DNA from: Emergencia sp.
GTDB lineage: Bacteria > Bacillota > Clostridia > Peptostreptococcales > Anaerovoracaceae
Assembly: GCA_022767345.1 (NCBI GenBank)
Contig: JALEOD010000005.1
Coordinates: 1-56,268 of the forward strand
DNA: 56,268 nucleotides
Reading direction: 5' to 3'
The notes below the pieces were generated by a model. The model was not told the origin of the DNA. It made no database searches and saw only the letters and a program-made list of their open reading frames with translations. The stretch's first letter is position 1. Every line of letters begins with the position of its first letter. Shown in pieces: positions 1 to 56,268 of the stretch. Made by a program: the position numbers and the translations under genes.

Positions 1-140
1 GTTTGGATTAATATCAATGTTAGACTACTACACCGCAAGGTGTGTGACATGTTAAGTTGATTGAACCGCCGTGTACCGGACGGTACGCACGGTGGTGTGA
101 GAGGTCGGTAGGCGAAATAATCGCCTACCTCCTACTCGAT
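1..140 (+). mobile_element. 3' end of a group II intron (domains V and VI)
   Basis: The left edge carries the tail of a group II intron RNA. Positions 63-96 fold into a 34-nt domain V-like hairpin, with an inner GTACC/GGTAC stem closing a GGAC loop and outer arms CCGCCGTG and CACGGTGG. A second hairpin, GGTAGGCGA (107-115) with TCGCCTACC (121-129), fits domain VI. The run CTACTCGAT at 132-140 looks like the 3' splice boundary. The intron-encoded reverse transcriptase would lie left of the window, so completeness is unknown. The exact boundary and intron class are inferred. Confidence 0.72.
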
Positions 141-215
141 TCTTCTTGTGTTTTAAAGAAAATTCGCATATACTGGTAGTAAAGAGAACAAAGGTTTGCG
201 GAAATCAAAGGAGAG

Positions 216-1259
216 ATGGAAGTGAAAGATACAAGAGATTCATCAGCAGATATCCAACAGGGCGAGATTGTTATTTATCAGACGGAAGAGGGAAATACAA
301 AAATCGACGTAAGATTCGTTGATGAAACGGTTTGGCTGACGCAGCAGCAAATGGCAGAATTATTTCAGTCATCAAGAAGCAATGTCGTAGAACATATACA
401 ACACATTTATGAAGAAGGAGAATTGGATGCAGCATCAACCTGTCGGAATTTCCGACAGGTTCGAACAGAAGGAAACAGAACGGTTACGAGAGACTTGCCG
501 TATTATAACCTCGACATGATTATTTCGTTGGGCTATCGTATAAAATCGCGAATTGCTACGCAGTTTCGCCGCTGGGCGACAGAGCGACTCAAAGAATATA
601 TGATTAAAGGCTTTACAATGGACGATGAGCGCTTGAAAAATCTTGGTGGGGGAAACTACTGGAGAGAACTTCTGGATCGTATTAGAGATATTCGTTCTTC
701 AGAAAAGGTGATGTATCGTCAAGTGCTTGACCTTTATGCAACCAGTGTGGATTATGATCCTAAAAGTACTGAGTCAATCGCCTTTTTTAAGATGGTGCAG
801 AACAAGCTGCACTATGCTGCACATGGACATACAGCTGCAGAATTGATTTACGAAAGAGCAGACGCAGATAAGCCATTTATGGGACTTACTTCGTTTTTTG
901 GAGATTTTCCTACTGCCAGGGATATCGGTGTTGCAAAGAATTACCTGGATGAAAAAGAATTAAAAATACTCAATGGTATTGTTTCAGGATATTTTGACTT
1001 TGCGGAGGTACAGGCCGTGCGCCGCAATCCTATGTACATGAGTGATTACGCAGAACATTTGGATAATCTGCTCAAGTCGACAGGGGAGAAGCTTTTAGAA
1101 GGTCCGGGAACGGTGAGTCATACACAAGCCATGGAAAAAGCAAAGCGGGAATATCAGAAGTATCAGGTACAAAGCCTGTCACCGGTGGAAGAAGCGTATT
1201 TGCAGACCATCAAAGATACCGAAAAAGCAGCGAAAAAGAAAGTGTCTGAGAGTAAATAG
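216..1259 (+). CDS. RhuM family protein
   Basis: This 347-aa protein resembles the RhuM (virulence protein) family, which is widespread on genomic islands and has no settled biochemical function. The N-terminal part carries the family signature around WLTQQQMAELFQSSRSNVVEHI (read as two pieces, WLTQQQMAELF and SSRSNVVEHI), a helix-turn-helix-like stretch, followed by TCRNFRQVRTEG and LDMIISLGYR. The middle (about residues 190-270) has HGHTAAELIYERAD, as in full-length family members. The C-terminus is lysine-rich and probably coiled. The start at 216 follows the Shine-Dalgarno AAAGGAGAG. It sits just downstream of a group II intron tail and 22 nt before a DUF2971 gene, so the pair may be co-transcribed accessory cargo. 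No truncation is visible. Confidence 0.85.
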   Translation: MEVKDTRDSSADIQQGEIVIYQTEEGNTKIDVRFVDETVWLTQQQMAELFQSSRSNVVEHIQHIYEEGELDAASTCRNFRQVRTEGNRTVTRDLPYYNLDMIISLGYRIKSRIATQFRRWATERLKEYMIKGFTMDDERLKNLGGGNYWRELLDRIRDIRSSEKVMYRQVLDLYATSVDYDPKSTESIAFFKMVQNKLHYAAHGHTAAELIYERADADKPFMGLTSFFGDFPTARDIGVAKNYLDEKELKILNGIVSGYFDFAEVQAVRRNPMYMSDYAEHLDNLLKSTGEKLLEGPGTVSHTQAMEKAKREYQKYQVQSLSPVEEAYLQTIKDTEKAAKKKVSESK

Positions 1260-1281
1260 AAAATAGTGAAGAGGAGGAATC

Positions 1282-2217
1282 ATGCCAATAAGCAAGTTAG
1301 ACGAGTTTTTGCAAATGATGGGTTCAGATACATATATGCCAAAGGAATATTATAGGGATATTTTTCATTATACATCACCGGTAGGATGTACTTCAATCCT
1401 TACAGAGGATTCTTCTGCATTGACTCTTTGGGCAAGCCGCTACGACTGTCTTAATGATATTTCTGAAGGAGAACTAGTACAGGATAGATATAGGCAAGTA
1501 TGCGAAGAATTATTGGAGAATGGCCAAATATCGAATTATCTCTATGAACTATTCTCTGAGATTCAGCCTGCACGAACTATCCTTATACCTATTAATGGCA
1601 ACCATACGATTCGGGTTAAGCGGGTGGAATATGATTACTATGTTTGTTCATTTTCAAAGAACAGCGATTCTCTGGCAATGTGGAACTATTATTCAAAGTC
1701 TAGCAAATATGAAGGCTATAATATTGGTTTTTATGCAATGATAAAAGAGAATATCGAAAGTTTTTTTGAATCTAAAGAAGCAGTGGCTGATATTTATCCT
1801 GTTATTTATGAAAATACTGCGCAAAAAGAGTTAATCAGAGCATTGTTGTTGAAAATGAAGGAACTTTATTCACAGGAGCAGGAGACTTCAATACGATATG
1901 TGATTTCTAACAAATTAACAGAATGGAGATTAGTATTCAAAAGTGATTATTTTAAACATGAAGAAGAAGTTCGTATTGTCGTAAAAGTATCAAAGAAAGG
2001 AAGCGGAATACCTTTAAAATTTCGTAATAATGCGGGATATCTGATACCTTACATTGAGCTGAAACTGGATAAAAGTATGGTTTCTTATGTGAATGTTGGA
2101 CCGTTGAACTGTCCTGAAGAACAAAAAAGTCAGCAAGTGAAAGTGATAGAAGAATTTTTAAAGGTGCATGGGTACTCTGCTATTGTAGATTACTCAAAGA
2201 TACCTGTCAGGTATTGA
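1282..2217 (+). CDS. DUF2971 domain protein
   Basis: This 311-aa protein has the features of DUF2971: an opening FHYTS motif (about residue 29), LWASRYDCLNDISEG (about 50-64), YVCSFSKNSDSLAMWNYYS (about 117-135) and HEEEVRIVV near residue 230. The molecular function of the family is not known to me, and members are common in accessory and defence islands of bacteria. GAGGAGGAAT precedes the ATG at 1282. It follows the RhuM gene by 22 nt and is closed by a hairpin terminator at 2311, consistent with a two-gene unit. Base composition is more AT-rich than the core genes to the right, which fits acquisition by transfer. Confidence 0.82.
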   Translation: MPISKLDEFLQMMGSDTYMPKEYYRDIFHYTSPVGCTSILTEDSSALTLWASRYDCLNDISEGELVQDRYRQVCEELLENGQISNYLYELFSEIQPARTILIPINGNHTIRVKRVEYDYYVCSFSKNSDSLAMWNYYSKSSKYEGYNIGFYAMIKENIESFFESKEAVADIYPVIYENTAQKELIRALLLKMKELYSQEQETSIRYVISNKLTEWRLVFKSDYFKHEEEVRIVVKVSKKGSGIPLKFRNNAGYLIPYIELKLDKSMVSYVNVGPLNCPEEQKSQQVKVIEEFLKVHGYSAIVDYSKIPVRY

Positions 2218-2310
2218 TTTGCAATCATAAGGAAGACATCTGGAAGCATACTGAGTTGAAAGGAGATGCATAAAGTAAAATATAGAAAAAAATTTACTGA
2301 GAAAATTACA

Positions 2311-2358
2311 TAGCCGAGAGACTTTTAATCTACTGAAAGCCTCTCGGCTAATTTTATT
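2311..2358 (+). terminator. Intrinsic terminator after the RhuM/DUF2971 pair
   Basis: AGCCGAGAG at 2312-2320 pairs with CTCTCGGCT at 2341-2349, followed by AATTTTATTTT. It lies about 95 nt after the DUF2971 stop and before the convergent sigma-54 regulator. Confidence 0.75.
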
Positions 2359-2443
2359 TTCAATATTAAAATCACAGGATGAGCCGACGGAGTATCATTG
2401 ATTGTGTCCTTAGAAATCTTAAAATTAGAGGGGGACTCATCAA

Positions 2444-3970
2444 TTATTTTGCTCCCGGATAATCAATGCCATACTGCTTGATTTTTCGGGATATGGTAGA
2501 AGCGTTGACGCCCAGTTTCGCTCCTGCGTCTCTGAGACTGTTTGAATCTCTCAGCACGGATTCAATCAGGCTTTTTTCGTAGTTTTCCAGAGATTGAGAC
2601 AGCGTTCCCGTGCTGGTAATGATTTCGTCTCCCTGAGAGATATCCAGAAGCCCCCGCAGCATTTCGTCAGCGACTTCCTTTGTGCCGGAAGCGCAGATGG
2701 TCAGGTATTCGATGACGTTTTCCAGTTCACGGATGTTGCCCGGCCAGGTGTACTGCTTCATAATCTCAAGCTGATCATCGGTCAAAGTAAACGGCCGCCC
2801 GTGTTTTTCTGTAAAATATTCCACAAAGTGGCGGCATAAGTCGTCCAAATCATTGAGCCGCTCTCTGAGAGGCGGGATATAGATAGGGATGACATTGAGC
2901 CTGTAATAGAGATCCTGCCGGAAGGTGCCTTCTGCGATTTTGCGCTTCAGGTCGCTGTTGGTAGCCGCAATAAACCGGATATCCAGCTTAATCGGTTTGG
3001 TGCCGCCAACACGGGTAATTTCCTTATTTTGAATGGCACGAAGCAGCTTGACCTGCAGATCCATGGACATATCCCCGATTTCGTCAAGAAGCAGCGTTCC
3101 GCCGTTTGCCATCTCAAAGAGACCCTGTTTTCCGCTGGCATTGGCGCCGGAAAACGCGCCCTTTTCGTAGCCGAACAGTTCGCTTTCCAGAAGGTTTGCG
3201 GGGATGGAAGCGCAGTTGACTTTGACAAAGGTTTTGTCCGCCAATTTGCTGAGACGGTGGATTTCATCGGCAACGACTTCTTTTCCGACGCCGGATTCAC
3301 CGGTAATCAGAACGGTTGCGTCAGTAGGCGCTGCCATTTGAATCGTATTCCAGACTTTCTGCAGCGTGTAGGAAGAACCTACCAGCCTTTTGGAACTTTC
3401 TGTGTTTTCCAGAATGCGGACATTTTCCCGGCTTTTGTCCAGCGCGTTTGCCTCCGCGAGAAACTTGCCGAAGTCTTCCTGCAGAGATTGGAGTGTCAGA
3501 ATCGGCCGGCTGCTGACAACGACCTGATGGAGACTTCCGTTCTGGTCAAAAATCGGCACGCCGACTGCGTAGCCGACGCTGGGCGGATTGGTCTTCTGCA
3601 CGGTAGAAAGACGAAACACTTTTTTCTGCGTTTTCAGTACATCCAGCGTAGCGCCGCCGGTAAACAGTGTACCGTCTTCGACGATGTCGGACACTTTGCG
3701 GCCGATGACTTCTTCGGGCAGGATGGTGGTGTTGCGCTGGTGGGCGGGATTGACATACAGACAGACCCCGTCCTTGTCTGTGATAAAAATGCTGTCGTCA
3801 AGGGAGTCGACTACGATTTTAAAATCGACACCCTGTGCAAGAAAGACGGATAAATCCTGATAGATTTCCTGTAAAAGCTGTGCGCTTTTCTCGGGATTCT
3901 TATATGCTTCCGCCGCAAGTGCATCTTTGATTTTTTCCTGTACCTTCTGAATTGCTAATACCTGATCCAT
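2444..3970 (-). CDS. PAS-domain sigma-54-dependent transcriptional activator
   Basis: This 508-aa bacterial enhancer-binding protein activates RNA polymerase carrying sigma-54 by ATP hydrolysis. Domains in order: a coiled N-terminus (1-50); a PAS sensor (about 55-165, with [11 protein letters not shown]); an AAA+ domain (about 190-420) with Walker A GESGVGKE, the sigma-54 contact loop GAFSGA in place of the usual GAFTGA, and Walker [13 protein letters not shown]; and a C-terminal Fis-type helix-turn-helix (about 465-505, [20 protein letters not shown]). The ATG at 3970 is chosen because AGGAGG lies just upstream and the longer reading frame would run through the enhancer sites. It is divergent from larC. 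Two -24/-12 promoters with matching upstream sites flank the neighbouring catabolic genes, so it is the likely local activator. The PAS ligand cannot be read from sequence. Confidence 0.93.
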
Positions 3971-4038
3971 ATGTTCCTCCTTGTGCTGCTGTGTCCCAGA
4001 TGTATGAACAGTAATGAAATTACTATCAGTATAACAAA

Positions 4039-4078
4039 GTTGTTGCCATAGTGCAACGCCGATTTGCCGGATGCAACA
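4039..4078. promoter_or_regulatory. Upstream activating sequence 1 for the sigma-54 regulator
   Basis: Seen: a palindrome GTTGC-N6-GCAAC (4042-4057) inside GTTGTTG-N7-GCAACGCC (4039-4060), and a further TGCAACA half-site at 4072-4078, exactly 20 nt after the TGCAAC at 4052. The same arrangement recurs at 6570-6609. It lies 48-80 nt upstream of the -24 element and inside the regulator/larC intergenic region. Binding by the adjacent activator is inferred. Confidence 0.75.
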
Positions 4079-4117
4079 TAGCATGCAGGATTTCTGTTGA
4101 AATTACAGGATTTTTCA

Positions 4118-4135
4118 TTGGCACAGAATTTGCTA
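4118..4135 (+). promoter_or_regulatory. Sigma-54 (-24/-12) promoter of larC-BKACE
   Basis: TTGGCACAGAATTTGCTA matches the TGGCAC-N5-TTGCT consensus, with GG at 4120-4121 and GC at 4132-4133 separated by exactly 10 nt. It lies about 40 nt upstream of the larC start codon. Confidence 0.9.
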
Positions 4136-4173
4136 TGTATATAGACAAATGAAAGAAAAGGAGAAGGATTTCT

Positions 4174-4929
4174 GTGAAAAAGCTGTATATTAACTGTCAG
4201 TCGGGAGTCAGCGGCGATATGATGCTTGGCGCAATGCTGAATCTGGGTGTGCCGGAAGAATATCTGAAGAAAAGTCTTTCCGCGCTGAGACTCGATGAGT
4301 TTGAGCTTTCTGTCAGAAAGAAGGAAATCAGCGGAGTAGTGGCAACTGATGTGGACGTTGTGCTGCGCCGCGAAGAAGATTTATGGAAAGCACCGTACAG
4401 CGGTTCTTATCGGAATTACGGACAGATTAAGGATATCATCAGTCACAGCGATCTCAGCGATCGTGTCAAGGCACTCAGCAGAAAGATCTTTGACATTAAA
4501 GCAAAAGCGGAGGCAAAAGTCCATCAGGTTTCTGAAGAGGAAGTGCAGTTTCATGAGGCGGGCGCGGTGGACTCCATCGTCGATATTGTCGGTACCGCGA
4601 TTTGCTGCGATTACCTGAATATGGATGAAGTCATTGCAAGAGAAGTACCGACCGGATTCGGAACGGTTCAATGCGCCTGCGGCCAGCTGCCTGTGCCTGC
4701 ACCGGCGGTCAGACAGATTTTGAGCGATGAAAAAATCCCTCATTATCGTTCCGATATTTGTCAGGAAGTACTGACACCTACCGGCGCGTCTATTCTGGCG
4801 GGGGTGGCTGATACCTTTGGCTGGAAAGATATAGAAGAGAAAATTGTTTCAAGGGGCTTTGGAACCGGAAAGCGAGATACCGGTCTTGGACCTTTGGAAT
4901 TGATATTAGCAGAAACAAAGGAGAATTAA
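4174..4929 (+). CDS. larC: LarC-family nickel-insertion protein, N-terminal (LarC1) part only
   Basis: LarC inserts nickel into the pyridinium-3,5-bisthiocarboxylic acid mononucleotide (nickel-pincer) cofactor of lactate racemase-type enzymes. This 251-aa product starts with the typical YINCQSGVSGDMMLGAMLN and contains FHEAGAVDSIVDIVGTA, VPTGFGTVQCACGQLPVPAPA and a final GFGTGKRD block, which marks the end of the LarC1 half. Full LarC is about 400 aa, and in Lactobacillus the C-terminal LarC2 half is joined by frameshifting. Here the next gene begins 4 nt after the stop, so there is no room for LarC2. The GTG start at 4174 follows AAAGGAGAAGG. It is the first gene behind a sigma-54 promoter and forms an operon with the BKACE gene. 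No larA, larB or larE is in the window. Confidence 0.85.
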   Translation: MKKLYINCQSGVSGDMMLGAMLNLGVPEEYLKKSLSALRLDEFELSVRKKEISGVVATDVDVVLRREEDLWKAPYSGSYRNYGQIKDIISHSDLSDRVKALSRKIFDIKAKAEAKVHQVSEEEVQFHEAGAVDSIVDIVGTAICCDYLNMDEVIAREVPTGFGTVQCACGQLPVPAPAVRQILSDEKIPHYRSDICQEVLTPTGASILAGVADTFGWKDIEEKIVSRGFGTGKRDTGLGPLELILAETKEN

Positions 4930-4932
4930 ACG

Positions 4933-5784
4933 ATGCTTGAAACAAGAAGATTAAATGACAAAAAGAAAGTAATTATATCTGCGGCCCTGACCGGCGCGGT
5001 AACTACAAAGGACAACAACCCTAATCTGCCGACGCAGCCTGAGGAAATTGTAAAATCCGCCATTGCCTGCTATGAGGCGGGAGCTGCCGTGGCGCACATC
5101 CACGTCCGTGACGATGAGGACAAGGCAAGCATGCGCTTTGACAAATTTGAGGAGACTGTCAGATTGCTGCGGGCATCGGGATGTCCGGTGATTCTGAATC
5201 TGACTTCTTCCGGCGGCCAGGGATTTTCCTGGGAAGAGAGAATCCGTCCATTCAAGGAATTAAAGCCTGACATGGCGTCCTTTGACGCGGGAACTATGAA
5301 CTGGCTCAACAGCGTGGTGTTCATGAACGAACCGGGTTTTCTGGAACTGTGCGGCAGGGAAATGATTGCCGCGGGTGTAAAGCCGGAAATAGAGGTGTTC
5401 GACATGGGCATGCTCAATACGGCAAAATATTATATCAAAAAAGGTATTCTCAAAGAGCCGGCTCATTTCCAGCTGTGTCTGGGTGCGCCGGGCGGCATGG
5501 AGGCGACTACGGAAAATCTGGTATATCTTGTGAATCATCTGCCGGAGAACTGCACCTGGAGCGCTTTTGGCATCGGTAAAGGAGCTAATGAAATTTTACT
5601 GTCAGCCCTTGCTATGGGTGGAAATATTCGCGTGGGTCTTGAGGACAATGTTTACTACAATGCGGGACAGCTGGCGGAATCCAATGAACAGTTTGTTGCT
5701 CGTGTAAAGCGGATTGCAGAGGAAATGGGCAAATCCGCTGCGACACCTGATGAAGCCAGAGAGATTCTGGGCCTTGGAAAATAA
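4933..5784 (+). CDS. Beta-keto acid cleavage enzyme (BKACE, DUF849 family)
   Basis: BKACE enzymes are zinc-dependent TIM barrels that condense a beta-keto acid with acetyl-CoA and cleave it to acetoacetate and a shortened acyl-CoA. Kce of lysine fermentation and the dehydrocarnitine-cleaving enzyme are members. This 283-aa protein has the family length. Zinc ligands are visible as H55 and H57 in AHIHVRD and E237 in GLEDN. LTGAVTTKDNNPNLP near the N-terminus, LNLTSSGG (about 91-98) and SAFGIGK (about 210) are family landmarks. The ATG at 4933 follows AAAGGAG. It is 3 nt downstream of larC and is closed by a terminator at 5824. The substrate side chain cannot be assigned. The dehydrogenase at 7799 could supply the keto acid. 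Confidence 0.93.
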   Translation: MLETRRLNDKKKVIISAALTGAVTTKDNNPNLPTQPEEIVKSAIACYEAGAAVAHIHVRDDEDKASMRFDKFEETVRLLRASGCPVILNLTSSGGQGFSWEERIRPFKELKPDMASFDAGTMNWLNSVVFMNEPGFLELCGREMIAAGVKPEIEVFDMGMLNTAKYYIKKGILKEPAHFQLCLGAPGGMEATTENLVYLVNHLPENCTWSAFGIGKGANEILLSALAMGGNIRVGLEDNVYYNAGQLAESNEQFVARVKRIAEEMGKSAATPDEAREILGLGK

Positions 5785-5823
5785 CGGAGAAGCTTTCACA
5801 TAGTTGCTCTCAAATATATTTCG

Positions 5824-5853
5824 AAAAAACAGTTCGGTCAGAGCTGTTTTTTT
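5824..5853 (+). terminator. Intrinsic terminator of the larC-BKACE unit
   Basis: AACAGTTC (5828-5835) pairs with GAGCTGTT (5841-5848) across the GGTCA loop. A run of A before and a run of seven T after the stem complete it. Confidence 0.85.
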
Positions 5854-5955
5854 ATGCCCTGCTCTTTATGTATACATGGCTTTTGACAATCAATCGTGAT
5901 AAAATAAAAAAAATCGATATTTCATTGACATGATATAGAGAAAGAAGGGAATCGA

Positions 5956-6378
5956 ATGAATTTGAAACGATTGATTAGTGTTTTCCTGTGTTCTGTTATG
6001 ATGTTGTGCTTATTATCAGGCTGCGCGAAAGTCTCTGACAGCGTTTCAGATGAAAAAATGGAAACGATTGGTAATACAGCGGATGAACGAAAACAGACAA
6101 TTCTGAACAGCCCTACTGCAATTGTAAAAGCAGACAAATACGTAATGGGGGAAAGCTACTGCGGTACTGCTTATTATGTTTCTAATAACGGTAATGATAG
6201 AAACAATGGCCGCAGTCCTTCTGAGGCTTTTGCAACGTTAGAGCCTTTTCAGGAAATTGAATTAAAGTATGGCGATGCCGTTTTCTTTGAACGCGGCAGT
6301 ATCTGGCGCGCGGTAGAATTGCCCTGGAATATTCTTGGGACGCAGGGAATCACACTATCTGCTCTTGACAGAGGATAA
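5956..6378 (+). pseudogene. Truncated lipoprotein with the start of a right-handed beta-helix domain
   Basis: The 140-aa reading frame begins with a lipoprotein signal peptide (MNLKRLISVFLCSVMMLCLLS, lipobox LLSGC, Cys at about residue 23). From about residue 73 it continues with YYVSNNGNDRNNGRSPSEAF and GDAVFFERGSIWR, the usual opening of parallel beta-helix proteins of the pectate-lyase type. The helix repeats that should follow (several hundred residues) are missing, and the frame ends at 6378 just after LSALDRG. A further short piece resembling LTEDNVITYLGDETG is readable in another frame up to about 6420, which suggests decay. AAGAAGGGAA precedes the ATG. It interrupts the catabolic locus between two sigma-54 units. 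A short secreted lipoprotein is the alternative, but I favour a remnant. Confidence 0.6.
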
Positions 6379-6519
6379 CGTGATTACCTACCTTGGCGAT
6401 GAAACCGGTACTGTGAATTAAAAGAGCGTCAATAGAGCAGTTTCTATGCATCCCCCCAAAAAGTTGTCCTTCAAAGTATCATCCCTTCAAATTTTTTGGA
6501 TAGCCGCAAAAATTACATG

Positions 6520-6550
6520 CCCTGAGCAATTAGGCTCAGGGCTTTCTTTT
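6520..6550 (+). terminator. Intrinsic terminator upstream of the second sigma-54 unit
   Basis: CCCTGAGC (6520-6527) pairs with GCTCAGGG (6534-6541) and is followed by CTTTCTTTT. It isolates the cyclase-dehydrogenase-abfD unit from the degenerate lipoprotein. The remainder of the 6379-6816 gap holds the enhancer and promoter described next, and nothing else I can recognise. Confidence 0.85.
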
Positions 6551-6569
6551 GTTTAAATTTTGCAATTGC

Positions 6570-6610
6570 GTTGTTGTTCCTCTGCAACGCCCCGTGCCGC
6601 GCTGCAACAG
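6570..6610. promoter_or_regulatory. Upstream activating sequence 2 for the sigma-54 regulator
   Basis: GTTGTTG-N7-GCAACGCC (6570-6591) has the same 22-nt layout as the site at 4039. A second TGCAACA lies at 6603, again exactly 20 nt after the first TGCAAC (6583) and 33 nt from the start of the motif. The -24 element is about 100 nt downstream. The left palindrome arm is GTTGT, one base off GTTGC. Confidence 0.74.
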
Positions 6611-6707
6611 AAACCGTCTGACGAAGAAAGAACACCGGGAGGGCTTCCCTTGACGAAAATAGAGTAAATCCAATGGATATGAGAGTTTTTGGAGAGCTGT
6701 TAAAACT

Positions 6708-6725
6708 TTGGCACAGCCTTTGCTA
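6708..6725 (+). promoter_or_regulatory. Sigma-54 (-24/-12) promoter of the cyclase-dehydrogenase-abfD unit
   Basis: TTTGGCACAGCCTTTGCT has GG at 6710-6711 and GC at 6722-6723 with exactly 10 nt between. The core TTGGCACAG and TTTGCTATGTA are identical to the promoter at 4118. The predicted leader is about 80 nt. Confidence 0.9.
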
Positions 6726-6816
6726 TGTAATATAGCATCGAGAATAAAAAATTCCCTTCTGGCCGCAGCGGGATAATCGCCGCGCCGGAAATATAAGATG
6801 AAAAGGAGAACTTATC

Positions 6817-7734
6817 ATGTCAGAAATCGCTGTAAGACACACCCGCGAAGAGTGCTTCGCGCATACAAATGATTGGAAAAAACCTTATGATGGAAGTATC
6901 TTTGATATGTTTAAAGACGGATCCTTTGAACTGATTGATCTTTCAAATCCATTTGGAAGAGGCAATCCGCTCTGGCCGTCCAATGGAGATTTTCATATTG
7001 ACAGAGTGCAGCATATGCCGATGCATTACCGTCTTCTGCAGACCTTTAATGATTTCCATATGCACAACTCCACCCATGCGGATTCTCCGTCTCATGTTAT
7101 TCCGGAAAGTCCGTTTACTCATGAGCTTCCGATTCAGAATTACTTTGGTGAAGCAGTTTGTCTGGACATTCCAAAGGGAAAATGGGAACTGATTACAGTC
7201 GAAGATATTGAAGAGGCTGCAAAAAAGGTTCCGGGCGGAATCAAAGAGGGCGACTGGGTTCTTCTCAATACTGGTACACACAGACGCTGGGGTGAAAATG
7301 ATGATTATTTTGCGTACAGCCCGGGACTTTCCATCGGCGGTGCAAAATGGTTTGTTGAACATCATGTAAGAGGTGTCGGCTTTGATATGCAGGCAATCGA
7401 CCATATTCTGTATACTTATGCTGCAGACCATGGTCCGGGACCTTATGTACCTCGTATCGTAGAAGAATATGAGGAACAGTTCGGACATCCTGCACTGGAA
7501 GATTTCCCGGAATGGGAGCCGTGTCATGATATTTTAATGGCCAACAACGTAATGGGTATTGAAAATTTAGGCGGAGATTTGGATAAAGTAACGAATCAGA
7601 GATTCCTGTTCTGTGCATTCCCACTTCGCTGGTACATGGGTGACGGCACCATCGTTCGCGCTGTTGCGTTTGTTCCGTCTGACAGAATTGACAGAAGCGT
7701 TCCGGACAAAGAGTATCCGTACGGCGTATATTAA
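6817..7734 (+). CDS. Cyclase-family metal-dependent hydrolase
   Basis: The protein belongs to the cyclase family (PF04199), which includes kynurenine formamidase and isatin hydrolase. These enzymes hydrolyse amide or lactam-like bonds with a bound divalent metal. The metal-binding signature is visible as HMHNSTHADSPSH (H81, H87, D89, H93), a variant of the usual HxGTHxDxPxH with Ser in place of Gly. SIGGAKWFVEHHVRGVGFDM (about 170-189) and a later HGPGPY are also family-like. At 305 aa it is longer than formamidases (about 210 aa) because of an N-terminal extension and a WEPCHDILMANN region before the final sheet. AAAGGAG precedes the ATG. It is the first gene behind the second sigma-54 promoter. 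The substrate is unknown. Confidence 0.85.
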   Translation: MSEIAVRHTREECFAHTNDWKKPYDGSIFDMFKDGSFELIDLSNPFGRGNPLWPSNGDFHIDRVQHMPMHYRLLQTFNDFHMHNSTHADSPSHVIPESPFTHELPIQNYFGEAVCLDIPKGKWELITVEDIEEAAKKVPGGIKEGDWVLLNTGTHRRWGENDDYFAYSPGLSIGGAKWFVEHHVRGVGFDMQAIDHILYTYAADHGPGPYVPRIVEEYEEQFGHPALEDFPEWEPCHDILMANNVMGIENLGGDLDKVTNQRFLFCAFPLRWYMGDGTIVRAVAFVPSDRIDRSVPDKEYPYGVY

Positions 7735-7798
7735 AAAACAAAGGGATGGGAAATTCTGCAGTGCAGAGTTTCCTATCTTTCTAAAAAGGAGACCAATT

Positions 7799-8743
7799 AT
7801 GAAAGATAAGAAAAAGGTAGCCGTTTTGGGCGCCGGTACGATGGGAACCGGTATCGGACAGACCTTCGCCATGGCTGGCTGTGACGTGACCTTAATCTGC
7901 ATGTATGACGACATGACCCGGTCAAAGCCTATGGAAACCATGGAATCCAATCTGAAAGTATTGGCAGAGAACGAGGCGCTGGATCTGGCGCGTATTCCGG
8001 AAATTCTGGCACGGGTCAGTCTGACCGAGAGCATGGAAGAGGGCGCCCGTGATGCAGACATCATCTTTGAGTGCGTGGTGGAGGATCTGGCTGTTAAACA
8101 GGACTATTTTGCGAAGCTGGACGCCCTTTGTCCGCCGGAAACTATACTGGCGACCAATACATCGGTCATCAGTGTGACAGAGATTGCAGAAAAATCTGTG
8201 CATAAAGAGAGAATCATCGGCACACATTTCTGGAATCCCGCATACCTGGTGCCCCTTGTCGAAGTGATTAAGACAAAATATGTGTCCGATGCTGTGGTGG
8301 AAGAAACCTATGAACTTCTCGAAAAGGCGAAAAAGTGTCCGGTAATCGTACAGAAGGATGTGCCGGGATTTCTCGCCAACCGCATGCAGCACGCACTCTT
8401 CCGCGAAGCGATTTCTATCGTGGAAAGAGGCATAGCGACGGCGGAAGATGTGGACAAAGCGATTAAATACGGCTTTGGTATGCGTCTTGGCGTGCGCGCA
8501 CCGATGGAAGTCATCGACGCAGGCGGCACAGATTTAACCTACAACATTCACGAGTATTTGTTTCCGCATATTGAAAACAGCACAGAGCCTTCAAAGCTGC
8601 TGAAAGAAAAGCTTGCTGAAGGCAAGCTGGGCTTCAAGAGCGGAGAAGGATTTATGAAGTGGAGCAAAGAGGAGATTGAAAAATCCCAGAAGGATTTGAT
8701 TGAAGGCCTGATTAAGGTTGCAAGAGCGCTGGATAGGCTGTAA
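7799..8743 (+). CDS. 3-hydroxyacyl(-CoA) dehydrogenase family protein
   Basis: This 314-aa NAD-dependent dehydrogenase has the two-domain fold of 3-hydroxybutyryl-CoA dehydrogenase: a Rossmann domain with GAGTMGTGIG (residues 11-20) and a C-terminal helical domain (about 190-314). The catalytic His-Glu-Asn set is present as H143 (in THFWNPAYLVPLVEVI), E155 and the Asn in FLANRMQHA. The HFWNP motif with YLVPLVEVI differs from the HFFNPxxxMKLVE of classical Hbd. It is found in relatives that oxidise free hydroxy acids, such as carnitine or gulonate dehydrogenase-like proteins, so a non-CoA substrate is possible. The ATG at 7799 is chosen because AAAAGGAG precedes it; a longer frame upstream overlaps the cyclase gene. 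It lies between the cyclase gene and abfD in one operon. Confidence 0.88.
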   Translation: MKDKKKVAVLGAGTMGTGIGQTFAMAGCDVTLICMYDDMTRSKPMETMESNLKVLAENEALDLARIPEILARVSLTESMEEGARDADIIFECVVEDLAVKQDYFAKLDALCPPETILATNTSVISVTEIAEKSVHKERIIGTHFWNPAYLVPLVEVIKTKYVSDAVVEETYELLEKAKKCPVIVQKDVPGFLANRMQHALFREAISIVERGIATAEDVDKAIKYGFGMRLGVRAPMEVIDAGGTDLTYNIHEYLFPHIENSTEPSKLLKEKLAEGKLGFKSGEGFMKWSKEEIEKSQKDLIEGLIKVARALDRL

Positions 8744-8802
8744 AAAGTCAGAGCCTGTAAAAGCCAGAGCAGGGCACTTGTGACAACAAAGGAGGAAAAG
8801 GT

Positions 8803-10281
8803 ATGGCATTGATGACCGCGGCTGAGTATATCGAAAGCCTGCGTAAATTAAATACGAGAGTATATATGTTTGGAGAAAAAATTGACAACTGGGTAGATCA
8901 CCCGATTATTCGTCCGTCTATCAACTGCGTGGCGATGACCTACGCCCTGGCACAACAGCCGGAATATGCGGATTTGATGACAGCGAAATCGAGTATTACG
9001 GGAAAGACCATTAATCGTTTTACCCATCTGCACCAGTCTGCCGATGATTTGGTGAAGAAAGTAAAGATGCAGAGGCTTCTGGGACAGAAAACGGCTTCCT
9101 GTTTTCAGCGCTGTGTAGGGATGGATGCTTTCAACGCAGTATTTTCGACGACTTTTGAAATTGATGAAAAGTATGGAACAGAATATAATAAACGTTTTCT
9201 GAGATTCCTGGAAATGGTACAGGAGGAAGATTTAACGGTAGACGGTGCAATGACCGATCCGAAGGGTGATCGTGGAAAAGCGCCGCACCAGCAGGAGGAT
9301 CCGGATCTTTTCCTGCATATCGCAGAGCGAAGAGAAGACGGTATTGTAGTCAGAGGCGCAAAGGCGCACCAGACAGGTTCTATCAATTCCCATTGGCACA
9401 TCATCATGCCGACCCAGGCCATGAAAGAAGCCGATGCGGATTATGCCGTTTCATTTGCTTGTCCAAGCGACGCTGAGGGTCTGTATATGATTTACGGCAG
9501 ACAGTCCTGCGATACCAGAAAGCTGGAAGAGAATGCCGATATGGATTTGGGAAATCGGAAATTCGGCGGTCAGGAAGCACTGGTTGTCTTTGATGATGTC
9601 TTTATTCCTAATGAATATGTGTTCATGGCAGGAGAATACGACTTTACCGGCATAATGGTAGAACGCTTTGCGGGCTATCACAGACAGAGCTACGGCGGCT
9701 GCAAAGTCGGCGTAGGCGATGTGGTAATTGGCGCGGCGGCGCTGGCGGCAGAATACAACGGCGCGGAAAAAGCTTCTCACGTAAAGGATAAGCTGATTGA
9801 AATGACTCACTTAAATGAAACCCTGTATTCCTGCGGCATTGCCTGCTCCTGCGAAGGCTGTCCGACTAAGGCGGGAAATTACCAGATTGACCTGCTTCTG
9901 GCCAATGTCTGCAAGCAGAATATTACCAGATATCCTTATGAAATCGTCAGACTGGCGGAGGACATTGCGGGAGGCCTGATGGTTACAATGCCTTCAGAAA
10001 AAGATTTTAATTCTGATACGGTAGCGGGCAGAAACGGTGAGACCATCGGCGAAATCTGCAACAAGTATTTTGCGGGCAGAGAAGACGTTTCTACAGAGGA
10101 TAGAATGAGAGTGCTTCGTTTCCTTGAAAATATCTGCCTGGGTTCTGCGGCAGTGGGCTACAGAACAGAATCTCTGCACGGCGCGGGTTCGCCGCAGGCG
10201 CAGAGAATTATGATTGGAAGACAGGGAAATATTGAAGGAAAGAAAGAACTGGCGAAAAGGATCGCAGGAATTAAAAAATAG
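8803..10281 (+). CDS. abfD: 4-hydroxybutyryl-CoA dehydratase / vinylacetyl-CoA isomerase
   Basis: The enzyme dehydrates 4-hydroxybutyryl-CoA to crotonyl-CoA with a [4Fe-4S] cluster and FAD, a step of GABA and succinate fermentation. The 492-aa length is right for the family. Cluster ligands are visible: C100 and C104 in ASCFQRCVGMDAF, and H293 and C300 in AGYHRQSYGGCK. Long stretches such as SLRKLNTRVYMFGEKI, DGAMTDPKGDRG, AKAHQTGSINSH and GSPQAQRIMI match my memory of the Clostridium aminobutyricum protein closely. GGAGG precedes the ATG. The usual abf partners (CoA transferase, 4-hydroxybutyrate dehydrogenase) are absent here. Instead it is the last gene of a sigma-54 unit with a cyclase-family hydrolase and a hydroxyacyl dehydrogenase, so its in vivo substrate may come from a different route. 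Confidence 0.95.
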   Translation: MALMTAAEYIESLRKLNTRVYMFGEKIDNWVDHPIIRPSINCVAMTYALAQQPEYADLMTAKSSITGKTINRFTHLHQSADDLVKKVKMQRLLGQKTASCFQRCVGMDAFNAVFSTTFEIDEKYGTEYNKRFLRFLEMVQEEDLTVDGAMTDPKGDRGKAPHQQEDPDLFLHIAERREDGIVVRGAKAHQTGSINSHWHIIMPTQAMKEADADYAVSFACPSDAEGLYMIYGRQSCDTRKLEENADMDLGNRKFGGQEALVVFDDVFIPNEYVFMAGEYDFTGIMVERFAGYHRQSYGGCKVGVGDVVIGAAALAAEYNGAEKASHVKDKLIEMTHLNETLYSCGIACSCEGCPTKAGNYQIDLLLANVCKQNITRYPYEIVRLAEDIAGGLMVTMPSEKDFNSDTVAGRNGETIGEICNKYFAGREDVSTEDRMRVLRFLENICLGSAAVGYRTESLHGAGSPQAQRIMIGRQGNIEGKKELAKRIAGIKK

Positions 10282-10318
10282 AGAAACACACAGTTTTTTC
10301 AGCATAATGTCATAACAG

Positions 10319-10360
10319 AAAAAAGACGGAACATCTGCAGCGCAGACTTTCGTCTTTTTT
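10319..10360. terminator. Bidirectional terminator between abfD and phoU
   Basis: AAAAAAGACG (10319-10328) pairs with CGTCTTTTTT (10351-10360), giving an A-tract/T-tract stem usable on both strands. It serves the convergent abfD and pst-phoU units. Confidence 0.85.
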
Positions 10361-10377
10361 CGTCTTATAAACATCGC

Positions 10378-11049
10378 CTACTTCAGCGAAACGATTGGTG
10401 AGACGGGAGAAACAGCCTTTTCTCCGGTAATGGAGAAAATAACCCATTTTGCGATTTCAACAGCGTGGTCTGCCATACGCTCGAGGTATTTGGCGATCAT
10501 CAAAAGATCGAGAACTTTTTCGCCGTTTCCATGAGGATTTCCGAACTGCTGAATCAGTGTGGTCTTAATTTCGTTGAAAAAACCATCGACTACGTCGTCA
10601 TATTCGATGACGGATTTTGCAAGGACAGTGTCTTCCTTAACAAAGGCATCGATACTGTCTGTGACCATTTTAATCGTTGCTTTTGCCATGTCCTGAATCA
10701 GCTTTGTATCATCGGCAGCGGAAAGGTTGCACATGGTAACGATTTCTGCGATATCTCCGGAATTATCGCCGATTCTCTGCAGATCGGTGACCATTTTTAA
10801 AGCGGAGGAAATCGTCCTTAGATCTGTGGCTACCGGCTGCTGGCGAAGGAGCAGCTTCATACACATTGACTCGATTTCTCTTTCTTTTTCGTTGATTTCA
10901 TCTAAAAGGGGAAGGGACTGCTTCGCCGCGGCAGAGTCTCCGCTGATCAGAGCTTTTACAGCCATTTCAATGGACATTTCACAAAGGGAACCCATGTTGA
11001 TGAGGGCTTTGTGCAGGAGCGCGAGCTCCTCGTTGAATTTTGAACGCAT
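10378..11049 (-). CDS. phoU: Phosphate transport system regulatory protein PhoU
   Basis: PhoU couples the Pst transporter to PhoR/PhoP signalling and binds metal clusters at the membrane face. This 223-aa protein shows the two PhoU three-helix repeats. The first contains LALLHKALINMGSLCEMSIEMAVKAL (in two parts) with KEREIESMCMKLLLRQQP, and the second KSVIEYDDVVDGFFNEIK with MIAKYLERMADHAVEIAKWV. The E/DxxxD metal-binding patterns are preserved in RIGDNSGDIAE and ERMADHAVEIA. It begins 1 nt after the pstB stop, so it is the last gene of the pst operon. Confidence 0.96.
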   Translation of the reverse strand: MRSKFNEELALLHKALINMGSLCEMSIEMAVKALISGDSAAAKQSLPLLDEINEKEREIESMCMKLLLRQQPVATDLRTISSALKMVTDLQRIGDNSGDIAEIVTMCNLSAADDTKLIQDMAKATIKMVTDSIDAFVKEDTVLAKSVIEYDDVVDGFFNEIKTTLIQQFGNPHGNGEKVLDLLMIAKYLERMADHAVEIAKWVIFSITGEKAVSPVSPIVSLK

Positions 11050-11805
11050 TTAACCAAACCTCCCTGTAATATAATCTTCTGTGCGTTTGTCATCAGGATT
11101 TGAAAACATCTTTTCTGTTTCCGAAAACTCAATTAAATCTCCCAGCAGGAAGAATGCCGTACGATCGGAGATGCGAACTGCCTGCTGCATGTTGTGTGTC
11201 ACGATAATAATGGTATATTTTTCTTTCAGACCCATGACAAGCTCTTCAATATGAGAAGTTGAAATCGGGTCCAGCGCCGAGGTGGGCTCATCCATCAAAA
11301 GAATATGGGGCTCCACTGCCAGGGCTCTTGCGATGCAGAGCCGCTGCTGCTGGCCGCCGGAAAGGCCCAGGGCGTTTTTCTTCAGCCGATCCTTTACCTC
11401 GTCCCAAATGGCGGCGTCCCGAAGAGAACGCTCTACGATATCGTCCAGATTTATCTTGCTTCGAATTCCGTGGGTACGCGGGCCGTAGGCGATATTGTCG
11501 TAGATGCTCATTGGAAAGGGATTTGGTTTCTGAAATACCATGCCGATGTTTTTGCGAAGGGCGCTGACATCGACGGAAGGATCATAGATGTTTTGCTGAT
11601 CATATAGAATTTCTCCGGTAATTTTTACATCAGGAACTAAATCGTTCATTCGGTTGAGTGTTTTCAAAAATGTGGATTTTCCACAGCCCGATGGACCGAT
11701 CAGCGCGGTGATGCTCTTTTCGGGAATTATCATATTGATATTTTTTAATGCCTGTGATTTCCCGTACCATAAACACAGGTCTTTGACTGTCATGATAGGA
11801 TTCAT
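11050..11805 (-). CDS. pstB: Phosphate ABC transporter ATP-binding protein PstB
   Basis: PstB is the ATPase subunit of the high-affinity phosphate importer on the cytoplasmic membrane. It is 251 aa, with Walker [10 protein letters not shown] (about 37-45), Q-loop [20 protein letters not shown], signature [15 protein letters not shown] (about 149-163), Walker [14 protein letters not shown] and H-loop [21 protein letters not shown] is characteristic of PstB rather than other ABC ATPases. Its start overlaps the 3' end of pstA by 4 nt, which indicates translational coupling. Confidence 0.97.
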
Positions 11806-12662
11806 AGACTCCTCCTTTTCTTGAAATAACGGCTTACCAGTGTCGCTGCAAAATTGATGAAAAGGGTCATCAGCATTAAGATTGCGGCGATAGCAAAGGC
11901 TGCCTCAAATTCTCCCTGCTCTTTCGCATAAACGTACAGCGCGACGGTCAGCGTGCAGCCGCTGTTTAAAAGGCCGCTGACAGGACCTGCCAGTACGTGC
12001 GCAAATCCGGCGGTAAAGAGCAGAGCGGCTGATTCGCTTACGATTCTGCCGATGGTAAGAATGCAGCCTGTAATGATGCCGTCGATACAGCATGGCAGGA
12101 CTACGGTTCTGATTACGCGCCATTTTCCGGCGCCCAGACCAAATGCTCCTTCTCGATAGAGAGCAGGTACTGCCTTAAGACTTTCCTGCGTCGTTCTCAT
12201 GATGGTTGGTAGATTCATGATTACCAGGGTGAGTGCACCGGCGAGAAGGGAAGTTTTCATGCTCAGAAACTGACAGAAAAACAGCATACCGACAAGGCCG
12301 TAGATGATGGACGGAATGCCGGAAAGGGTTTCAGCGGCGTACTCGATGATTCCCACAATTCTTTGATTTTTGGCGTATTCTGTCAGATAAATGGCGGCGC
12401 CGGCGCCCAGGGGAACGACCACGACAACGGTGGTAATCATGATATACAGAGTGTTTAAAATATCCGGCAAAATGCCGATTCGTTCGGTCAAATAGCTGGG
12501 TGATGTGGTGAGAAATTCCCAGGAAATAAAAGGAATTCCTTTGATGAGAATATAGCCTGTTAAAAACACTACCAGGCTGGCTGTGGCTCCGGTAGAAATC
12601 CACATGAGAAGTCTAAGACCGAAGATTGTGCCTCTTCTTCTGGTTGACATTTCCTGCGGCAT
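11802..12662 (-). CDS. pstA: Phosphate ABC transporter permease PstA
   Basis: PstA is one of the two membrane subunits of the phosphate importer. The 286-aa protein has about six hydrophobic segments, the first at residues 18-45. The permease loop reads [27 protein letters not shown] (in two parts), the EAA-like contact for Pst[16 protein letters not shown] is a PstA/PstC hallmark. It is separated from pstC by one base and overlaps pstB by 4 nt. Confidence 0.96.
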
Positions 12663-12663
12663 A

Positions 12664-13533
12664 TTATCCCTCCTTATTTCTCTTTAAAAACAGATTCAGT
12701 GCGGCATTGATCAGCATGATAAAAAGGAACAGAACCAGTGCAATGGAGAACAGCGCCTGCCTCTGAAGTCCGCTGGAATAGGACATTTCACTGGTTACAG
12801 CTGTAGTCAGAAAACGGACGCTTTCAAAGAGGGCGGGCATGTTAGGGGCGTTGCCTGATACCATCATAACAGCCATTGCTTCTCCGATGGCGCGGCCGAT
12901 TCCGAGGACCACTGCGGCTGAAATACCGCTCTTTGCAGCAGGAACGGAAACTCTGAAGTAGGTTTCGACAGGAGTTGCGCCCAGTGCCAGAGAGGCATCT
13001 TCATACTCCCTTGGAACAGATTCCAGCGCCGTGATGGATACTTTGATAATAGAAGGGAGAATCATGACTGCCAGCACGATAATTGCCGCCAGAAGACTGG
13101 CTCCATCGGGAAGATGAAAGCCGTTTCTGATGGCCGGAACCAGTACAATCATACCGACGAGGCCGTAGACGATGGAAGGGATTCCTGCAAGAAGACTTAC
13201 TGCGGCACCTACCATAGACTTGACTCTTTTCGGCGCGAGCTTTGCAAGATATACGGCGGTGAAGAATCCGACAGGAACGCCGATGATGACCGCGCCTGCA
13301 GTGCCGTAGACACTGGTCAGGATAAAGGGCAGAATTCCATAGGTCGGATTGCCTGCAGTAGGAGCCCAGCTTTTTCCGAAAAGAAAATTGAACAGACCGA
13401 TTTTTTGGACTGCCGGGATGCCTGAAAAAATCAGGTAGACGGTAATTAAAAGAACGAATCCTACGGTAATAAGTCCAAGCATCAGAAAGATACCATGAAC
13501 AACATTTTCAAACATTCTTTTTTGATGGTACAT
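12664..13533 (-). CDS. pstC: Phosphate ABC transporter permease PstC
   Basis: PstC is the second permease subunit. The start is placed at ATG 13533 (MYHQKRMFENVVHG, 289 aa), because AAAGGAA lies just upstream, whereas the longer frame from 13596 begins at the pstS stop with no ribosome site. Hydrophobic segments start at about residue 15. The family loop ALESVPREYEDASLALGATP and GIPSIVYGLVGMIVL are present. GRAIGEAMAVMMVSGNAPN is typical of PstC. The gene follows pstS by 63 nt. Confidence 0.95.
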   Translation of the reverse strand: MYHQKRMFENVVHGIFLMLGLITVGFVLLITVYLIFSGIPAVQKIGLFNFLFGKSWAPTAGNPTYGILPFILTSVYGTAGAVIIGVPVGFFTAVYLAKLAPKRVKSMVGAAVSLLAGIPSIVYGLVGMIVLVPAIRNGFHLPDGASLLAAIIVLAVMILPSIIKVSITALESVPREYEDASLALGATPVETYFRVSVPAAKSGISAAVVLGIGRAIGEAMAVMMVSGNAPNMPALFESVRFLTTAVTSEMSYSSGLQRQALFSIALVLFLFIMLINAALNLFLKRNKEG

Positions 13534-13596
13534 TGATAAATTCCTTTCTAAATATGGGAAGCGACGGCTGATTACAGCTGTCGCTTTGCAGGGCAT

Positions 13597-14442
13597 TTAC
13601 TGGATTGGTACAGCACCGGCGCTTCTAATTACGTCAGATGCAGCTTTTGAAATCATGTAGTCATAGAATTTCTGTGCCGCAGGGGAAAGGGCTGTGTCCG
13701 CCTTTGTAACCAGTACAAAATTACGCTGTACCACATAGCTGCCGTCTTTGATGGTTTCTTCACTTGGGGTTACGCCGCCTACAGTCAGCGTTTTTACTTC
13801 ATCGGAGACGGAAGCGAGGGAGGCATACCCGATGGCGCCGGGGTTTCCTGCAACTGTTGTAATGACGTCGCCTGTGGAAGTCAGTTCCTGACGATATTTG
13901 CAGAGTTCTTCCGTACCTGTGATGGATTCAAAACCATCGCGGGTGCCGCTTCCTGCTTCACGTCCGATGAGCACGATTTCAGCGTCCTTGCCGCCGAGTT
14001 CTTTCCAGTTTGTGATTTCTCCTTTATAAATTTTTGCGATATCTTCAAGAGAAAGGTCGGTGACCGAATTCTCCGGATTTACGATAACCGCGATACCGTC
14101 ATAGGCCAGTATGGTCTGTGTCAGACCGGCTTCTATTTCTTCATCCTTCAGATCACGGCTGGAAAGACCGATATCGCAGCGGCCTTCGGAAACTGCGGTA
14201 ATGCCGGAGCCTGAGCCGGTAGGATTGTATGTAACTGTAATATCTCCATTTTCTGCCTCAAAAGTTTCCTTCAAAGAGCCGATTACTTTTTCCATGGATG
14301 TGGATCCGTCGGTGGCAACAGTGCCGGATACCGCAGCATTGTCGTCAGGTGCTTCAGCTCCGCTTTTATCGCTGCAGCCTGTAAAGATTGCCAAAGCGCA
14401 GACTGCTGAGAGTGCAAGTGCAAGTATTTTTCTTTTTTTCAT
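13597..14442 (-). CDS. pstS: Phosphate-binding lipoprotein PstS
   Basis: This is the extracellular phosphate receptor of the Pst importer. The 281-aa precursor has a lipoprotein signal peptide with lipobox IFTGC (Cys at about 22), an acidic linker and then a type II periplasmic-binding fold. Phosphate-binding loops are visible in DGSTSMEKVI (about 45-55), TGSGSGI and GREAGSGTRDGFE (about 160-172). It is the first gene of pstSCAB-phoU and the only one with its own promoter region, which contains a PhoP-type box. Confidence 0.95.
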   Translation of the reverse strand: MKKRKILALALSAVCALAIFTGCSDKSGAEAPDDNAAVSGTVATDGSTSMEKVIGSLKETFEAENGDITVTYNPTGSGSGITAVSEGRCDIGLSSRDLKDEEIEAGLTQTILAYDGIAVIVNPENSVTDLSLEDIAKIYKGEITNWKELGGKDAEIVLIGREAGSGTRDGFESITGTEELCKYRQELTSTGDVITTVAGNPGAIGYASLASVSDEVKTLTVGGVTPSEETIKDGSYVVQRNFVLVTKADTALSPAAQKFYDYMISKAASDVIRSAGAVPIQ

Positions 14443-14489
14443 TTTCTTTTTCTCCTTTTTCTTTTTTCTTCACTTTTGATTTCGAGCTT

Positions 14490-14544
14490 ATTATAGACGG
14501 CCAATATCAAATCTGTTACCGGGGAAATGTAAAATCTTTGTAAA
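14490..14544 (-). promoter_or_regulatory. pst promoter with PhoP-type direct repeat
   Basis: Read on the minus strand, TTTACA-AAGAT-TTTACA (14544 to 14528) forms a direct repeat with an 11-nt period, as in Gram-positive PhoP boxes (TTAACA-like, 11-bp period). A -10 TATAAT lies at 14495-14490. The -35 position (14518-14513, TAACAG) is poor, as expected for an activator-dependent promoter. Control by PhoP under phosphate limitation is inferred. Confidence 0.7.
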
Positions 14545-14582
14545 GCGGCAGAAGAAACTTTTGAAATTCATTCAGAGAGCGT

Positions 14583-14611
14583 TTGACCGTAAATCACCGT
14601 CATGATATACT
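14583..14611 (+). promoter_or_regulatory. Sigma-A promoter of prmA
   Basis: TTGACC (14583-14588), a 17-nt spacer and TATACT (14606-14611) lie 47 nt upstream of the prmA start. Confidence 0.8.
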
Positions 14612-14658
14612 GATATAGGTAAAACGGATTGAATCAGAAAAGCGGAGAGGAAGCAAAG

Positions 14659-15624
14659 ATGAATTATTTAGAAATTGATATAGAAACTTCGGCTGCCGGC
14701 ATTGAACCGGTAGTCAGCGCCCTTTTGAATCTGGGCATTACGGATACCGTAGTGGAAGATCCAAGAGATATTGAAGATTTAATGGACAAGAAGCAGACTT
14801 ACGACTGGGATTATCTGGACGACAGCATTCTTGAGAAGATGAAGGACAGCCCTAAAGTGACGGTGTATCTGGAAGACACAGATGAAAACAGGGCGCTGGC
14901 GGATCAGATTGTGCCTGCTATGGAGGAACTGAAAAACCAGGCGAAAGAAGGCGTGTTCGGTGCGTGTGCTGATTTCGGGAGTCTCAAGATCACCCGTAAG
15001 GCAGAAGACGACACTGAGTGGAAGGATAAGTGGAAGGAGTATTTTAAACCTGCGAAAATCGCTGAGCATATTGTAGTAAAGCCGACCTGGGAAAGCTACG
15101 AGAAGCAGTCCGATGAAAAAGTCATCGAAATCGATCCGGGCATGGCTTTTGGAACCGGCACCCATGAGACGACTTCTCTCTGCGTGAAAATGCTGGAAAA
15201 ATATCAAAAGGAAGGTGACAAGGTACTGGATGTGGGCTGCGGCAGCGGTATTCTCTCCATTGCGGCAGCGCTCCTTGGGGCCGGTGATGTGCTGGGCGTG
15301 GATATCGATCCTGTTGCTGTTGAGGTTGCTGCCGAAAATATTGCCCTCAACGGTGTTTCCGGCACAGCAGAAGCGCAGTACGGAGATTTAACCAAGGGTA
15401 TTGACTATAAGGCTGACATCGTAGTGGCAAATCTGATGGCGGATCTTGTCATGATGCTGTCTGAAGATGCAGCAAAACATATGCAGCCGGGAGGACTCTT
15501 TATTTCCTCCGGTATTCTGGTGGAAAAAGAAGTACAGGTTGTGGAACATCTGCGCGGCCAGGGCTTTGGTATTGTAGAGGTAAGAGAAGACGGCGGCTGG
15601 TGCTGTATTGTTTGCAGAATATAG
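14659..15624 (+). CDS. prmA: Ribosomal protein L11 methyltransferase PrmA
   Basis: PrmA methylates ribosomal protein L11 on lysines and the N-terminus using SAM. The start at 14659 (MNYLEIDIETSAAG, 321 aa) fits the family N-terminal substrate-recognition domain and follows GGAGAGGAAGC. The C-terminal Rossmann domain has GMAFGTGTHETTSLC (about 165-179), the SAM motif VLDVGCGSGILSIAA (about 195-209) and the NPPF-like motif in its PrmA form, DIVVANLMADLV. It heads an operon with a small membrane protein and rsmE. Confidence 0.95.
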   Translation: MNYLEIDIETSAAGIEPVVSALLNLGITDTVVEDPRDIEDLMDKKQTYDWDYLDDSILEKMKDSPKVTVYLEDTDENRALADQIVPAMEELKNQAKEGVFGACADFGSLKITRKAEDDTEWKDKWKEYFKPAKIAEHIVVKPTWESYEKQSDEKVIEIDPGMAFGTGTHETTSLCVKMLEKYQKEGDKVLDVGCGSGILSIAAALLGAGDVLGVDIDPVAVEVAAENIALNGVSGTAEAQYGDLTKGIDYKADIVVANLMADLVMMLSEDAAKHMQPGGLFISSGILVEKEVQVVEHLRGQGFGIVEVREDGGWCCIVCRI

Positions 15625-15644
15625 CATGCGGGGGAGGAAACTGT

Positions 15645-16241
15645 TTGAAAAAGGGTAATACAAAACGAAAAAATGACATTATATTCATGCTGTTTGCGCT
15701 GGTTTTAGGCCTGTTCATGGGGTGGGCCGCATGTGACCTTGAGGGCATAGGCGTTGCCGGCGCAATCATCAAAAATATCGGCATCTGGGTGTTCGTCTCG
15801 GCGCTCCTTGCCGTCTACACTCCGGAGGCTTTTAGGGCGGCGGCTCATGTGCTGCTGTATTTTATCGGTGTAATCACCGCATACTTTACGAATTTTGCTG
15901 TCATGGGCGGCAGCGTATCCTTCCGGACGCTGATTTACTGGCTTATCTTCGGGGCAATCGGTGCCCTGGTGGGCTTTATAGATTGGCACGCCTGCGCAAA
16001 GGAATGGCTGGGCGCCGCCTGCGCGGCAGTTCCGATTTCTCTTCTGGCGGCAGAGGCCTATTATATTTATAAAGGATTTTCAATTTCTTTGGCATTTGAT
16101 ATCGTGTGCGCAGTAATCCTTTATGTCATCATGGCGCCGGGCAAAATGCAGAAGCTGATGGCCCTTCCTTTTATCATTGTCTTTACCTTTGCGCTGGTAT
16201 ATTTCCACGTGCTTTCCGGGATTTTAGGAGGCTGGATATGA
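15645..16241 (+). CDS. DUF6518-like membrane protein
   Basis: The 198-aa product has about six predicted membrane helices and no catalytic motif I recognise. It is similar in layout to small membrane proteins annotated DUF6518. The TTG at 15645 is chosen because GGGGGAGGAAAC precedes it by the right distance; the frame extends further upstream only inside prmA. The opening KKGNTKRKN is a positively charged cytoplasmic N-terminus, after which helices run almost continuously. The stop overlaps the rsmE start (ATGA), so it is translationally coupled to rsmE. Its function is unknown, and the conserved position between two ribosome-modifying enzymes may be only operon packing. Confidence 0.75.
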   Translation: MKKGNTKRKNDIIFMLFALVLGLFMGWAACDLEGIGVAGAIIKNIGIWVFVSALLAVYTPEAFRAAAHVLLYFIGVITAYFTNFAVMGGSVSFRTLIYWLIFGAIGALVGFIDWHACAKEWLGAACAAVPISLLAAEAYYIYKGFSISLAFDIVCAVILYVIMAPGKMQKLMALPFIIVFTFALVYFHVLSGILGGWI

Positions 16242-16972
16242 AGATTTTTACAGATGCTGCTAATATAGAAGAGAGCCTGGTCCGCATCACCGATCAGGGT
16301 GACATTCGCCACATGATTAAGGTCATGCGCATGAAAGAGGGCGATGTGCTGGACGTTTCCGATTCAGCGCAGTGGGAATATCGGGCTGAAATTTTATCCA
16401 TCGATGAAGATTTGGTGCTTTTGTCCATTTTGGATAAGCAGAAATTCGCCAGAGAACCGGGTCTTTCAGTGACTCTTTTTCAGGGCGTGCCAAAGCAGGG
16501 CAAGATGGAAACGATCATTCAAAAATGTGTAGAGCTGGGTGTGGCTTCTGTGGTTCCGGTCTTTATGGACAGGACAGTGGTAGTAGAAAAAGGAAACTTT
16601 TCAAAGAAGTTAGAACGCTGGCAGAAGGTGGCAGATGAGGCAGTAAAACAGTGCAGGCGGGGTATCATTCCTTCCGTTTGCCCGCAGATTAAGTTTGAGG
16701 AGATGGGCACGCAGCTTGCTGGGTTTGATTTGGTGCTGTTTCCTTACGAGAATGAGGAGAATTACTCGATCAAAGACTGCCTGCGGGGGCTTTCTGAAAA
16801 GCCGAAATCCGTCGCCATTGTCATCGGACCGGAGGGAGGTTTTTCTGACAAGGAGGCAGAGCGGATGAAGGCGTGGAATGCCGCCTGTGTGACCCTTGGA
16901 AAGACCATATTGCGCACGGAGACAGCCGGTATGGCGGCTCTTGCCATGACCATGTATGAATTGGAATTATAA
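16238..16972 (+). CDS. rsmE: 16S rRNA m3U1498 methyltransferase RsmE
   Basis: RsmE is a SPOUT-class methyltransferase that makes N3-methyluridine at position 1498 of 16S rRNA. The 244-aa protein starts at ATG 16238 with TAGGAGG upstream and overlaps the previous stop by 4 nt. The N-terminal PUA-like part holds IRHMIKVMRMKEGD. The C-terminal trefoil-knot domain holds ALFQGVPKQGKMETIIQKC-like text (VTLFQGVPKQGKMETII), SVAIVIGPEGGFSDKE (about 190-205) and LGKTILRTETAGMAAL, the family signatures. It is followed by a bidirectional terminator. Confidence 0.95.
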   Translation: MKIFTDAANIEESLVRITDQGDIRHMIKVMRMKEGDVLDVSDSAQWEYRAEILSIDEDLVLLSILDKQKFAREPGLSVTLFQGVPKQGKMETIIQKCVELGVASVVPVFMDRTVVVEKGNFSKKLERWQKVADEAVKQCRRGIIPSVCPQIKFEEMGTQLAGFDLVLFPYENEENYSIKDCLRGLSEKPKSVAIVIGPEGGFSDKEAERMKAWNAACVTLGKTILRTETAGMAALAMTMYELEL

Positions 16973-16992
16973 GAAAGTGAGCATGATAGAAC

Positions 16993-17025
16993 AAAAGGGA
17001 CTGTGGCGGTGAAACAGTCCCTTTT
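16993..17025. terminator. Bidirectional terminator after rsmE
   Basis: AAAAGGGACTGT (16993-17004) pairs with ACAGTCCCTTTT (17014-17025). The 3' arm overlaps the stop codon of the convergent M23/deacetylase gene. Confidence 0.88.
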
Positions 17026-18802
17026 AATCTTTTAAGCAGTCTGCGATATTGGTACGAGGGGTTCGGATATTCCGCTTCAGCAGAAACAGCCCTTCTGTAT
17101 CGCCTTTTTGTATTTTGTTGATGCCGCTGTTACAGCTTAAGCTGGCCTCAAAGCCGAGGGTCTTCAGCAGACCGCGACAATCCTTGGTGTAAGCGCCGAA
17201 TGGCCAGGTAAAGGTATTTGGCACGGCACCGGTTTCTTCTTTTATTGCTGTCTGCAGCATCGATAAGTCCTCTTTCAGGAATTTTTCATAGGCCTCTTCT
17301 GACTCACCGGCTTTGCGGCTGGCGCCTTTTCGTCCCTTGTTTAAATCGTGGAGATCATAGGTGTGGTTTTGCACTTCCCAGACGCCGGAGTCCAGCATTT
17401 CCTGCAGTTCTTCCCAGGAGGCGGCGCAGGTAGCTTTGTTTTTATAGGGCGTGCCCGACATCTCTTCTGTGGCGCTGCCGATGATAGAGATGACAGCTTT
17501 CATCTGATATTTCTTAAGGAGCTCGGTGCCGTAGGTGTGATTGTTGAGAAATCCGTCGTCAAAGGTGAGAATGACCGGCTTTTCGGGTAGGGTTACACTG
17601 CCGGTCTGGTCCTTTACATAATTGATCAGCTCGCTCATGGTGATTGTGCTGTAACCGTTATTTTTCAGGTATTTCAGGTCACTTTCCAAGGCAGATGCGC
17701 TGATGTAGTAATCTCCCATGGCGGTTTTACCGCTGTTTAAACCGTGATACATCAAAATCGGAACATCGATGGTAGTTTCCGGTGCAGAGTCCAATTCAGA
17801 GGCTGGTGTCTGTGCGGCCGCCCGCGCCGACGCTTCCGAACGATGGGAGGAAAGAAGGCGAATCAGCGGATAGGTATCGATCCAGATTTCGGAAAGACAC
17901 TCTTTCTGTGATTCGTCAAAGATCAGCTGCATGCCGAAATGGAGATGGGGTACGTTGATGTTGTTGACATTCTCTTTGATACTGTAGCCTGTCTGACCGG
18001 AGTAGCCGATGACCTGACCGGCTTTTACACTGCTGCCTATTTTTAAGGTTTTCGCGTAAGGGGTGTCCTTGCGCAGATGTGCATAATAATAGTATCGCTG
18101 TCCGTCGCCGGAGCGAATACCGATTCGCCAGCCGCCGTACTGGTTCCAGCCAAGGGCTTCTACCTTGCCGTCCTCTACGGCGACAATCGGTGTGCCCACA
18201 GAACAGAACATATCGTGGCCCAGATGTTTTCTGGCAAAACCGTAGCTGCGGCCGTTTCCAAAGTCATCACTTTCCGTGTACCAGTATCCGGCAGCGACGG
18301 GTGAATAGGCCGTAAGTCCGTAGGTGCCGTCTTTGCGGAGTCCCAGGAGGTTTCCGATGACAGCCGAGTATGCCTTATAATAATAGTCGTAGACTTTCAG
18401 ATTTTTGGTTAAATCGTCCATGGAGCTTCCATTTTGACGGCTTTCCGCAAACTGCTGCAGACTGGCTTTTTTATAGCCTTTAAAGTTGCCGCCGTTTTGG
18501 GATGCCAGATAGGCGAGGCTTTCTACCCATGGCAGGTGCAGATCCTGTTCAAAGGTTTCTATGTCAAGGTCCATCGCGTCTTTCAGCGCTTCATAGGTGA
18601 TGTTAAAATCTACCCATTTAATATAATCTGCGGATTTTTTTGTGCTTTTTGTGCCTGCGTCTGTTCCCATGCCTGCAGCTGTCTCAGCGGCAGAGGATGC
18701 GGGCGAGGAAGCGGCAGTTTCCACGGGAGGCGTGGACTTTTCCGCTGCGGTCACAAAGACCAGCAGACACAAAAGAAAAACAGAGAAAAATTTTTTTACC
18801 AT
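17024..18802 (-). CDS. Secreted M23 peptidase / polysaccharide deacetylase fusion protein
   Basis: The 592-aa exported protein joins two cell-wall enzymes. A signal peptide (1-20) and a low-complexity Ala/Ser/Thr linker come first. An M23 (LytM) endopeptidase domain follows at about 170-300, with zinc motifs HLGHD (HxxxD), YYAHL and PHLHFG (HxH) all intact. After an Ala-rich linker, a NodB-type deacetylase domain occupies about 340-590, with IDVPILMYHGLNSG, the catalytic TFDDG, NHTYDLHDL for metal binding and FTWPFGAY. Both active sites look complete. A double role in trimming peptide crosslinks and deacetylating glycan is inferred. AAAGGA precedes the ATG. The gene is monocistronic and convergent with rsmE. 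Confidence 0.9.
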   Translation of the reverse strand: MVKKFFSVFLLCLLVFVTAAEKSTPPVETAASSPASSAAETAAGMGTDAGTKSTKKSADYIKWVDFNITYEALKDAMDLDIETFEQDLHLPWVESLAYLASQNGGNFKGYKKASLQQFAESRQNGSSMDDLTKNLKVYDYYYKAYSAVIGNLLGLRKDGTYGLTAYSPVAAGYWYTESDDFGNGRSYGFARKHLGHDMFCSVGTPIVAVEDGKVEALGWNQYGGWRIGIRSGDGQRYYYYAHLRKDTPYAKTLKIGSSVKAGQVIGYSGQTGYSIKENVNNINVPHLHFGMQLIFDESQKECLSEIWIDTYPLIRLLSSHRSEASARAAAQTPASELDSAPETTIDVPILMYHGLNSGKTAMGDYYISASALESDLKYLKNNGYSTITMSELINYVKDQTGSVTLPEKPVILTFDDGFLNNHTYGTELLKKYQMKAVISIIGSATEEMSGTPYKNKATCAASWEELQEMLDSGVWEVQNHTYDLHDLNKGRKGASRKAGESEEAYEKFLKEDLSMLQTAIKEETGAVPNTFTWPFGAYTKDCRGLLKTLGFEASLSCNSGINKIQKGDTEGLFLLKRNIRTPRTNIADCLKD

Positions 18803-18849
18803 GATACAATCCTTTCAAGATAATATATCGGGAAAAGACAAGATTATTC

Positions 18850-18878
18850 TTGAAGAAAAGGGAAAAAGGTTGTACTAT
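18850..18878 (+). promoter_or_regulatory. Probable sigma-A promoter of mtaB
   Basis: TTGAAG (18850-18855), 17 nt, TACTAT (18873-18878), 29 nt before the mtaB start. Confidence 0.6.
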
Positions 18879-18906
18879 TTATATAGGAAAACAAGAGAGG
18901 ATTTTT

Positions 18907-20196
18907 ATGAGAGTTGCATTTCACACATTAGGCTGCAAGGTCAATCAGTACGAGACGGAGGCCATGAAAGAGCAGTTTACCGCTGCGGGTCACCAAATCG
19001 TAGGTGAAGAAGACTTTGCTGATGCCTATGTTATCAATACATGTACCGTAACTAATCTGGCGGACAGAAAGTCCCGCCAGTATATCCGAAGGATGAAGAA
19101 GGTGAATCCAAAGGCAGTGGTGGCGGTGACAGGCTGCTACGCACAGGTCAGTCCGCAGGAAGTTGCGGCGATTCCTGAGGTGGACATCGTTACAGGAACC
19201 GGTGAAAAGGAGAAGCTGCTCCGCTATATCGAGGAAGGCGTTTCTGGCTGCCATGTTCTCCCATACGAGGCCCTGACAGAGTATCACTCCACAGGCATTA
19301 TCACTTCCATGGAATCGAGAACCAGAGCTTATATCAAAATTCAGGAGGGCTGCAACAGATTTTGTTCCTACTGTATTATTCCTTTTGCCAGAGGAAAAGT
19401 GCGCAGCCGCGATTTGGAAGAAATTGTAGAAGAGGCCAAGGGACTTGTAGATAAGGGTTTTAAGGAAATTATTCTGACCGGTATCAATACAGCACTTTAC
19501 GGTGAGGATTTGGGATACGGCGGAATCCAGCCGCTCATTGCAAGGCTCAATGCCATTGAGGGAGATTTCCGAATCAGACTCAGTTCCCTTGAGCCTACGG
19601 TGATTAACAAGGACTATGTAAAGGGACTTTTGGCATACGAAAAACTGTGTCCGCACCTTCACCTGTCTGTTCAAAGTGGATCTGACAGCGTGATTGCCCG
19701 CATGAACCGCCATTACAGCAGAGCGGAATACTTGGAAATTGTAAAAGTGCTGCAGGACTTTGATCCCCTTTATGGTATTACGACAGATATTATCGTAGGT
19801 TTTCCCGGGGAAACGGAGGAAGAATTCGCTGACAGCCTGCAAATGGTAGATGAAGCGGGCTTTTGCAAGGTTCACGCTTTCAAGTATTCTCCGCGCAAAG
19901 GCACCAAGGCTGCAGATATGGCAGACCAGGTTGACGGCACTGTGAAGAACGCACGGAGTCAGAGGCTTATAGAAAAAGCTGACGCCGCCGCGGAAAAATT
20001 CTTTGCAAAGTGCAGCGGTGCTGTCCGCAGGGTGTTATTTGAGGAAATGACAGAAGACGGACTTTTGACCGGTTATTCGGATCATTACGTCAAGGTTTAC
20101 GCGGCGGGAGAGCCTGAAATGCTAAATCAGTTTTACGATGTAAAACTTTTAGAAAGCTATAAAGACGGCATGAAAGGAGAGATTGAAAATGGCTGA
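18907..20196 (+). CDS. mtaB: tRNA t6A37 methylthiotransferase MtaB
   Basis: MtaB is a radical-SAM enzyme that converts t6A to ms2t6A at position 37 of ANN-decoding tRNAs. The start at 18907 ([16 protein letters not shown], 429 aa) follows AGAGAGG. The UPF0004 domain supplies three cluster cysteines ([21 protein letters not shown]). The radical-SAM motif CNRFCSYC is at about 152-159. [10 protein letters not shown] lies in the barrel and a TRAM domain closes the protein. It overlaps the HIT gene by 8 nt. Confidence 0.95.
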
Positions 20197-20530
20197 TTGT
20201 ATTTTCTGCATGATTGCAAATCACGAGATTCCTTCCAACGTGGCATATGAAGATGATAAGATTATCGCGTTTCACGATTTGGACCCGCAGGCACCGGTTC
20301 ACGTGCTGGTGATTCCGAAGAAACATATCGCTTCTCTTGATGATGTCAAAGAAGAAGACTGCGAGCTGATGGGGCACATCATGTTTAAGATTCATGAAAT
20401 TGCTGCAGAGCTGGGACTGGAAAACGGTTACCGCGTTGTCAGCAACAACGGCGAGGATGCATTCCAGACCGTAAAGCATCTACATTTCCATATTCTGGGA
20501 AAGCGCAAGCTGACCTGGCCACCGGGCTGA
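20189..20530 (+). CDS. HIT family nucleotide-binding hydrolase (HinT-like)
   Basis: This 113-aa protein of the histidine-triad family hydrolyses nucleoside phosphoramidates or related adenylylated substrates. The triad is visible near the C-terminus as HLHFHILG (HxHxH). [13 protein letters not shown] at the N-terminus and [14 protein letters not shown] in the middle are HinT-like. Start ATG 20189 follows AAAGGAGAG and overlaps the mtaB stop by 8 nt, which suggests coupling. The C-terminus ends LTWPPG as in HinT proteins. It is followed by a repeat array. Confidence 0.92.
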
Positions 20531-20572
20531 TGAGAGATTGATGTGAGATGTCAATGCAAGATATCGCTGCGA

Positions 20573-20796
20573 GTGCATATTTTAGTAAAAAACTTCAAAA
20601 ATATGCACAGCAGCCTGCATATTTTCAGGTAAAATCAAAAATATATGCACATTTTCAACTGCTAGACATGGATTAACCGCCTGTTTAGCAGTTTTTATAT
20701 TGCAATTTGTGCATATTTCAGGATAAATGTAAAAAAATATGCACTTCTTCCAAGGAAAATGTGCATATTTTTGAAGTTTTCTTTTAAAATATGTAC
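20573..20796. repeat. Alternating inverted-word array 1 (word GTGCATAT)
   Basis: Eight copies of GTGCATAT alternate in orientation: + 20573, - 20601, + 20615 (CTGCATAT), - 20643, + 20709, - 20737, + 20761, - 20789 (ATATGTAC). The gap between the two copies of each of the four pairs is exactly 20 nt. Copies 2 and 7 extend into a 20-bp perfect inverted repeat (20589-20608 with 20761-20780). A separate hairpin, AACTGCTA...TAGCAGTT, lies in the centre (about 20657-20691). The array fills the gap between the convergent HIT and uraA genes. An 11-bp tandem AGGTCGCCTGG (20801-20822) sits just to its right. No coding frame is visible. Confidence 0.85.
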
Positions 20797-20829
20797 GCCG
20801 AGGTCGCCTGGAGGTCGCCTGGACAAGTA

Positions 20830-22143
20830 CTACAGCTTGAATGTCTGGAATTTTTCCTCGGTGCCGTCTTCTTCTTTGAATTCGTAATCATTGCCCGGCA
20901 GAATTGCGTTGGCAGCAATGCCGACGATGGCAGCGATGGCAAGTCCGGATAAAGTAATGGTCGCGCCGGCTACTGTAAAGGAGATGCCGCCTGCAGCGTT
21001 AAAGCCCAGTGCGCAGACCAGAATCAAAGCAGCGATAATCGTATTTCTTGATTTTGTAAAGTCAACCTGATTTTCAACTATGTTGCGGATTCCGATGGCG
21101 GAAATCATGCCGTAGAGAATCAGGGAAACGCCGCCGATGACAGCAGCCGGAATGGAAGAAATCGCAAAGCTGATTTTCGGAATAAAGGAAAGCAGGATTG
21201 CGAAGCAGGCTGCGATTCTGACAACGCGGGGATCATAAATCTTTGTCAGCGCGAGAACGCCGGTGTTCTCACCGTAAGTAGTATTGGCAGGACCGCCGAA
21301 AGCTGCGGAAAGACAGGTAGCAAGTCCGTCACCCAGTAAAGTCCTGTGCAGACCCGGGTTTGAAATGTAGTTTTTGCCTGTGGTAGCGCCAATGGCGGAA
21401 ATATCTCCGATGTGCTCCATCATGGTTGCAAGGGCGATCGGCATAATGGTGATAATAGCGGAAACATCGAATTTCATCACGGTCAGGTGAGGCAGTCCGA
21501 TGATAGCTTCCTCTCCGATTGCAGACAGGTCAACTTCGCCCATGAAAATTGCTGCAATATAGGAAATGACTACGCCTAAAATGATGGGAATGATTTTCAC
21601 CATGCCTTTGCCCCAGATATTGAAAATGATGATGGAAAGCAGGGCAATCAGCGCCAGCGGCCAGTTGGTCTGGCAGTTGGTAATCGCAGTCGGCGCTAAA
21701 ATCAGTCCGATGGAAATGATAATCGGCCCGGTTACCACCGGCGGGAAGAAGCGCATTACACGCTTTGCGCCGAAGGCTTTGATCAGAGCGGACATGATGA
21801 CATAGACAACGCCGGCAACAAAGACGCCGCCGCATGCGTAAGGCAGCATTTCCTCGTTAGGCATGCCGTCTGTCATAGGTGCAACGGCGGCGTATCCGCC
21901 GAGGAACGCGAAGGACGAGCCCAGAAAAGCCGGAACTTTACCTTTTGTCAGTAAGTGGAATAAAAAAGTTCCAAGTCCTGCCATCAGCAGGGTGACAGAT
22001 ACGTCAAGACCGGTCAAAATAGGCACCAGTATCGTTGCGCCAAACATGGCGAAAGTGTGCTGTAATCCCAAAATCAGCATTTTAAAAATGCCCAGGGAAG
22101 AAGCGTCATAGATACCGTTAGTTCGTGTTTCTTTCTCAGTCAT
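20830..22143 (-). CDS. uraA: Uracil/xanthine permease (NCS2 family)
   Basis: This nucleobase:cation symporter of the NCS2 family resides in the inner membrane. The 437-aa protein has the usual length and about 14 hydrophobic segments. The family signature lies near GGPANTTYGENTGVLALTKIYDPR (in parts GGPANTTYGEN and TGVLALTKIYD). FAMFGATILVPILTGLD at the N-terminus is typical of uracil-type carriers. GAGAATTGA precedes the ATG. It is divergent from the MerR::NhaC remnant with an interleaved promoter. No pyr attenuator or purine riboswitch is seen in the 126-nt upstream region. Uracil is the most likely substrate, and xanthine cannot be excluded. Confidence 0.9.
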   Translation of the reverse strand: MTEKETRTNGIYDASSLGIFKMLILGLQHTFAMFGATILVPILTGLDVSVTLLMAGLGTFLFHLLTKGKVPAFLGSSFAFLGGYAAVAPMTDGMPNEEMLPYACGGVFVAGVVYVIMSALIKAFGAKRVMRFFPPVVTGPIIISIGLILAPTAITNCQTNWPLALIALLSIIIFNIWGKGMVKIIPIILGVVISYIAAIFMGEVDLSAIGEEAIIGLPHLTVMKFDVSAIITIMPIALATMMEHIGDISAIGATTGKNYISNPGLHRTLLGDGLATCLSAAFGGPANTTYGENTGVLALTKIYDPRVVRIAACFAILLSFIPKISFAISSIPAAVIGGVSLILYGMISAIGIRNIVENQVDFTKSRNTIIAALILVCALGFNAAGGISFTVAGATITLSGLAIAAIVGIAANAILPGNDYEFKEEDGTEEKFQTFKL

Positions 22144-22193
22144 ATATCAATTCTCCTTTGATTAAAACGGTAGGAATAGTTGCTCAGCTACTC

Positions 22194-22237
22194 ATGTTAC
22201 TTTAAATCTGGACAGATGTCAATATAAAATATATAAT
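22194..22237. promoter_or_regulatory. Interleaved divergent promoters of uraA (-) and the MerR frame (+)
   Basis: Minus strand: TTGACA (22222-22217), 17 nt, TAACAT (22199-22194) for uraA. Plus strand: TGGACA (22209-22214), 17 nt, TATAAT (22232-22237) for the MerR start at 22270. The two -35 boxes lie inside each other's spacer, so only one can be occupied at a time. Confidence 0.68.
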
Positions 22238-22269
22238 GTTTTTATCAAAAGAGATAAGGAGAAACCGGC

Positions 22270-23589
22270 ATGTACTTGACAGTAGGAGAAATTTCAAAAG
22301 CTCTTGGCATATCTACAGAAGCAATTCGTTATTATGTGAAAGAAGGGATTATTACCCCAAAGCGAAACGAAGAAAATAATTACTGGGTTTACTCATCTGA
22401 CGATTTGATGAAATTGACAGACATCATGTTCTATCGTTCTATGGGGCTGACTATGAAGGATATCAAGGACATTATGTCAGGCCTTGCCCTTTCGGAAAAA
22501 ATCCTGAAAACCAGAAAAATGTCCATGCTTGGTACATGGATTTTAGGTATTATTGTTTGTGTTGACGATTATTTGAACTGTCTGGCAGTAAGTGCTGCGG
22601 TAAGAAAGATTACTGACAACGAGAAGGTTTCCAGGGAAATGCTGGCGTACATCATTAACTCGACCGGTGTGACAGTATGCGCAATTATTCCATTCTCATC
22701 CTGGGCGGCGTTTATGGGCGGTCTGATGGAAAAATCCGACATGCTGGGCGGCTACAGCGTATCCGGTGCTTATATTCACACCATTCCGTTTATGCTTTAC
22801 GGCTGGCTTGCGGTAATTTGCGTACCTCTGTTTATCCTTAAAGTGATTCCGCTCTTTGGACCGATGAAAAAATCCGAAGAAAGAGCGCTTACGGCCGGCG
22901 AAGTATTTTCTCCGGAAGCAAAGGCGTAGCTTGGAGAGCTTCCTGATGAAGAACTGAAATTTAAAGATAAAAAATGCAGAACAATTAACTTTTTAGCGCC
23001 GATTCTTTTAGTAGCGGTTCTGACAGTAACCACAGAAGATCTGCTCATCGGTGTATTTGCGGCTCTGGCGCTGTGCTTTATCATGTATCTGCCGCAGAGA
23101 CTGATGACTGCCAAGGAATATTTTAACAATATTATGGCTGGCCTGCAGGATATGTTCGGCATGCTGGTTGTAATCATTTTGTCCTATACGCTGATTGATA
23201 TCAATGGGCAGCTGGGACTTGTTGAGTTTGTCGTAAGTGTGGCTCTGAAGGCGGTAAATCCGGCGCTGCTTCCGGTAACTGTATTTGTAGTAATCGGACT
23301 GCTTTCCTTTGCTTCCGGCAGCTTCTGGGGACTTGCGGCGATTGCATTCCCGATTGTAGGCTCTCTGTCTGCAGCACTGGGTGTAAGCCCTCTGCTTTGC
23401 GGCGGCGCGCTGATTTCTGCCGTTGCCTTCGGCGGACATATCTGTCTGTATTCTGATACCGTAATTTTGACTTCTGCTTCCACGCAGATTACCAATGCAG
23501 AATACTTCAGGACATCTGCACCGCTGGTGGCAGTTCCCTTTGCGATTGCGGCAATAGGGTTTATCGCACTGGGATTTGTGATGGTGTAA
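22270..23589 (+). pseudogene. MerR regulator fused to a NhaC-type Na+/H+ antiporter, with internal stop
   Basis: Residues 1-76 are a MerR DNA-binding domain (TVGEISKALGISTEAIRYY, then GLTMKDIKDIMSGL). From about residue 80 the frame becomes the middle of a NhaC-family antiporter (LGTWILGIIVCVDDYLNCLAV, with the DDYLN motif of the family). The effector part of MerR and the first roughly 100-150 residues of NhaC are missing, as if an internal deletion fused two neighbouring genes. A TAG at 22927-22929 then interrupts the frame, and antiporter sequence continues in the same frame to 23589 (NFLAPILLVAVLTV ... GGALISAVAFGGHICLYSDT). It is most likely inactive. A hairpin terminator follows. Confidence 0.85.
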
Positions 23590-23602
23590 TAAGAATGATG
23601 CG

Positions 23603-23634
23603 AACAGGCTGGCGTCTATTGCCAGTCTGTTATT
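23603..23634 (+). terminator. Terminator after the NhaC remnant
   Basis: AACAGGCTGGC (23603-23613) pairs with GCCAGTCTGTT (23621-23631), with one G-U pair, followed by ATTTTTA. Confidence 0.75.
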
Positions 23635-23647
23635 TTTATATTATAAT
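23619..23647 (+). promoter_or_regulatory. Sigma-A promoter of the LysO-like gene
   Basis: TTGCCA (23619-23624), 17 nt, TATAAT (23642-23647), 32 nt before the start codon. The -35 box lies inside the 3' arm of the preceding terminator. Confidence 0.65.
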
Positions 23648-23679
23648 GAATCATAGTATATTAAAAAAGGAGATATGGC

Positions 23680-24693
23680 ATGGCGGACTTAGCACTATAC
23701 CTGTCTATGGCAGTAATCGGATATTTTTTCGGAAGCAGACTCAGGAGTCATGAGACTTTGATTCGGTGGACGGGAAGACTGCAGACCTTTGCGATTATGA
23801 TATTGATTTTCGCCATGGGAATGAGAATGGGCGCAAACCGTGAGGTAGTGGAAAACCTCAATTCAATCGGACTCTATGCGCTGATTATGACGATTTCCAT
23901 CATTTTGTTTTCCATTGTGATCATGACGGCGGTTCGTAAACTGATGGGCATTGACCGTTTTGGGAATCTCCGAAGTAAGGCAGGCCGCGGCGAGGCGGTG
24001 CAGAAAATGACTGCGGAAACTGAAATAGAAGCGGAAGGACCGGCTGACGAAGAAAACCCGGAAAATAAGATAAACTTTATGACTGCCATTATCGTTCTTT
24101 GTGTAGTAGGAGGGCTTCTTTTCGGACACTTCTGCGTGCCTCGTATTTTCTCTGATATGGATGCTTTTGCAAGTTTAATCGGTATGATGATTAACATAGG
24201 ACTCTGCGTACTGCTGTTTTTTGTCGGCTTTGATATGGGTGTGGATGGCACAGCCCTGCAGCACTTCAGACAGGTTGGCGTGCGCGTATTTCTCTTTCCT
24301 GTGGCAGTGATGACAGGAACTCTCATTGGGGCGGCGGTCTGCGTGCCGATTCTTTCCGGCCTTTCGCTGCGGGAGGCTCTTGCAATTGGCGGCGGATTCG
24401 GCTGGTATACCTTTGCCCCTGGTCTTATCATGGAGGCCGGGTTGGTCACCGCCAGTGCCATCTGCTTTATGCACAACGTCATGCGCGAATTTATATCGAT
24501 TTTGATTGTACCGCTGGTAGCCAAAAAAATCGGCTATCTTGAGGCTATGGCGGTGCCTGCGTGTTCATCCATGGATGTCTGTCTGCCAATTATTGAGCGT
24601 TCTACCCGTGGTGATATCGCGATGTATTCTTTTATCAGCGGTGTTGTACAAAGCGCGGCAGTTCCCATTGTAGTGCCGCTGATTTTAGGATGA
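23680..24693 (+). CDS. LysO-family (DUF340) exporter
   Basis: This 337-aa membrane protein is related to the lysine exporter LysO (YbjE). Two hydrophobic halves are separated by a charged linker at about 92-130. The second half carries the family block GGGFGWYTFAPGLIMEAG (about 232-249), FMHNVMREF and SSMDVCLPIIER. The protein is slightly longer than E. coli LysO (about 300 aa) because of the linker. AAGGAGAT precedes the ATG. The gene is monocistronic and is followed by repeat array 2. Lysine or a related amino acid as substrate is an inference from the family. Confidence 0.85.
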   Translation: MADLALYLSMAVIGYFFGSRLRSHETLIRWTGRLQTFAIMILIFAMGMRMGANREVVENLNSIGLYALIMTISIILFSIVIMTAVRKLMGIDRFGNLRSKAGRGEAVQKMTAETEIEAEGPADEENPENKINFMTAIIVLCVVGGLLFGHFCVPRIFSDMDAFASLIGMMINIGLCVLLFFVGFDMGVDGTALQHFRQVGVRVFLFPVAVMTGTLIGAAVCVPILSGLSLREALAIGGGFGWYTFAPGLIMEAGLVTASAICFMHNVMREFISILIVPLVAKKIGYLEAMAVPACSSMDVCLPIIERSTRGDIAMYSFISGVVQSAAVPIVVPLILG

Positions 24694-24761
24694 CAGGATT
24701 GAGAAAGCAGTCACAAATGCTGAAGCGGGAACTCACGACAAAGGCATGAAAGCGAAGGAAA

Positions 24762-25027
24762 GTTGACAAATATTCGTGATTTCTTTGTTTTTGTCAACAT
24801 TTCATGGGATTCCCACCCAAGTTTATATGAAAATTAACTGTTTTTGTTGACAAAGTTGACTAAAATCAAAAAAAGTGTCAATTTTGTCAACGTTTTTGCG
24901 ATAAAACGTTGACAAAATTGACAGATTCTCGTTTTTTTGTCAACATTGGCAATGTTTAAGCCATATTAGCGATGTCATTTAGTCTGTTTGTTGACAAAAA
25001 TACGCGGGTCTAACGAAATTTGTCAAC
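24762..25027. repeat. Alternating inverted-word array 2 (word GTTGACAAA)
   Basis: Eight full copies of GTTGACAAA alternate in orientation: + 24762, - 24790, + 24846, - 24883, + 24908, - 24936, + 24990, - 25019. The gaps within pairs are 19, 28, 19 and 20 nt. Extra half copies lie at 24855, 24875 and 24917. Copies 4 and 5 extend into a 21-bp perfect inverted repeat (24876-24896 with 24903-24923) around a 6-nt loop. The rest of the 24694-25232 gap holds no gene I can support, only the rpsU promoter at 25135. Confidence 0.8.
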
Positions 25028-25134
25028 GTTGATAGAAGAAAGAAATCTTTATGTGCCTTCATGCCTTTGCCGTGCGCAAGAACTGCAGCAATGCAGGCGG
25101 CAGCAAGAAAGTCAAAAGAATTTCAAATTTAGAC

Positions 25135-25163
25135 TTGCCTATCTTCATCAAAAATAGTATAAT
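25135..25163 (+). promoter_or_regulatory. Sigma-A promoter of rpsU-yqeY
   Basis: TTGCCT (25135-25140), 17 nt, TATAAT (25158-25163), giving a leader of about 63 nt before rpsU. Confidence 0.75.
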
Positions 25164-25232
25164 AGTTCCGTTATAGGCAAAAGACTGTTCACAGCTAATG
25201 ATTTTCAAGTTAGTCAGGAGGTGAATTGGAAT

Positions 25233-25412
25233 ATGGCACAGGTAATCGTTAGAGAAAACGAGAGTTTGGAAAGCGCTCTGAAGAGATTCAAGAGATCATG
25301 CGCCAGAGACGGCGTTATGAGCGAACTCAGAAAGAGAGAGCATTACGAAAAACCAAGCGTAAAGAGAAAGAAAAAGTCTGAAGCTGCTAGAAAAAAGGCT
25401 AAGAAATACTAG
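25233..25412 (+). CDS. rpsU: 30S ribosomal protein S21
   Basis: S21 is a small basic protein of the 30S platform. The ATG at 25233 ([20 protein letters not shown], 59 aa) is chosen over the upstream ATG because CAGGAGG is placed for it. The core [15 protein letters not shown], then [19 protein letters not shown] and a lysine-rich tail are standard for the family. It forms an operon with yqeY 25 nt downstream, a common Firmicutes order. Confidence 0.97.
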
Positions 25413-25437
25413 TCATTTAGGATCGAGGTGAGAGTAA

Positions 25438-25884
25438 ATGACTTTAAAAGAACAACTAATGGCTGATTTCAAAGAGGCGATGAAAGCCCACAATGAGACA
25501 GCTAAGAATACAATCAGTTTAGCTCGTGCTGCAATCAAGCAGTATGAAGTAGATAACAGAGAAGAACTGGACGACGCAGGCATTATTGCAATTTTATCCA
25601 AGCAGGTAAAAATGCGTAAGGATGCCCTCGCTGATTTTGAAAGAGCTGGAAGAACAGATCTGGCAGAAGCATATAACGCAGAGATAGAAATTCTGAATAG
25701 ATATTTACCGGAACAATTATCCAAAGAGAAAGTTATGGAAATTGTCAAAGAGACTGCAGCTGCACTGGGAATTGAAGGCGGCAAGCAGAATATGGGTAAA
25801 CTGATGGGACCGGTTATGGGTAAGGTCAAGGGCCTTGCTGACGGTTCCTTAGTAAAAGAAGTTGTAATGGAATTTCTGGCATAA
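25438..25884 (+). CDS. yqeY: GatB/YqeY domain protein
   Basis: This 148-aa protein of the YqeY family resembles the C-terminal tRNA-binding tail domain of GatB. Its role is uncertain, and co-occurrence with rpsU is widespread. Family blocks: the N-terminal LKEQLMADFKEAMKAHN, ILSKQVKMRKDALADFERAGR (about 60-80), EIEILNRYLPEQLS and GKLMGPVMGKVKGLADGS near the C-terminus. Start ATG follows GAGGTGAGAG. It is closed by a strong terminator. Confidence 0.93.
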   Translation: MTLKEQLMADFKEAMKAHNETAKNTISLARAAIKQYEVDNREELDDAGIIAILSKQVKMRKDALADFERAGRTDLAEAYNAEIEILNRYLPEQLSKEKVMEIVKETAAALGIEGGKQNMGKLMGPVMGKVKGLADGSLVKEVVMEFLA

Positions 25885-25904
25885 ATCTGAAATACGAAAA
25901 CAGG

Positions 25905-25936
25905 ACAACCTGACGGTAATGTCAGGTTGTTTTAAT
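25905..25936 (+). terminator. Terminator of rpsU-yqeY
   Basis: ACAACCTGAC (25905-25914) pairs with GTCAGGTTGT (25921-25930) and is followed by TTTAA. Confidence 0.88.
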
Positions 25937-25964
25937 ACAGAAACGGAATTCCAGCAGGCAGTGC

Positions 25965-26699
25965 TTACCGGCAGTAAAATTCAATTGCTTCTTTGACAAA
26001 TTCCGCGGTGCCTTTACCGCCTGCTTTGTCGATATTTTTCGTAAAACGTGGGTCGCAGACGTACATTTCACCTAAAGATTTTAGAATTTCATCGCTGCAC
26101 TGGTAATGATGCCGGGAAATAAAGTCCTGCAGTTTTTTTACCAGTGCTTGTACCTCCGGTGTGCCCGGCGGCTGTGACGTCAGAGCGCCGAACTCTGCGA
26201 AGATATCGAACATCTGCCGGGTGAGTATTTCTTGGGAAACTGCATTTTCAGCAGCGCTGCCGCTTTTTTCCATAAACTGGCGGTAGCTTTCCGTATGACC
26301 CCAGCGGGCTTTTACCTCCTTGGCGTAGTCATCTATTTCTTTTTTATCAAAGCTTTCAAAATTTAACATATGATCAACTCCTTCCTTTTGAATTTGCAAG
26401 GCAAGGGCGATGAGCTTTTCCAGCCGCTCTTTCTGCAGCGTGAGCATCTGAATCTGCTGGGACAGCGCTTCCCCTTTGTTAAAATCAGGGCTGTCTAGAA
26501 TTTGCTGAATTTCTTTCAGGGGAAACCTAAGCTCCCGAAACAGCAGGATGATTTGCAGCCGCTCAAGGGCCTTGTGGTCATAGAGCCTGTAGCCTGCAGA
26601 GGTAATCTGCGATGGTTTGAGCAGCCCGATTGCGTCATAGTGATGCAGCGCACGGATGCTGATTCCAGTCAGCTTGCTGACCTCCTTTACCGTTTTCAT
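25965..26699 (-). CDS. MerR/TipA-type transcriptional regulator
   Basis: The 244-aa protein has an N-terminal MerR winged helix (residues 1-70, VKEVSKLTGISIRALHHYDAIGL in parts, then AGYRLYDHKALERLQIILLFREL), a coiled-coil dimerisation helix (about 75-115) and a C-terminal TipAS-like ligand domain (about 120-244, with WGHTESYRQF and a final CDPRFTKNIDK ... FVKEAIEFYCR). TipA proteins bind thiopeptides or other multidrug ligands and autoactivate. Its own promoter has the 19-nt spacer and central dyad expected for this class. It is divergent from yqfC with little space between them. The ligand is unknown. Confidence 0.92.
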   Translation of the reverse strand: MKTVKEVSKLTGISIRALHHYDAIGLLKPSQITSAGYRLYDHKALERLQIILLFRELRFPLKEIQQILDSPDFNKGEALSQQIQMLTLQKERLEKLIALALQIQKEGVDHMLNFESFDKKEIDDYAKEVKARWGHTESYRQFMEKSGSAAENAVSQEILTRQMFDIFAEFGALTSQPPGTPEVQALVKKLQDFISRHHYQCSDEILKSLGEMYVCDPRFTKNIDKAGGKGTAEFVKEAIEFYCR

Positions 26700-26739
26700 A
26701 AAACCCCTCCTTTTTGTAAAATTTTATCCGGATAACTAT

Positions 26740-26770
26740 AGTATAAAGGCTCACGTTGGGTGAGAGTCAA
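26740..26770 (-). promoter_or_regulatory. MerR-type autoregulated promoter of the TipA-like gene
   Basis: On the minus strand, TTGACT (26770-26765), a 19-nt spacer and TATACT (26745-26740). The long spacer holds the palindrome CTCAC-CCAAC-GTGAG (26764-26750), the expected operator for a MerR-class activator that untwists the promoter. Confidence 0.82.
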
Positions 26771-26780
26771 GACTTTTTTC

Positions 26781-26809
26781 GCATACTGAAGTGCCCATTG
26801 GCATATACT
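26781..26809 (+). promoter_or_regulatory. Candidate sigma-E-type sporulation promoter of yqfC
   Basis: GCATACT (26781-26787), 14 nt, CATATACT (26802-26809) resembles the Bacillus sigma-E pattern (KMATATT-N14-CATACANT) with mismatches. The transcript would start at about 26816, on the ATG itself. Confidence 0.45.
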
Positions 26810-26815
26810 TTCACC

Positions 26816-27073
26816 ATGAAACTACTAAACGAGATTACATACGATTTTGATATAACAGGACCGAAGATTACCGCGTCTGCCAAAGCTGCCATCATCGAAA
26901 ATGTAAAGCAGGTGGTGTTAATCAGCGATACTCAGGTGACGGTGGATACGGGCAGATTTTATGTAACGGTGACGGGCAGTCGTTTTATCATCAGTGAAAT
27001 TTGGGAAGGACGAATGGAACTTGAGGGCGAAATCACAGGAATCGAATTTTATAAAACATCGGGTAAGCGTTAA
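26816..27073 (+). CDS. yqfC: Sporulation protein YqfC (YabP/YqfC family)
   Basis: YqfC is a small mother-cell sporulation protein of unknown biochemistry. The 85-aa product from ATG 26816 (MKLLNEITYDFDITGPKIT) has the family pattern: FDITGPKIT, QVVLISDTQVTVDTGRFYV and a final ELEGEITGIEF. No Shine-Dalgarno sequence precedes this ATG, and the candidate sigma-E promoter would give a leaderless message. The in-frame TTG further upstream (26756) overlaps the TipA operator and is unlikely. The gene is followed by yqfD, as in most spore formers, and overlaps it. Confidence 0.85.
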   Translation: MKLLNEITYDFDITGPKITASAKAAIIENVKQVVLISDTQVTVDTGRFYVTVTGSRFIISEIWEGRMELEGEITGIEFYKTSGKR

Positions 27074-28052
27074 ACTGGAGGGCTTTAAACCGGAGAGAAT
27101 TCTGTCTCAGGCAGCGGCAAAGGGAATTTTGCTGCGTCAGATCCGCTATAAAGATGAAACTGAAGTCTATTTCACTGTCAGCAGGGAGGGGCTGCGTACT
27201 TTAAAAAAACTGGCAGGGAGTAAGTACAAGTTCACGCAGATTGGTGAAGGCGGTGCAGTCTGCCTTCTGAAAAAACTGAGGGCAGGCAAGATGATGATTG
27301 CAGGAATTTTCGTATTTCTGTTATTTTTCTTTGCGCAGACTCTTTTTGTGCGGGAAATCAATATCATCGGCTGCAAGACCATTACAGAGACCAGTATCAG
27401 AGAGCTGATTGCCGAAGAAGGACTTTATGAGGGGGCGCTGCGCCGCTTTGATTGTGACGAGATAGAGAAAAAATTATTTCAAAACTTTGATACCATTGTC
27501 TGGAGCAGAGTGGCTTACGAAGGCGGTTATGTGGAAGTGCAGATTTCAGAAAGCGAGCAGGCACCCATTGCTGCCGCGGACAGCAAAAACCCCTGCGATA
27601 TTGTAAGTGATCAGGATTGCTATATCGAGAGAATTTATACCTATAAAGGCAGAGCCAGAGTCAGTGAAAATGATTTTGTAAAGAAAGGCGATATTCTCAT
27701 TGCGGGAACCGTACCCATCGAACATCCCTCTTATCCGGTAGAGGAAGGAAAAACCATGGAACATTATACCCATGCCGACGGTAAGATTGTGGCAAGAGTG
27801 CCTTACTATTTTTCCTTTTATATGGAAGCTGGGGAGTCAAAAAAGCGGGCAGAAACCCTGCTGCGGGATTGGATAAAAGAAAATACACCAAAAGGTGCTG
27901 AAATTTTAAATAAAGACTTTTACTTTGATGAAAAAAAAGGTAAAATTAGAGTATACGGAACAGTAGAAACGCGCCAGAGAGTTGGCGTAGAAAAGGAGAT
28001 TGTAATTGACAAACAGGAGCGAGGAACTAAAGAGAATTCAGATAGAGGATGA
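26994..28052 (+). CDS. yqfD: Sporulation protein YqfD
   Basis: YqfD is a mother-cell membrane protein required for sporulation in Firmicutes, with a function that is not well defined. The family core starts at RVSVKLEGFKPERIL, has a membrane segment MIAGIFVFLLFFFAQTLFV (about residues 101-119) and an extracytoplasmic part with INIIGCKTIT (FtsQ-like) and GQ/PHOS-like sheets rich in charged residues. The GTG at 26994 is the first start in frame, but it lies 80 nt inside yqfC. Family N-termini suggest a start closer to 27060, where only non-standard codons are available, so the 5' end is uncertain. The stop overlaps the phoH start by 47 nt. Confidence 0.85.
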   Translation: MKFGKDEWNLRAKSQESNFIKHRVSVKLEGFKPERILSQAAAKGILLRQIRYKDETEVYFTVSREGLRTLKKLAGSKYKFTQIGEGGAVCLLKKLRAGKMMIAGIFVFLLFFFAQTLFVREINIIGCKTITETSIRELIAEEGLYEGALRRFDCDEIEKKLFQNFDTIVWSRVAYEGGYVEVQISESEQAPIAAADSKNPCDIVSDQDCYIERIYTYKGRARVSENDFVKKGDILIAGTVPIEHPSYPVEEGKTMEHYTHADGKIVARVPYYFSFYMEAGESKKRAETLLRDWIKENTPKGAEILNKDFYFDEKKGKIRVYGTVETRQRVGVEKEIVIDKQERGTKENSDRG

Positions 28053-28989
28053 TATAGACCGGATTGAGCTTTTCGGCAATATGGATGCCAACCTGAATCT
28101 GATTCAGGATAACACCGGTGTGGAGATTTTTCAACGGGATGACAGCCTTCTTCTTCGCGGCGAAGAAATCAGCCTTGCAGAAAACATTCTGCAGGAACTG
28201 ATGGCGGTGCAGAGAAGCGGTGAACATTTAGACGTGCAGAAAGTGAACTATATTATCGGTCTTGTAAAACAGGGAATGTCTTACAGAGAAAATAATGTAA
28301 GCAAAGACATCATCTGTTTTACCAGTAAGGGCAAACCACTTCGTCCTAAGACCATCGGACAGAAAGAATATGTAAACAGCATTCGAAAAAAAGACATCGT
28401 GTTCGGAATCGGCCCTGCAGGTACAGGAAAGACCTATATCGCAGTTGCCATGGCAGTAAGCGCATTTAAAAATAAAGAAGTGCAGAAGATTATTCTGGCA
28501 AGACCTGCGGTAGAAGCCGGGGAACGGCTTGGGTTTTTGCCCGGCGATTTGCAGGAAAAGGTAGATCCGTATCTGCGGCCTTTGTACGACGCTCTTTACG
28601 ATGTGCTGGGCAGAGAAAACGCTCTGCGTCTCAAGGAAAAAGAAGCCATTGAGGTAGTGCCTTTAGCCTATATGAGAGGCCGAACTCTGGACAACGCTTT
28701 CATCATTTTGGACGAAGCGCAGAATACCACAAGAGAGCAGATGAAAATGTTTCTGACCAGAATGGGTTTTGGTTCCAAGGTGGTTGTGACCGGCGATGTG
28801 ACCCAGATAGATCTGCCTCGGGGCAGAAAGAGCGGTCTTGTGGAGGCGGAGCGGGTTTTGAAACATGTGAAGGACATTGACTTCTGCTATCTGAAAGACG
28901 TCGATGTGGTGCGCCACGAACTGGTAAAGAAAATTATCAACGCATACGATGTCTACTATAAAAAACACCCGGAAGAAATACAGGAATAA
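28006..28989 (+). CDS. phoH: PhoH family ATPase (YbeZ-like)
   Basis: This PhoH-like P-loop ATPase acts with YbeY in rRNA maturation and ribosome quality control. The 327-aa protein has Walker A GPAGTGKTY (about 136-144), Walker B FIILDEAQN (about 231-239), ARPAVEAGERLGFLPGD and SGLVEAERVLKHV, all typical. The start is a TTG at 28006 with AAAAGGAG 8 nt upstream, inside the 3' end of yqfD (47-nt overlap). It is followed by ybeY after 14 nt, the conserved phoH-ybeY order. Confidence 0.94.
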   Translation: MTNRSEELKRIQIEDDIDRIELFGNMDANLNLIQDNTGVEIFQRDDSLLLRGEEISLAENILQELMAVQRSGEHLDVQKVNYIIGLVKQGMSYRENNVSKDIICFTSKGKPLRPKTIGQKEYVNSIRKKDIVFGIGPAGTGKTYIAVAMAVSAFKNKEVQKIILARPAVEAGERLGFLPGDLQEKVDPYLRPLYDALYDVLGRENALRLKEKEAIEVVPLAYMRGRTLDNAFIILDEAQNTTREQMKMFLTRMGFGSKVVVTGDVTQIDLPRGRKSGLVEAERVLKHVKDIDFCYLKDVDVVRHELVKKIINAYDVYYKKHPEEIQE

Positions 28990-29003
28990 TTGAGGTTTAC
29001 CAG

Positions 29004-29456
29004 ATGAAGATATTTTTTGAAGAAGAACAGCAGGTTACCAGGGAAATTTTGGAAACCATGGAAAAAGCATTAGGGTGCTGTCTGGAACTTGAACACATTG
29101 ATCAGGAACGCAGCGAAATCAGCGTTACCTTTGTCGATGAAGAGGAGATTCGCTGCCTGAACAGAGATTACAGAGACACGGACAAGGTCACTGATGTTTT
29201 GTCTTTTCCTCAATTTGACGACCTAAATGACCTGCCGGAGGTTGGTGAAATCTGTCTGGGCGATGTGGTAATCTGCAAAGAAAAAGCGATGCAGCAGGCA
29301 GAAGAATTCGGACATACCTTTGAGCGGGAAATCATTTATCTCTTTACCCACAGCGTTCTGCATCTTCTGGGCTATGATCACATGGAAGAGGCAGACAAGA
29401 AAGAAATGCGGGGGAGAGAAGAACAGGTTATGTCGTATTTGGGAATCGGACGGTAA
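29004..29456 (+). CDS. ybeY: Endoribonuclease YbeY
   Basis: YbeY is a zinc-dependent single-strand endoribonuclease involved in 16S rRNA 3' maturation. The 150-aa protein shows the metal motif HSVLHLLGYDHMEE (HxxxHxxxxxH, about 112-125) and TDVLSFPQFD (about 62-71). It lies between phoH and cdd in a tight operon. The C-terminal EMRGREEQVMSYLGI is typical. Confidence 0.95.
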   Translation: MKIFFEEEQQVTREILETMEKALGCCLELEHIDQERSEISVTFVDEEEIRCLNRDYRDTDKVTDVLSFPQFDDLNDLPEVGEICLGDVVICKEKAMQQAEEFGHTFEREIIYLFTHSVLHLLGYDHMEEADKKEMRGREEQVMSYLGIGR

Positions 29457-29480
29457 CCCCGGATGAAAAAGGAGATTGAC

Positions 29481-29858
29481 ATGGAAGACAGACAGTTATT
29501 TCAAAAAGCGCAATCGGTTCTGGATAACGCCTATGTGCCTTTTTCGGATTTTCCGGTAGGCGCAGCTCTTTTAGCCAAGAGCGGAGAAGTTTTTACCGGT
29601 GTCAATGTGGAGAATTCTTCTTACGGCGGCACCATCTGCGCGGAGAGAACCGCCTGCGTAAAAGCCGTATCGGAAGGCGTTACTGACTTTGAAGCCATCG
29701 CTATCGCGGCGGAGAAAGGCTTAGCCTTTCCCTGTGGAATCTGCAGACAATTTCTCTATGAGTTTGCGCCGCAGCTTCGGGTGATTGTGGGAGAAGATGA
29801 AGAACATTTGAAGATATACACTTTGCAGCAACTACTGCCGGAAGGATTTAAACTATGA
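29481..29858 (+). CDS. cdd: Cytidine deaminase
   Basis: Cdd deaminates cytidine and deoxycytidine to uridine derivatives in pyrimidine salvage. ATG 29481 (MEDRQLFQKAQSV, 125 aa) is preferred to ATG 29463 because AAAGGAG sits 7 nt before it. The zinc site is complete: CAERTACVKA (about 47-56) and PCGICRQFLYEF (about 80-91). YVPFSDFPVGAALL and GVNVENSSYG complete the family pattern. The stop overlaps the era start (ATGA). Confidence 0.95.
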   Translation: MEDRQLFQKAQSVLDNAYVPFSDFPVGAALLAKSGEVFTGVNVENSSYGGTICAERTACVKAVSEGVTDFEAIAIAAEKGLAFPCGICRQFLYEFAPQLRVIVGEDEEHLKIYTLQQLLPEGFKL

Positions 29859-30763
29859 TGAAATCAGGATTTATCGGTATTATCGGCCGTCCCAATGTGG
29901 GAAAATCGACACTGCTGAACAGCATTTTAGGAGAGAAAGTCGCCATTACGACGGACAAGCCCCAGACTACCAGAAACAGTATCAGGGGCATTTACACCAG
30001 ATTTGATGACGAAACCGCCACCGGAAACGACGGTGTGCAGATGGTATTTATTGACACGCCGGGGATTCACAAGGCGAGAAACAAGCTGGGTGAGGCCATG
30101 ACGGAAATGGCAGTCAACACCTATAAGGAAGTAGATGTGGTGTTGTTTCTCGTTGACGGCAGCATGAAAAAAGGCCCGGGGGATAAATACATTCTGGAAA
30201 TGATTCGCAGTCTGGATACACCAAAAATTTTGGTCATCAATAAAATTGATAAAATGGGACCAGAGGAATATAAAGAAATCTTTGAGGAATACGAGGAGAC
30301 CGGTGTTTTTGACGCAATTTACGGTACTTCGGCCCTGGAAGGAAAAAATGTACCGCAGCTCCTAGCAAAGATTGAAACCTATTTGGAGGAGGGACCGATG
30401 TTCTTCCCGGAGGATATGGTGACAGATCATCCCGAGCGGTTTATTGTCAGCGAAATTATCAGAGAAAAGGTGCTGAATTATCTGGAGGAGGAAGTGCCTC
30501 ACGGCGTTGCTATAGAAATTGAATCCTATAAAGAAGAACCGAATATCACCAGAATCGGCGCGGTGATTTACTGTGAGAGAAAATCACATAAAGGCATTAT
30601 CATCGGAAAACAGGGCAAGAAGTTAAAAGGAATCGGCAAGAGCGCCCGCCTTGAAATAGAGGCGCTTCTGGGAACCAAAGTATTCCTGCAGCTCTGGGTG
30701 AAGGTAAAAGAAAACTGGCGCGACAGTGATTTTGCACTGTCAAATTTTGGTTATAAGGAATAG
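29855..30763 (+). CDS. era: GTPase Era
   Basis: Era is a Ras-like GTPase with a KH domain that assists 30S assembly by binding the 3' end of 16S rRNA. In the 302-aa protein the G motifs are GRPNVGKST (G1), TTRNSIRG (G2), FIDTPGIH (G3), NKIDKM (G4) and TSALEG (G5). The C-terminal KH domain holds GIIIGKQGKKLKGIGKSAR (about 245-263). It starts within the cdd stop (ATGATGA) and is followed by recO 3 nt later. Confidence 0.97.
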   Translation: MMKSGFIGIIGRPNVGKSTLLNSILGEKVAITTDKPQTTRNSIRGIYTRFDDETATGNDGVQMVFIDTPGIHKARNKLGEAMTEMAVNTYKEVDVVLFLVDGSMKKGPGDKYILEMIRSLDTPKILVINKIDKMGPEEYKEIFEEYEETGVFDAIYGTSALEGKNVPQLLAKIETYLEEGPMFFPEDMVTDHPERFIVSEIIREKVLNYLEEEVPHGVAIEIESYKEEPNITRIGAVIYCERKSHKGIIIGKQGKKLKGIGKSARLEIEALLGTKVFLQLWVKVKENWRDSDFALSNFGYKE

Positions 30764-30766
30764 GCT

Positions 30767-31513
30767 ATGTACACGAGTACGGAAGGAATCGTTTTTCGCC
30801 AGATTAAAGCTGCCGGCGGCAGGCGAATGATTCTTTTGTTCACAAAAAAATATGGGAAAATCAGCGTCGGCAGCAGCCTTTCTGAAAAAGGAAGAAGCAA
30901 AGCGGCTTTGGCGCTGCGCCCGTTTACCTATGGCAATTACGAACTTTACAAGGGCAGAGAGTACTATAATCTGAACAGCGGCGAGGTGGTGCGCAGCTTT
31001 TTCAGAATCGGCGAGGATGTAGATAAATATATGGAATCTGCATTTGTGCTGGAACTTACAGAAAAGATGGTGCCGGAGGATCTGCCTCAGCCGAAGCTTT
31101 TTCATCTGCTGACGGAGTTTCTCAGCGCCATGGAAAAGCGGGATAAGAAGCACCGGACGCTGGTTTTAGCTTACGAAGTCAAGGCGATGGGCATTTTGGG
31201 CGTTTTTCCTGTTTTGGACTGCTGTGCCTGCTGCGGGTCCAAAGAAGACCTGCGGTTCTTCAGCGTCAGAGACGGCGGTATGGTCTGCGGAAAATGCGGA
31301 AATTTAGGCAATGATACATTGATTTATGCGCCAAAATTTGATATAGTTAATATATTAAAGTTTTTTTCGAAAACGCCTGTGAGCGGCTTTGAAAAAATTG
31401 CGCTTGCAGATGGTGTGGGTGAACAGCTGCAGTGCATTTTACGCGAATACATGTCATACTATTTAGAGATTGGCACACTGAACAGCGAGAATATGTTTAA
31501 AGGAGAATTTTAG
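30767..31513 (+). CDS. recO: DNA repair protein RecO
   Basis: RecO acts with RecF/RecR to load RecA at gaps. The 248-aa protein has an OB-fold N-terminus (EGIVFRQIKAAGGRRMILLFTKKYGKIS in parts) and a C-terminal helical part with a zinc-like four-Cys cluster, LDCCACCGSKEDL and MVCGKCG (about 150-180). It follows era by 3 nt, the standard Firmicutes order. Confidence 0.94.
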   Translation: MYTSTEGIVFRQIKAAGGRRMILLFTKKYGKISVGSSLSEKGRSKAALALRPFTYGNYELYKGREYYNLNSGEVVRSFFRIGEDVDKYMESAFVLELTEKMVPEDLPQPKLFHLLTEFLSAMEKRDKKHRTLVLAYEVKAMGILGVFPVLDCCACCGSKEDLRFFSVRDGGMVCGKCGNLGNDTLIYAPKFDIVNILKFFSKTPVSGFEKIALADGVGEQLQCILREYMSYYLEIGTLNSENMFKGEF

Positions 31514-31524
31514 GAGGTATCAAC

Positions 31525-32235
31525 ATGGAAATCACATTGGAAAAGATTGAACTGGTCAAAGACAGAACCGGTGTTACCTACAAGGAAGCCAAAGAGGCTC
31601 TGGAAGCAGCAGAGGGCAACGTGGTAGACGCGATTATTGCCATTGAGGAAACCATCGACCAGAAACCGGCAGCAAAACTGGGCGAGCAGAAAGAGGCGCT
31701 GATTGCCAAGATGAAAGAAGCAGTCAAGAAAGGAAATATTTCCAAAATTTTGGTGACTCGCGACGGTGAGACACTGGTGAATATACCGCTTACTGTAGGG
31801 GTTTTGGGCACAGTCGTTGCTCCTTGGGGGATGATTGCAGGTATCGTTGCGGCATTTGGTTTCAAATGCAAGATTGAATTCGTAAAAGATGACGGTTCTG
31901 TGATTGATATTACAGAAAAAGCAGAGGATCTTTACGAGGATGCCAAAGAGAAAGGCTCCGACCTTTACGGGGATATCAAGGAAAAGGCGCCTGGCGTTTA
32001 CGAAGATATCAAGGAAAAGGGCGGTATCGCTTTTGCAAAAGCAAAGGATGCTGCAATGGAAGCCAAAGACAAGCTGAAAAAAGACAGATGTGACGATGAG
32101 GATGACGATTTTGAAATCGACTGCGTCAACATTTGCGATAAAGAATGCGAGACTTGCGAGGAGCCTTGCGAAGAAAGATGTGATGATTGTCAGTATGACG
32201 AGCTTCACGAAGAAGAACTTCAGAAAGAAGATTAA
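31525..32235 (+). CDS. DUF4342 protein with Cys-rich acidic tail
   Basis: Residues 1-50 form a UBA-like helical domain (RTGVTYKEAKEALEAAEGNV). A DUF4342 sheet/helix region with one hydrophobic hairpin follows (about 85-115, IPLTVGVLGTVVAPWGMIAGIVAAF). A helical stretch of near repeats, DLYEDAKEKG, DLYGDIKEKA and VYEDIKEKG, lies at about 135-168. The last 45 residues are acidic and hold ten cysteines spaced as CDKECETCEEPCEERCDDC and similar, which could bind metal. The function is unknown. RBS AGGAGG. The gene sits between recO and glyS. Confidence 0.82.
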   Translation: MEITLEKIELVKDRTGVTYKEAKEALEAAEGNVVDAIIAIEETIDQKPAAKLGEQKEALIAKMKEAVKKGNISKILVTRDGETLVNIPLTVGVLGTVVAPWGMIAGIVAAFGFKCKIEFVKDDGSVIDITEKAEDLYEDAKEKGSDLYGDIKEKAPGVYEDIKEKGGIAFAKAKDAAMEAKDKLKKDRCDDEDDDFEIDCVNICDKECETCEEPCEERCDDCQYDELHEEELQKED

Positions 32236-32271
32236 AATCTATAATTTGGAAAGGTCAGGAATTTTATACCA

Positions 32272-33675
32272 ATGAGCAGAGAAGTTACAATGGAAAAAAT
32301 CGTTGCACTAGCGAAGAACAGAGGATTTGTATATCCGGGTTCTGAAATTTACGGAGGGCTTGCGAACACTTGGGATTACGGTCCTTTAGGTGTGGAGTTT
32401 AAGAACAACGTAAAGAGAGCATGGTGGAAAAAGTTCGTGCAGGAGTCGAAATATAATGTTGGTCTTGATGCTGCTATTTTGATGAATCCGAGAACTTGGG
32501 AGGCTTCCGGACATGTGGGAGGCTTTGCGGATCCGCTGATTGACTGTAAGGAATGTAAGTCCAGATTCAGAGCGGATAAGCTGATTGAAGAATACATGCA
32601 GGAAAACGGAATGGAGGTTGTACCGGTAGACGGCTGGTCCAACGAGAAGTTAGAGGGATACATCGCCGAAAAAGGCATCAAGTGCCCGGACTGCGGCAAG
32701 AGCAATTTTACGGGAATCAGACAGTTTAACCTGATGTTTAAGACTTTCCAGGGTGTTACAGAGGATTCCAAGGCAGAGATTTATTTAAGACCTGAAACTG
32801 CTCAGGGTATTTTCGTAAACTTTAAGAATGTACAGAGAACAGCCAGAAAGAAAATTCCATTTGGTATTGCCCAGATCGGTAAATCTTTCCGTAATGAGAT
32901 TACACCGGGCAACTTTACATTCAGAACCAGAGAATTTGAGCAGATGGAACTGGAATTCTTCTGCAAGCCGGGAACTGATCTGGAGTGGTTCGACTACTGG
33001 AAACAGTACTGCATCAACTTCCTTGCGTCTCTGAACATGAACATGGAAAACATCAGAACCAGAGACCACGAGAAGGAAGAACTTTCCCACTACAGCAACG
33101 CAACCACTGACCTGGAATACTTGTTCCCGTTCGGATGGGGCGAGCTTTGGGGCATCGCGGACAGAACTGACTTTGACCTGAGACAGCACAGTGAGTTTTC
33201 AGGACAGGAGATGAACTATGTGGATTCAGAGACCGGCGAGAAATATATTCCGTACTGCATTGAGCCGTCCCTTGGCGCAGACAGAGTAGCGCTGGCCTTC
33301 CTGGTCGACGCATACTGTGAAGAGACGCTGACCGATGGCAACGGAAAGGAAGACACCAGAGTTGTGATGAAATTCCATCCTGCTCTTGCGCCGTTTAAGG
33401 CGGCGGTACTGCCCCTTGCAAAGAAACTGGCGCCGGTTGCGGAACCTGTTTACGAAGAACTTGCAAAATACTTCAGCGTGGATTACGATACTGCGGGATC
33501 CATCGGAAAGAGATACAGAAGAGAAGACGAAATCGGAACGCCGTTCTGCATCTGCGTCGACTTTGATACAGAGACTGACGGCTGCGTAACCGTTCGTGAC
33601 AGAGATACAATGGAGCAGGTAAGACTGCCGATTGGGGAAGTAAAGGGCTACATCGAGGAAAGACTTGTCTTTTAA
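32272..33675 (+). CDS. glyS: Glycyl-tRNA synthetase (alpha2 type)
   Basis: This is a class II synthetase charging tRNA-Gly. At 467 aa it is the single-chain dimeric form. Motifs: [20 protein letters not shown] (about 23-42), class II motif 2 [25 protein letters not shown] (in parts), and motif 3 [12 protein letters not shown] near residue 338. A zinc-type pair, CKECKS ... CPDCGKS, lies at about 95-145. The C-terminal anticodon domain has [17 protein letters not shown]. No T-box is seen in the 36-nt gap from the previous gene, so it is probably transcribed from upstream. Confidence 0.96.
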
Positions 33676-33700
33676 TCGGGTGGCAAAAGGAGATTAGGGC

Positions 33701-35773
33701 ATGAGCAAATTTGTATATGCGTTTAACGAAGGCTCAAAGGATTTAACGGAGCTTTTGGGTGAGAAGGGGGCTAATCTGTCCGAAATGACCAGAATTGGTC
33801 TGCCGGTACCTTTTGGTTTTACAGTAACGACTCAGGCGTGTCGTCAGTATGCCTTAGATGGCGGTATCATCAGCAAAGATATCTGCCATGAGATCTTTGC
33901 GAAACTGGAAGAACTGGAAGAAGTGACCGGAAAGCAGTTTGGAGACAGGCAGAACCCGCTTTTGGTGGCGGTTCGTCCCAGCGCGGAACATGCTGCTGCA
34001 GTGATGCCGGGTGCTGTCTTAAACCTTGGATTAAACGACGATATCGCAGAATGCCTGAAACAGATTGGAAATTCTGAATTTGTTGATGACTGCCGCAGAA
34101 AGCTGCAGCAGACCTATGAAGAGACAGTAGGGAGTCGAAGGGTTCCTGAGGAGCCGAAAGAGCAGCTGATTGCTGCCATTGCCGCTATATTTTCTGCATG
34201 GAATTCCTCATTGGACGGGGACACTGATGCTGTGGAAGCCGGTGTTTCGGAAGCTGGCATTGCAGTCTGCGTGCAGGCTATGGCCTTTGGAAATCTGGGG
34301 GAAGATTCCTGCGTTGGAATTGCCCATTCCAGAAGTCCGCAGAGTGGTGAAAAGAAGCTTTGCGGGGAGTTCTGGCAGAATACGCAGAGTAAGGCACCTG
34401 TGTCAGACCGAAGTGCTGCGAAACCTCTTGATAAGATGGCGGAGCTTTTTCCTGCTGCTTTTGCGGACCTTGTACGGATTTCGGAAGTATTGGAAAAGTA
34501 TTTTTTGGACATGCAGGATATGGAGTTTGTCGTTACCTGCGGCAAGCTGTGTATGGTGCAGACCGGCACGGCAAAACGAACTTCTGCTGCGGCAGTGAAG
34601 GCGGCGGCGGATATGGCCTGCGAAGGTCTGATTTCCAAGGAAATGGCGGTTCTGCGAGTTGAGCCGGGTAAAGCACCGGAGGCGAGAAGCGCCGGCAGTG
34701 AAGAATTTGAAAAGATTTTATCCTGGGCTGACGAAATCAGAACACTGAAGATCAGAGCCAATTTAGATGAAGCGAAAGATTTGAAAATTGCCGCTGAAAT
34801 GGGGGCTGAGGGAATCGGACTTTGCAGAACGGAGTATATCCTTTTGCGTGAGGAGAATCTGCCGGCTCTCTGCCAGCTGCTGATAGCGGAAAGTGAACCG
34901 CAAAAGAAACTTGCTGCGGAACGTCTTTTTCAATGCCAAAAAAAAGGTTTTAAGGCAGTGTTCAAAGCCATGGAAGATAGACCGGTAGCCATTCGTCTGA
35001 TGGATGCGCCTCTTTCCGCAATTCTGCCACGTGAGGAATCTGCCGCAAAGAAAGTTGCGGCGCAGACAGGGATCTCCATTGACAGAATGAGAGAGGCTTT
35101 TGAACAGTTTCATGAGATGAACCCTATGCTGGGGCATAGAGGCTGCAGGCTGGTGGTTACGTATCCTGAGATTGCGGAAATACAGACGAGAGCCATTATG
35201 GAAGCTGCTATTTGCGTGCAGCAGGAAAACGAAATAGAAATTGTGCCGGAGATTATAGTGCCGCTGATTGGTATTGATAAAGAAATGGAATTTGTCAAGG
35301 ATATCGTAGTCAGAACGGCACAGCGGTGCAGTGAAGAAAGCGGTTGTGCAATCCGTTTTTATGTGGGCACGATGATAGAGGTGCCAAGAGCGGCGCTGGT
35401 TGCGGATAAAGTGGCAAAAGAAGTGGATTTTTTCTCTTTCGGTGCCAGCGATTTAACCCAGATGACCTTTGGATTTTCCAGGGATGATACTGAAGTCATG
35501 ATTGCGGAATATATTCGGAAAGGAATTCTGACAGAAGACCCGTTTCGGACCATCGATCGGGATGGAATCGGCAGTCTGATGGAAACAGCCGTCAAGGCAG
35601 GAAGACAGGCGAAGCCTACCTTAAAAATCGGGCTATGTGGTGAGCACGGGGGCGACCCTGCCAGCATTGCGTTCTGCCATCAGCTTGGGCTGAACTATGT
35701 ATCCTGCAGACCGCAGCTTTTGTTTGCCGCTAGAATTGCAGCGGCGCAGGCGGCAATCAGAGATAAAAAATAG
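33701..35773 (+). CDS. Pyruvate phosphate dikinase homologue lacking the phosphohistidine domain
   Basis: Classical PPDK is about 875 aa: an ATP-grasp domain, a swivelling phosphohistidine domain (TxGGMTSHAAVVARG) and a PEP/pyruvate barrel. This 690-aa protein keeps a degenerate ATP-grasp part (about 1-320; ELLGEKGANLSEMTRIGLPVPFG present, but the usual VRSGAxxSMPGMMDT is reduced to VRPSAEHAAAVMPGAV). It then jumps from AVLRVEPGKAPEA directly to ILSWADEIRTLKIRAN. The whole phosphohistidine domain is absent. The PEP half (about 345-690) keeps MLGHRGCRL, GTMIEVPRAAL and GLCGEHGGDP with the catalytic Cys, but GTNDLTQ has become GASDLTQ. The frame is open throughout. The dikinase reaction should be impossible. 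The position after glyS is where normal ppdK often lies in Clostridia. Confidence 0.9.
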   Translation: MSKFVYAFNEGSKDLTELLGEKGANLSEMTRIGLPVPFGFTVTTQACRQYALDGGIISKDICHEIFAKLEELEEVTGKQFGDRQNPLLVAVRPSAEHAAAVMPGAVLNLGLNDDIAECLKQIGNSEFVDDCRRKLQQTYEETVGSRRVPEEPKEQLIAAIAAIFSAWNSSLDGDTDAVEAGVSEAGIAVCVQAMAFGNLGEDSCVGIAHSRSPQSGEKKLCGEFWQNTQSKAPVSDRSAAKPLDKMAELFPAAFADLVRISEVLEKYFLDMQDMEFVVTCGKLCMVQTGTAKRTSAAAVKAAADMACEGLISKEMAVLRVEPGKAPEARSAGSEEFEKILSWADEIRTLKIRANLDEAKDLKIAAEMGAEGIGLCRTEYILLREENLPALCQLLIAESEPQKKLAAERLFQCQKKGFKAVFKAMEDRPVAIRLMDAPLSAILPREESAAKKVAAQTGISIDRMREAFEQFHEMNPMLGHRGCRLVVTYPEIAEIQTRAIMEAAICVQQENEIEIVPEIIVPLIGIDKEMEFVKDIVVRTAQRCSEESGCAIRFYVGTMIEVPRAALVADKVAKEVDFFSFGASDLTQMTFGFSRDDTEVMIAEYIRKGILTEDPFRTIDRDGIGSLMETAVKAGRQAKPTLKIGLCGEHGGDPASIAFCHQLGLNYVSCRPQLLFAARIAAAQAAIRDKK

Positions 35774-35785
35774 CAAGGTAATAGG

Positions 35786-35821
35786 CAGACCTCCTGTGGA
35801 TTTTGCAGAGAGGTCTGTTTT
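35786..35821 (+). terminator. Terminator after the PPDK homologue
   Basis: CAGACCTC (35786-35793) pairs with GAGGTCTG (35810-35817), followed by TTTTG. The T-run is short. Confidence 0.7.
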
Positions 35822-35907
35822 GTAAAGAATGATTCAGGGATTAAGGATAACTCTATAAGGATAATTCTGGAAATTGATAATTTTTTGTCAAAATTTCCGA
35901 AAGAGTA

Positions 35908-35936
35908 TTTACATTGGTACGAAAATATTATATAAT
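35908..35936 (+). promoter_or_regulatory. Sigma-A promoter of the small export protein gene
   Basis: TTTACA (35908-35913), 17 nt, TATAAT (35931-35936), 29 nt before the ATG at 35966. Confidence 0.78.
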
Positions 35937-35965
35937 TAAGTAAAGTAGGAGTAATTGAGATTCAA

Positions 35966-36442
35966 ATGATGAGTTTTTGGGGAACACATACCGGCAATTT
36001 AATAATGACAATGCTGATTTCCATGGTTCCCGTTCTCGAACTGCGAGGAGCAATTCCCGCAGGCGTAGCAGCGGGACTTTCTGTAAAAGAAGCCCTTGCC
36101 GTTTCGATTATAGGGAATCTGCTGCCGGTGCCGATTATTATTCTCTTTGTCAGAAAAGTTTTTGACTGGATGAGGAAAAAGAGCGTGCGGCTGGATCATC
36201 TTGTGTGTCGCTTTGAGGAAAAGGCAAAGAAACAGTCTGTCATGATTGATAAATACGAGTGGCTGGGCCTGGTTCTTTTAGTAGCAGTACCTCTTCCGGG
36301 TACAGGAGCATGGACCGGCGCACTGGTAGCGGCGATGCTGAATATGCGGCTGAAACGAGCGCTTCCAGCCATTTTCATCGGCGTAGTCATCGCTGGGATT
36401 GTTGTCTCTTATATCACATACGGTGCAAGTATGCTGATTTAA
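35966..36442 (+). CDS. Small multidrug-export family membrane protein (COG2426)
   Basis: This 158-aa membrane protein belongs to the family annotated 'putative small multi-drug export'. Two hydrophobic halves flank a charged loop at about 68-95. Family signatures are MVPVLELRGAIPAGVAAG (about 20-37), NLLPVPIIILF and VPLPGTGAWTGALVAA (about 110-125). Actual transport of drugs is not well established for this family. Two adjacent ATG codons (35966, 35969) are possible starts. Confidence 0.86.
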   Translation: MMSFWGTHTGNLIMTMLISMVPVLELRGAIPAGVAAGLSVKEALAVSIIGNLLPVPIIILFVRKVFDWMRKKSVRLDHLVCRFEEKAKKQSVMIDKYEWLGLVLLVAVPLPGTGAWTGALVAAMLNMRLKRALPAIFIGVVIAGIVVSYITYGASMLI

Positions 36443-36493
36443 GAAATAGAAAGAGAACGTTTTAGCAAGAAAGAAAATCAAGAGGAGGTAAGG

Positions 36494-36952
36494 TTGTTGA
36501 CGATTTTAGGATTGACTGTCAGCATGTCGGTATTCTGGCTTGCTGCGACGATTGTTTTCGTTGTAGTAGAGGGATTGACGATGGGACTGACTACTATCTG
36601 GTTTGCCGGCGGCGCGGTGATTGCACTTGCTGCTTCACTTTTAGGCGCAGGCATTGCAGTGCAGGTAGTGCTTTTCTTTGTCATATCTGTTGTTCTGCTG
36701 ATTTCTACGAGGAAGCTCTTCGTCAAAAAATTGCAGACCGGCGCAGAGAAGACCAATGTGGATGCACTGGTTGGGAAGGAGGCTGTTGTCATTTCAGCGG
36801 TTAAGCCTTTTGAGCCGGGTATTATCAAGCTTTCCGGTCAGGAATGGACGGCAGTCAGCGAGAACAGCGAGGAGTCACTGGCTGAAGGGAGCAAAGTTAA
36901 AGTGATTAGGATAGAAGGGGTCAAAGCAGTTGTAGCCCCTTGGATTCAGTAA
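36494..36952 (+). CDS. NfeD-like membrane protein
   Basis: NfeD short-form proteins pair with stomatin-like SPFH proteins in membrane microdomains. The 152-aa protein has three membrane helices (about 8-85) and a C-terminal OB-fold (about 95-152; VDALVGKEAVVISAVKPFEPG, then VKVIRIEGVKAVVAP). The start is TTG at 36494 or 36497 behind AGGAGGT. The SPFH gene follows 10 nt later, the conserved partner. Confidence 0.9.
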   Translation: MLTILGLTVSMSVFWLAATIVFVVVEGLTMGLTTIWFAGGAVIALAASLLGAGIAVQVVLFFVISVVLLISTRKLFVKKLQTGAEKTNVDALVGKEAVVISAVKPFEPGIIKLSGQEWTAVSENSEESLAEGSKVKVIRIEGVKAVVAPWIQ

Positions 36953-36962
36953 GGAGATTAAT

Positions 36963-37898
36963 ATGGAAGCTATTATTAATGTAATCATTATCGCAATCGT
37001 GGTTATCATTCTGATTTCTCTGGTTGTAACCAATATCAGAATCGTACCGCAGGCAAGAGCCTACGTTATTGAAAGACTGGGAGCATATAAAGGAACCTGG
37101 CAGGTGGGACTTCACTTCAAAGTTCCTCTCATCGATAAAATTTCCAGGAAAGTATCGCTGAAGGAAAAAGTCATCGACTTCCCGCCGCAGCCGGTAATTA
37201 CCAAGGATAATGTAACCATGGAAATTGACACAGTAGTGTATTTCCAGATTACTGATCCGAAACTCTATACTTACGGCGTAGAAAGTCCAATGGACGCTAT
37301 CGAAAATCTGACAGCAACCACCCTCAGAAATATCATCGGTGAACTGGAACTGGACGAGTCCCTGACAAGCCGTGAACATATCAACACCAAAATCAGAATG
37401 GTGCTGGATGAGGCAACTGACCCATGGGGCATTAAAATCAACCGTGTGGAAGTAAAGAACATTACACCGCCGAGAGACATTCAGATGGCCATGGAAAAAC
37501 AGATGCGTGCAGAACGTGAAAGAAGAGAAGCGATTCTCAGAGCTGAAGGTGAAAAGAAATCCGCAGTGCTGATTGCGGAAGGTAACAAAGAAGCAATGAT
37601 TCTGGAAGCCCAGGCGAGCAAGGAATCTAAGATTCTGGAAGCTGAAGCAAAGAGAGAAGCTGCAATCAGAGAAGCAGAAGGTCAGGCAGAAGCAATCAGA
37701 ATGGTACAGCAGGCTACTGCTGATGGTATCAAGATGCTGGTTGAATCTCAGCCAAATAAGGAAGTTATTGCTCTGCAGAGCTTAAATTCCTTTGAAAAGG
37801 CAGCTGACGGTCAGGCAACCAAGATTATTATTCCATCCGAGATTTCCGGTCTTGCAGGTCTTGCAACCTCTCTGAAGGAACTGATAAAAGAAGACTAA
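36963..37898 (+). CDS. SPFH/stomatin-like protein (QmcA/paraslipin type)
   Basis: This 311-aa protein has an N-terminal membrane anchor (about 4-25), a band 7/SPFH domain (about 27-195; RAYVIERLGAYKGTWQVGLHFKVP in parts, then PQPVITKDNVTMEIDTVVYFQ) and a long Ala/Glu-rich coiled coil (about 175-260). It forms oligomeric membrane scaffolds in functional microdomains, and partners with the NfeD protein encoded upstream. A GC-rich terminator follows at 37912. Confidence 0.94.
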   Translation: MEAIINVIIIAIVVIILISLVVTNIRIVPQARAYVIERLGAYKGTWQVGLHFKVPLIDKISRKVSLKEKVIDFPPQPVITKDNVTMEIDTVVYFQITDPKLYTYGVESPMDAIENLTATTLRNIIGELELDESLTSREHINTKIRMVLDEATDPWGIKINRVEVKNITPPRDIQMAMEKQMRAERERREAILRAEGEKKSAVLIAEGNKEAMILEAQASKESKILEAEAKREAAIREAEGQAEAIRMVQQATADGIKMLVESQPNKEVIALQSLNSFEKAADGQATKIIIPSEISGLAGLATSLKELIKED

Positions 37899-37911
37899 GT
37901 TTACAATTGGC

Positions 37912-37946
37912 GCCGGCAGTAACGGTACTTTACCGTTACTGCCGGC
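37912..37946 (+). terminator. Terminator after the SPFH gene
   Basis: GCCGGCAGTAACGG (37912-37925) pairs perfectly with CCGTTACTGCCGGC (37933-37946). The following T-run is broken (ATTTGTTTGTTT). Confidence 0.85.
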
Positions 37947-37991
37947 ATTTGTTTGTTTAGAAAATATAGGGATACAAGGCTAGGCGGTATA

Positions 37992-38048
37992 GCACGCCAT
38001 ACACAAACCCTAATTTTGCATGCATGGCGCTGCCATGGTATGGCGTGC
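37992..38048. repeat. Short inverted-word cluster (GCCAT)
   Basis: GCACGCCATAC (37992-38002) is the exact inverse complement of GTATGGCGTGC (38038-38048). Between them ATGGC (38024) and GCCAT (38032) give the order +, -, +, -. It resembles the larger arrays in alternation but not in spacing. It lies upstream of the HyuA-like gene. Confidence 0.5.
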
Positions 38049-38143
38049 CCAAATATTATACCAATTTTTCTGTTAGTTGTGCGTGCAGCGAACCTATCGA
38101 TGTGTTACAATGAAGGCAAAATAAAAGAAAGAAGGACCTTGCC

Positions 38144-40153
38144 ATGATCGGAATTGGAATTGATACTGGGGGAACCTGCACCGATGCAGTGGTATTCGAT
38201 ACAAAGAGTCACCAGGTGCTTTCTCAGAGTAAAACACTGACAACGAGACAGGATTTAAAAGTTGGTATTTTAAAGGCGCTGAAAGGACTATCGAAAGAAG
38301 CTGTGTCTAAGGCGCAGTATATTTCTTTGTCTACAACTTTGGCGACCAATGCTTGTGTAGAACATAAGGGAGGCAGAGCGAAACTGGTGTTCATCGGCGT
38401 TAATCCGGCGCAGATTGAAAAGACGAGAGAGGCTTATGGACTGCCGCCTCTTTCTGAAATATATTTTATGGCAGGAGACGCGAAGAAGGATGACAGCCCG
38501 GAAAACACACCGGACTGGAAAAAGCTGAAAGCAGATTTGCAGAGTCAGTTTGCGGACTATGATAGTGCAGCTATCGTGCAGGTCAATCCTAAATACGATG
38601 ATGGAGCCTATGAGATAGAAGCAGCACGTATCATCAGTGAAAGTTTGAAAATTCCTTGTGTCAGAGGATTTGAACTTTATCAGGAACTGAATGTACTGCG
38701 GAGAGGGGCGACAGCACTGCTCAATGCAAGACTGCTTCCGGTCATGGAGGAGTTCTTTGCGTCCATTGATGCGTCCCTTTCCGAGATGGGGCTCGATTTG
38801 CCTATCGTCATCGTCAGAAGCGACGGCACTATTATGAGTAAAGATTTTGCGGCGGAGAGACCGGTAGAAACTCTGCTATGCGGTCCTGCGGCAAGTATTA
38901 TCGGCGCCATGGAGCTTTCCAGTTATGAGGACGCATTGATTGTGGACATCGGCGGAACGACCAGCGATGTGGCATTTGTGAAAGAAGGCGTGCCGGTATC
39001 TACCGACGCAGGCATTGCCATTGGCGAGTGGAAGACCATGGTGAAAGGTGTTTCTATCGATACCTTTGCTCTTGGCGGAGACAGCGCTGTGAAATACAAG
39101 GGCAGGCAGCTTTACCTGGAAAAGCGCCGATATATTCCGCTCTGCATGCTGGCAAGTCAGTATCCGGAAGTGGTGAAAAAGCTGAAAACTCTGGTACATA
39201 TGGATCAGCCTTTCAGCTATCCGGCTCATGAATTTTTCCTGCTGATGGTAATGCCGGAGAATTTGAATCGGTATACCATAGCGGAGCAGCGCTTGATCAA
39301 AGCCTTGAAAGGCGGCCCGCTGATTTTTAAAGATGCTGCAGAGGCTGCCAGAATAAGTCCCCATGTGCTAAACATGAAGCGTCTTGAAGATGAGGGGGTG
39401 GTGATGCGCGCAGGCATGACACCGACCGACGCAATGCACGTCTTCGGCGACTATACGGAATTTGACTGTGACGCCAGCAGACTTTCCGCAGCTTACCTTT
39501 CAGCTGTAACTAAATTGCCTGCTGAGACGGTGTGCAGGGAAATTTATCATCTGACAAAGTCCAGACTGTACAGCAATCTGGTGCGGATTTTGATGAAATA
39601 TAAGACGGGAAAAGACTTGACGGAAGAAGAAACCGAGCAGCTGGAAAAGCTGACGACTATGGTCTTTGCAGACTGGACAGAAGGCAATGGGGCCTGCCTG
39701 GTTCCATCCTTTGCGACACCGCTGAAACTCATCGGAATCGGCGCGCCGACGAAGATTTTTATGGAAGATGTGGCCAAACTTCTTGGCACTGAGGCGGATT
39801 TTCCTGAAGCTGGTAAGGTAGCAAACGCTATAGGCGCAGCCATGGGAAATATCAGCACGGAAAGTACCATCACCATTGAGCCATACAAGGGAATCAAGAG
39901 CTCCTATTTAACCTATGTGATTACCGGCGGAGAGAAGACTTTCTCCATTCCTGAGTACAGAGAAGCAGTGGAAGAGGCAAAGAAGCTGGCGAGAGAAGCT
40001 GCAGTGAAGAGAGCACGGCAGCAGGGTGCTTTAGGCGCCATCGAAGTGGAGGTCACCGTCAAGGAAAATACTTATCAGAGAAACAAATATGCTCACCCGG
40101 AGCTTTTGGACACCAAAGTCATTGCAAGAGCTGTAGTGAAGGACGTTCTATAG
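38144..40153 (+). CDS. Hydantoinase/oxoprolinase (HyuA-like) family protein
   Basis: The 669-aa protein belongs to the ATP-dependent hydantoinase A / oxoprolinase / acetone carboxylase beta group with an actin-like ATPase core. GIDTGGTCTDAVVFD is at residues 4-18. The N-terminal domain has LSTTLATNACVEHKGG. The second phosphate loop VDIGGTTSDVAFVKEG is at about 267-282. A HyuB-type partner is normally encoded next to such genes and is absent here, so it may act alone or with a distant subunit. RBS AGAAAGAAGG. It is convergent with trmO, with repeat array 3 between them. The substrate is unknown. Confidence 0.88.
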   Translation: MIGIGIDTGGTCTDAVVFDTKSHQVLSQSKTLTTRQDLKVGILKALKGLSKEAVSKAQYISLSTTLATNACVEHKGGRAKLVFIGVNPAQIEKTREAYGLPPLSEIYFMAGDAKKDDSPENTPDWKKLKADLQSQFADYDSAAIVQVNPKYDDGAYEIEAARIISESLKIPCVRGFELYQELNVLRRGATALLNARLLPVMEEFFASIDASLSEMGLDLPIVIVRSDGTIMSKDFAAERPVETLLCGPAASIIGAMELSSYEDALIVDIGGTTSDVAFVKEGVPVSTDAGIAIGEWKTMVKGVSIDTFALGGDSAVKYKGRQLYLEKRRYIPLCMLASQYPEVVKKLKTLVHMDQPFSYPAHEFFLLMVMPENLNRYTIAEQRLIKALKGGPLIFKDAAEAARISPHVLNMKRLEDEGVVMRAGMTPTDAMHVFGDYTEFDCDASRLSAAYLSAVTKLPAETVCREIYHLTKSRLYSNLVRILMKYKTGKDLTEEETEQLEKLTTMVFADWTEGNGACLVPSFATPLKLIGIGAPTKIFMEDVAKLLGTEADFPEAGKVANAIGAAMGNISTESTITIEPYKGIKSSYLTYVITGGEKTFSIPEYREAVEEAKKLAREAAVKRARQQGALGAIEVEVTVKENTYQRNKYAHPELLDTKVIARAVVKDVL

Positions 40154-40190
40154 TGAGATATTGTGGGATTGTAGTACCCGGCTTTCTTGC

Positions 40191-40527
40191 TGCACCATTT
40201 TCCTCGAAAATGGACAGAATGGTGCACTTTTTAAAAGAAGAGAAGTAACATCTGCACCATATACAGCGAAATAAGGAGCTATGGTGCAGATTTTTTTTAT
40301 GAAATTTAAAATAAATGGATTTGCTGGAAGGGAATGAGAAATAATGGAAAACTTTGCTTCCATTTTATGCAAACTACTTCCAGAAACATAGAAACTTATG
40401 ACAATTTTTTTGTATTTTCAGTATCTGCACGCACCATTACCCTTGTTTTTGGGACTATTTGGTGCAGAATTCAGATTTGCAGCAACATGAAATGCACCAT
40501 TATCCCATTTTTTTCTCAAAATGGTGC
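40191..40527. repeat. Alternating inverted-word array 3 (word GCACCAT)
   Basis: Eight copies of GCACCAT alternate: + 40192, - 40219, + 40254, - 40281, + 40431, - 40459 (TTGGTGC), + 40494, - 40521. The gaps within the four pairs are 20, 20, 21 and 20 nt. Three pairs are TG-extended to an 8-mer (TGCACCAT) on at least one side. A separate hairpin, ATAATGGAA...TTCCATTTTAT, lies in the long central gap (about 40342-40369). The array fills the space between the convergent HyuA-like and trmO genes, and no reading frame there has a plausible start. Confidence 0.85.
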
Positions 40528-40560
40528 GCATTCAATCTTCAAGGGCTTCATGGGTTTGCT

Positions 40561-41259
40561 CTAATTGTGCTGAAACCGGCAGATTTCTATTACAGTCAGG
40601 ATATCATCCTCTACCTGAAAACGCACATCAAAGCCTGCGAAGCGGATACCGTAAATCCGCTGGCTGTCATTTTGGTAAGATGGCCGCGGATCTTGGGAGA
40701 GAACCTCTAAAAGTCCTTTTTGCAAAGGGGCTGGAATCACAGAAAGGAGCTGCGGTGGAAAATCAACTTTCAGCCGGTAGTCCTTGGTCTCTTCCTGAAA
40801 TCCGCAGACGGCATCAGGATGGCAGTCTGTGGAAATATATGGTTTTATGTCATAAATCGGTGTACCGTTCATTAAATCAGCGCCGGAGACGATGATGACA
40901 GGTCCCAGTTTTGAATCCTGCCGGATTTCTTTGATACGGACTGAAGAAAGTGCAAGTCCGTTGGGTCTGAAGGAAGAGCGGGTCGCAAAGACACCGACTT
41001 TTTTGTTGCCTCCAAGACGGGGCGGCCGCACTGTAGGCGACCAGTTCTTTTCGGTAATCCGGGGATTTTCTGAAAATCCCCAGATGAGCCAGAGATAGGA
41101 AAAGCCTGTAAGGCCGCGAAGGGCATCCATATTTCGAAATGGCTTTTCGAAGACAATTCTCGCTTCTATGTCCTCAGCAAGTCCGCTCTGACGGGGAATG
41201 CCGAACTTATCAGGAAATATGCTCTCAATGTGGGCGACAGGTGAAATCTGTAGATTCAT
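40561..41259 (-). CDS. trmO: tRNA (N6-threonylcarbamoyladenosine37-N6)-methyltransferase TrmO
   Basis: TrmO (TsaA) methylates t6A37 to m6t6A in tRNA-Thr. The 232-aa protein has the beta-barrel signature: PVAHIESIFPDKFGIPRQSGL, GLTGFSYLWLIWGFSEN, then RPPRLGGNKKVGVFATRSSFRPN (in parts) and GADLMNGTPIYDIKPYI. The start directly follows the malic enzyme stop, so the two form an operon. Together with mtaB it gives two t6A37-modifying enzymes in this window. Confidence 0.95.
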   Translation of the reverse strand: MNLQISPVAHIESIFPDKFGIPRQSGLAEDIEARIVFEKPFRNMDALRGLTGFSYLWLIWGFSENPRITEKNWSPTVRPPRLGGNKKVGVFATRSSFRPNGLALSSVRIKEIRQDSKLGPVIIVSGADLMNGTPIYDIKPYISTDCHPDAVCGFQEETKDYRLKVDFPPQLLSVIPAPLQKGLLEVLSQDPRPSYQNDSQRIYGIRFAGFDVRFQVEDDILTVIEICRFQHN

Positions 41260-42414
41260 TTATCTGTCTTCCCAAGCTTTTTTTACTGCGGCAGCCAAAG
41301 CATCTGCGGCGGTCTTGTTAAATACAGTCGGCAGAATATTTTCAGCGCAGAGTTCATCTGCAGGAATGCTGTCAGCCAGTGCATAGACTGCGGCAATCAG
41401 CATTTCTTCTGTGATGGTAGTTGCTTTTGCGTCGAGAGCGCCGCGGAACAGGGACGGGAATACCAAAACGTTGTTAATCTGATTCGGATAATCGGAACGG
41501 CCTGTGCCGACTACTGTAGCGCCGGCTGCTTTTGCGTCGTCAGGAGAAATTTCCGGAACCGGGTTTGCCATAGCGAAGATAATTGGATCTTCTGCCATGG
41601 TTTTTACCATTTCGACGGAAAGAACGCCAGGAGCGGAAACACCGATAAATACGTCAGCACCTGCAACAGCTTCTGCCAGACCCCCTTCTATATTATCTGG
41701 GTTGGTGAAAGCAAGCAGTTCTTTCTTGGCAGGGCTCAGATTTCTGTGGGCGGAGACGATGCCTTTGCTGTCACAGATTAAAATGTGGTGGCAGCCCAGG
41801 TTATATGCCATCTGAGAGATAGCGCTTCCCGCGGCACCGGCACCGTTGATAACGATTTTGCAATCTTCCATAGCGCGGTCTGTGATACGCAGGGCGTTAA
41901 TCAGCGCAGCGCAGGTAACGATAGCTGTACCGTGCTGGTCATCATGGAATACCGGGATGTTCAGCTCTTTTTTTAGACGTCTTTCCACCTCAAAGCAGGC
42001 AGGGGCGGCGATGTCCTCCAGGTTGATGCCGCCAAAACCCGGCGCGATATTTTTTACAGTTGCAATGATTTCTTCAGGGTCCTGTGACGCAAGGCAGATA
42101 GGGAATGCGTCGATTCCCGCAAAGTGTTTAAAGAGAATGGCTTTTCCTTCCATCACCGGCATGCCGGCAAGAGCTCCGATGTTGCCGAGACCTAAGATAG
42201 CCGAGCCATCGGTTACAATAGCCACCAGTCGGTCTCTCGATGTGTATTTTGAAGCAGCAGTCGGGTCGTCTTTGATAGCCAGGCAGGGCGCGGCAACCCC
42301 CGGCGTGTAGTAAACCGCCAAATCTTCGGCGTCTTTTAGTTCCACGCGGGAAGTGATATCAATTTTGCCGCTGGCTTTCTCGTGACGTTCCAGTGCCAGT
42401 TTTCCGTAATCCAT
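41260..42414 (-). CDS. NAD(P)-dependent malic enzyme
   Basis: Oxidative decarboxylation of malate to pyruvate. At 384 aa it is the short bacterial form without a phosphotransacetylase domain. SRVELKDAEDLAVYYTPGVAAPC at the N-terminus, DGSAILGLGNIGALAGMPVMEGK (about 70-92), VFHDDQHGTAIV (about 155-166) with the metal-binding DD, and the Rossmann motif INGAGAAGSAIS (about 190-201) are all typical. It lies upstream of trmO and has its own sigma-A promoter. Cofactor preference cannot be judged. Confidence 0.95.
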   Translation of the reverse strand: MDYGKLALERHEKASGKIDITSRVELKDAEDLAVYYTPGVAAPCLAIKDDPTAASKYTSRDRLVAIVTDGSAILGLGNIGALAGMPVMEGKAILFKHFAGIDAFPICLASQDPEEIIATVKNIAPGFGGINLEDIAAPACFEVERRLKKELNIPVFHDDQHGTAIVTCAALINALRITDRAMEDCKIVINGAGAAGSAISQMAYNLGCHHILICDSKGIVSAHRNLSPAKKELLAFTNPDNIEGGLAEAVAGADVFIGVSAPGVLSVEMVKTMAEDPIIFAMANPVPEISPDDAKAAGATVVGTGRSDYPNQINNVLVFPSLFRGALDAKATTITEEMLIAAVYALADSIPADELCAENILPTVFNKTAADALAAAVKKAWEDR

Positions 42415-42459
42415 GTAAATCAGTCCTTTCAGTGTGTATATTTATTCTTTGGCGTTACC

Positions 42460-42488
42460 AGTATACAACAAACGAGGGAACAAATCAA
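42460..42488 (-). promoter_or_regulatory. Sigma-A promoter of malic enzyme-trmO
   Basis: On the minus strand, TTGATT (42488-42483), 17 nt, TATACT (42465-42460), 46 nt before the malic enzyme start. Confidence 0.72.
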
Positions 42489-42529
42489 ACACCGCAGGAA
42501 TATTTTTTCAGTTTTCAATGGAAAAAATA

Positions 42530-42558
42530 TTTGGAAATACTGGGTTTCATGCTATAAT
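42530..42558 (+). promoter_or_regulatory. Probable sigma-A promoter of the DUF1653 gene
   Basis: TTTGGA (42530-42535), 17 nt, TATAAT (42553-42558). The leader to the gene start is about 160 nt. It contains a hydrophobic frame (FLFIIVGIVVQIFGEY, about 42640-42690) that has no start codon and a stop just upstream, possibly a decayed small membrane protein. Confidence 0.6.
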
Positions 42559-42725
42559 AAATCGGAGATTTTAATCAAGTGGAAGAAAGGAAGTTACAAG
42601 CGGACTGATGGTACAGGAATTACATCCGATGGTCTTGCCGATGGTTTCTGTTTATTATAGTCGGTATTGTAGTGCAGATTTTCGGAGAATATATACAGCC
42701 CTCCGCACAGAAAGGAGTTTGAGTA

Positions 42726-42956
42726 GTGAGCACAGAAATGAAATTTGAAATAAAACAGGGGAAATACCGCCACTTTAAAGGAAATGAATACGAAGTCCTT
42801 GGAGTGGCAACCCATTCAGAAACCTTAGAACCTATGGTAATTTACAGAGCGCTCTATGGTGAGTATGGCATTTGGGTCAGACCTGCCTCTATGTGGAATG
42901 AAACCATCGTAAGAGATGGGGTAGAGAAAAAGCGCTTTACTTATATCGGAGAATAG
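42726..42956 (+). CDS. DUF1653 domain protein
   Basis: This 76-aa protein is nearly all DUF1653: GKYRHFKGNEYEVLGVATHSET (in parts), MVIYRALYGEYGIWVRPASMW and a final RFTYIG. The fold is a small beta barrel and the function is unknown to me. GTG 42726 follows AAAGGAG at 8 nt; the in-frame ATG at 42738 is a weaker alternative. It is closed by a bidirectional terminator shared with trpB2. Confidence 0.88.
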   Translation: MSTEMKFEIKQGKYRHFKGNEYEVLGVATHSETLEPMVIYRALYGEYGIWVRPASMWNETIVRDGVEKKRFTYIGE

Positions 42957-43010
42957 AAAAGAACCCATGACTGCCGGAATTTGATTTTCGGACAGCCAGG
43001 GGTTCTTTTT
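42957..43010. terminator. Bidirectional terminator between DUF1653 and trpB2
   Basis: AAAAGAACCC (42957-42966) pairs with GGGGTTCTTTTT (42999-43010). CTGCCGGAA and TTTTCGGACAG form an inner stem. Confidence 0.82.
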
Positions 43011-43025
43011 ACTCTTGCAGTTTTA

Positions 43026-44402
43026 TTAGTCCATTTTCGGCAGACTGTCGAATCCTGTCTGTAAATCTTCGTCAGTCGGTACATAGTCGCTCATTGCGCC
43101 GTCATTGAACTGCTGATATGCTTTCAGGTCGAAGTAACCGGTTCCGGTCAAACCGAAGAGTATGGTCTTTTCTTCGCCGGTTTCCTTGCAGCGGAGAGCT
43201 TCGTCGATGGCAGCTTTGATTGCGTGACTGCTTTCCGGTGCAGGCAGAATACCTTCTACTTTCGCAAAATCAGTAGCTGCTTTGAAAACTTCGGTCTGCT
43301 CGTAGCTTCTTGCTTCCATCATGCCCTGATCGTAAAGTTCAGAGAGAATCGGGCTCATGCCATGGTATCTGAGACCGCCTGCGTGATTCGCAGATGGAAT
43401 AAAGCCGCTACCCAGAGTGTACATCTTAGCCATCGGTGTAACTTTTCCGGTATCGCAGAAGTCATATGCGTATTTACCTCTTGTCAGGCTTGGGCAGGAA
43501 GCAGGTTCAACAGCAATAAATCTGTAGTCTTTTTCGCCGCGGAGCTTTTCGCCCATGAATGGGGAAATCAGACCTCCAAGGTTGGAGCCGCCGCCGGCAC
43601 AGCCGATGATGATGTCAGGGGTAATGCCGTATTTGTCCATGGCTGTCTTTGCTTCCAGACCGATGACACTCTGGTGCAGCATTACCTGAGAAAGCACGCT
43701 GCCCAGCACATATCTGTAACCCTCTTTGGAAGTGGCAGCTTCAATGGCTTCGGAAATGGCGCAACCAAGGCTTCCCGTAGTTCCCGGATGCTCTGCCAGG
43801 ATTTTCTTACCGATTTCGGTGGTATTAGAAGGGGACGGCGTCACCTTTGCGCCATAGGTTCTCATAACTTCACGTCTGAACGGCTTCTGTTCGTAGGACA
43901 CTTTTACCATGTACACGTTGCAGTCAAGACCCAGATATGCGCATGCCATGGAAAGGGCAGTACCCCACTGACCGGCACCAGTTTCTGTCGTCACACCTTT
44001 CAGACCTTGTTTCTTCGCGTAGTAAGCCTGTGTAATTGCTGAATTCAGCTTGTGGCTTCCGCTGGTGTTATTACCTTCAAATTTGTAGTAAATCTTTGCC
44101 GGCGTCTGCAGCTTCTCTTCTAAGCAGTAAGCGCGAACCAGCGGGGAAGGGCGGTACATCTTATAGAAATCCTGAATTTCCTGCGGAATATCGAAATAGG
44201 CGGTATCGTTGTCCAGTTCCTGTTTTACAAGTTCCTCGCAGAAAACAGGGGTAAGGTCAGCTTCAGTTACAGGCTGCAGCGTATCAGGATTCAGCATCGG
44301 CGCAGGCTTTTTCTTCATATCTGCGCGGACGTTGTAATACTGCGTAGGCATTTCATTTTCTTCCAGATAAATTTTGTAAGGGATTTTCTTTTCGTTGTTC
44401 AT
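43026..44402 (-). CDS. trpB: Tryptophan synthase beta chain, TrpB2 type
   Basis: This PLP enzyme joins indole and serine to tryptophan. The 458-aa length and the N-terminal extension (YNVRADMKKKPAP, then RPSPLVRAYCLEEKL) mark the TrpB2 (stand-alone) subgroup. The PLP lysine is in NNTSGSHKLNSA (about 110-121), the phosphate loop is GCAGGGSNLGG (about 266-276) and ETGAGQWGTALSMA follows the TrpB pattern. The ATG at 44402 has AAAGGAG upstream; the longer frame reaches back into the T-box terminator. No trpA or other trp gene is adjacent. Control by a tryptophan T-box shows that it serves tryptophan supply, perhaps by salvaging indole. Confidence 0.94.
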   Translation of the reverse strand: MNNEKKIPYKIYLEENEMPTQYYNVRADMKKKPAPMLNPDTLQPVTEADLTPVFCEELVKQELDNDTAYFDIPQEIQDFYKMYRPSPLVRAYCLEEKLQTPAKIYYKFEGNNTSGSHKLNSAITQAYYAKKQGLKGVTTETGAGQWGTALSMACAYLGLDCNVYMVKVSYEQKPFRREVMRTYGAKVTPSPSNTTEIGKKILAEHPGTTGSLGCAISEAIEAATSKEGYRYVLGSVLSQVMLHQSVIGLEAKTAMDKYGITPDIIIGCAGGGSNLGGLISPFMGEKLRGEKDYRFIAVEPASCPSLTRGKYAYDFCDTGKVTPMAKMYTLGSGFIPSANHAGGLRYHGMSPILSELYDQGMMEARSYEQTEVFKAATDFAKVEGILPAPESSHAIKAAIDEALRCKETGEEKTILFGLTGTGYFDLKAYQQFNDGAMSDYVPTDEDLQTGFDSLPKMD

Positions 44403-44467
44403 TTTTCTTTCTCCTTTCAATTTTGCGCGGGAGAGGGGTGTGTCATTTAAGCTCAAAAAGCAGAAAA

Positions 44468-44764
44468 CTCCTGTCCCAGACTATAACTGCTGGGACAAGA
44501 GTAAAAATTTCTCTTGCGGTGCCACCCGGCTTGACGATAGGATTACCCTGCCGTCCACTCTGCGCATACTATCATATGCCGACTTTGGTTACGAAGTGTC
44601 TTTCTCCGTCGCCCCTACTGCGGTATAATGAAAACGACCGGTTCGGTTTGCCCTCAGGAGTCCATTCGGCTCTGTCTTTGCCTGCTGTAATCTCACCATC
44701 TACAGCTCTCTCAAAGGTAAGTTTCAGAACTTACTACTCTCCCTCAAAGGTTTAGCTCATATTT
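44468..44764 (-). promoter_or_regulatory. Tryptophan T-box leader (riboswitch) of trpB2
   Basis: In transcript sense the leader has a stem I with AGAGAGCTGTAGATGGTGAGA, a specifier region GAATGGACTCC whose codon TGG (plus-strand CCA, 44664-44662) reads Trp, and the conserved T-box GGGTGGCACCGC (44528-44517). A terminator stem follows, CTCTTGTCCCAG/CTGGGACAGGAG (44501-44468), and then T-rich sequence. Uncharged tRNA-Trp should pair with the T-box and prevent the terminator from forming. Confidence 0.92.
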
Positions 44765-44775
44765 AATTCTTCCCT

Positions 44776-44804
44776 ATCATAACACCGGATTTGGTGCTTG
44801 TCAA
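44776..44804 (-). promoter_or_regulatory. Sigma-A promoter of the T-box/trpB2 transcript
   Basis: On the minus strand, TTGACA (44804-44799), 17 nt, TATGAT (44781-44776). The start of the leader follows within about 10 nt. The rest of the 44403-45272 gap is the T-box and repeat array 4. Confidence 0.85.
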
Positions 44805-44913
44805 TAAGTTTTTGTAAAAAAACCAAAATTGCTTTGTGAAATGTGTGGAAGTTATACAAATTTTAGAATTGCAGCAGCACGAAAACGCCTTCCTAAAGGT
44901 CAACCTGAAAATC

Positions 44914-45262
44914 TGCACCATTTTGCGCTGATATGAACTAAATGGTGCAGCCCTTCAACATGCAAAACCAATAATCCGCACCATTTTCGCCGAAATGCGA
45001 CGGCATGGTGCGGATTTTTCTGTGAGAGTATTGAATCCAGTATTGAATCCAATGTGTTTTTGGAAGTTTGTGGTAAACAATGGTAAATCCTTTTTCCTGC
45101 TTATGTATATAATTTCCAGAACACAAAGATAGCATTTAAGTTTCCAGCATTTACTGCTCCGTACCTGCACCATTGCCTTTTATTTGATATGATTTGGTGC
45201 GGAATCAGGATTCACTGGCTGAAGACTCGCACCATTTAGTTCATATCAGTGCAAAATGGTGC
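44914..45262. repeat. Alternating inverted-word array 4 (word GCACCAT)
   Basis: Eight copies alternate: + 44915, - 44942, + 44978, - 45005, + 45167, - 45194 (TTGGTGC), + 45229, - 45256. All four within-pair gaps are exactly 20 nt. The first unit (44915-44948) and the last (45229-45262) are inverse complements over 34 nt with one mismatch. The word is the same as in the array at 40191, 4.7 kb away, while most spacers differ. It lies between the 3' end of the ZIP gene and the trpB2 promoter. Confidence 0.87.
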
Positions 45263-45272
45263 GCAGTCCCCA

Positions 45273-46064
45273 TTATCCCAAACTCACATCCAAAATCATC
45301 ATAATCAGAAACCCCGCAATAAAGCCCAAGGTTGCGGTTTTGTCGCCTTCACACATCTGGGCTTCGGGCAGCAGTTCCTGCACGACAACGTAAATCATCG
45401 TACCGGCAGCAAAGGCGAGAAGCAGCGGCATCAACGGCGTAATAAAGGTTGCAATGATTGCCGCAAGGACGCCGAAAACCGGCTCCACAAAGGCGGACAT
45501 GCTGCCGATGAAAAAGGCTTTTTTCTTGCTCATGCCGTCTTTGATCAGAGGCAGGGCAACGGCAGTACCTTCCGGATAATTTTGAATGCCGATGCCAAGA
45601 GCCAGTGCCAGTGCACCGGAGAAAAGGGCAGGGTCAGCGCCATCACTGAACGCCAGGGAGAAAGCAAGACCTACTGCCATGCCTTCCGGGATATTGTGTA
45701 TCGTGATGGCGAGCACCAGCATCATAGTGCTCTGTTTCAGACTGGCTAGCTTTCCACTGGAAAGTCTGCGCATGTAACTGCGTTTCATGTAAGCGTCAGC
45801 AATTAAAAGTACAATGACGCCCAGGAGAAAACCGCCGCTGATAATCAGACAGCTGATCTGTCCGTTTTCCTCGGCTCTGTCAATGCCGGGAAGGAGCAGC
45901 GACCAAACCGAAGCTGCTACCATAACGCCGCCCGCAAAGCCGAGGAAGACACACTGTACACTGCTGCTGACTTCTTTTTTTACCCAAAAAACATTCAGGG
46001 CACCCAGTGAAGTTACCGAAAAGGTGAACAGGGTGCCCAGTAAAGCCCATATGATTCCGTTCAT
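45273..46064 (-). CDS. ZIP family metal transporter
   Basis: This divalent metal (zinc or iron) permease of the inner membrane is 263 aa with about eight hydrophobic segments. The metal-binding helices are visible as TIHNIPEGMAVGLAF (about 131-145, with H and N/E ligands) and GIGIQNYPEGTAVALPL (about 167-183). LFAAGTMIYVVVQELLPEAQ-like text (FAAGTMIYVVVQELLPEA) lies near the C-terminus. The N-terminal histidine loop of eukaryotic ZIPs is absent. No Fur or Zur box is evident just upstream. Substrate metal not assignable. Confidence 0.92.
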   Translation of the reverse strand: MNGIIWALLGTLFTFSVTSLGALNVFWVKKEVSSSVQCVFLGFAGGVMVAASVWSLLLPGIDRAEENGQISCLIISGGFLLGVIVLLIADAYMKRSYMRRLSSGKLASLKQSTMMLVLAITIHNIPEGMAVGLAFSLAFSDGADPALFSGALALALGIGIQNYPEGTAVALPLIKDGMSKKKAFFIGSMSAFVEPVFGVLAAIIATFITPLMPLLLAFAAGTMIYVVVQELLPEAQMCEGDKTATLGFIAGFLIMMILDVSLG

Positions 46065-46151
46065 ATCATTCTATCACTCCAAACTCATAAGGATATTTCC
46101 ATTGATATACATTATTCTTATGAGAAGGAAGCGGATTTGGTACGTCGTCCA

Positions 46152-47405
46152 CTAACGAATTTGACCGTTTCCTGTGATGATGTATTTGTATGATACCAGC
46201 TGACCTACGCCCATAGGACCTCTGGCGTGAAGTTTCTGGGTGGAAATGCCGATTTCAGCGCCCAGTCCCATTTCGCCGCCGTCAGTAAAGCGGGTGGAAG
46301 CGTTGTGGTAAACCGCTGCCGAGTCGACAGAGGCAAGGAATTTGTCTGCTGCTTCTTGATCCGCAGTGACGATGCAGTCGCTGTGATGGGTGGAGTATTC
46401 TTCGATGTGGGCGATTGCTTCATCCATGGAATCAACCACCTTTACACCCAGAATGAAATCCAGATATTCCCGACCCCATTCCTCATCGGACGCGGGCACA
46501 GCAGACGGCAGGATGGACATAGTCGCACTGTCGCCGTGAAGGGCGACATTTTTTTCGGAAAGGCGTTCCGCCATGGCAGGCAGAAAGCGCTCTGCGATGT
46601 CTTTGTGAACCAGCACTTTTTCAGCTGCGTTGCAGACAGAAGGTCTGGAAGTCTTTGCGTTGAAGACGATGTCAAGGGCCATAGAGAGGTCAGCGGCTTT
46701 ATCCACATAGATATGGCAGTTGCCTGCGCCGGTTTCGATGACCGGAACCTTTGCGTTATCAACAACAGAGCGAATGAGGCCCGCGCCGCCTCTGGGAATC
46801 AGTACATCCAGATAATCGGTCAGGGTCATCATTTCGGCTGCGGACTGTCTGGAAGTATCCTCAACCAGTTGTACGCAGTTGATATCCAGAGCAGATTCTG
46901 CCAGGGCGTTTCTCATGACCTGCGTAATCGCCTGATTGGAATGAAAGGCTTCCTTACCGCCGCGGAGAATGCAGGCGTTGCCCGCTTTGATGCAAAGGGC
47001 TGCGCAGTCGCTTGTGACGTTAGGGCGAGCTTCAAAGATAATGCCGCAAACGCCCAGAGGCACTGCGGTTTTACGGATATGTAAGCCGTTTGGCAAGTCT
47101 CGTTCTTCTAAAACTTCTCCCACAGGATCGTTCCATTTGGAAACTGCGATAACCGCATCAGCCATGGAAGAGATACGTTCTGCGGTCAAAGTCAGCCTGT
47201 CAATCATAGACGGGGAAAGAACGCCGCGGGCAGCTTCTAAATCTTTTTCGTTAGCAGAAAGGATGTCTTCTGTGTGGGTGATAAGGGCCTCTGCAATCAG
47301 CGCAAGTGCCCTGGTTTTGTCTTCTTCGCGGGCAGTGCGAAGGGCGCGTTCTGCGGCCTTGGCGCGCTGCCCCATGATTTCTAAAGCAGTAAAGTTTTTT
47401 TCCAT
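46152..47405 (-). CDS. proA: Gamma-glutamyl phosphate reductase
   Basis: Second step of proline synthesis: NADPH reduction of glutamyl-5-phosphate to the semialdehyde. At 417 aa it is the right length. The catalytic Cys is in RPSVCNAAEKVLVH (about 253-266), and ETGAGNCHIYVD, FEARPNVTSDCAALCIKAGNA (in parts) and GLGAEIGISTQKLHARGPMG near the C-terminus are typical. It starts 3 nt after proB and is the last gene of the hyd-pro unit. Confidence 0.96.
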   Translation of the reverse strand: MEKNFTALEIMGQRAKAAERALRTAREEDKTRALALIAEALITHTEDILSANEKDLEAARGVLSPSMIDRLTLTAERISSMADAVIAVSKWNDPVGEVLEERDLPNGLHIRKTAVPLGVCGIIFEARPNVTSDCAALCIKAGNACILRGGKEAFHSNQAITQVMRNALAESALDINCVQLVEDTSRQSAAEMMTLTDYLDVLIPRGGAGLIRSVVDNAKVPVIETGAGNCHIYVDKAADLSMALDIVFNAKTSRPSVCNAAEKVLVHKDIAERFLPAMAERLSEKNVALHGDSATMSILPSAVPASDEEWGREYLDFILGVKVVDSMDEAIAHIEEYSTHHSDCIVTADQEAADKFLASVDSAAVYHNASTRFTDGGEMGLGAEIGISTQKLHARGPMGVGQLVSYKYIITGNGQIR

Positions 47406-47408
47406 GAT

Positions 47409-48215
47409 TTAATCCTCCAAATTTCCAAAGATAGTACCCATGTCTTTTCCGTCGAAGAGGTCGTATAGATTTTCCGGACGGTCGCCTGCAATAACGCAGC
47501 AAGGAATACCGGCTGCGGTGGAAATCCTGGCTGCGCTGACTTTGGTTGCCATGCCGCCGGTGCCGAATTTGGAGCCGGCACCGCCAGCCAGCGTTGCGAT
47601 GGTATCGTCGATGACAGGCACGTGGGCAATGCGTTTTGCGTCAGAGTGCTTTCTTGGGTCCTTATCGTAAAGTCCATCGATGTCGGTGAGAATAACCAAA
47701 AGATCCGCCTCTGTCAAGGTGGCTACCATAGCAGAAAGGGTATCATTGTCACCGATACTGAGACCCTCCAGTTCGTCTGTGGCAACGGTGTCGTTTTCGT
47801 TGACGATAGGAATAATGCCCAGGGCTATGAGCTCGGCGAAAGTATTCTGTACGTTTTCGCGGCTTTTGTCGTTGTCAACGATATCTGCGGTCAGCAGAAT
47901 CTGTGCTACGGTCTGACTGAACTCACCGAAAAATTTATCGTACATAAACATCAGCTCGCACTGTCCTATGGCAGCCAAAGCCTGTTTTTTGCTGGTTTCT
48001 TCGGGCCGGGCGGAAAGTCCCAGCTTGCCGACGCCGACACCGATGGCGCCGGAGGAAACCAGAATGATTTCTTTTCCGGCATTCTGCAGGTCGCAGAGGA
48101 CTTTGCAGAGGTTTTCGATGTGGCGCAGGTGCATTTTGCCGCCGGCGTGGGTCAGGGTAGAGGTGCCGACCTTGACGACGACTCTTTGGCTATTTGTAAT
48201 TTTATTTTTATTCAT
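47409..48215 (-). CDS. proB: Glutamate 5-kinase
   Basis: First step of proline synthesis. The 268-aa form has only the amino-acid-kinase domain and no C-terminal PUA domain. VVVKVGTSTLTHAGGK (about 12-27), LVSSGAIGVGVGKL (about 53-66), FNENDTVA-like NENDTVATDEL (about 140-150) and GGMATKVSAARI (about 219-230) are present. Its start lies 8 nt inside the 3' end of hydF, so proBA is tied to the hydrogenase maturation operon. Confidence 0.95.
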   Translation of the reverse strand: MNKNKITNSQRVVVKVGTSTLTHAGGKMHLRHIENLCKVLCDLQNAGKEIILVSSGAIGVGVGKLGLSARPEETSKKQALAAIGQCELMFMYDKFFGEFSQTVAQILLTADIVDNDKSRENVQNTFAELIALGIIPIVNENDTVATDELEGLSIGDNDTLSAMVATLTEADLLVILTDIDGLYDKDPRKHSDAKRIAHVPVIDDTIATLAGGAGSKFGTGGMATKVSAARISTAAGIPCCVIAGDRPENLYDLFDGKDMGTIFGNLED

Positions 48216-49431
48216 GAAAAATCTCCAAGCTTCTGTCTAAAATTCCATTGATATGGGCAATCAGTGTGCCGTAATTGGTAAAGGGAACACCGGCTTCCCT
48301 GGCAAGTTCCATGCGGGAAAGCATTTCCCGCTCGTTCAGCATGCAGCCACCGCAGTGGACGACCAGTGCGTAAGGGGTCAAATCCCGCGGAAACTCACCG
48401 CCGCTTGTGAAGTAAAAGTCCAGTTTCTTTCCTGTAAACTTTTCTATCCAGCCGGGCAGTTTTACGGTGCCGATGTCTTCGCACTGTCTGTGATGGGTGC
48501 AGCCTTCGGAAATCAGCACTTTATCGCCGTCAGAAAGATGCGGCAGGTAATGAGCGCCTTTTGATGCCGTTTCCAAAATACCTTTGAATCTAGCCATCAA
48601 GATGGAAAAAGAAGTCAAAGGCACACTGGGCGGAACGATTTCCTTCACCTGATGAAAGGCCTGGCTATCGGTTACCACCAGAGCAGGGGGTTCTTTCAGC
48701 GCGGAAAGACAGGCGGAAAGCTCCGGCACCTGGGTTACCATGGAAATGGCGTGGGTGTCCAGAATATCTCTTAAGGCCTGCACCTGCGGCAGAATCAGTC
48801 TGCCTTTTGGTGCGGATTCGTCGATGGGGGTGACTAAAATCACCACGTCGCTTTTTTTCAGTTTATCTCCGATGAGCTGTTTTACAGGCGTAGCTGTCTT
48901 TCCCAGCTGGGCGATTTTTTCCTTTAATTCTGTAATGCCGTCTCCTGCAGCTGCGCTGACCGCAAGCATTGGAATATCCAGCGCCTTTGGGTCGGGAGCC
49001 GCCTCAAGGAGGTCTGTTTTGTTCAGGACAGTGATATACGGAATTCGCTTTTTCTCAAGGAGCGCGAGCAAATCTCTGTCTTCTGCAGAAAGCCCATGCT
49101 GGGCATCGATGACCAGCACGGCAATATCGGTCTTTGCCAGTATCTGATAGGTCTTTTCAACACGTTTTTCACCGAGTGCGCCTTCATCGTCAAGACCCGG
49201 TGTGTCGATGATGACCACAGGGCCAAGGGGCAGAAGTTCCATGGCTTTGCTGACAGGGTCGGTGGTGGTGCCTTTGACATCGGATACGATGGAAAGGGAC
49301 TGACCGGTTACTGCGTTGACCAGGCTGGACTTTCCGGCATTGCGCTTTCCGAAAAAGCTGATATGGACTCTGCCAGCGCTTGGTGTCTGGTTCAGCCCGG
49401 ACAGATTAGAATCTGAAGTCTCTTTTGCCAT
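48208..49431 (-). CDS. hydF: [FeFe]-hydrogenase maturation GTPase HydF
   Basis: HydF is the scaffold on which the di-iron subcluster is assembled before transfer to the hydrogenase. In the 407-aa protein the N-terminal GTPase domain has FFGKRNAGKSSLVNAV (Walker A), DTPGLDDEG and VLNKTDL. The C-terminal part carries the cluster ligands EGCTHHRQCEDIG and VVHCGGCMLNEREM. It overlaps the 3' end of hydG by 26 nt and proB by 8 nt. All three maturases are in this window, but no hydrogenase structural gene is. Confidence 0.96.
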   Translation of the reverse strand: MAKETSDSNLSGLNQTPSAGRVHISFFGKRNAGKSSLVNAVTGQSLSIVSDVKGTTTDPVSKAMELLPLGPVVIIDTPGLDDEGALGEKRVEKTYQILAKTDIAVLVIDAQHGLSAEDRDLLALLEKKRIPYITVLNKTDLLEAAPDPKALDIPMLAVSAAAGDGITELKEKIAQLGKTATPVKQLIGDKLKKSDVVILVTPIDESAPKGRLILPQVQALRDILDTHAISMVTQVPELSACLSALKEPPALVVTDSQAFHQVKEIVPPSVPLTSFSILMARFKGILETASKGAHYLPHLSDGDKVLISEGCTHHRQCEDIGTVKLPGWIEKFTGKKLDFYFTSGGEFPRDLTPYALVVHCGGCMLNEREMLSRMELAREAGVPFTNYGTLIAHINGILDRSLEIFHE

Positions 49432-50836
49432 GTTCTATCTCCTTGATGTATTCTTCTGCAATCTGACGCACTTTTTCTTTCGGAATGTTGCAAAGCTCTT
49501 TGTCAATGAGAGCTTCACCGACTTTGCGGGTATCTGCGGAAGCGTAGTCCACCAGATATTCTTTAAGGGTCATCAATGCGTTTGGATGACAGCAGTTTAG
49601 AATTTGTCCGTTTTTGCAGAGGGTCATAAAGCGGTCACCGGTTCTGCCTTCTCTGTAGCAGGCGGTGCAGAAGCTTGGAATATAGTCCATATCCATGAGC
49701 CATTTTACTACTTCGTCCAGGGTTCTTTTGTCGTCGGTTTCAAACTGTGCGGAGTTTTCTTCTTCCGGCTCTTCTTCATCGTAGCCGCCGACGCTGGTTT
49801 TGGAAGCACCGCTGATCTGGGAAATGCCCAGGTGCAGCGCGCGGGCGCGCATTTCCTGACTTTCTCTTGTAGACATGATCATGCCGGTATACGGTACTGC
49901 GATTCTGATGATGGCGATAATTTTTGCAAAGAGGTCGTCGGTGATACCGCCGTCTACGCCGCCGTCAAAATCGGAAGGATCCACATCGTCTGCAGGTCTG
50001 ATTCTCGGCACGCTGATGGTGTGCGGTCCGACGCCGTGGACTGCTTCCAGATGTTCTGCATGCATCAGGAGACCGGCAAGCTCGTAGCGGTAAAGGTCAA
50101 GACCGAAAAGCACGCCAAGGCCTACATCGTCGATGCCGCCTTCCATGGCTCTGTCCATGGCTTCGGTATGCCAGTTGTAGTTGTGTTTCGGTCCGGTCGG
50201 ATGAAGCTTTTCGTAGCTCTCTTTGTGGTAGGTTTCCTGAAACAGAATGTAGGTGCCGATGCCGGCATCTTTGAGCATCTTGTATTCTTCTACAGTTGTT
50301 GCGGCGATATTGACGTTGACACGGCGGATATCGCCGTTTTTATGGTGAATGGAATATACGGTTTTGATACATTCCAAAATGTATTCGATCGGATTGTTGA
50401 CAGGGTCTTCACCTGCTTCCAGGGCAAGGCGTTTGTGCCCCATATCCTGCAGAGCGATGACCTCTTTTTTGATTTCCTCCTGAGTCAGTTTTTTTCTTGC
50501 GATATGTTTGTTCTGATGGTGGTATGGACAGTATACACAGCCGTTGACACAGTAGTTGGAAAGATACAGCGGCGCGAACATGACAATACGGTTGCCGTAA
50601 AAATCTTTCTTGATCTGTTCTGCCAGTGCGTACATCTCCTTGGTAATTTCAGGATCTTCGCAGGCAAGAAGGACGGAGGCTTCTCTGTGGGAAAGGCCTT
50701 TGCGCAGGGCTGCCTTGTCTAAAATGGAGCGAACCAGCTCTTTGTTGTCCTTGTTTGCGTCGGCATAAGCGAGGGTGTCTAAGATTTCTTCGTGATTGAT
50801 AAATTCTTCTGCGTGTAATGATTTTGGATTGTACAT
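49406..50836 (-). CDS. hydG: [FeFe]-hydrogenase maturase HydG (tyrosine lyase)
   Basis: This radical-SAM enzyme cleaves tyrosine to give the CO and cyanide ligands of the H-cluster. It is 476 aa with the SAM-cluster motif CVNGCVYC (about 95-102). The second cluster site lies near the C-terminus (FCTACYREGRTGDRFM, then NCCHPNAL). LALEAGEDPVNNPIEYI and FQETYHKESYEKLHP are typical of the ThiH/HydG group. It lies between hydE and hydF on the minus strand. Confidence 0.96.
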   Translation of the reverse strand: MYNPKSLHAEEFINHEEILDTLAYADANKDNKELVRSILDKAALRKGLSHREASVLLACEDPEITKEMYALAEQIKKDFYGNRIVMFAPLYLSNYCVNGCVYCPYHHQNKHIARKKLTQEEIKKEVIALQDMGHKRLALEAGEDPVNNPIEYILECIKTVYSIHHKNGDIRRVNVNIAATTVEEYKMLKDAGIGTYILFQETYHKESYEKLHPTGPKHNYNWHTEAMDRAMEGGIDDVGLGVLFGLDLYRYELAGLLMHAEHLEAVHGVGPHTISVPRIRPADDVDPSDFDGGVDGGITDDLFAKIIAIIRIAVPYTGMIMSTRESQEMRARALHLGISQISGASKTSVGGYDEEEPEEENSAQFETDDKRTLDEVVKWLMDMDYIPSFCTACYREGRTGDRFMTLCKNGQILNCCHPNALMTLKEYLVDYASADTRKVGEALIDKELCNIPKEKVRQIAEEYIKEIEHGKRDFRF

Positions 50837-50878
50837 GATACTTTATTTCCTTTCTTTCGGGTCAGAATCTCTTTCCCG

Positions 50879-51943
50879 TTAGTTTTGTATGTCAGGATAG
50901 TCGCCGCGGGCGGTCACTATCTCATAACCGATGTTTCTAACTTGTTTTTTTAATTGAGAAATCCCTTCGGCGCTTTCTGCGCCGGTGGCGATTTTGTTAT
51001 CGTAAAGACGATAGTTTTTCCGCACTGACGGCGGAGAAAGGTTGGGCATGATGACGTTGGCGCCTGCACAGATGCCGCGCAGTCTGCCGTCTTCAGAAGC
51101 TGTGCCAAGGGCTGTGGTTGCCGGAAGCAGGACTTTCGGCAGAAGCAGCCTGATGATAGAAAGAAGCCTTACCGTTAAATCAGCGGAGCCGGCGGTCTCC
51201 TTTTCAAAAGGTGTACCTGCGGCAGGAATGAAAGGTCCGATGCCGATCATATGGGGCTGAAATGCTGATAGAAACCGAAGGTCTTTCAGAATGTGTTCCG
51301 CGGTTTGTCCGGGGGAGCCGACCATAAAGCCGCAGCCTGCCTGATAGCCGATTTCTTTTAAATTCTGCAGGCATTCCATACGGTTTTCAAAGGAAAGGTC
51401 CTTTGGATGCAGCTTTTGATAATGGCTTTTGTCTGCAGTTTCGTGGCGCAGCAGGTATCTATCCGCACCGGCGTCAAAAAGTCTCTGATAACTCTCACGG
51501 GAGCGTTCACCTGCTGACAGGGTAATGGCGCAGTCCGGATGGGCGCTGCGAATTGCCGCAACCAGTGCCGCCAGACGGTCGTCGTTCCAATAAGGGTCCT
51601 CACCGCCCTGCAGGACAAAGGTGCGAAAGCCCAGCTCATAGCCGTTTTTGCAGCAGGCGAGGATTTCATCTTCCGTCAGCCGATAGCGGGTTACGTTTTT
51701 GCAGCTTCGGCGGATGCCGCAGTAATAACAATCGTTCCTGCAGTAGTTGGTAAATTCGATGAGGCCTCTGATGTAGACATGATTTCCGTAGATTTGTCTG
51801 CGCAGAGCGTCTGCTTTCTCCTGGAGATACTTGTTTTCCTCAGGGGAATCACAGGCAAGCAGCGCAAGGAGTGCGTCGTCTTCCGGCATATCGCCTTTTG
51901 CTAAGGTGTCGATGGTGTGTCTGATCGTATTATTCATTGGCAT
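50879..51943 (-). CDS. hydE: [FeFe]-hydrogenase maturase HydE
   Basis: This radical-SAM enzyme acts in synthesis of the H-cluster organometallic precursor. The start at ATG 51943 (MPMNNTIRH, 354 aa) or the ATG 6 nt later lies within the end of the TM1266 gene; the longer frame is unlikely. The SAM motif is CRNDCYYCGIR (about 65-75). FVLQGGEDPYWND, RHETADKSHYQKLHP and GFMVGSPGQTAEHIL fit HydE. IGIGPFIPAAGTPF and a C-terminal radical-SAM-associated region are intact. Confidence 0.95.
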   Translation of the reverse strand: MPMNNTIRHTIDTLAKGDMPEDDALLALLACDSPEENKYLQEKADALRRQIYGNHVYIRGLIEFTNYCRNDCYYCGIRRSCKNVTRYRLTEDEILACCKNGYELGFRTFVLQGGEDPYWNDDRLAALVAAIRSAHPDCAITLSAGERSRESYQRLFDAGADRYLLRHETADKSHYQKLHPKDLSFENRMECLQNLKEIGYQAGCGFMVGSPGQTAEHILKDLRFLSAFQPHMIGIGPFIPAAGTPFEKETAGSADLTVRLLSIIRLLLPKVLLPATTALGTASEDGRLRGICAGANVIMPNLSPPSVRKNYRLYDNKIATGAESAEGISQLKKQVRNIGYEIVTARGDYPDIQN

Positions 51944-52175
51944 AGGCGACCTTGCTGCTGATACCAGGCAGCTTTCCGATTTTACCGGACAGCGCGTTGA
52001 TGACATCTGACGGCGCGTCGATAGCTACGCTGATAATATGCATTTCTTTTTCTCTGTAGGGCAGCCCCATTCTGCCGATGATGTAACCGCTGTACTGGTG
52101 CAGCATGTCGTTGAGGTCTTCTACGACATTTAAATCTTTTACAATAATTGATATTAATGCAACTCTGTTTTCCAT
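51930..52175 (-). CDS. TM1266-family hydrogenase-system regulator
   Basis: This 81-aa ACT-like protein belongs to the 'iron-only hydrogenase system regulator' family. The pattern ALISIIVKDLNVVEDLNDMLH (in parts), IIGRMGLPYREKEMHIISVAID and a C-terminal LSGKIGKLPGISSKV is characteristic. It is the first gene of the operon and overlaps the hydE start by 14 nt. GGAGGTTCCT precedes the ATG. A regulatory role is by family name only. Confidence 0.9.
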   Translation of the reverse strand: MENRVALISIIVKDLNVVEDLNDMLHQYSGYIIGRMGLPYREKEMHIISVAIDAPSDVINALSGKIGKLPGISSKVAYANE

Positions 52176-52222
52176 AGGAACCTCCTTATCATTATTTCTA
52201 TGATAACATAAAACTTGTAATA

Positions 52223-52254
52223 TTTATACACAAAGTTTGATAAAATCAAACTTT
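52223..52254 (-). promoter_or_regulatory. Palindromic operator candidate upstream of the hyd operon
   Basis: AAAGTTTGAT (52232-52241) and ATCAAACTTT (52245-52254) form a perfect 10-bp inverted repeat with a 3-nt centre. On the minus strand it overlaps a weak TTTGAT-N16-TATAAA promoter (TATAAA at 52228-52223), as an operator would. No T-run follows, so a terminator is less likely. Confidence 0.6.
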
Positions 52255-52364
52255 TCAGGTGGAATTGAATGAGGCACATGAAAATGACGCGGATTGATTT
52301 ATTACGGGAGCGGAAGTATAATAGGATTACAAGTACTAATCTAAGTAAAAATATGGAGATAAAG

Positions 52365-52916
52365 ATGAAACGAATCATATGGCGGATTTGGAAATGGCTG
52401 CGGGGAGAAAACACAGGAAGACCTGCAATTTATATCGCAGAAAAAAGTGATAACGTTGAAGGCGGAAAAAACACTGCCCAGCTGTTAGCAGAATATAAAC
52501 CGCAGATTACACCCCACGAGTATGACTATTCGCTTTATGAGAACTATTTAAAAGAGAATTTTGATTTAGAAGAAATTAGTCTGGAAGAAATGATGAAGCA
52601 AAATCAAATTCATTTTGAAATCTTTCAATTTAATTATAGCAATTGCATCTTTTTTGCAGAGAGTAAGTTCGATCCGATCTTTTTTCGGATTGTAAAGAAT
52701 CAAAAGAGCGCATGGTTGTACGACCAAGAGGGAGAGGAGCACAGTATTAGCGTGTATATAGAAAAAAATACAGGATTTGTGGAGACAACCAGCACGGAGC
52801 TTTCTGTGACACTGGGCTTGATTCGCGGCGTCAGTGAAGAGGAATACAAAACCGACTCAGTGAAGTTGCTGAACCTGATTAGTCTCATGCGGTGGAACGA
52901 AATCATTACAGAATAA
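52365..52916 (+). CDS. Hypothetical protein
   Basis: I do not recognise this 183-aa protein. ATG 52365 (MKRIIWRIWKWLRG) is chosen because a GGAG lies 8 nt upstream; the longer frame from 52269 is also open. The N-terminus is basic and tryptophan-rich and could bind membrane. The rest is acidic and mixed alpha/beta, with IHFEIFQFNYSNCIFFAES (about 85-103) and WLYDQEGEEHSISVYIEKN. No signal peptide or metal motif is seen. AT content is higher than in neighbours, and the gene is flanked by its own promoter-like AT-rich region, which hints at recent acquisition. Confidence 0.6.
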   Translation: MKRIIWRIWKWLRGENTGRPAIYIAEKSDNVEGGKNTAQLLAEYKPQITPHEYDYSLYENYLKENFDLEEISLEEMMKQNQIHFEIFQFNYSNCIFFAESKFDPIFFRIVKNQKSAWLYDQEGEEHSISVYIEKNTGFVETTSTELSVTLGLIRGVSEEEYKTDSVKLLNLISLMRWNEIITE

Positions 52917-52992
52917 AGTCGGTATCGCATTGACCGCCCGGCTTTTTTGGTGTAAACTGGAATGCAGAAAGAAAAAAGGAGAAGTATCAATC

Positions 52993-53529
52993 ATGGAAAA
53001 GAATAAAATTCTGCTGGTAATCGATATGCAGAAGGACTTCGTAACAGGGGCTTTGGCAAATAAGGAGGCACAGCAGATTATTGAAAATATAAAGAAAAAA
53101 ATTGAAAGCTACAAAGAGAGCGGCCTGCCGGTATTTTTCACAAGGGATACTCATGGTGAGGACTACCTGAATACTCAGGAGGGGAAACTTCTTCCTGTAG
53201 AACATTGTATAAAAGGCAGCGACGGATGGCAGCTTATTGATGAGCTGGCGGATTACGCAGCCGAAGAAAACACGCTGGACAAGCCGTCTTTCGGATGTCT
53301 GGATTTGCCGGGATGGCTTTGTGACAAGCTGGATGGCGTGACGCCAGCTGAAATTGAACTTTGCGGCGTTTGCACAGATATCTGCGTGATTTCCAACGGA
53401 ATGATTTTGAAGGCTGCTTATCCTGAGACGCCGGTTACTGTAGAGGGTTCCTGCTGTGCCGGAGTAACGCCGGAGAGCCATAACAACGCCCTTGAAGCGA
53501 TGAAAATGTGTCAGATTTTAGTGAGGTAA
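52993..53529 (+). CDS. Isochorismatase-family hydrolase, probably nicotinamidase
   Basis: This 178-aa cysteine hydrolase has the nicotinamidase layout: DMQKDFVTGAL with the catalytic Asp at 11, KPSFGCLDL around the catalytic Lys region (about 97-105), and CGVCTDICVISN (about 122-133) with the nucleophilic Cys. The zinc-binding D-x-H set of PncA appears as FFTRDTHGEDY. nadE follows 6 nt downstream, which makes nicotinamide-to-NAD salvage the likely role. ATG 52993 follows AAAGGAG. A generic isochorismatase-like amidase is the alternative. Confidence 0.88.
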   Translation: MEKNKILLVIDMQKDFVTGALANKEAQQIIENIKKKIESYKESGLPVFFTRDTHGEDYLNTQEGKLLPVEHCIKGSDGWQLIDELADYAAEENTLDKPSFGCLDLPGWLCDKLDGVTPAEIELCGVCTDICVISNGMILKAAYPETPVTVEGSCCAGVTPESHNNALEAMKMCQILVR

Positions 53530-53535
53530 GGAAAG

Positions 53536-54309
53536 ATGTATCAGTTTGATGTAGAAAAAGTAACCAAAGATGTAGTTGCTTGGATTCGGGAATTCTTTGA
53601 AGTAAACGGAAAGGACTGCAAGGCAGTTGTTGCAATCAGCGGCGGCAAGGACAGCTCTGTCGTAGCGGCGCTTTGCGTAGAAGCTCTTGGAAAAGACCGA
53701 GTCTTCGGCGTGCTTTTGCCAAATGGCGAGCAGGCTGACATCGATGCGTCTAAGCTATTGGTATCCCATCTTGGAATCGACCATACGATTATCAATATCA
53801 AGGCTGGGTTTGACGGACTTCTTGGAGAAATTGCAGACAAGCTGCCTTGTGAGGTGACAAAGCAGACGAGGACCAACCTGCCGGCGAGACTTCGCATGGC
53901 GGCAACGTACGCTGTGGCGCAGTCCATGAACGGGCGCGTTGCCAACACCTGCAATCTGTCTGAAGACTGGGTAGGCTATTCTACCAGATATGGAGATGCG
54001 GCAGGAGATTTCAGCCCGCTGTCCCATCTTACTGTACAGGAAGTTAAAGCCATCGGCGCTTACCTGGGTCTTCCTGAAAAGCTGGTGCAAAAGACTCCCA
54101 TTGACGGACTTTCAGGGCTTTCCGATGAAGAAAATCTGGGATTCACTTATGCGGAGCTTGACACTTATATCAGAACAGGCATCTGTGAAGATCAGGAAGT
54201 CAAAGCAAAGATTGACTATAAGCGCAAAATGAACAAATTCAAGCTGGAGCTGATGCCGTCCTTTGCTTACAATGGACCGGTGCTGGCAAAAGATGAGTCT
54301 CTGGCATAA
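53536..54309 (+). CDS. nadE: NH3-dependent NAD synthetase
   Basis: NadE amidates nicotinic acid adenine dinucleotide to NAD. The 257-aa protein has only the synthetase domain and no glutaminase part, so ammonia is the nitrogen donor. Motifs are the PP-loop VAISGGKDSSVVAALC (about 32-47), RMAATYAVAQSMNG, NTCNLSEDWVGYSTRYGDAAGD (in parts) and KTPIDGLSGLSDEENLGFTY. It forms a two-gene unit with the nicotinamidase-like gene. It is convergent with the PucR fragment, with 81 nt between and no clear hairpin. Confidence 0.95.
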   Translation: MYQFDVEKVTKDVVAWIREFFEVNGKDCKAVVAISGGKDSSVVAALCVEALGKDRVFGVLLPNGEQADIDASKLLVSHLGIDHTIINIKAGFDGLLGEIADKLPCEVTKQTRTNLPARLRMAATYAVAQSMNGRVANTCNLSEDWVGYSTRYGDAAGDFSPLSHLTVQEVKAIGAYLGLPEKLVQKTPIDGLSGLSDEENLGFTYAELDTYIRTGICEDQEVKAKIDYKRKMNKFKLELMPSFAYNGPVLAKDESLA

Positions 54310-54390
54310 CCGCAGCCGCTTGTGAGCACCTGGTGGGACGGTTTCTGCGCTTTCTGAAACGCAGCCTCAAAAGCTGCTGCCTAAAACGGC

Positions 54391-55359
54391 TTAGCGCTGC
54401 TTCATATAGTAGAGTTTCGAGATAATAGAGATTGTCTCCAGAAAGTCCATATCACTTTTTCCATAGGGAATTAAATCTTTTAGTTTACCGATACGATAGC
54501 GGATGGTATTTTCGTGTACGAACATTGCCTCCGCTGTTTTTTTGTAGTCCATTTCATATTCGGCAAAAATTAGCATAGTGTTCAAAAGATTCGTGTTGTT
54601 TTGGGCGTCAGATTTATAAATCGGTTGCGTCATATCATTGTAAAATTCTTCCAAAGCAGGACTTCCAAGCAGGTCAACCAGAATACGGGCAACGCCAAGT
54701 TTACTGTAGTCAATTCTCCCTGTCAAGCTGGGTTTGCCGGCAGTGACGCACAGCAAACTTTCTGAGATTGCTCTGCCCGTATCGTCCAGTTTATGAGGGT
54801 TGCTGACACCAATCAGAGCGTCAGGAAAGACGGTATGGATTTGATTGACAGTATGCTGTACAGTTTTAGCCGCGGTGTCAGTTCTGCTGTCCGGATAAGA
54901 AAGCAGAAATAAAATTCCGCCGCGAAATTCCGCAGCAAAATTTCTAAGGTCTCGAATGACAGAAGAGATGAGATTGACAATGACACTTGACTGCATGGCT
55001 GCTTCTGTCTGTGCGAATAACGCTGTGATGTTTTGTTGAAAGGAGGGATTAAGTTCCTTTAGAAGCTGATGTTTTTCATCGGTGGAACTAGTGCGGCTTA
55101 CAATAGATTCTAGCTTTTCTTCCAGTGTATTTTTCTGTTCCATGGCGATTTTACATTCCATAATACTTGCAATAACCAGAGAGTAGGGGGTGTGGCAATT
55201 GAGAAAAATCACGGGAAGTCCCGCGGCATCGCAAAGAGCAATGGCTTCTTTTGGCAGCGTATCCATATATTCGTCAAAGACGATGAGCGCAGCGCCTTTT
55301 TGCGCAATCAGATAGCGCAGTGTGTGCATGATGTAAGCAGCGTCATCTTTTCCCAACAA
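54391..55359 (-). pseudogene. 5'-truncated PucR-family regulator
   Basis: PucR/CdaR-type regulators have an N-terminal purine catabolism domain and a C-terminal helix-turn-helix. The HTH is intact here: MDYKKTAEAMFVHENTIRYRIGKL (in parts, about 275-298). The N-terminal domain starts abruptly at LGKDDAAYIMHTLRYLIAQKG, where family members have about 60-80 more residues. Upstream in frame the sequence reads only 11 further codons (LWVFSPRGASL) to a TGA at 55395-55393. No Shine-Dalgarno or ATG is present, and the only start is a TTG pair at 55359/55356. The break coincides with the edge of the repeat region at 55380-55640. Likely inactive, or shortened. Confidence 0.75.
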
Positions 55360-55436
55360 TGAAGCCCCTCTCGGACTAAAAACCCATAAAAATCAGGTTT
55401 TGACAGCGTTTGCGGCGTTTTGTTAATCCAAAAAAA

Positions 55437-55626
55437 TGTCGTAAAACGGGGGTTACGACAAATTTACGACAAATGACTTTTTGAGCATCGCTCGTCTTTT
55501 ACGACAAATGCGTGTCGTAAATCACGAGAATCGTAAATTGTTAATCCAGTGGCTTCATTGTAACGGCTACATTGTAAATTGAATAAAAAGCCTTGTAAAC
55601 TCGGCATTTAACGATGTTTACGACAG
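55437..55626. repeat. Inverted-word region 5 (word TTTACGACA)
   Basis: Copies of TTTACGACA or its complement TGTCGTAAA lie at - 55437, + 55453 (partial), + 55463, + 55498, - 55513, - 55531 (partial) and + 55618, and TGTTAATCCA is repeated directly at 55421 and 55539. It resembles arrays 1-4 in using one local word in both orientations, but alternation and the 20-nt spacing are not kept. The 55360-55718 gap holds nothing else I can support. Confidence 0.6.
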
Positions 55627-55718
55627 AACCTCGGACTGTATAGTTCGGGGTTCTTTTTTTGCATATTTGAAGCTGGCAACGATTATGGATATACTGTAAT
55701 CGAATGGAGGGACTACAA

Positions 55719-55895
55719 ATGAAGAAGTATTATATCAATCTAACCGAGCAGGAACGCTCTCAAATCATACATTCGCTTATAGATAAAAAGAACGCACTTA
55801 TGGCTCAAGGCAGATACACCGACGCTGTTGATGAAGTCATCTTAAAGATGATGAAGGCAAAGAAAAAGGCTTTCATAGTGCGTACTGTTTCGTAG
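55719..55895 (+). CDS. Small protein typical of mobile-element cargo
   Basis: From ATG 55719 (MKKYYINLTEQERSQIIHSL) the product is 58 aa, with GGAGGG 8 nt upstream. Similar small proteins with the NLTEQER ... KNALMAQGRYTDAVDEVILK pattern are, as I recall, found on Firmicutes integrative elements. The function is unknown. The first 39 nt after the MKK codons recur exactly at the right window edge, so the gene or its 5' part is duplicated. Confidence 0.65.
   Translation: MKKYYINLTEQERSQIIHSLIDKKNALMAQGRYTDAVDEVILKMMKAKKKAFIVRTVS
55727..55765 (+). repeat. Direct repeat, left copy
   Basis: A 39-nt block (starting GTATTATATC, ending GCTCTCAAAT) is identical to 56230-56268. The repeat begins at the fourth codon of the small gene and continues past the window end in the right copy. 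Confidence 0.95.
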
Positions 55896-55966
55896 CCATT
55901 TCCATTTCAAAAAATAAAATATACATATCAGTTATTCTTATATTTGTTTCTTTCAAACGGCTTTGA

Positions 55967-56268
55967 AAGAGGAATATTCATCGCAGAAGCAATCTTTACT
56001 GCTGCGGTGAACATCCTGTATTTTTCAAAAACGATACAAAAAAGGACTTTTTCGGAACAGTTCTTTTGTTGTTGCACTCGGGGGACTATAATACTGTGGA
56101 CTTGATTCATAAAGCTAAAATGAACGGAATATCATATTATGAGGTTTCAGCAAAAAATCACTTTGAACTTGCGGAAAAATCAAAAAGATATTTCAGGAGA
56201 AAAAATATATATCCTTTCAAACAGTCAAGGTATTATATCAATCTAACCGAGCAGGAACGCTCTCAAAT
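55967..56268 (+). other. Open frame running into the right copy of the repeat (partial)
   Basis: After a TGA at 55964-55966 the frame is open to the window edge. From about 56060 it reads TVLLLLHSGDYNTVDLIHKA, then MNGISYYEVSAKNHFELAEK and YFRRKNIYPFKQS, and continues in frame into RYYINLTEQERSQ of the repeat. No start codon with a ribosome site is evident before the ATG at 56131. It may be a gene fragment fused to a second copy of the small gene by recombination. The origin of the upstream part is unknown, and 55896-56060 shows nothing else. Confidence 0.4.
56230..56268 (+). repeat. Direct repeat, right copy (cut by window edge)
   Basis: The block is identical over 39 nt to 55727-55765, 503 nt to its left. 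The ATGAAGAA start of the left copy is replaced by CAGTCAAG, so this copy lacks its own start codon and is fused to the upstream frame. Confidence 0.95.

Follow-up and report, generated by a model that had tools for sequence, protein, structure and literature searches.

Helically phased arrays of inverted words in an Emergencia genome as probable protein-docking platforms

Several described systems arrange short words in DNA in ways that recall the arrays analyzed here. REP/BIME elements, associated with RAYT transposases, are portrayed in the sections of PMC2817692 drawn upon as dispersed intergenic palindromes of alternating orientation and lineage-specific words, with many copies per genome, preserved palindromy and reported protein binding. 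The operators of RcoLS20, a looping repressor of plasmid pLS20, are clustered in helical phase at one promoter locus and comprise a short motif repeated in several copies, and insertion of 5 bp in a spacer abolished regulation (excerpts of PMC4207663). MocR operators, as presented in part of PMC5320631, hold two to four repeated boxes, mostly direct repeats at intervals of two or three helical turns, and are found singly at metabolic-gene promoters. The BirA operator, TTGTAAACC-[N14/15]-GGTTTACAA, places two inverted words ~15 nt apart; according to the portion of PMC545781 used, a genome has one or two such sites, located at biotin genes. Miniature inverted elements (MITEs) are, in the general accounts drawn on, short, non-coding and dispersed, with inverted symmetry, and present or absent as a unit.

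The arrays resemble REP/BIME in all the traits of dispersal, orientation and lineage-specific wording just listed, but each of their units is a broad dyad whose words stand about 20 nt apart, the units are spaced by whole turns, the arrays lack a matching transposase count, and their word changes are not compensatory, unlike the preserved palindromy reported for REP/BIME. With RcoLS20 they share the repeated short motif and with MocR operators the small number of repeated boxes and the whole-turn intervals; however, they occur at dozens of dispersed places, with many words and often off promoters. The BirA operator is closely similar to the family B core described below, whereas the other array words are dissimilar; BirA sites at biotin genes were rejected as an explanation, as four of the five exact matches in G000, the genome of the window, are family B cores and the fifth lies inside a 484-aa open reading frame. 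MITEs match in the general features, yet what is conserved in the arrays is the phased dyads of their interior, which selection maintains in place, outer repeats occur only in part of family B, and no transposase was found. Titles and abstracts of the open-licence PMC papers searched contained no account of such arrays.

Four arrays in the window and their word families

The window, by which we mean the whole 56,268-nucleotide stretch of Emergencia sp. DNA, holds four arrays of inverted word pairs in alternating orientation, at 20573-20796, 24762-25027, 40192-40527 and 44915-45262, in agreement with an earlier note made from the letters. All four are recovered at k=6 and k=7 by a script that scans the window by k-mer for one word in at least three inverted pairs, and k=8 returns the GTTGACAAA array only; the same script found zero arrays in 20 dinucleotide shuffles of the window, so the arrays exceed chance. 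We denote the families by their words, A for GCACCAT, B for GTTGACAAA and C for GTGCATAT. The words are short and inverted, and the four arrays contain no long identical direct repeats, consistent with the initial view that they are not CRISPR.

Array 1, of family C, consists of units at 20573-20608, 20615-20650 (left word CTGCATAT), 20709-20744 and 20761-20796 (right word ATATGTAC). Family A accounts for array 3 (40192-40225, 40254-40287, 40431-40465 and 40494-40527) and array 4 (44915-44948, 44978-45011, 45167-45200 and 45229-45262), in both of which the right arm of the third unit reads TTGGTGC in place of ATGGTGC. None of these features, nor those of array 2, is assigned a strand. The variant words of arrays 1, 3 and 4 contradict the claim of eight identical copies per array, while the reported gap of 20 nt in 11 of the 12 units of these arrays, with 21 nt in one (the third unit of array 3), is borne out.

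Array 2, of family B, has units at 24762-24798, 24855-24891, 24908-24944 and 24990-25027. The 28-nt gap previously ascribed to it is a register slip: the second unit, in register, is GTTGAC-N25-GTCAAC and carries a further outer word at 24846, and the 6-mer gaps of the in-register units are 25, 25, 25 and 26. A core TTGTCAAC-N16-GTTGACAA lies at 24884-24915, and the family has additional words one helical turn further in. An outer inverted repeat encloses the array (left arm 24734-24753, 20 nt; right arm 25055-25074, 90% complementary), a feature recognized on visual inspection in some of family B, and the arrays show overall inverted symmetry.

Across the whole genome, family A forms 12 arrays plus one lone unit, with 45 occurrences of GCACCA-N22/23-TGGTGC versus one for the reversed control. 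For family B, 24 loci were aligned, and GTTGACA-N20..24-TGTCAAC occurs 50 times against zero for its control; family C is found in about 16 places. Further array words are present in this genome and in sister species; in all, G000 carries at least five words and G008 two. Arrays thus exist beyond the window, as dispersed families with several words. Family B is represented in G000, G004, G007, G011 and perhaps G006, families A and C in G000 and G011. The array scans covered gaps differing by at most 2 nt (3 nt in one scan), and two of them covered words that use at least three different letters, hence a CGCGCC array seen in the other scans is absent there.

Helical phasing and conservation in place

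The main new fact on the arrays is that unit centers are separated by whole helical turns. Across 155 distances in 62 arrays, a set restricted to gaps differing by no more than 2 nt, the best period among those tried from 3 to 40 bp is 10.45 bp (R=0.876). Collapsed to 42 family-by-distance classes without the tandem families L and M, the distances still yield R=0.838, compared to a maximum of 0.55 among 2000 uniform random sets scanned in 0.2-bp steps. Some small families keep the phase less strictly, K and N having classes that depart from it by 1.7-2.6 bp, and in family B three distance classes deviate by 1.6-2.1 bp. Some arrays are near-identical tandem repeats with periods of 52, 62-63 and 94 bp, which are not independent. 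Between orthologs, lengths change by whole turns, from 189 to 178 bp and from 114 to 103 bp. The constancy of geometry under changing words, claimed for the window, extends across the families.

The units also have a common design. In families A-E the dyad center is A/T-rich (0.82-0.92 versus 0.38-0.64), as it is in six further families taken separately (0.73 versus 0.54, p=1e-5), and according to logos most half-sites can be written as TG-NNNN-A/T-rich.

Six arrays, from families A and C, are common to G000 and G011, and in this one species pair 28 of 367 word positions have changed, compared to 135 of 479 inside units and 211 of 706 in spacers, these counts including a unit of L066/L212 that was lost from array L066 in G011. 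Without that unit the words show 19 changes in 353 positions against 313 in 1138 for the rest, with p=3e-7 computed after halving the expected rate to allow for ascertainment. The arrays of families A and C are under selection in place. Unit insides and spacers change at near-equal rates in these ortholog arrays (28% and 30%), and the A/T center accordingly shows no in-place constraint of its own. Family copies share one ancestral array with words under purifying selection, and a special process that homogenizes the copies at a locus, as once proposed, is not needed.

The same six ortholog pairs address whether selection acts on pairing. None of the 19 changed word pairs, counted without the lost unit, is compensatory, and in 11 of them one of the species is left without pairing; this test is weakened by the choice of G000 arrays for good words. 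Of the two forms of selection envisaged in the earlier note, a protein with fixed spacing is hence favored by phasing and by word constraint in place, and pairing is not. That the inverted words would fold into RNA hairpins, as structured RNAs or intrinsic terminators, appears very improbable: a period of 10.45 bp belongs to duplex DNA and has no basis in RNA, and the one Rfam match in the window at the gathering threshold was a group II intron fragment (64-140), with nothing on the arrays. Such hairpins would be in keeping with the proximity of many arrays to gene 3' ends (median 64 bp), with a run of five T after part of the units (A 13/47, B 11/80, C 2/43, D 3/4, E 1/8) and with a terminator-like hairpin, identified by eye, at the site in G011 syntenic to array 3. 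Phasing, word conservation in place and the lack of compensatory changes together point to protein-binding arrays in duplex DNA rather than structured RNAs. The idea of a DNA-binding array whose protein varies, listed among the original candidates, gains from the phasing, the conservation and the common half-site design.

Dispersal among relatives and possible mobility

An ortholog of array 1 occupies the corresponding locus of G011. At the syntenic sites, G009 and G006 lack array 2 and G011 lacks array 3; array 4 has the inverted orientation in G011 and is absent in G007, G005, G009 and G002. Relatives thus lack arrays as whole units at syntenic sites. In G011, a CTGACA array is inserted with GAAC at both flanks; the other sites are too diverged for target duplication to be recognized.

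Such behavior could reflect miniature transposable elements, the words being sites of unseen transposases and retained since copies with good words move, without function for the host. We regard this as unlikely, though it accommodates much: the dispersal of the families, the overall inverted symmetry, the outer repeats in part of family B, presence or absence as units, the CTGACA insertion with its GAAC flanks, and the inversion of array 4. However, words are conserved at fixed loci while the remainder diverges, a pattern not predicted by selection for mobility. Moreover, all 45 family A units of the genome fall within the 12 compact arrays and the lone unit, with no split halves flanking a gene, and no terminal repeats were seen in this family. 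Genome-wide listings of family A and B units revealed no autonomous element. The suggestion of a non-autonomous element is borne out in part, by dispersed families and array-less syntenic sites, but neither a transposase nor a firm target duplication was found.

An origin as REP/BIME moved by a RAYT transposase, or as res-type sites of a serine recombinase, is hardly credible. Alternating orientation and intergenic dispersal are BIME-like in light of the parts of PMC2817692 used, but the transposase and recombinase counts do not match the word counts: Y1_Tnp gave one match in G000 and none over the cut-off in G008, and serine recombinase one in G000 (an open frame of 533 aa) and none in G008. 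The assertion that the arrays do not look like REP survives for the Y1 transposase count and for compensatory changes, and not for the alternating intergenic palindromes. In favor of res sites, a 34-bp dyad resembles res site II.

Carriage by viruses was also considered and rejected, the patterns of B, A and C matching 6, 0 and 2 stretches of a virus collection. No multi-unit B array is present among the matches listed for the six, and the two family C matches, identical in sequence as displayed, have two TGCATA pairs with unequal gaps of 22 and 26. Two GC-rich records with a matching stretch, L227 and L229, yielded three-pair GCCGAG and TCGGCG matches.

Genomic context and proposed role

Among 49 arrays of the genome, as judged with a simple gene caller, 15 lie between convergent genes (12.8% expected) and five between divergent genes (21.6% expected). 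Families A and C favor convergent gene ends; family B is near background, neither enriched at convergent positions (2/22) nor depleted at divergent ones (4/22).

Operators of ordinary regulators that control neighboring promoters are accordingly improbable, as no promoter is expected at convergent positions. Operators that are clustered and helically phased are typical of such control, as with RcoLS20 of pLS20 (excerpts of PMC4207663), and some arrays are located upstream of putative DeoR-, XRE- and GntR-like regulator genes. On the other hand, the downstream genes listed are mostly putative, unrelated housekeeping genes, and sigma-54 control is not supported, as sigma-54-like sites show no enrichment around arrays (1 in 52 kb versus 28 in 481 kb).

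Members of a recurrent gene family, putatively PD-(D/E)XK-like but without a Pfam match over the cut-off, end at arrays in three independent cases. No conclusion is built on this, since the other three members found have no such array adjoining. HTH_11 counts differ little between members of the genus and are uninformative about arrays.

Taken together, we consider it about 60% probable that the arrays are non-coding protein-docking platforms in double-stranded DNA, composed of helically phased operators with one protein per word, and with a structural or insulating role as the likeliest. This reading builds on the geometry, the phasing, the in-place constraint of families A and C, the dispersal and the context; from these we infer a dimer, one protein per word, looping and role. 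An array would comprise between three and six palindromic operators, as a rule four, each 34-38 bp long, where a dimer would read both inverted 7-10 bp words and contact or bend the A/T-rich dyad center. Because operators are whole helical turns apart, all dimers would sit on one face and could assemble into a single complex, looped or wrapped. Each word family would have its own protein, probably paralogs of one fold with changed specificity, as most half-sites fit the TG-NNNN-A/T-rich form. Arrays would arrive at new sites as units and then be kept by selection in place. The position of families A and C mostly at gene 3' ends, often convergent, places a structural or insulating role above promoter control, possibly in a chromosome domain or as a roadblock to transcription or replication.

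More tentatively, the arrays could constitute a chromosomal element of a new class, with paralogous dimeric DNA-binding proteins of fast-changing specificity within one genus that each maintain dispersed multi-operator platforms on one phased blueprint, organizing or insulating the chromosome. New word families may then arise when a dyad is duplicated in tandem at a whole-turn period, as in the 52, 62-63 and 94 bp tandem arrays, and spread afterwards; we lean against this wider claim without considering it far-fetched.

The signature, one word in inverted pairs ~20 nt apart with whole-turn spacing, lends itself to scans of any genome. If the proposal is correct, bacteria would carry dispersed, fast-evolving protein-docking platforms, whose word turns over from one family or close species to the next under a constant geometry. 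The joint change of DNA-binding specificity and dozens of chromosomal sites would then become testable, as would the role of such platforms away from promoters.

Arrays and word families

Scanning the window for one word in at least three inverted pairs recovered four arrays, and none in 20 dinucleotide shuffles (script). Each with four units of a word and its inverse about 20 nt away, all are present as described in the earlier note: array 1 (20573-20796, family C), array 2 (24762-25027, family B, GTTGACA-type) and arrays 3 and 4 (40192-40527 and 44915-45262, family A, word GCACCAT). The odd gap of 28 nt reported for array 2 is a register slip: family B has extra words one turn inward; in register, the 6-mer gaps are 25, 25, 25 and 26. 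In the centre of array 1 (window 20656-20700) lies an inverted repeat, AACTGCTAGACA / TGTTTAGCAGTT, with T's after it; by eye it resembles a terminator, and it is kept in the compared genome G011. Similar centres occur in other arrays of family C. At the contig start (window 64-140, plus strand), Rfam recognizes a group II intron fragment (RF00029, 41.8 bits).

The window constitutes contig C39 of a genome that totals 2.60 Mb in 71 contigs. In this genome, the family A pattern GCACCA-N22/23-TGGTGC occurs 45 times versus once for the reversed control, forming 12 arrays and one lone unit directly 3' of the stop codon of a histidine-kinase-like gene (L069:4780-4813, equal to C38:39779-39812), and the family B pattern GTTGACA-N20..24-TGTCAAC 50 times versus 0 in the control, with 24 loci entering the family B alignment. 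By DNA similarity, family B reaches five of 31 genomes (G012 through one weak match only, E 9e-4) and family C two of 31.

Sampled stretches of the own genome and of sister species hold the same geometry with different words. Scanning 481 kb of own-genome sequence, mostly around known arrays, added TGACAC and TGACCG, and another 120 kb yielded TGACAC again and one additional family B array. Words elsewhere comprise GTTGTGCA and CTGACA (G011), TTGGGCT, TTAGGT and CGCGCC (G007), TTCTAGAA and GTTTCT (G008), one GTTGAC array (G006) and GCCATG (G012). The samples of 80 kb from G010, 63 kb from G009, 27 kb from G002, 17 kb from G001 and 15 kb from G003 held no arrays, and neither did samples of 186 kb from other genera of the family, 60 kb from other families or a further 120 kb from both; 160 kb of G005 held nothing but one tandem repeat. 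Such tandem repeats of a dyad unit, in near-identical copies, occur at L145:16150-16480 and L147:4660-4990 (G007), L245:6041-6340 (G012) and L157:8597-8830 (G005), with periods of 63, 62, 52 and 94 bp, close to an integral number of helical turns. They have the look of young arrays, although the G005 case may be chance, its arms forming no clean palindrome. At L263:1150-1560 (own genome, C16), scattered inverted ATGGC/GCCAT words adjoin a family B unit by eye, perhaps a decayed array with another word.

Helical phasing and selection in place

Neighbouring unit centres lie about 42, 52, 62, 73, 83, 93, 103, 126, 135, 147, 157, 167, 178, 188 or 198 bp apart. Among periods of 3-40 bp, 155 distances from 62 arrays fit best at 10.45 bp (R=0.876). 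As spacings are common to copies of one family, two tandem families were set aside and the other distances collapsed into 42 family-by-distance classes; R was then 0.838 at 10.45 bp, and never exceeded 0.55 at any tried period in 2000 uniform random sets. Most classes fall within 1.5 bp of a whole turn number, the exceptions being two of family K, two of N and three of B (1.6-2.6 bp), one of C (1.6) and one of F (1.8). This period is that of B-DNA, thus placing the units on one helix face. Two of the length changes between orthologous arrays amount to a whole turn (189 to 178 bp, and 114 to 103 bp in the other case).

Six arrays (two of family A, four of C) stand at the same locus in the own genome and G011, allowing a comparison in one species pair, with one lost unit and a few 1-nt indels. 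Differences amount to 28/367 in words, 135/479 in unit insides and 211/706 in spacers, the insides changing no slower than the spacers. Without the unit lost in G011, 19 of 353 word positions changed versus 313 of 1138 in the remainder. Against 101 expected changes, or 51 once the expectation is halved because the arrays were picked by their own-genome words, the deficit has p=3e-7 after halving, and base composition does not account for it. Thus, in the two tested families, A and C, the arrays are held by selection where they stand; the single species pair, the restriction to two families, the lost unit, the 1-nt indels and the insides changing no slower than the spacers speak against a stronger claim.

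The structured RNA listed as a candidate in the earlier note would call for compensatory changes. Among the 19 word pairs that differ between the two genomes, none is compensatory, eight still pairing via G-U and 11 being unpaired in one species, and Rfam has no match on the arrays; a structured RNA is thus not supported. T-runs follow 13/47 units of family A, 11/80 of B, 2/43 of C, 3/4 of D and 1/8 of E, so a terminator role is possible for single units, not as a general rule. Aggregated, we regard the arrays as duplex-DNA elements, with a probability of roughly 85%.

Gene context, gain and loss

Gene calls from a simple caller place 15 of the 49 own-genome arrays between convergent genes, against an expected 12.8% by count (p=9e-4); five lie between divergent genes, against an expected 21.6%. 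The convergent excess is due to families A (5/12) and C (8/12), while B is near background (2/22 convergent, four divergent). A structural or insulating role is the least certain part of our reading and rather doubtful.

At the syntenic sites, array 2 is absent from G009 and G006, array 3 from G011, and array 4 from G007, G005, G009 and G002. Furthermore, a CTGACA array of G011, flanked by GAAC on either side, is missing from the own genome. Arrays are therefore gained or lost as units, and to that extent the earlier suggestion of a non-autonomous element copied from a template is partly supported. The G011 ortholog of array 4 is inverted, beside a 3.3 kb stretch (L204:5940-9280) that the own genome lacks and that encodes, by reading, a subtilisin-like protein and two more ORFs. 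In the own genome (L075:5928-7728, C40), an IS110-type transposase gene (Pfam Transposase_20) is followed by a TGACAC array, with a TGACCG array 54 bp beyond. Genes of one protein family (L064:5199-5996, L098:3991-4812, L141:8380-9162, L218:1764-2546) adjoin arrays of three different words by their 3' ends; the family is PD-(D/E)XK-like by reading, with no Pfam match over the cut-off.

Half-site design and putative binding proteins

Several known systems were considered. Serine recombinase sites and Y1 transposase elements (REP/RAYT) are not supported, as there are too few of either enzyme in the own genome and G008, and neither is sigma-54 control, sigma-54-like sites showing no enrichment near arrays. 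The family B core resembles the BirA operator; however, no site at a biotin gene turned up, and the words of other families do not fit. In a virus collection, the patterns matched six stretches for family B, none for A and two for C, without a four-unit array of these words. A check of chance B-pattern matches gave three-pair GCCGAG matches with gaps of 20-21 in two GC-rich viral records (L227:409-600, L229:5553-5750).

In half-site logos of families A-E, a word of roughly 8-10 bp gives way to less conserved bases and, at the dyad centre, to A/T. The A/T centre also shows in six other families pooled (0.73 versus 0.54), and by reading most words can be written as TG-NNNN-A/T-rich. This common design points to related dimeric proteins with altered recognition as the putative readers of the words. 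The DNA-binding array with a varying protein, another candidate of the earlier note, hence stands as regards the duplex-DNA array, given the phasing and the word conservation in A and C, while the varying protein is suggested by half-site design; a dedicated protein for each word is somewhat favoured. Together, the arrays form one class at the level of the genus: dispersed, phased with the helix, diverse in their words and putatively protein-binding.
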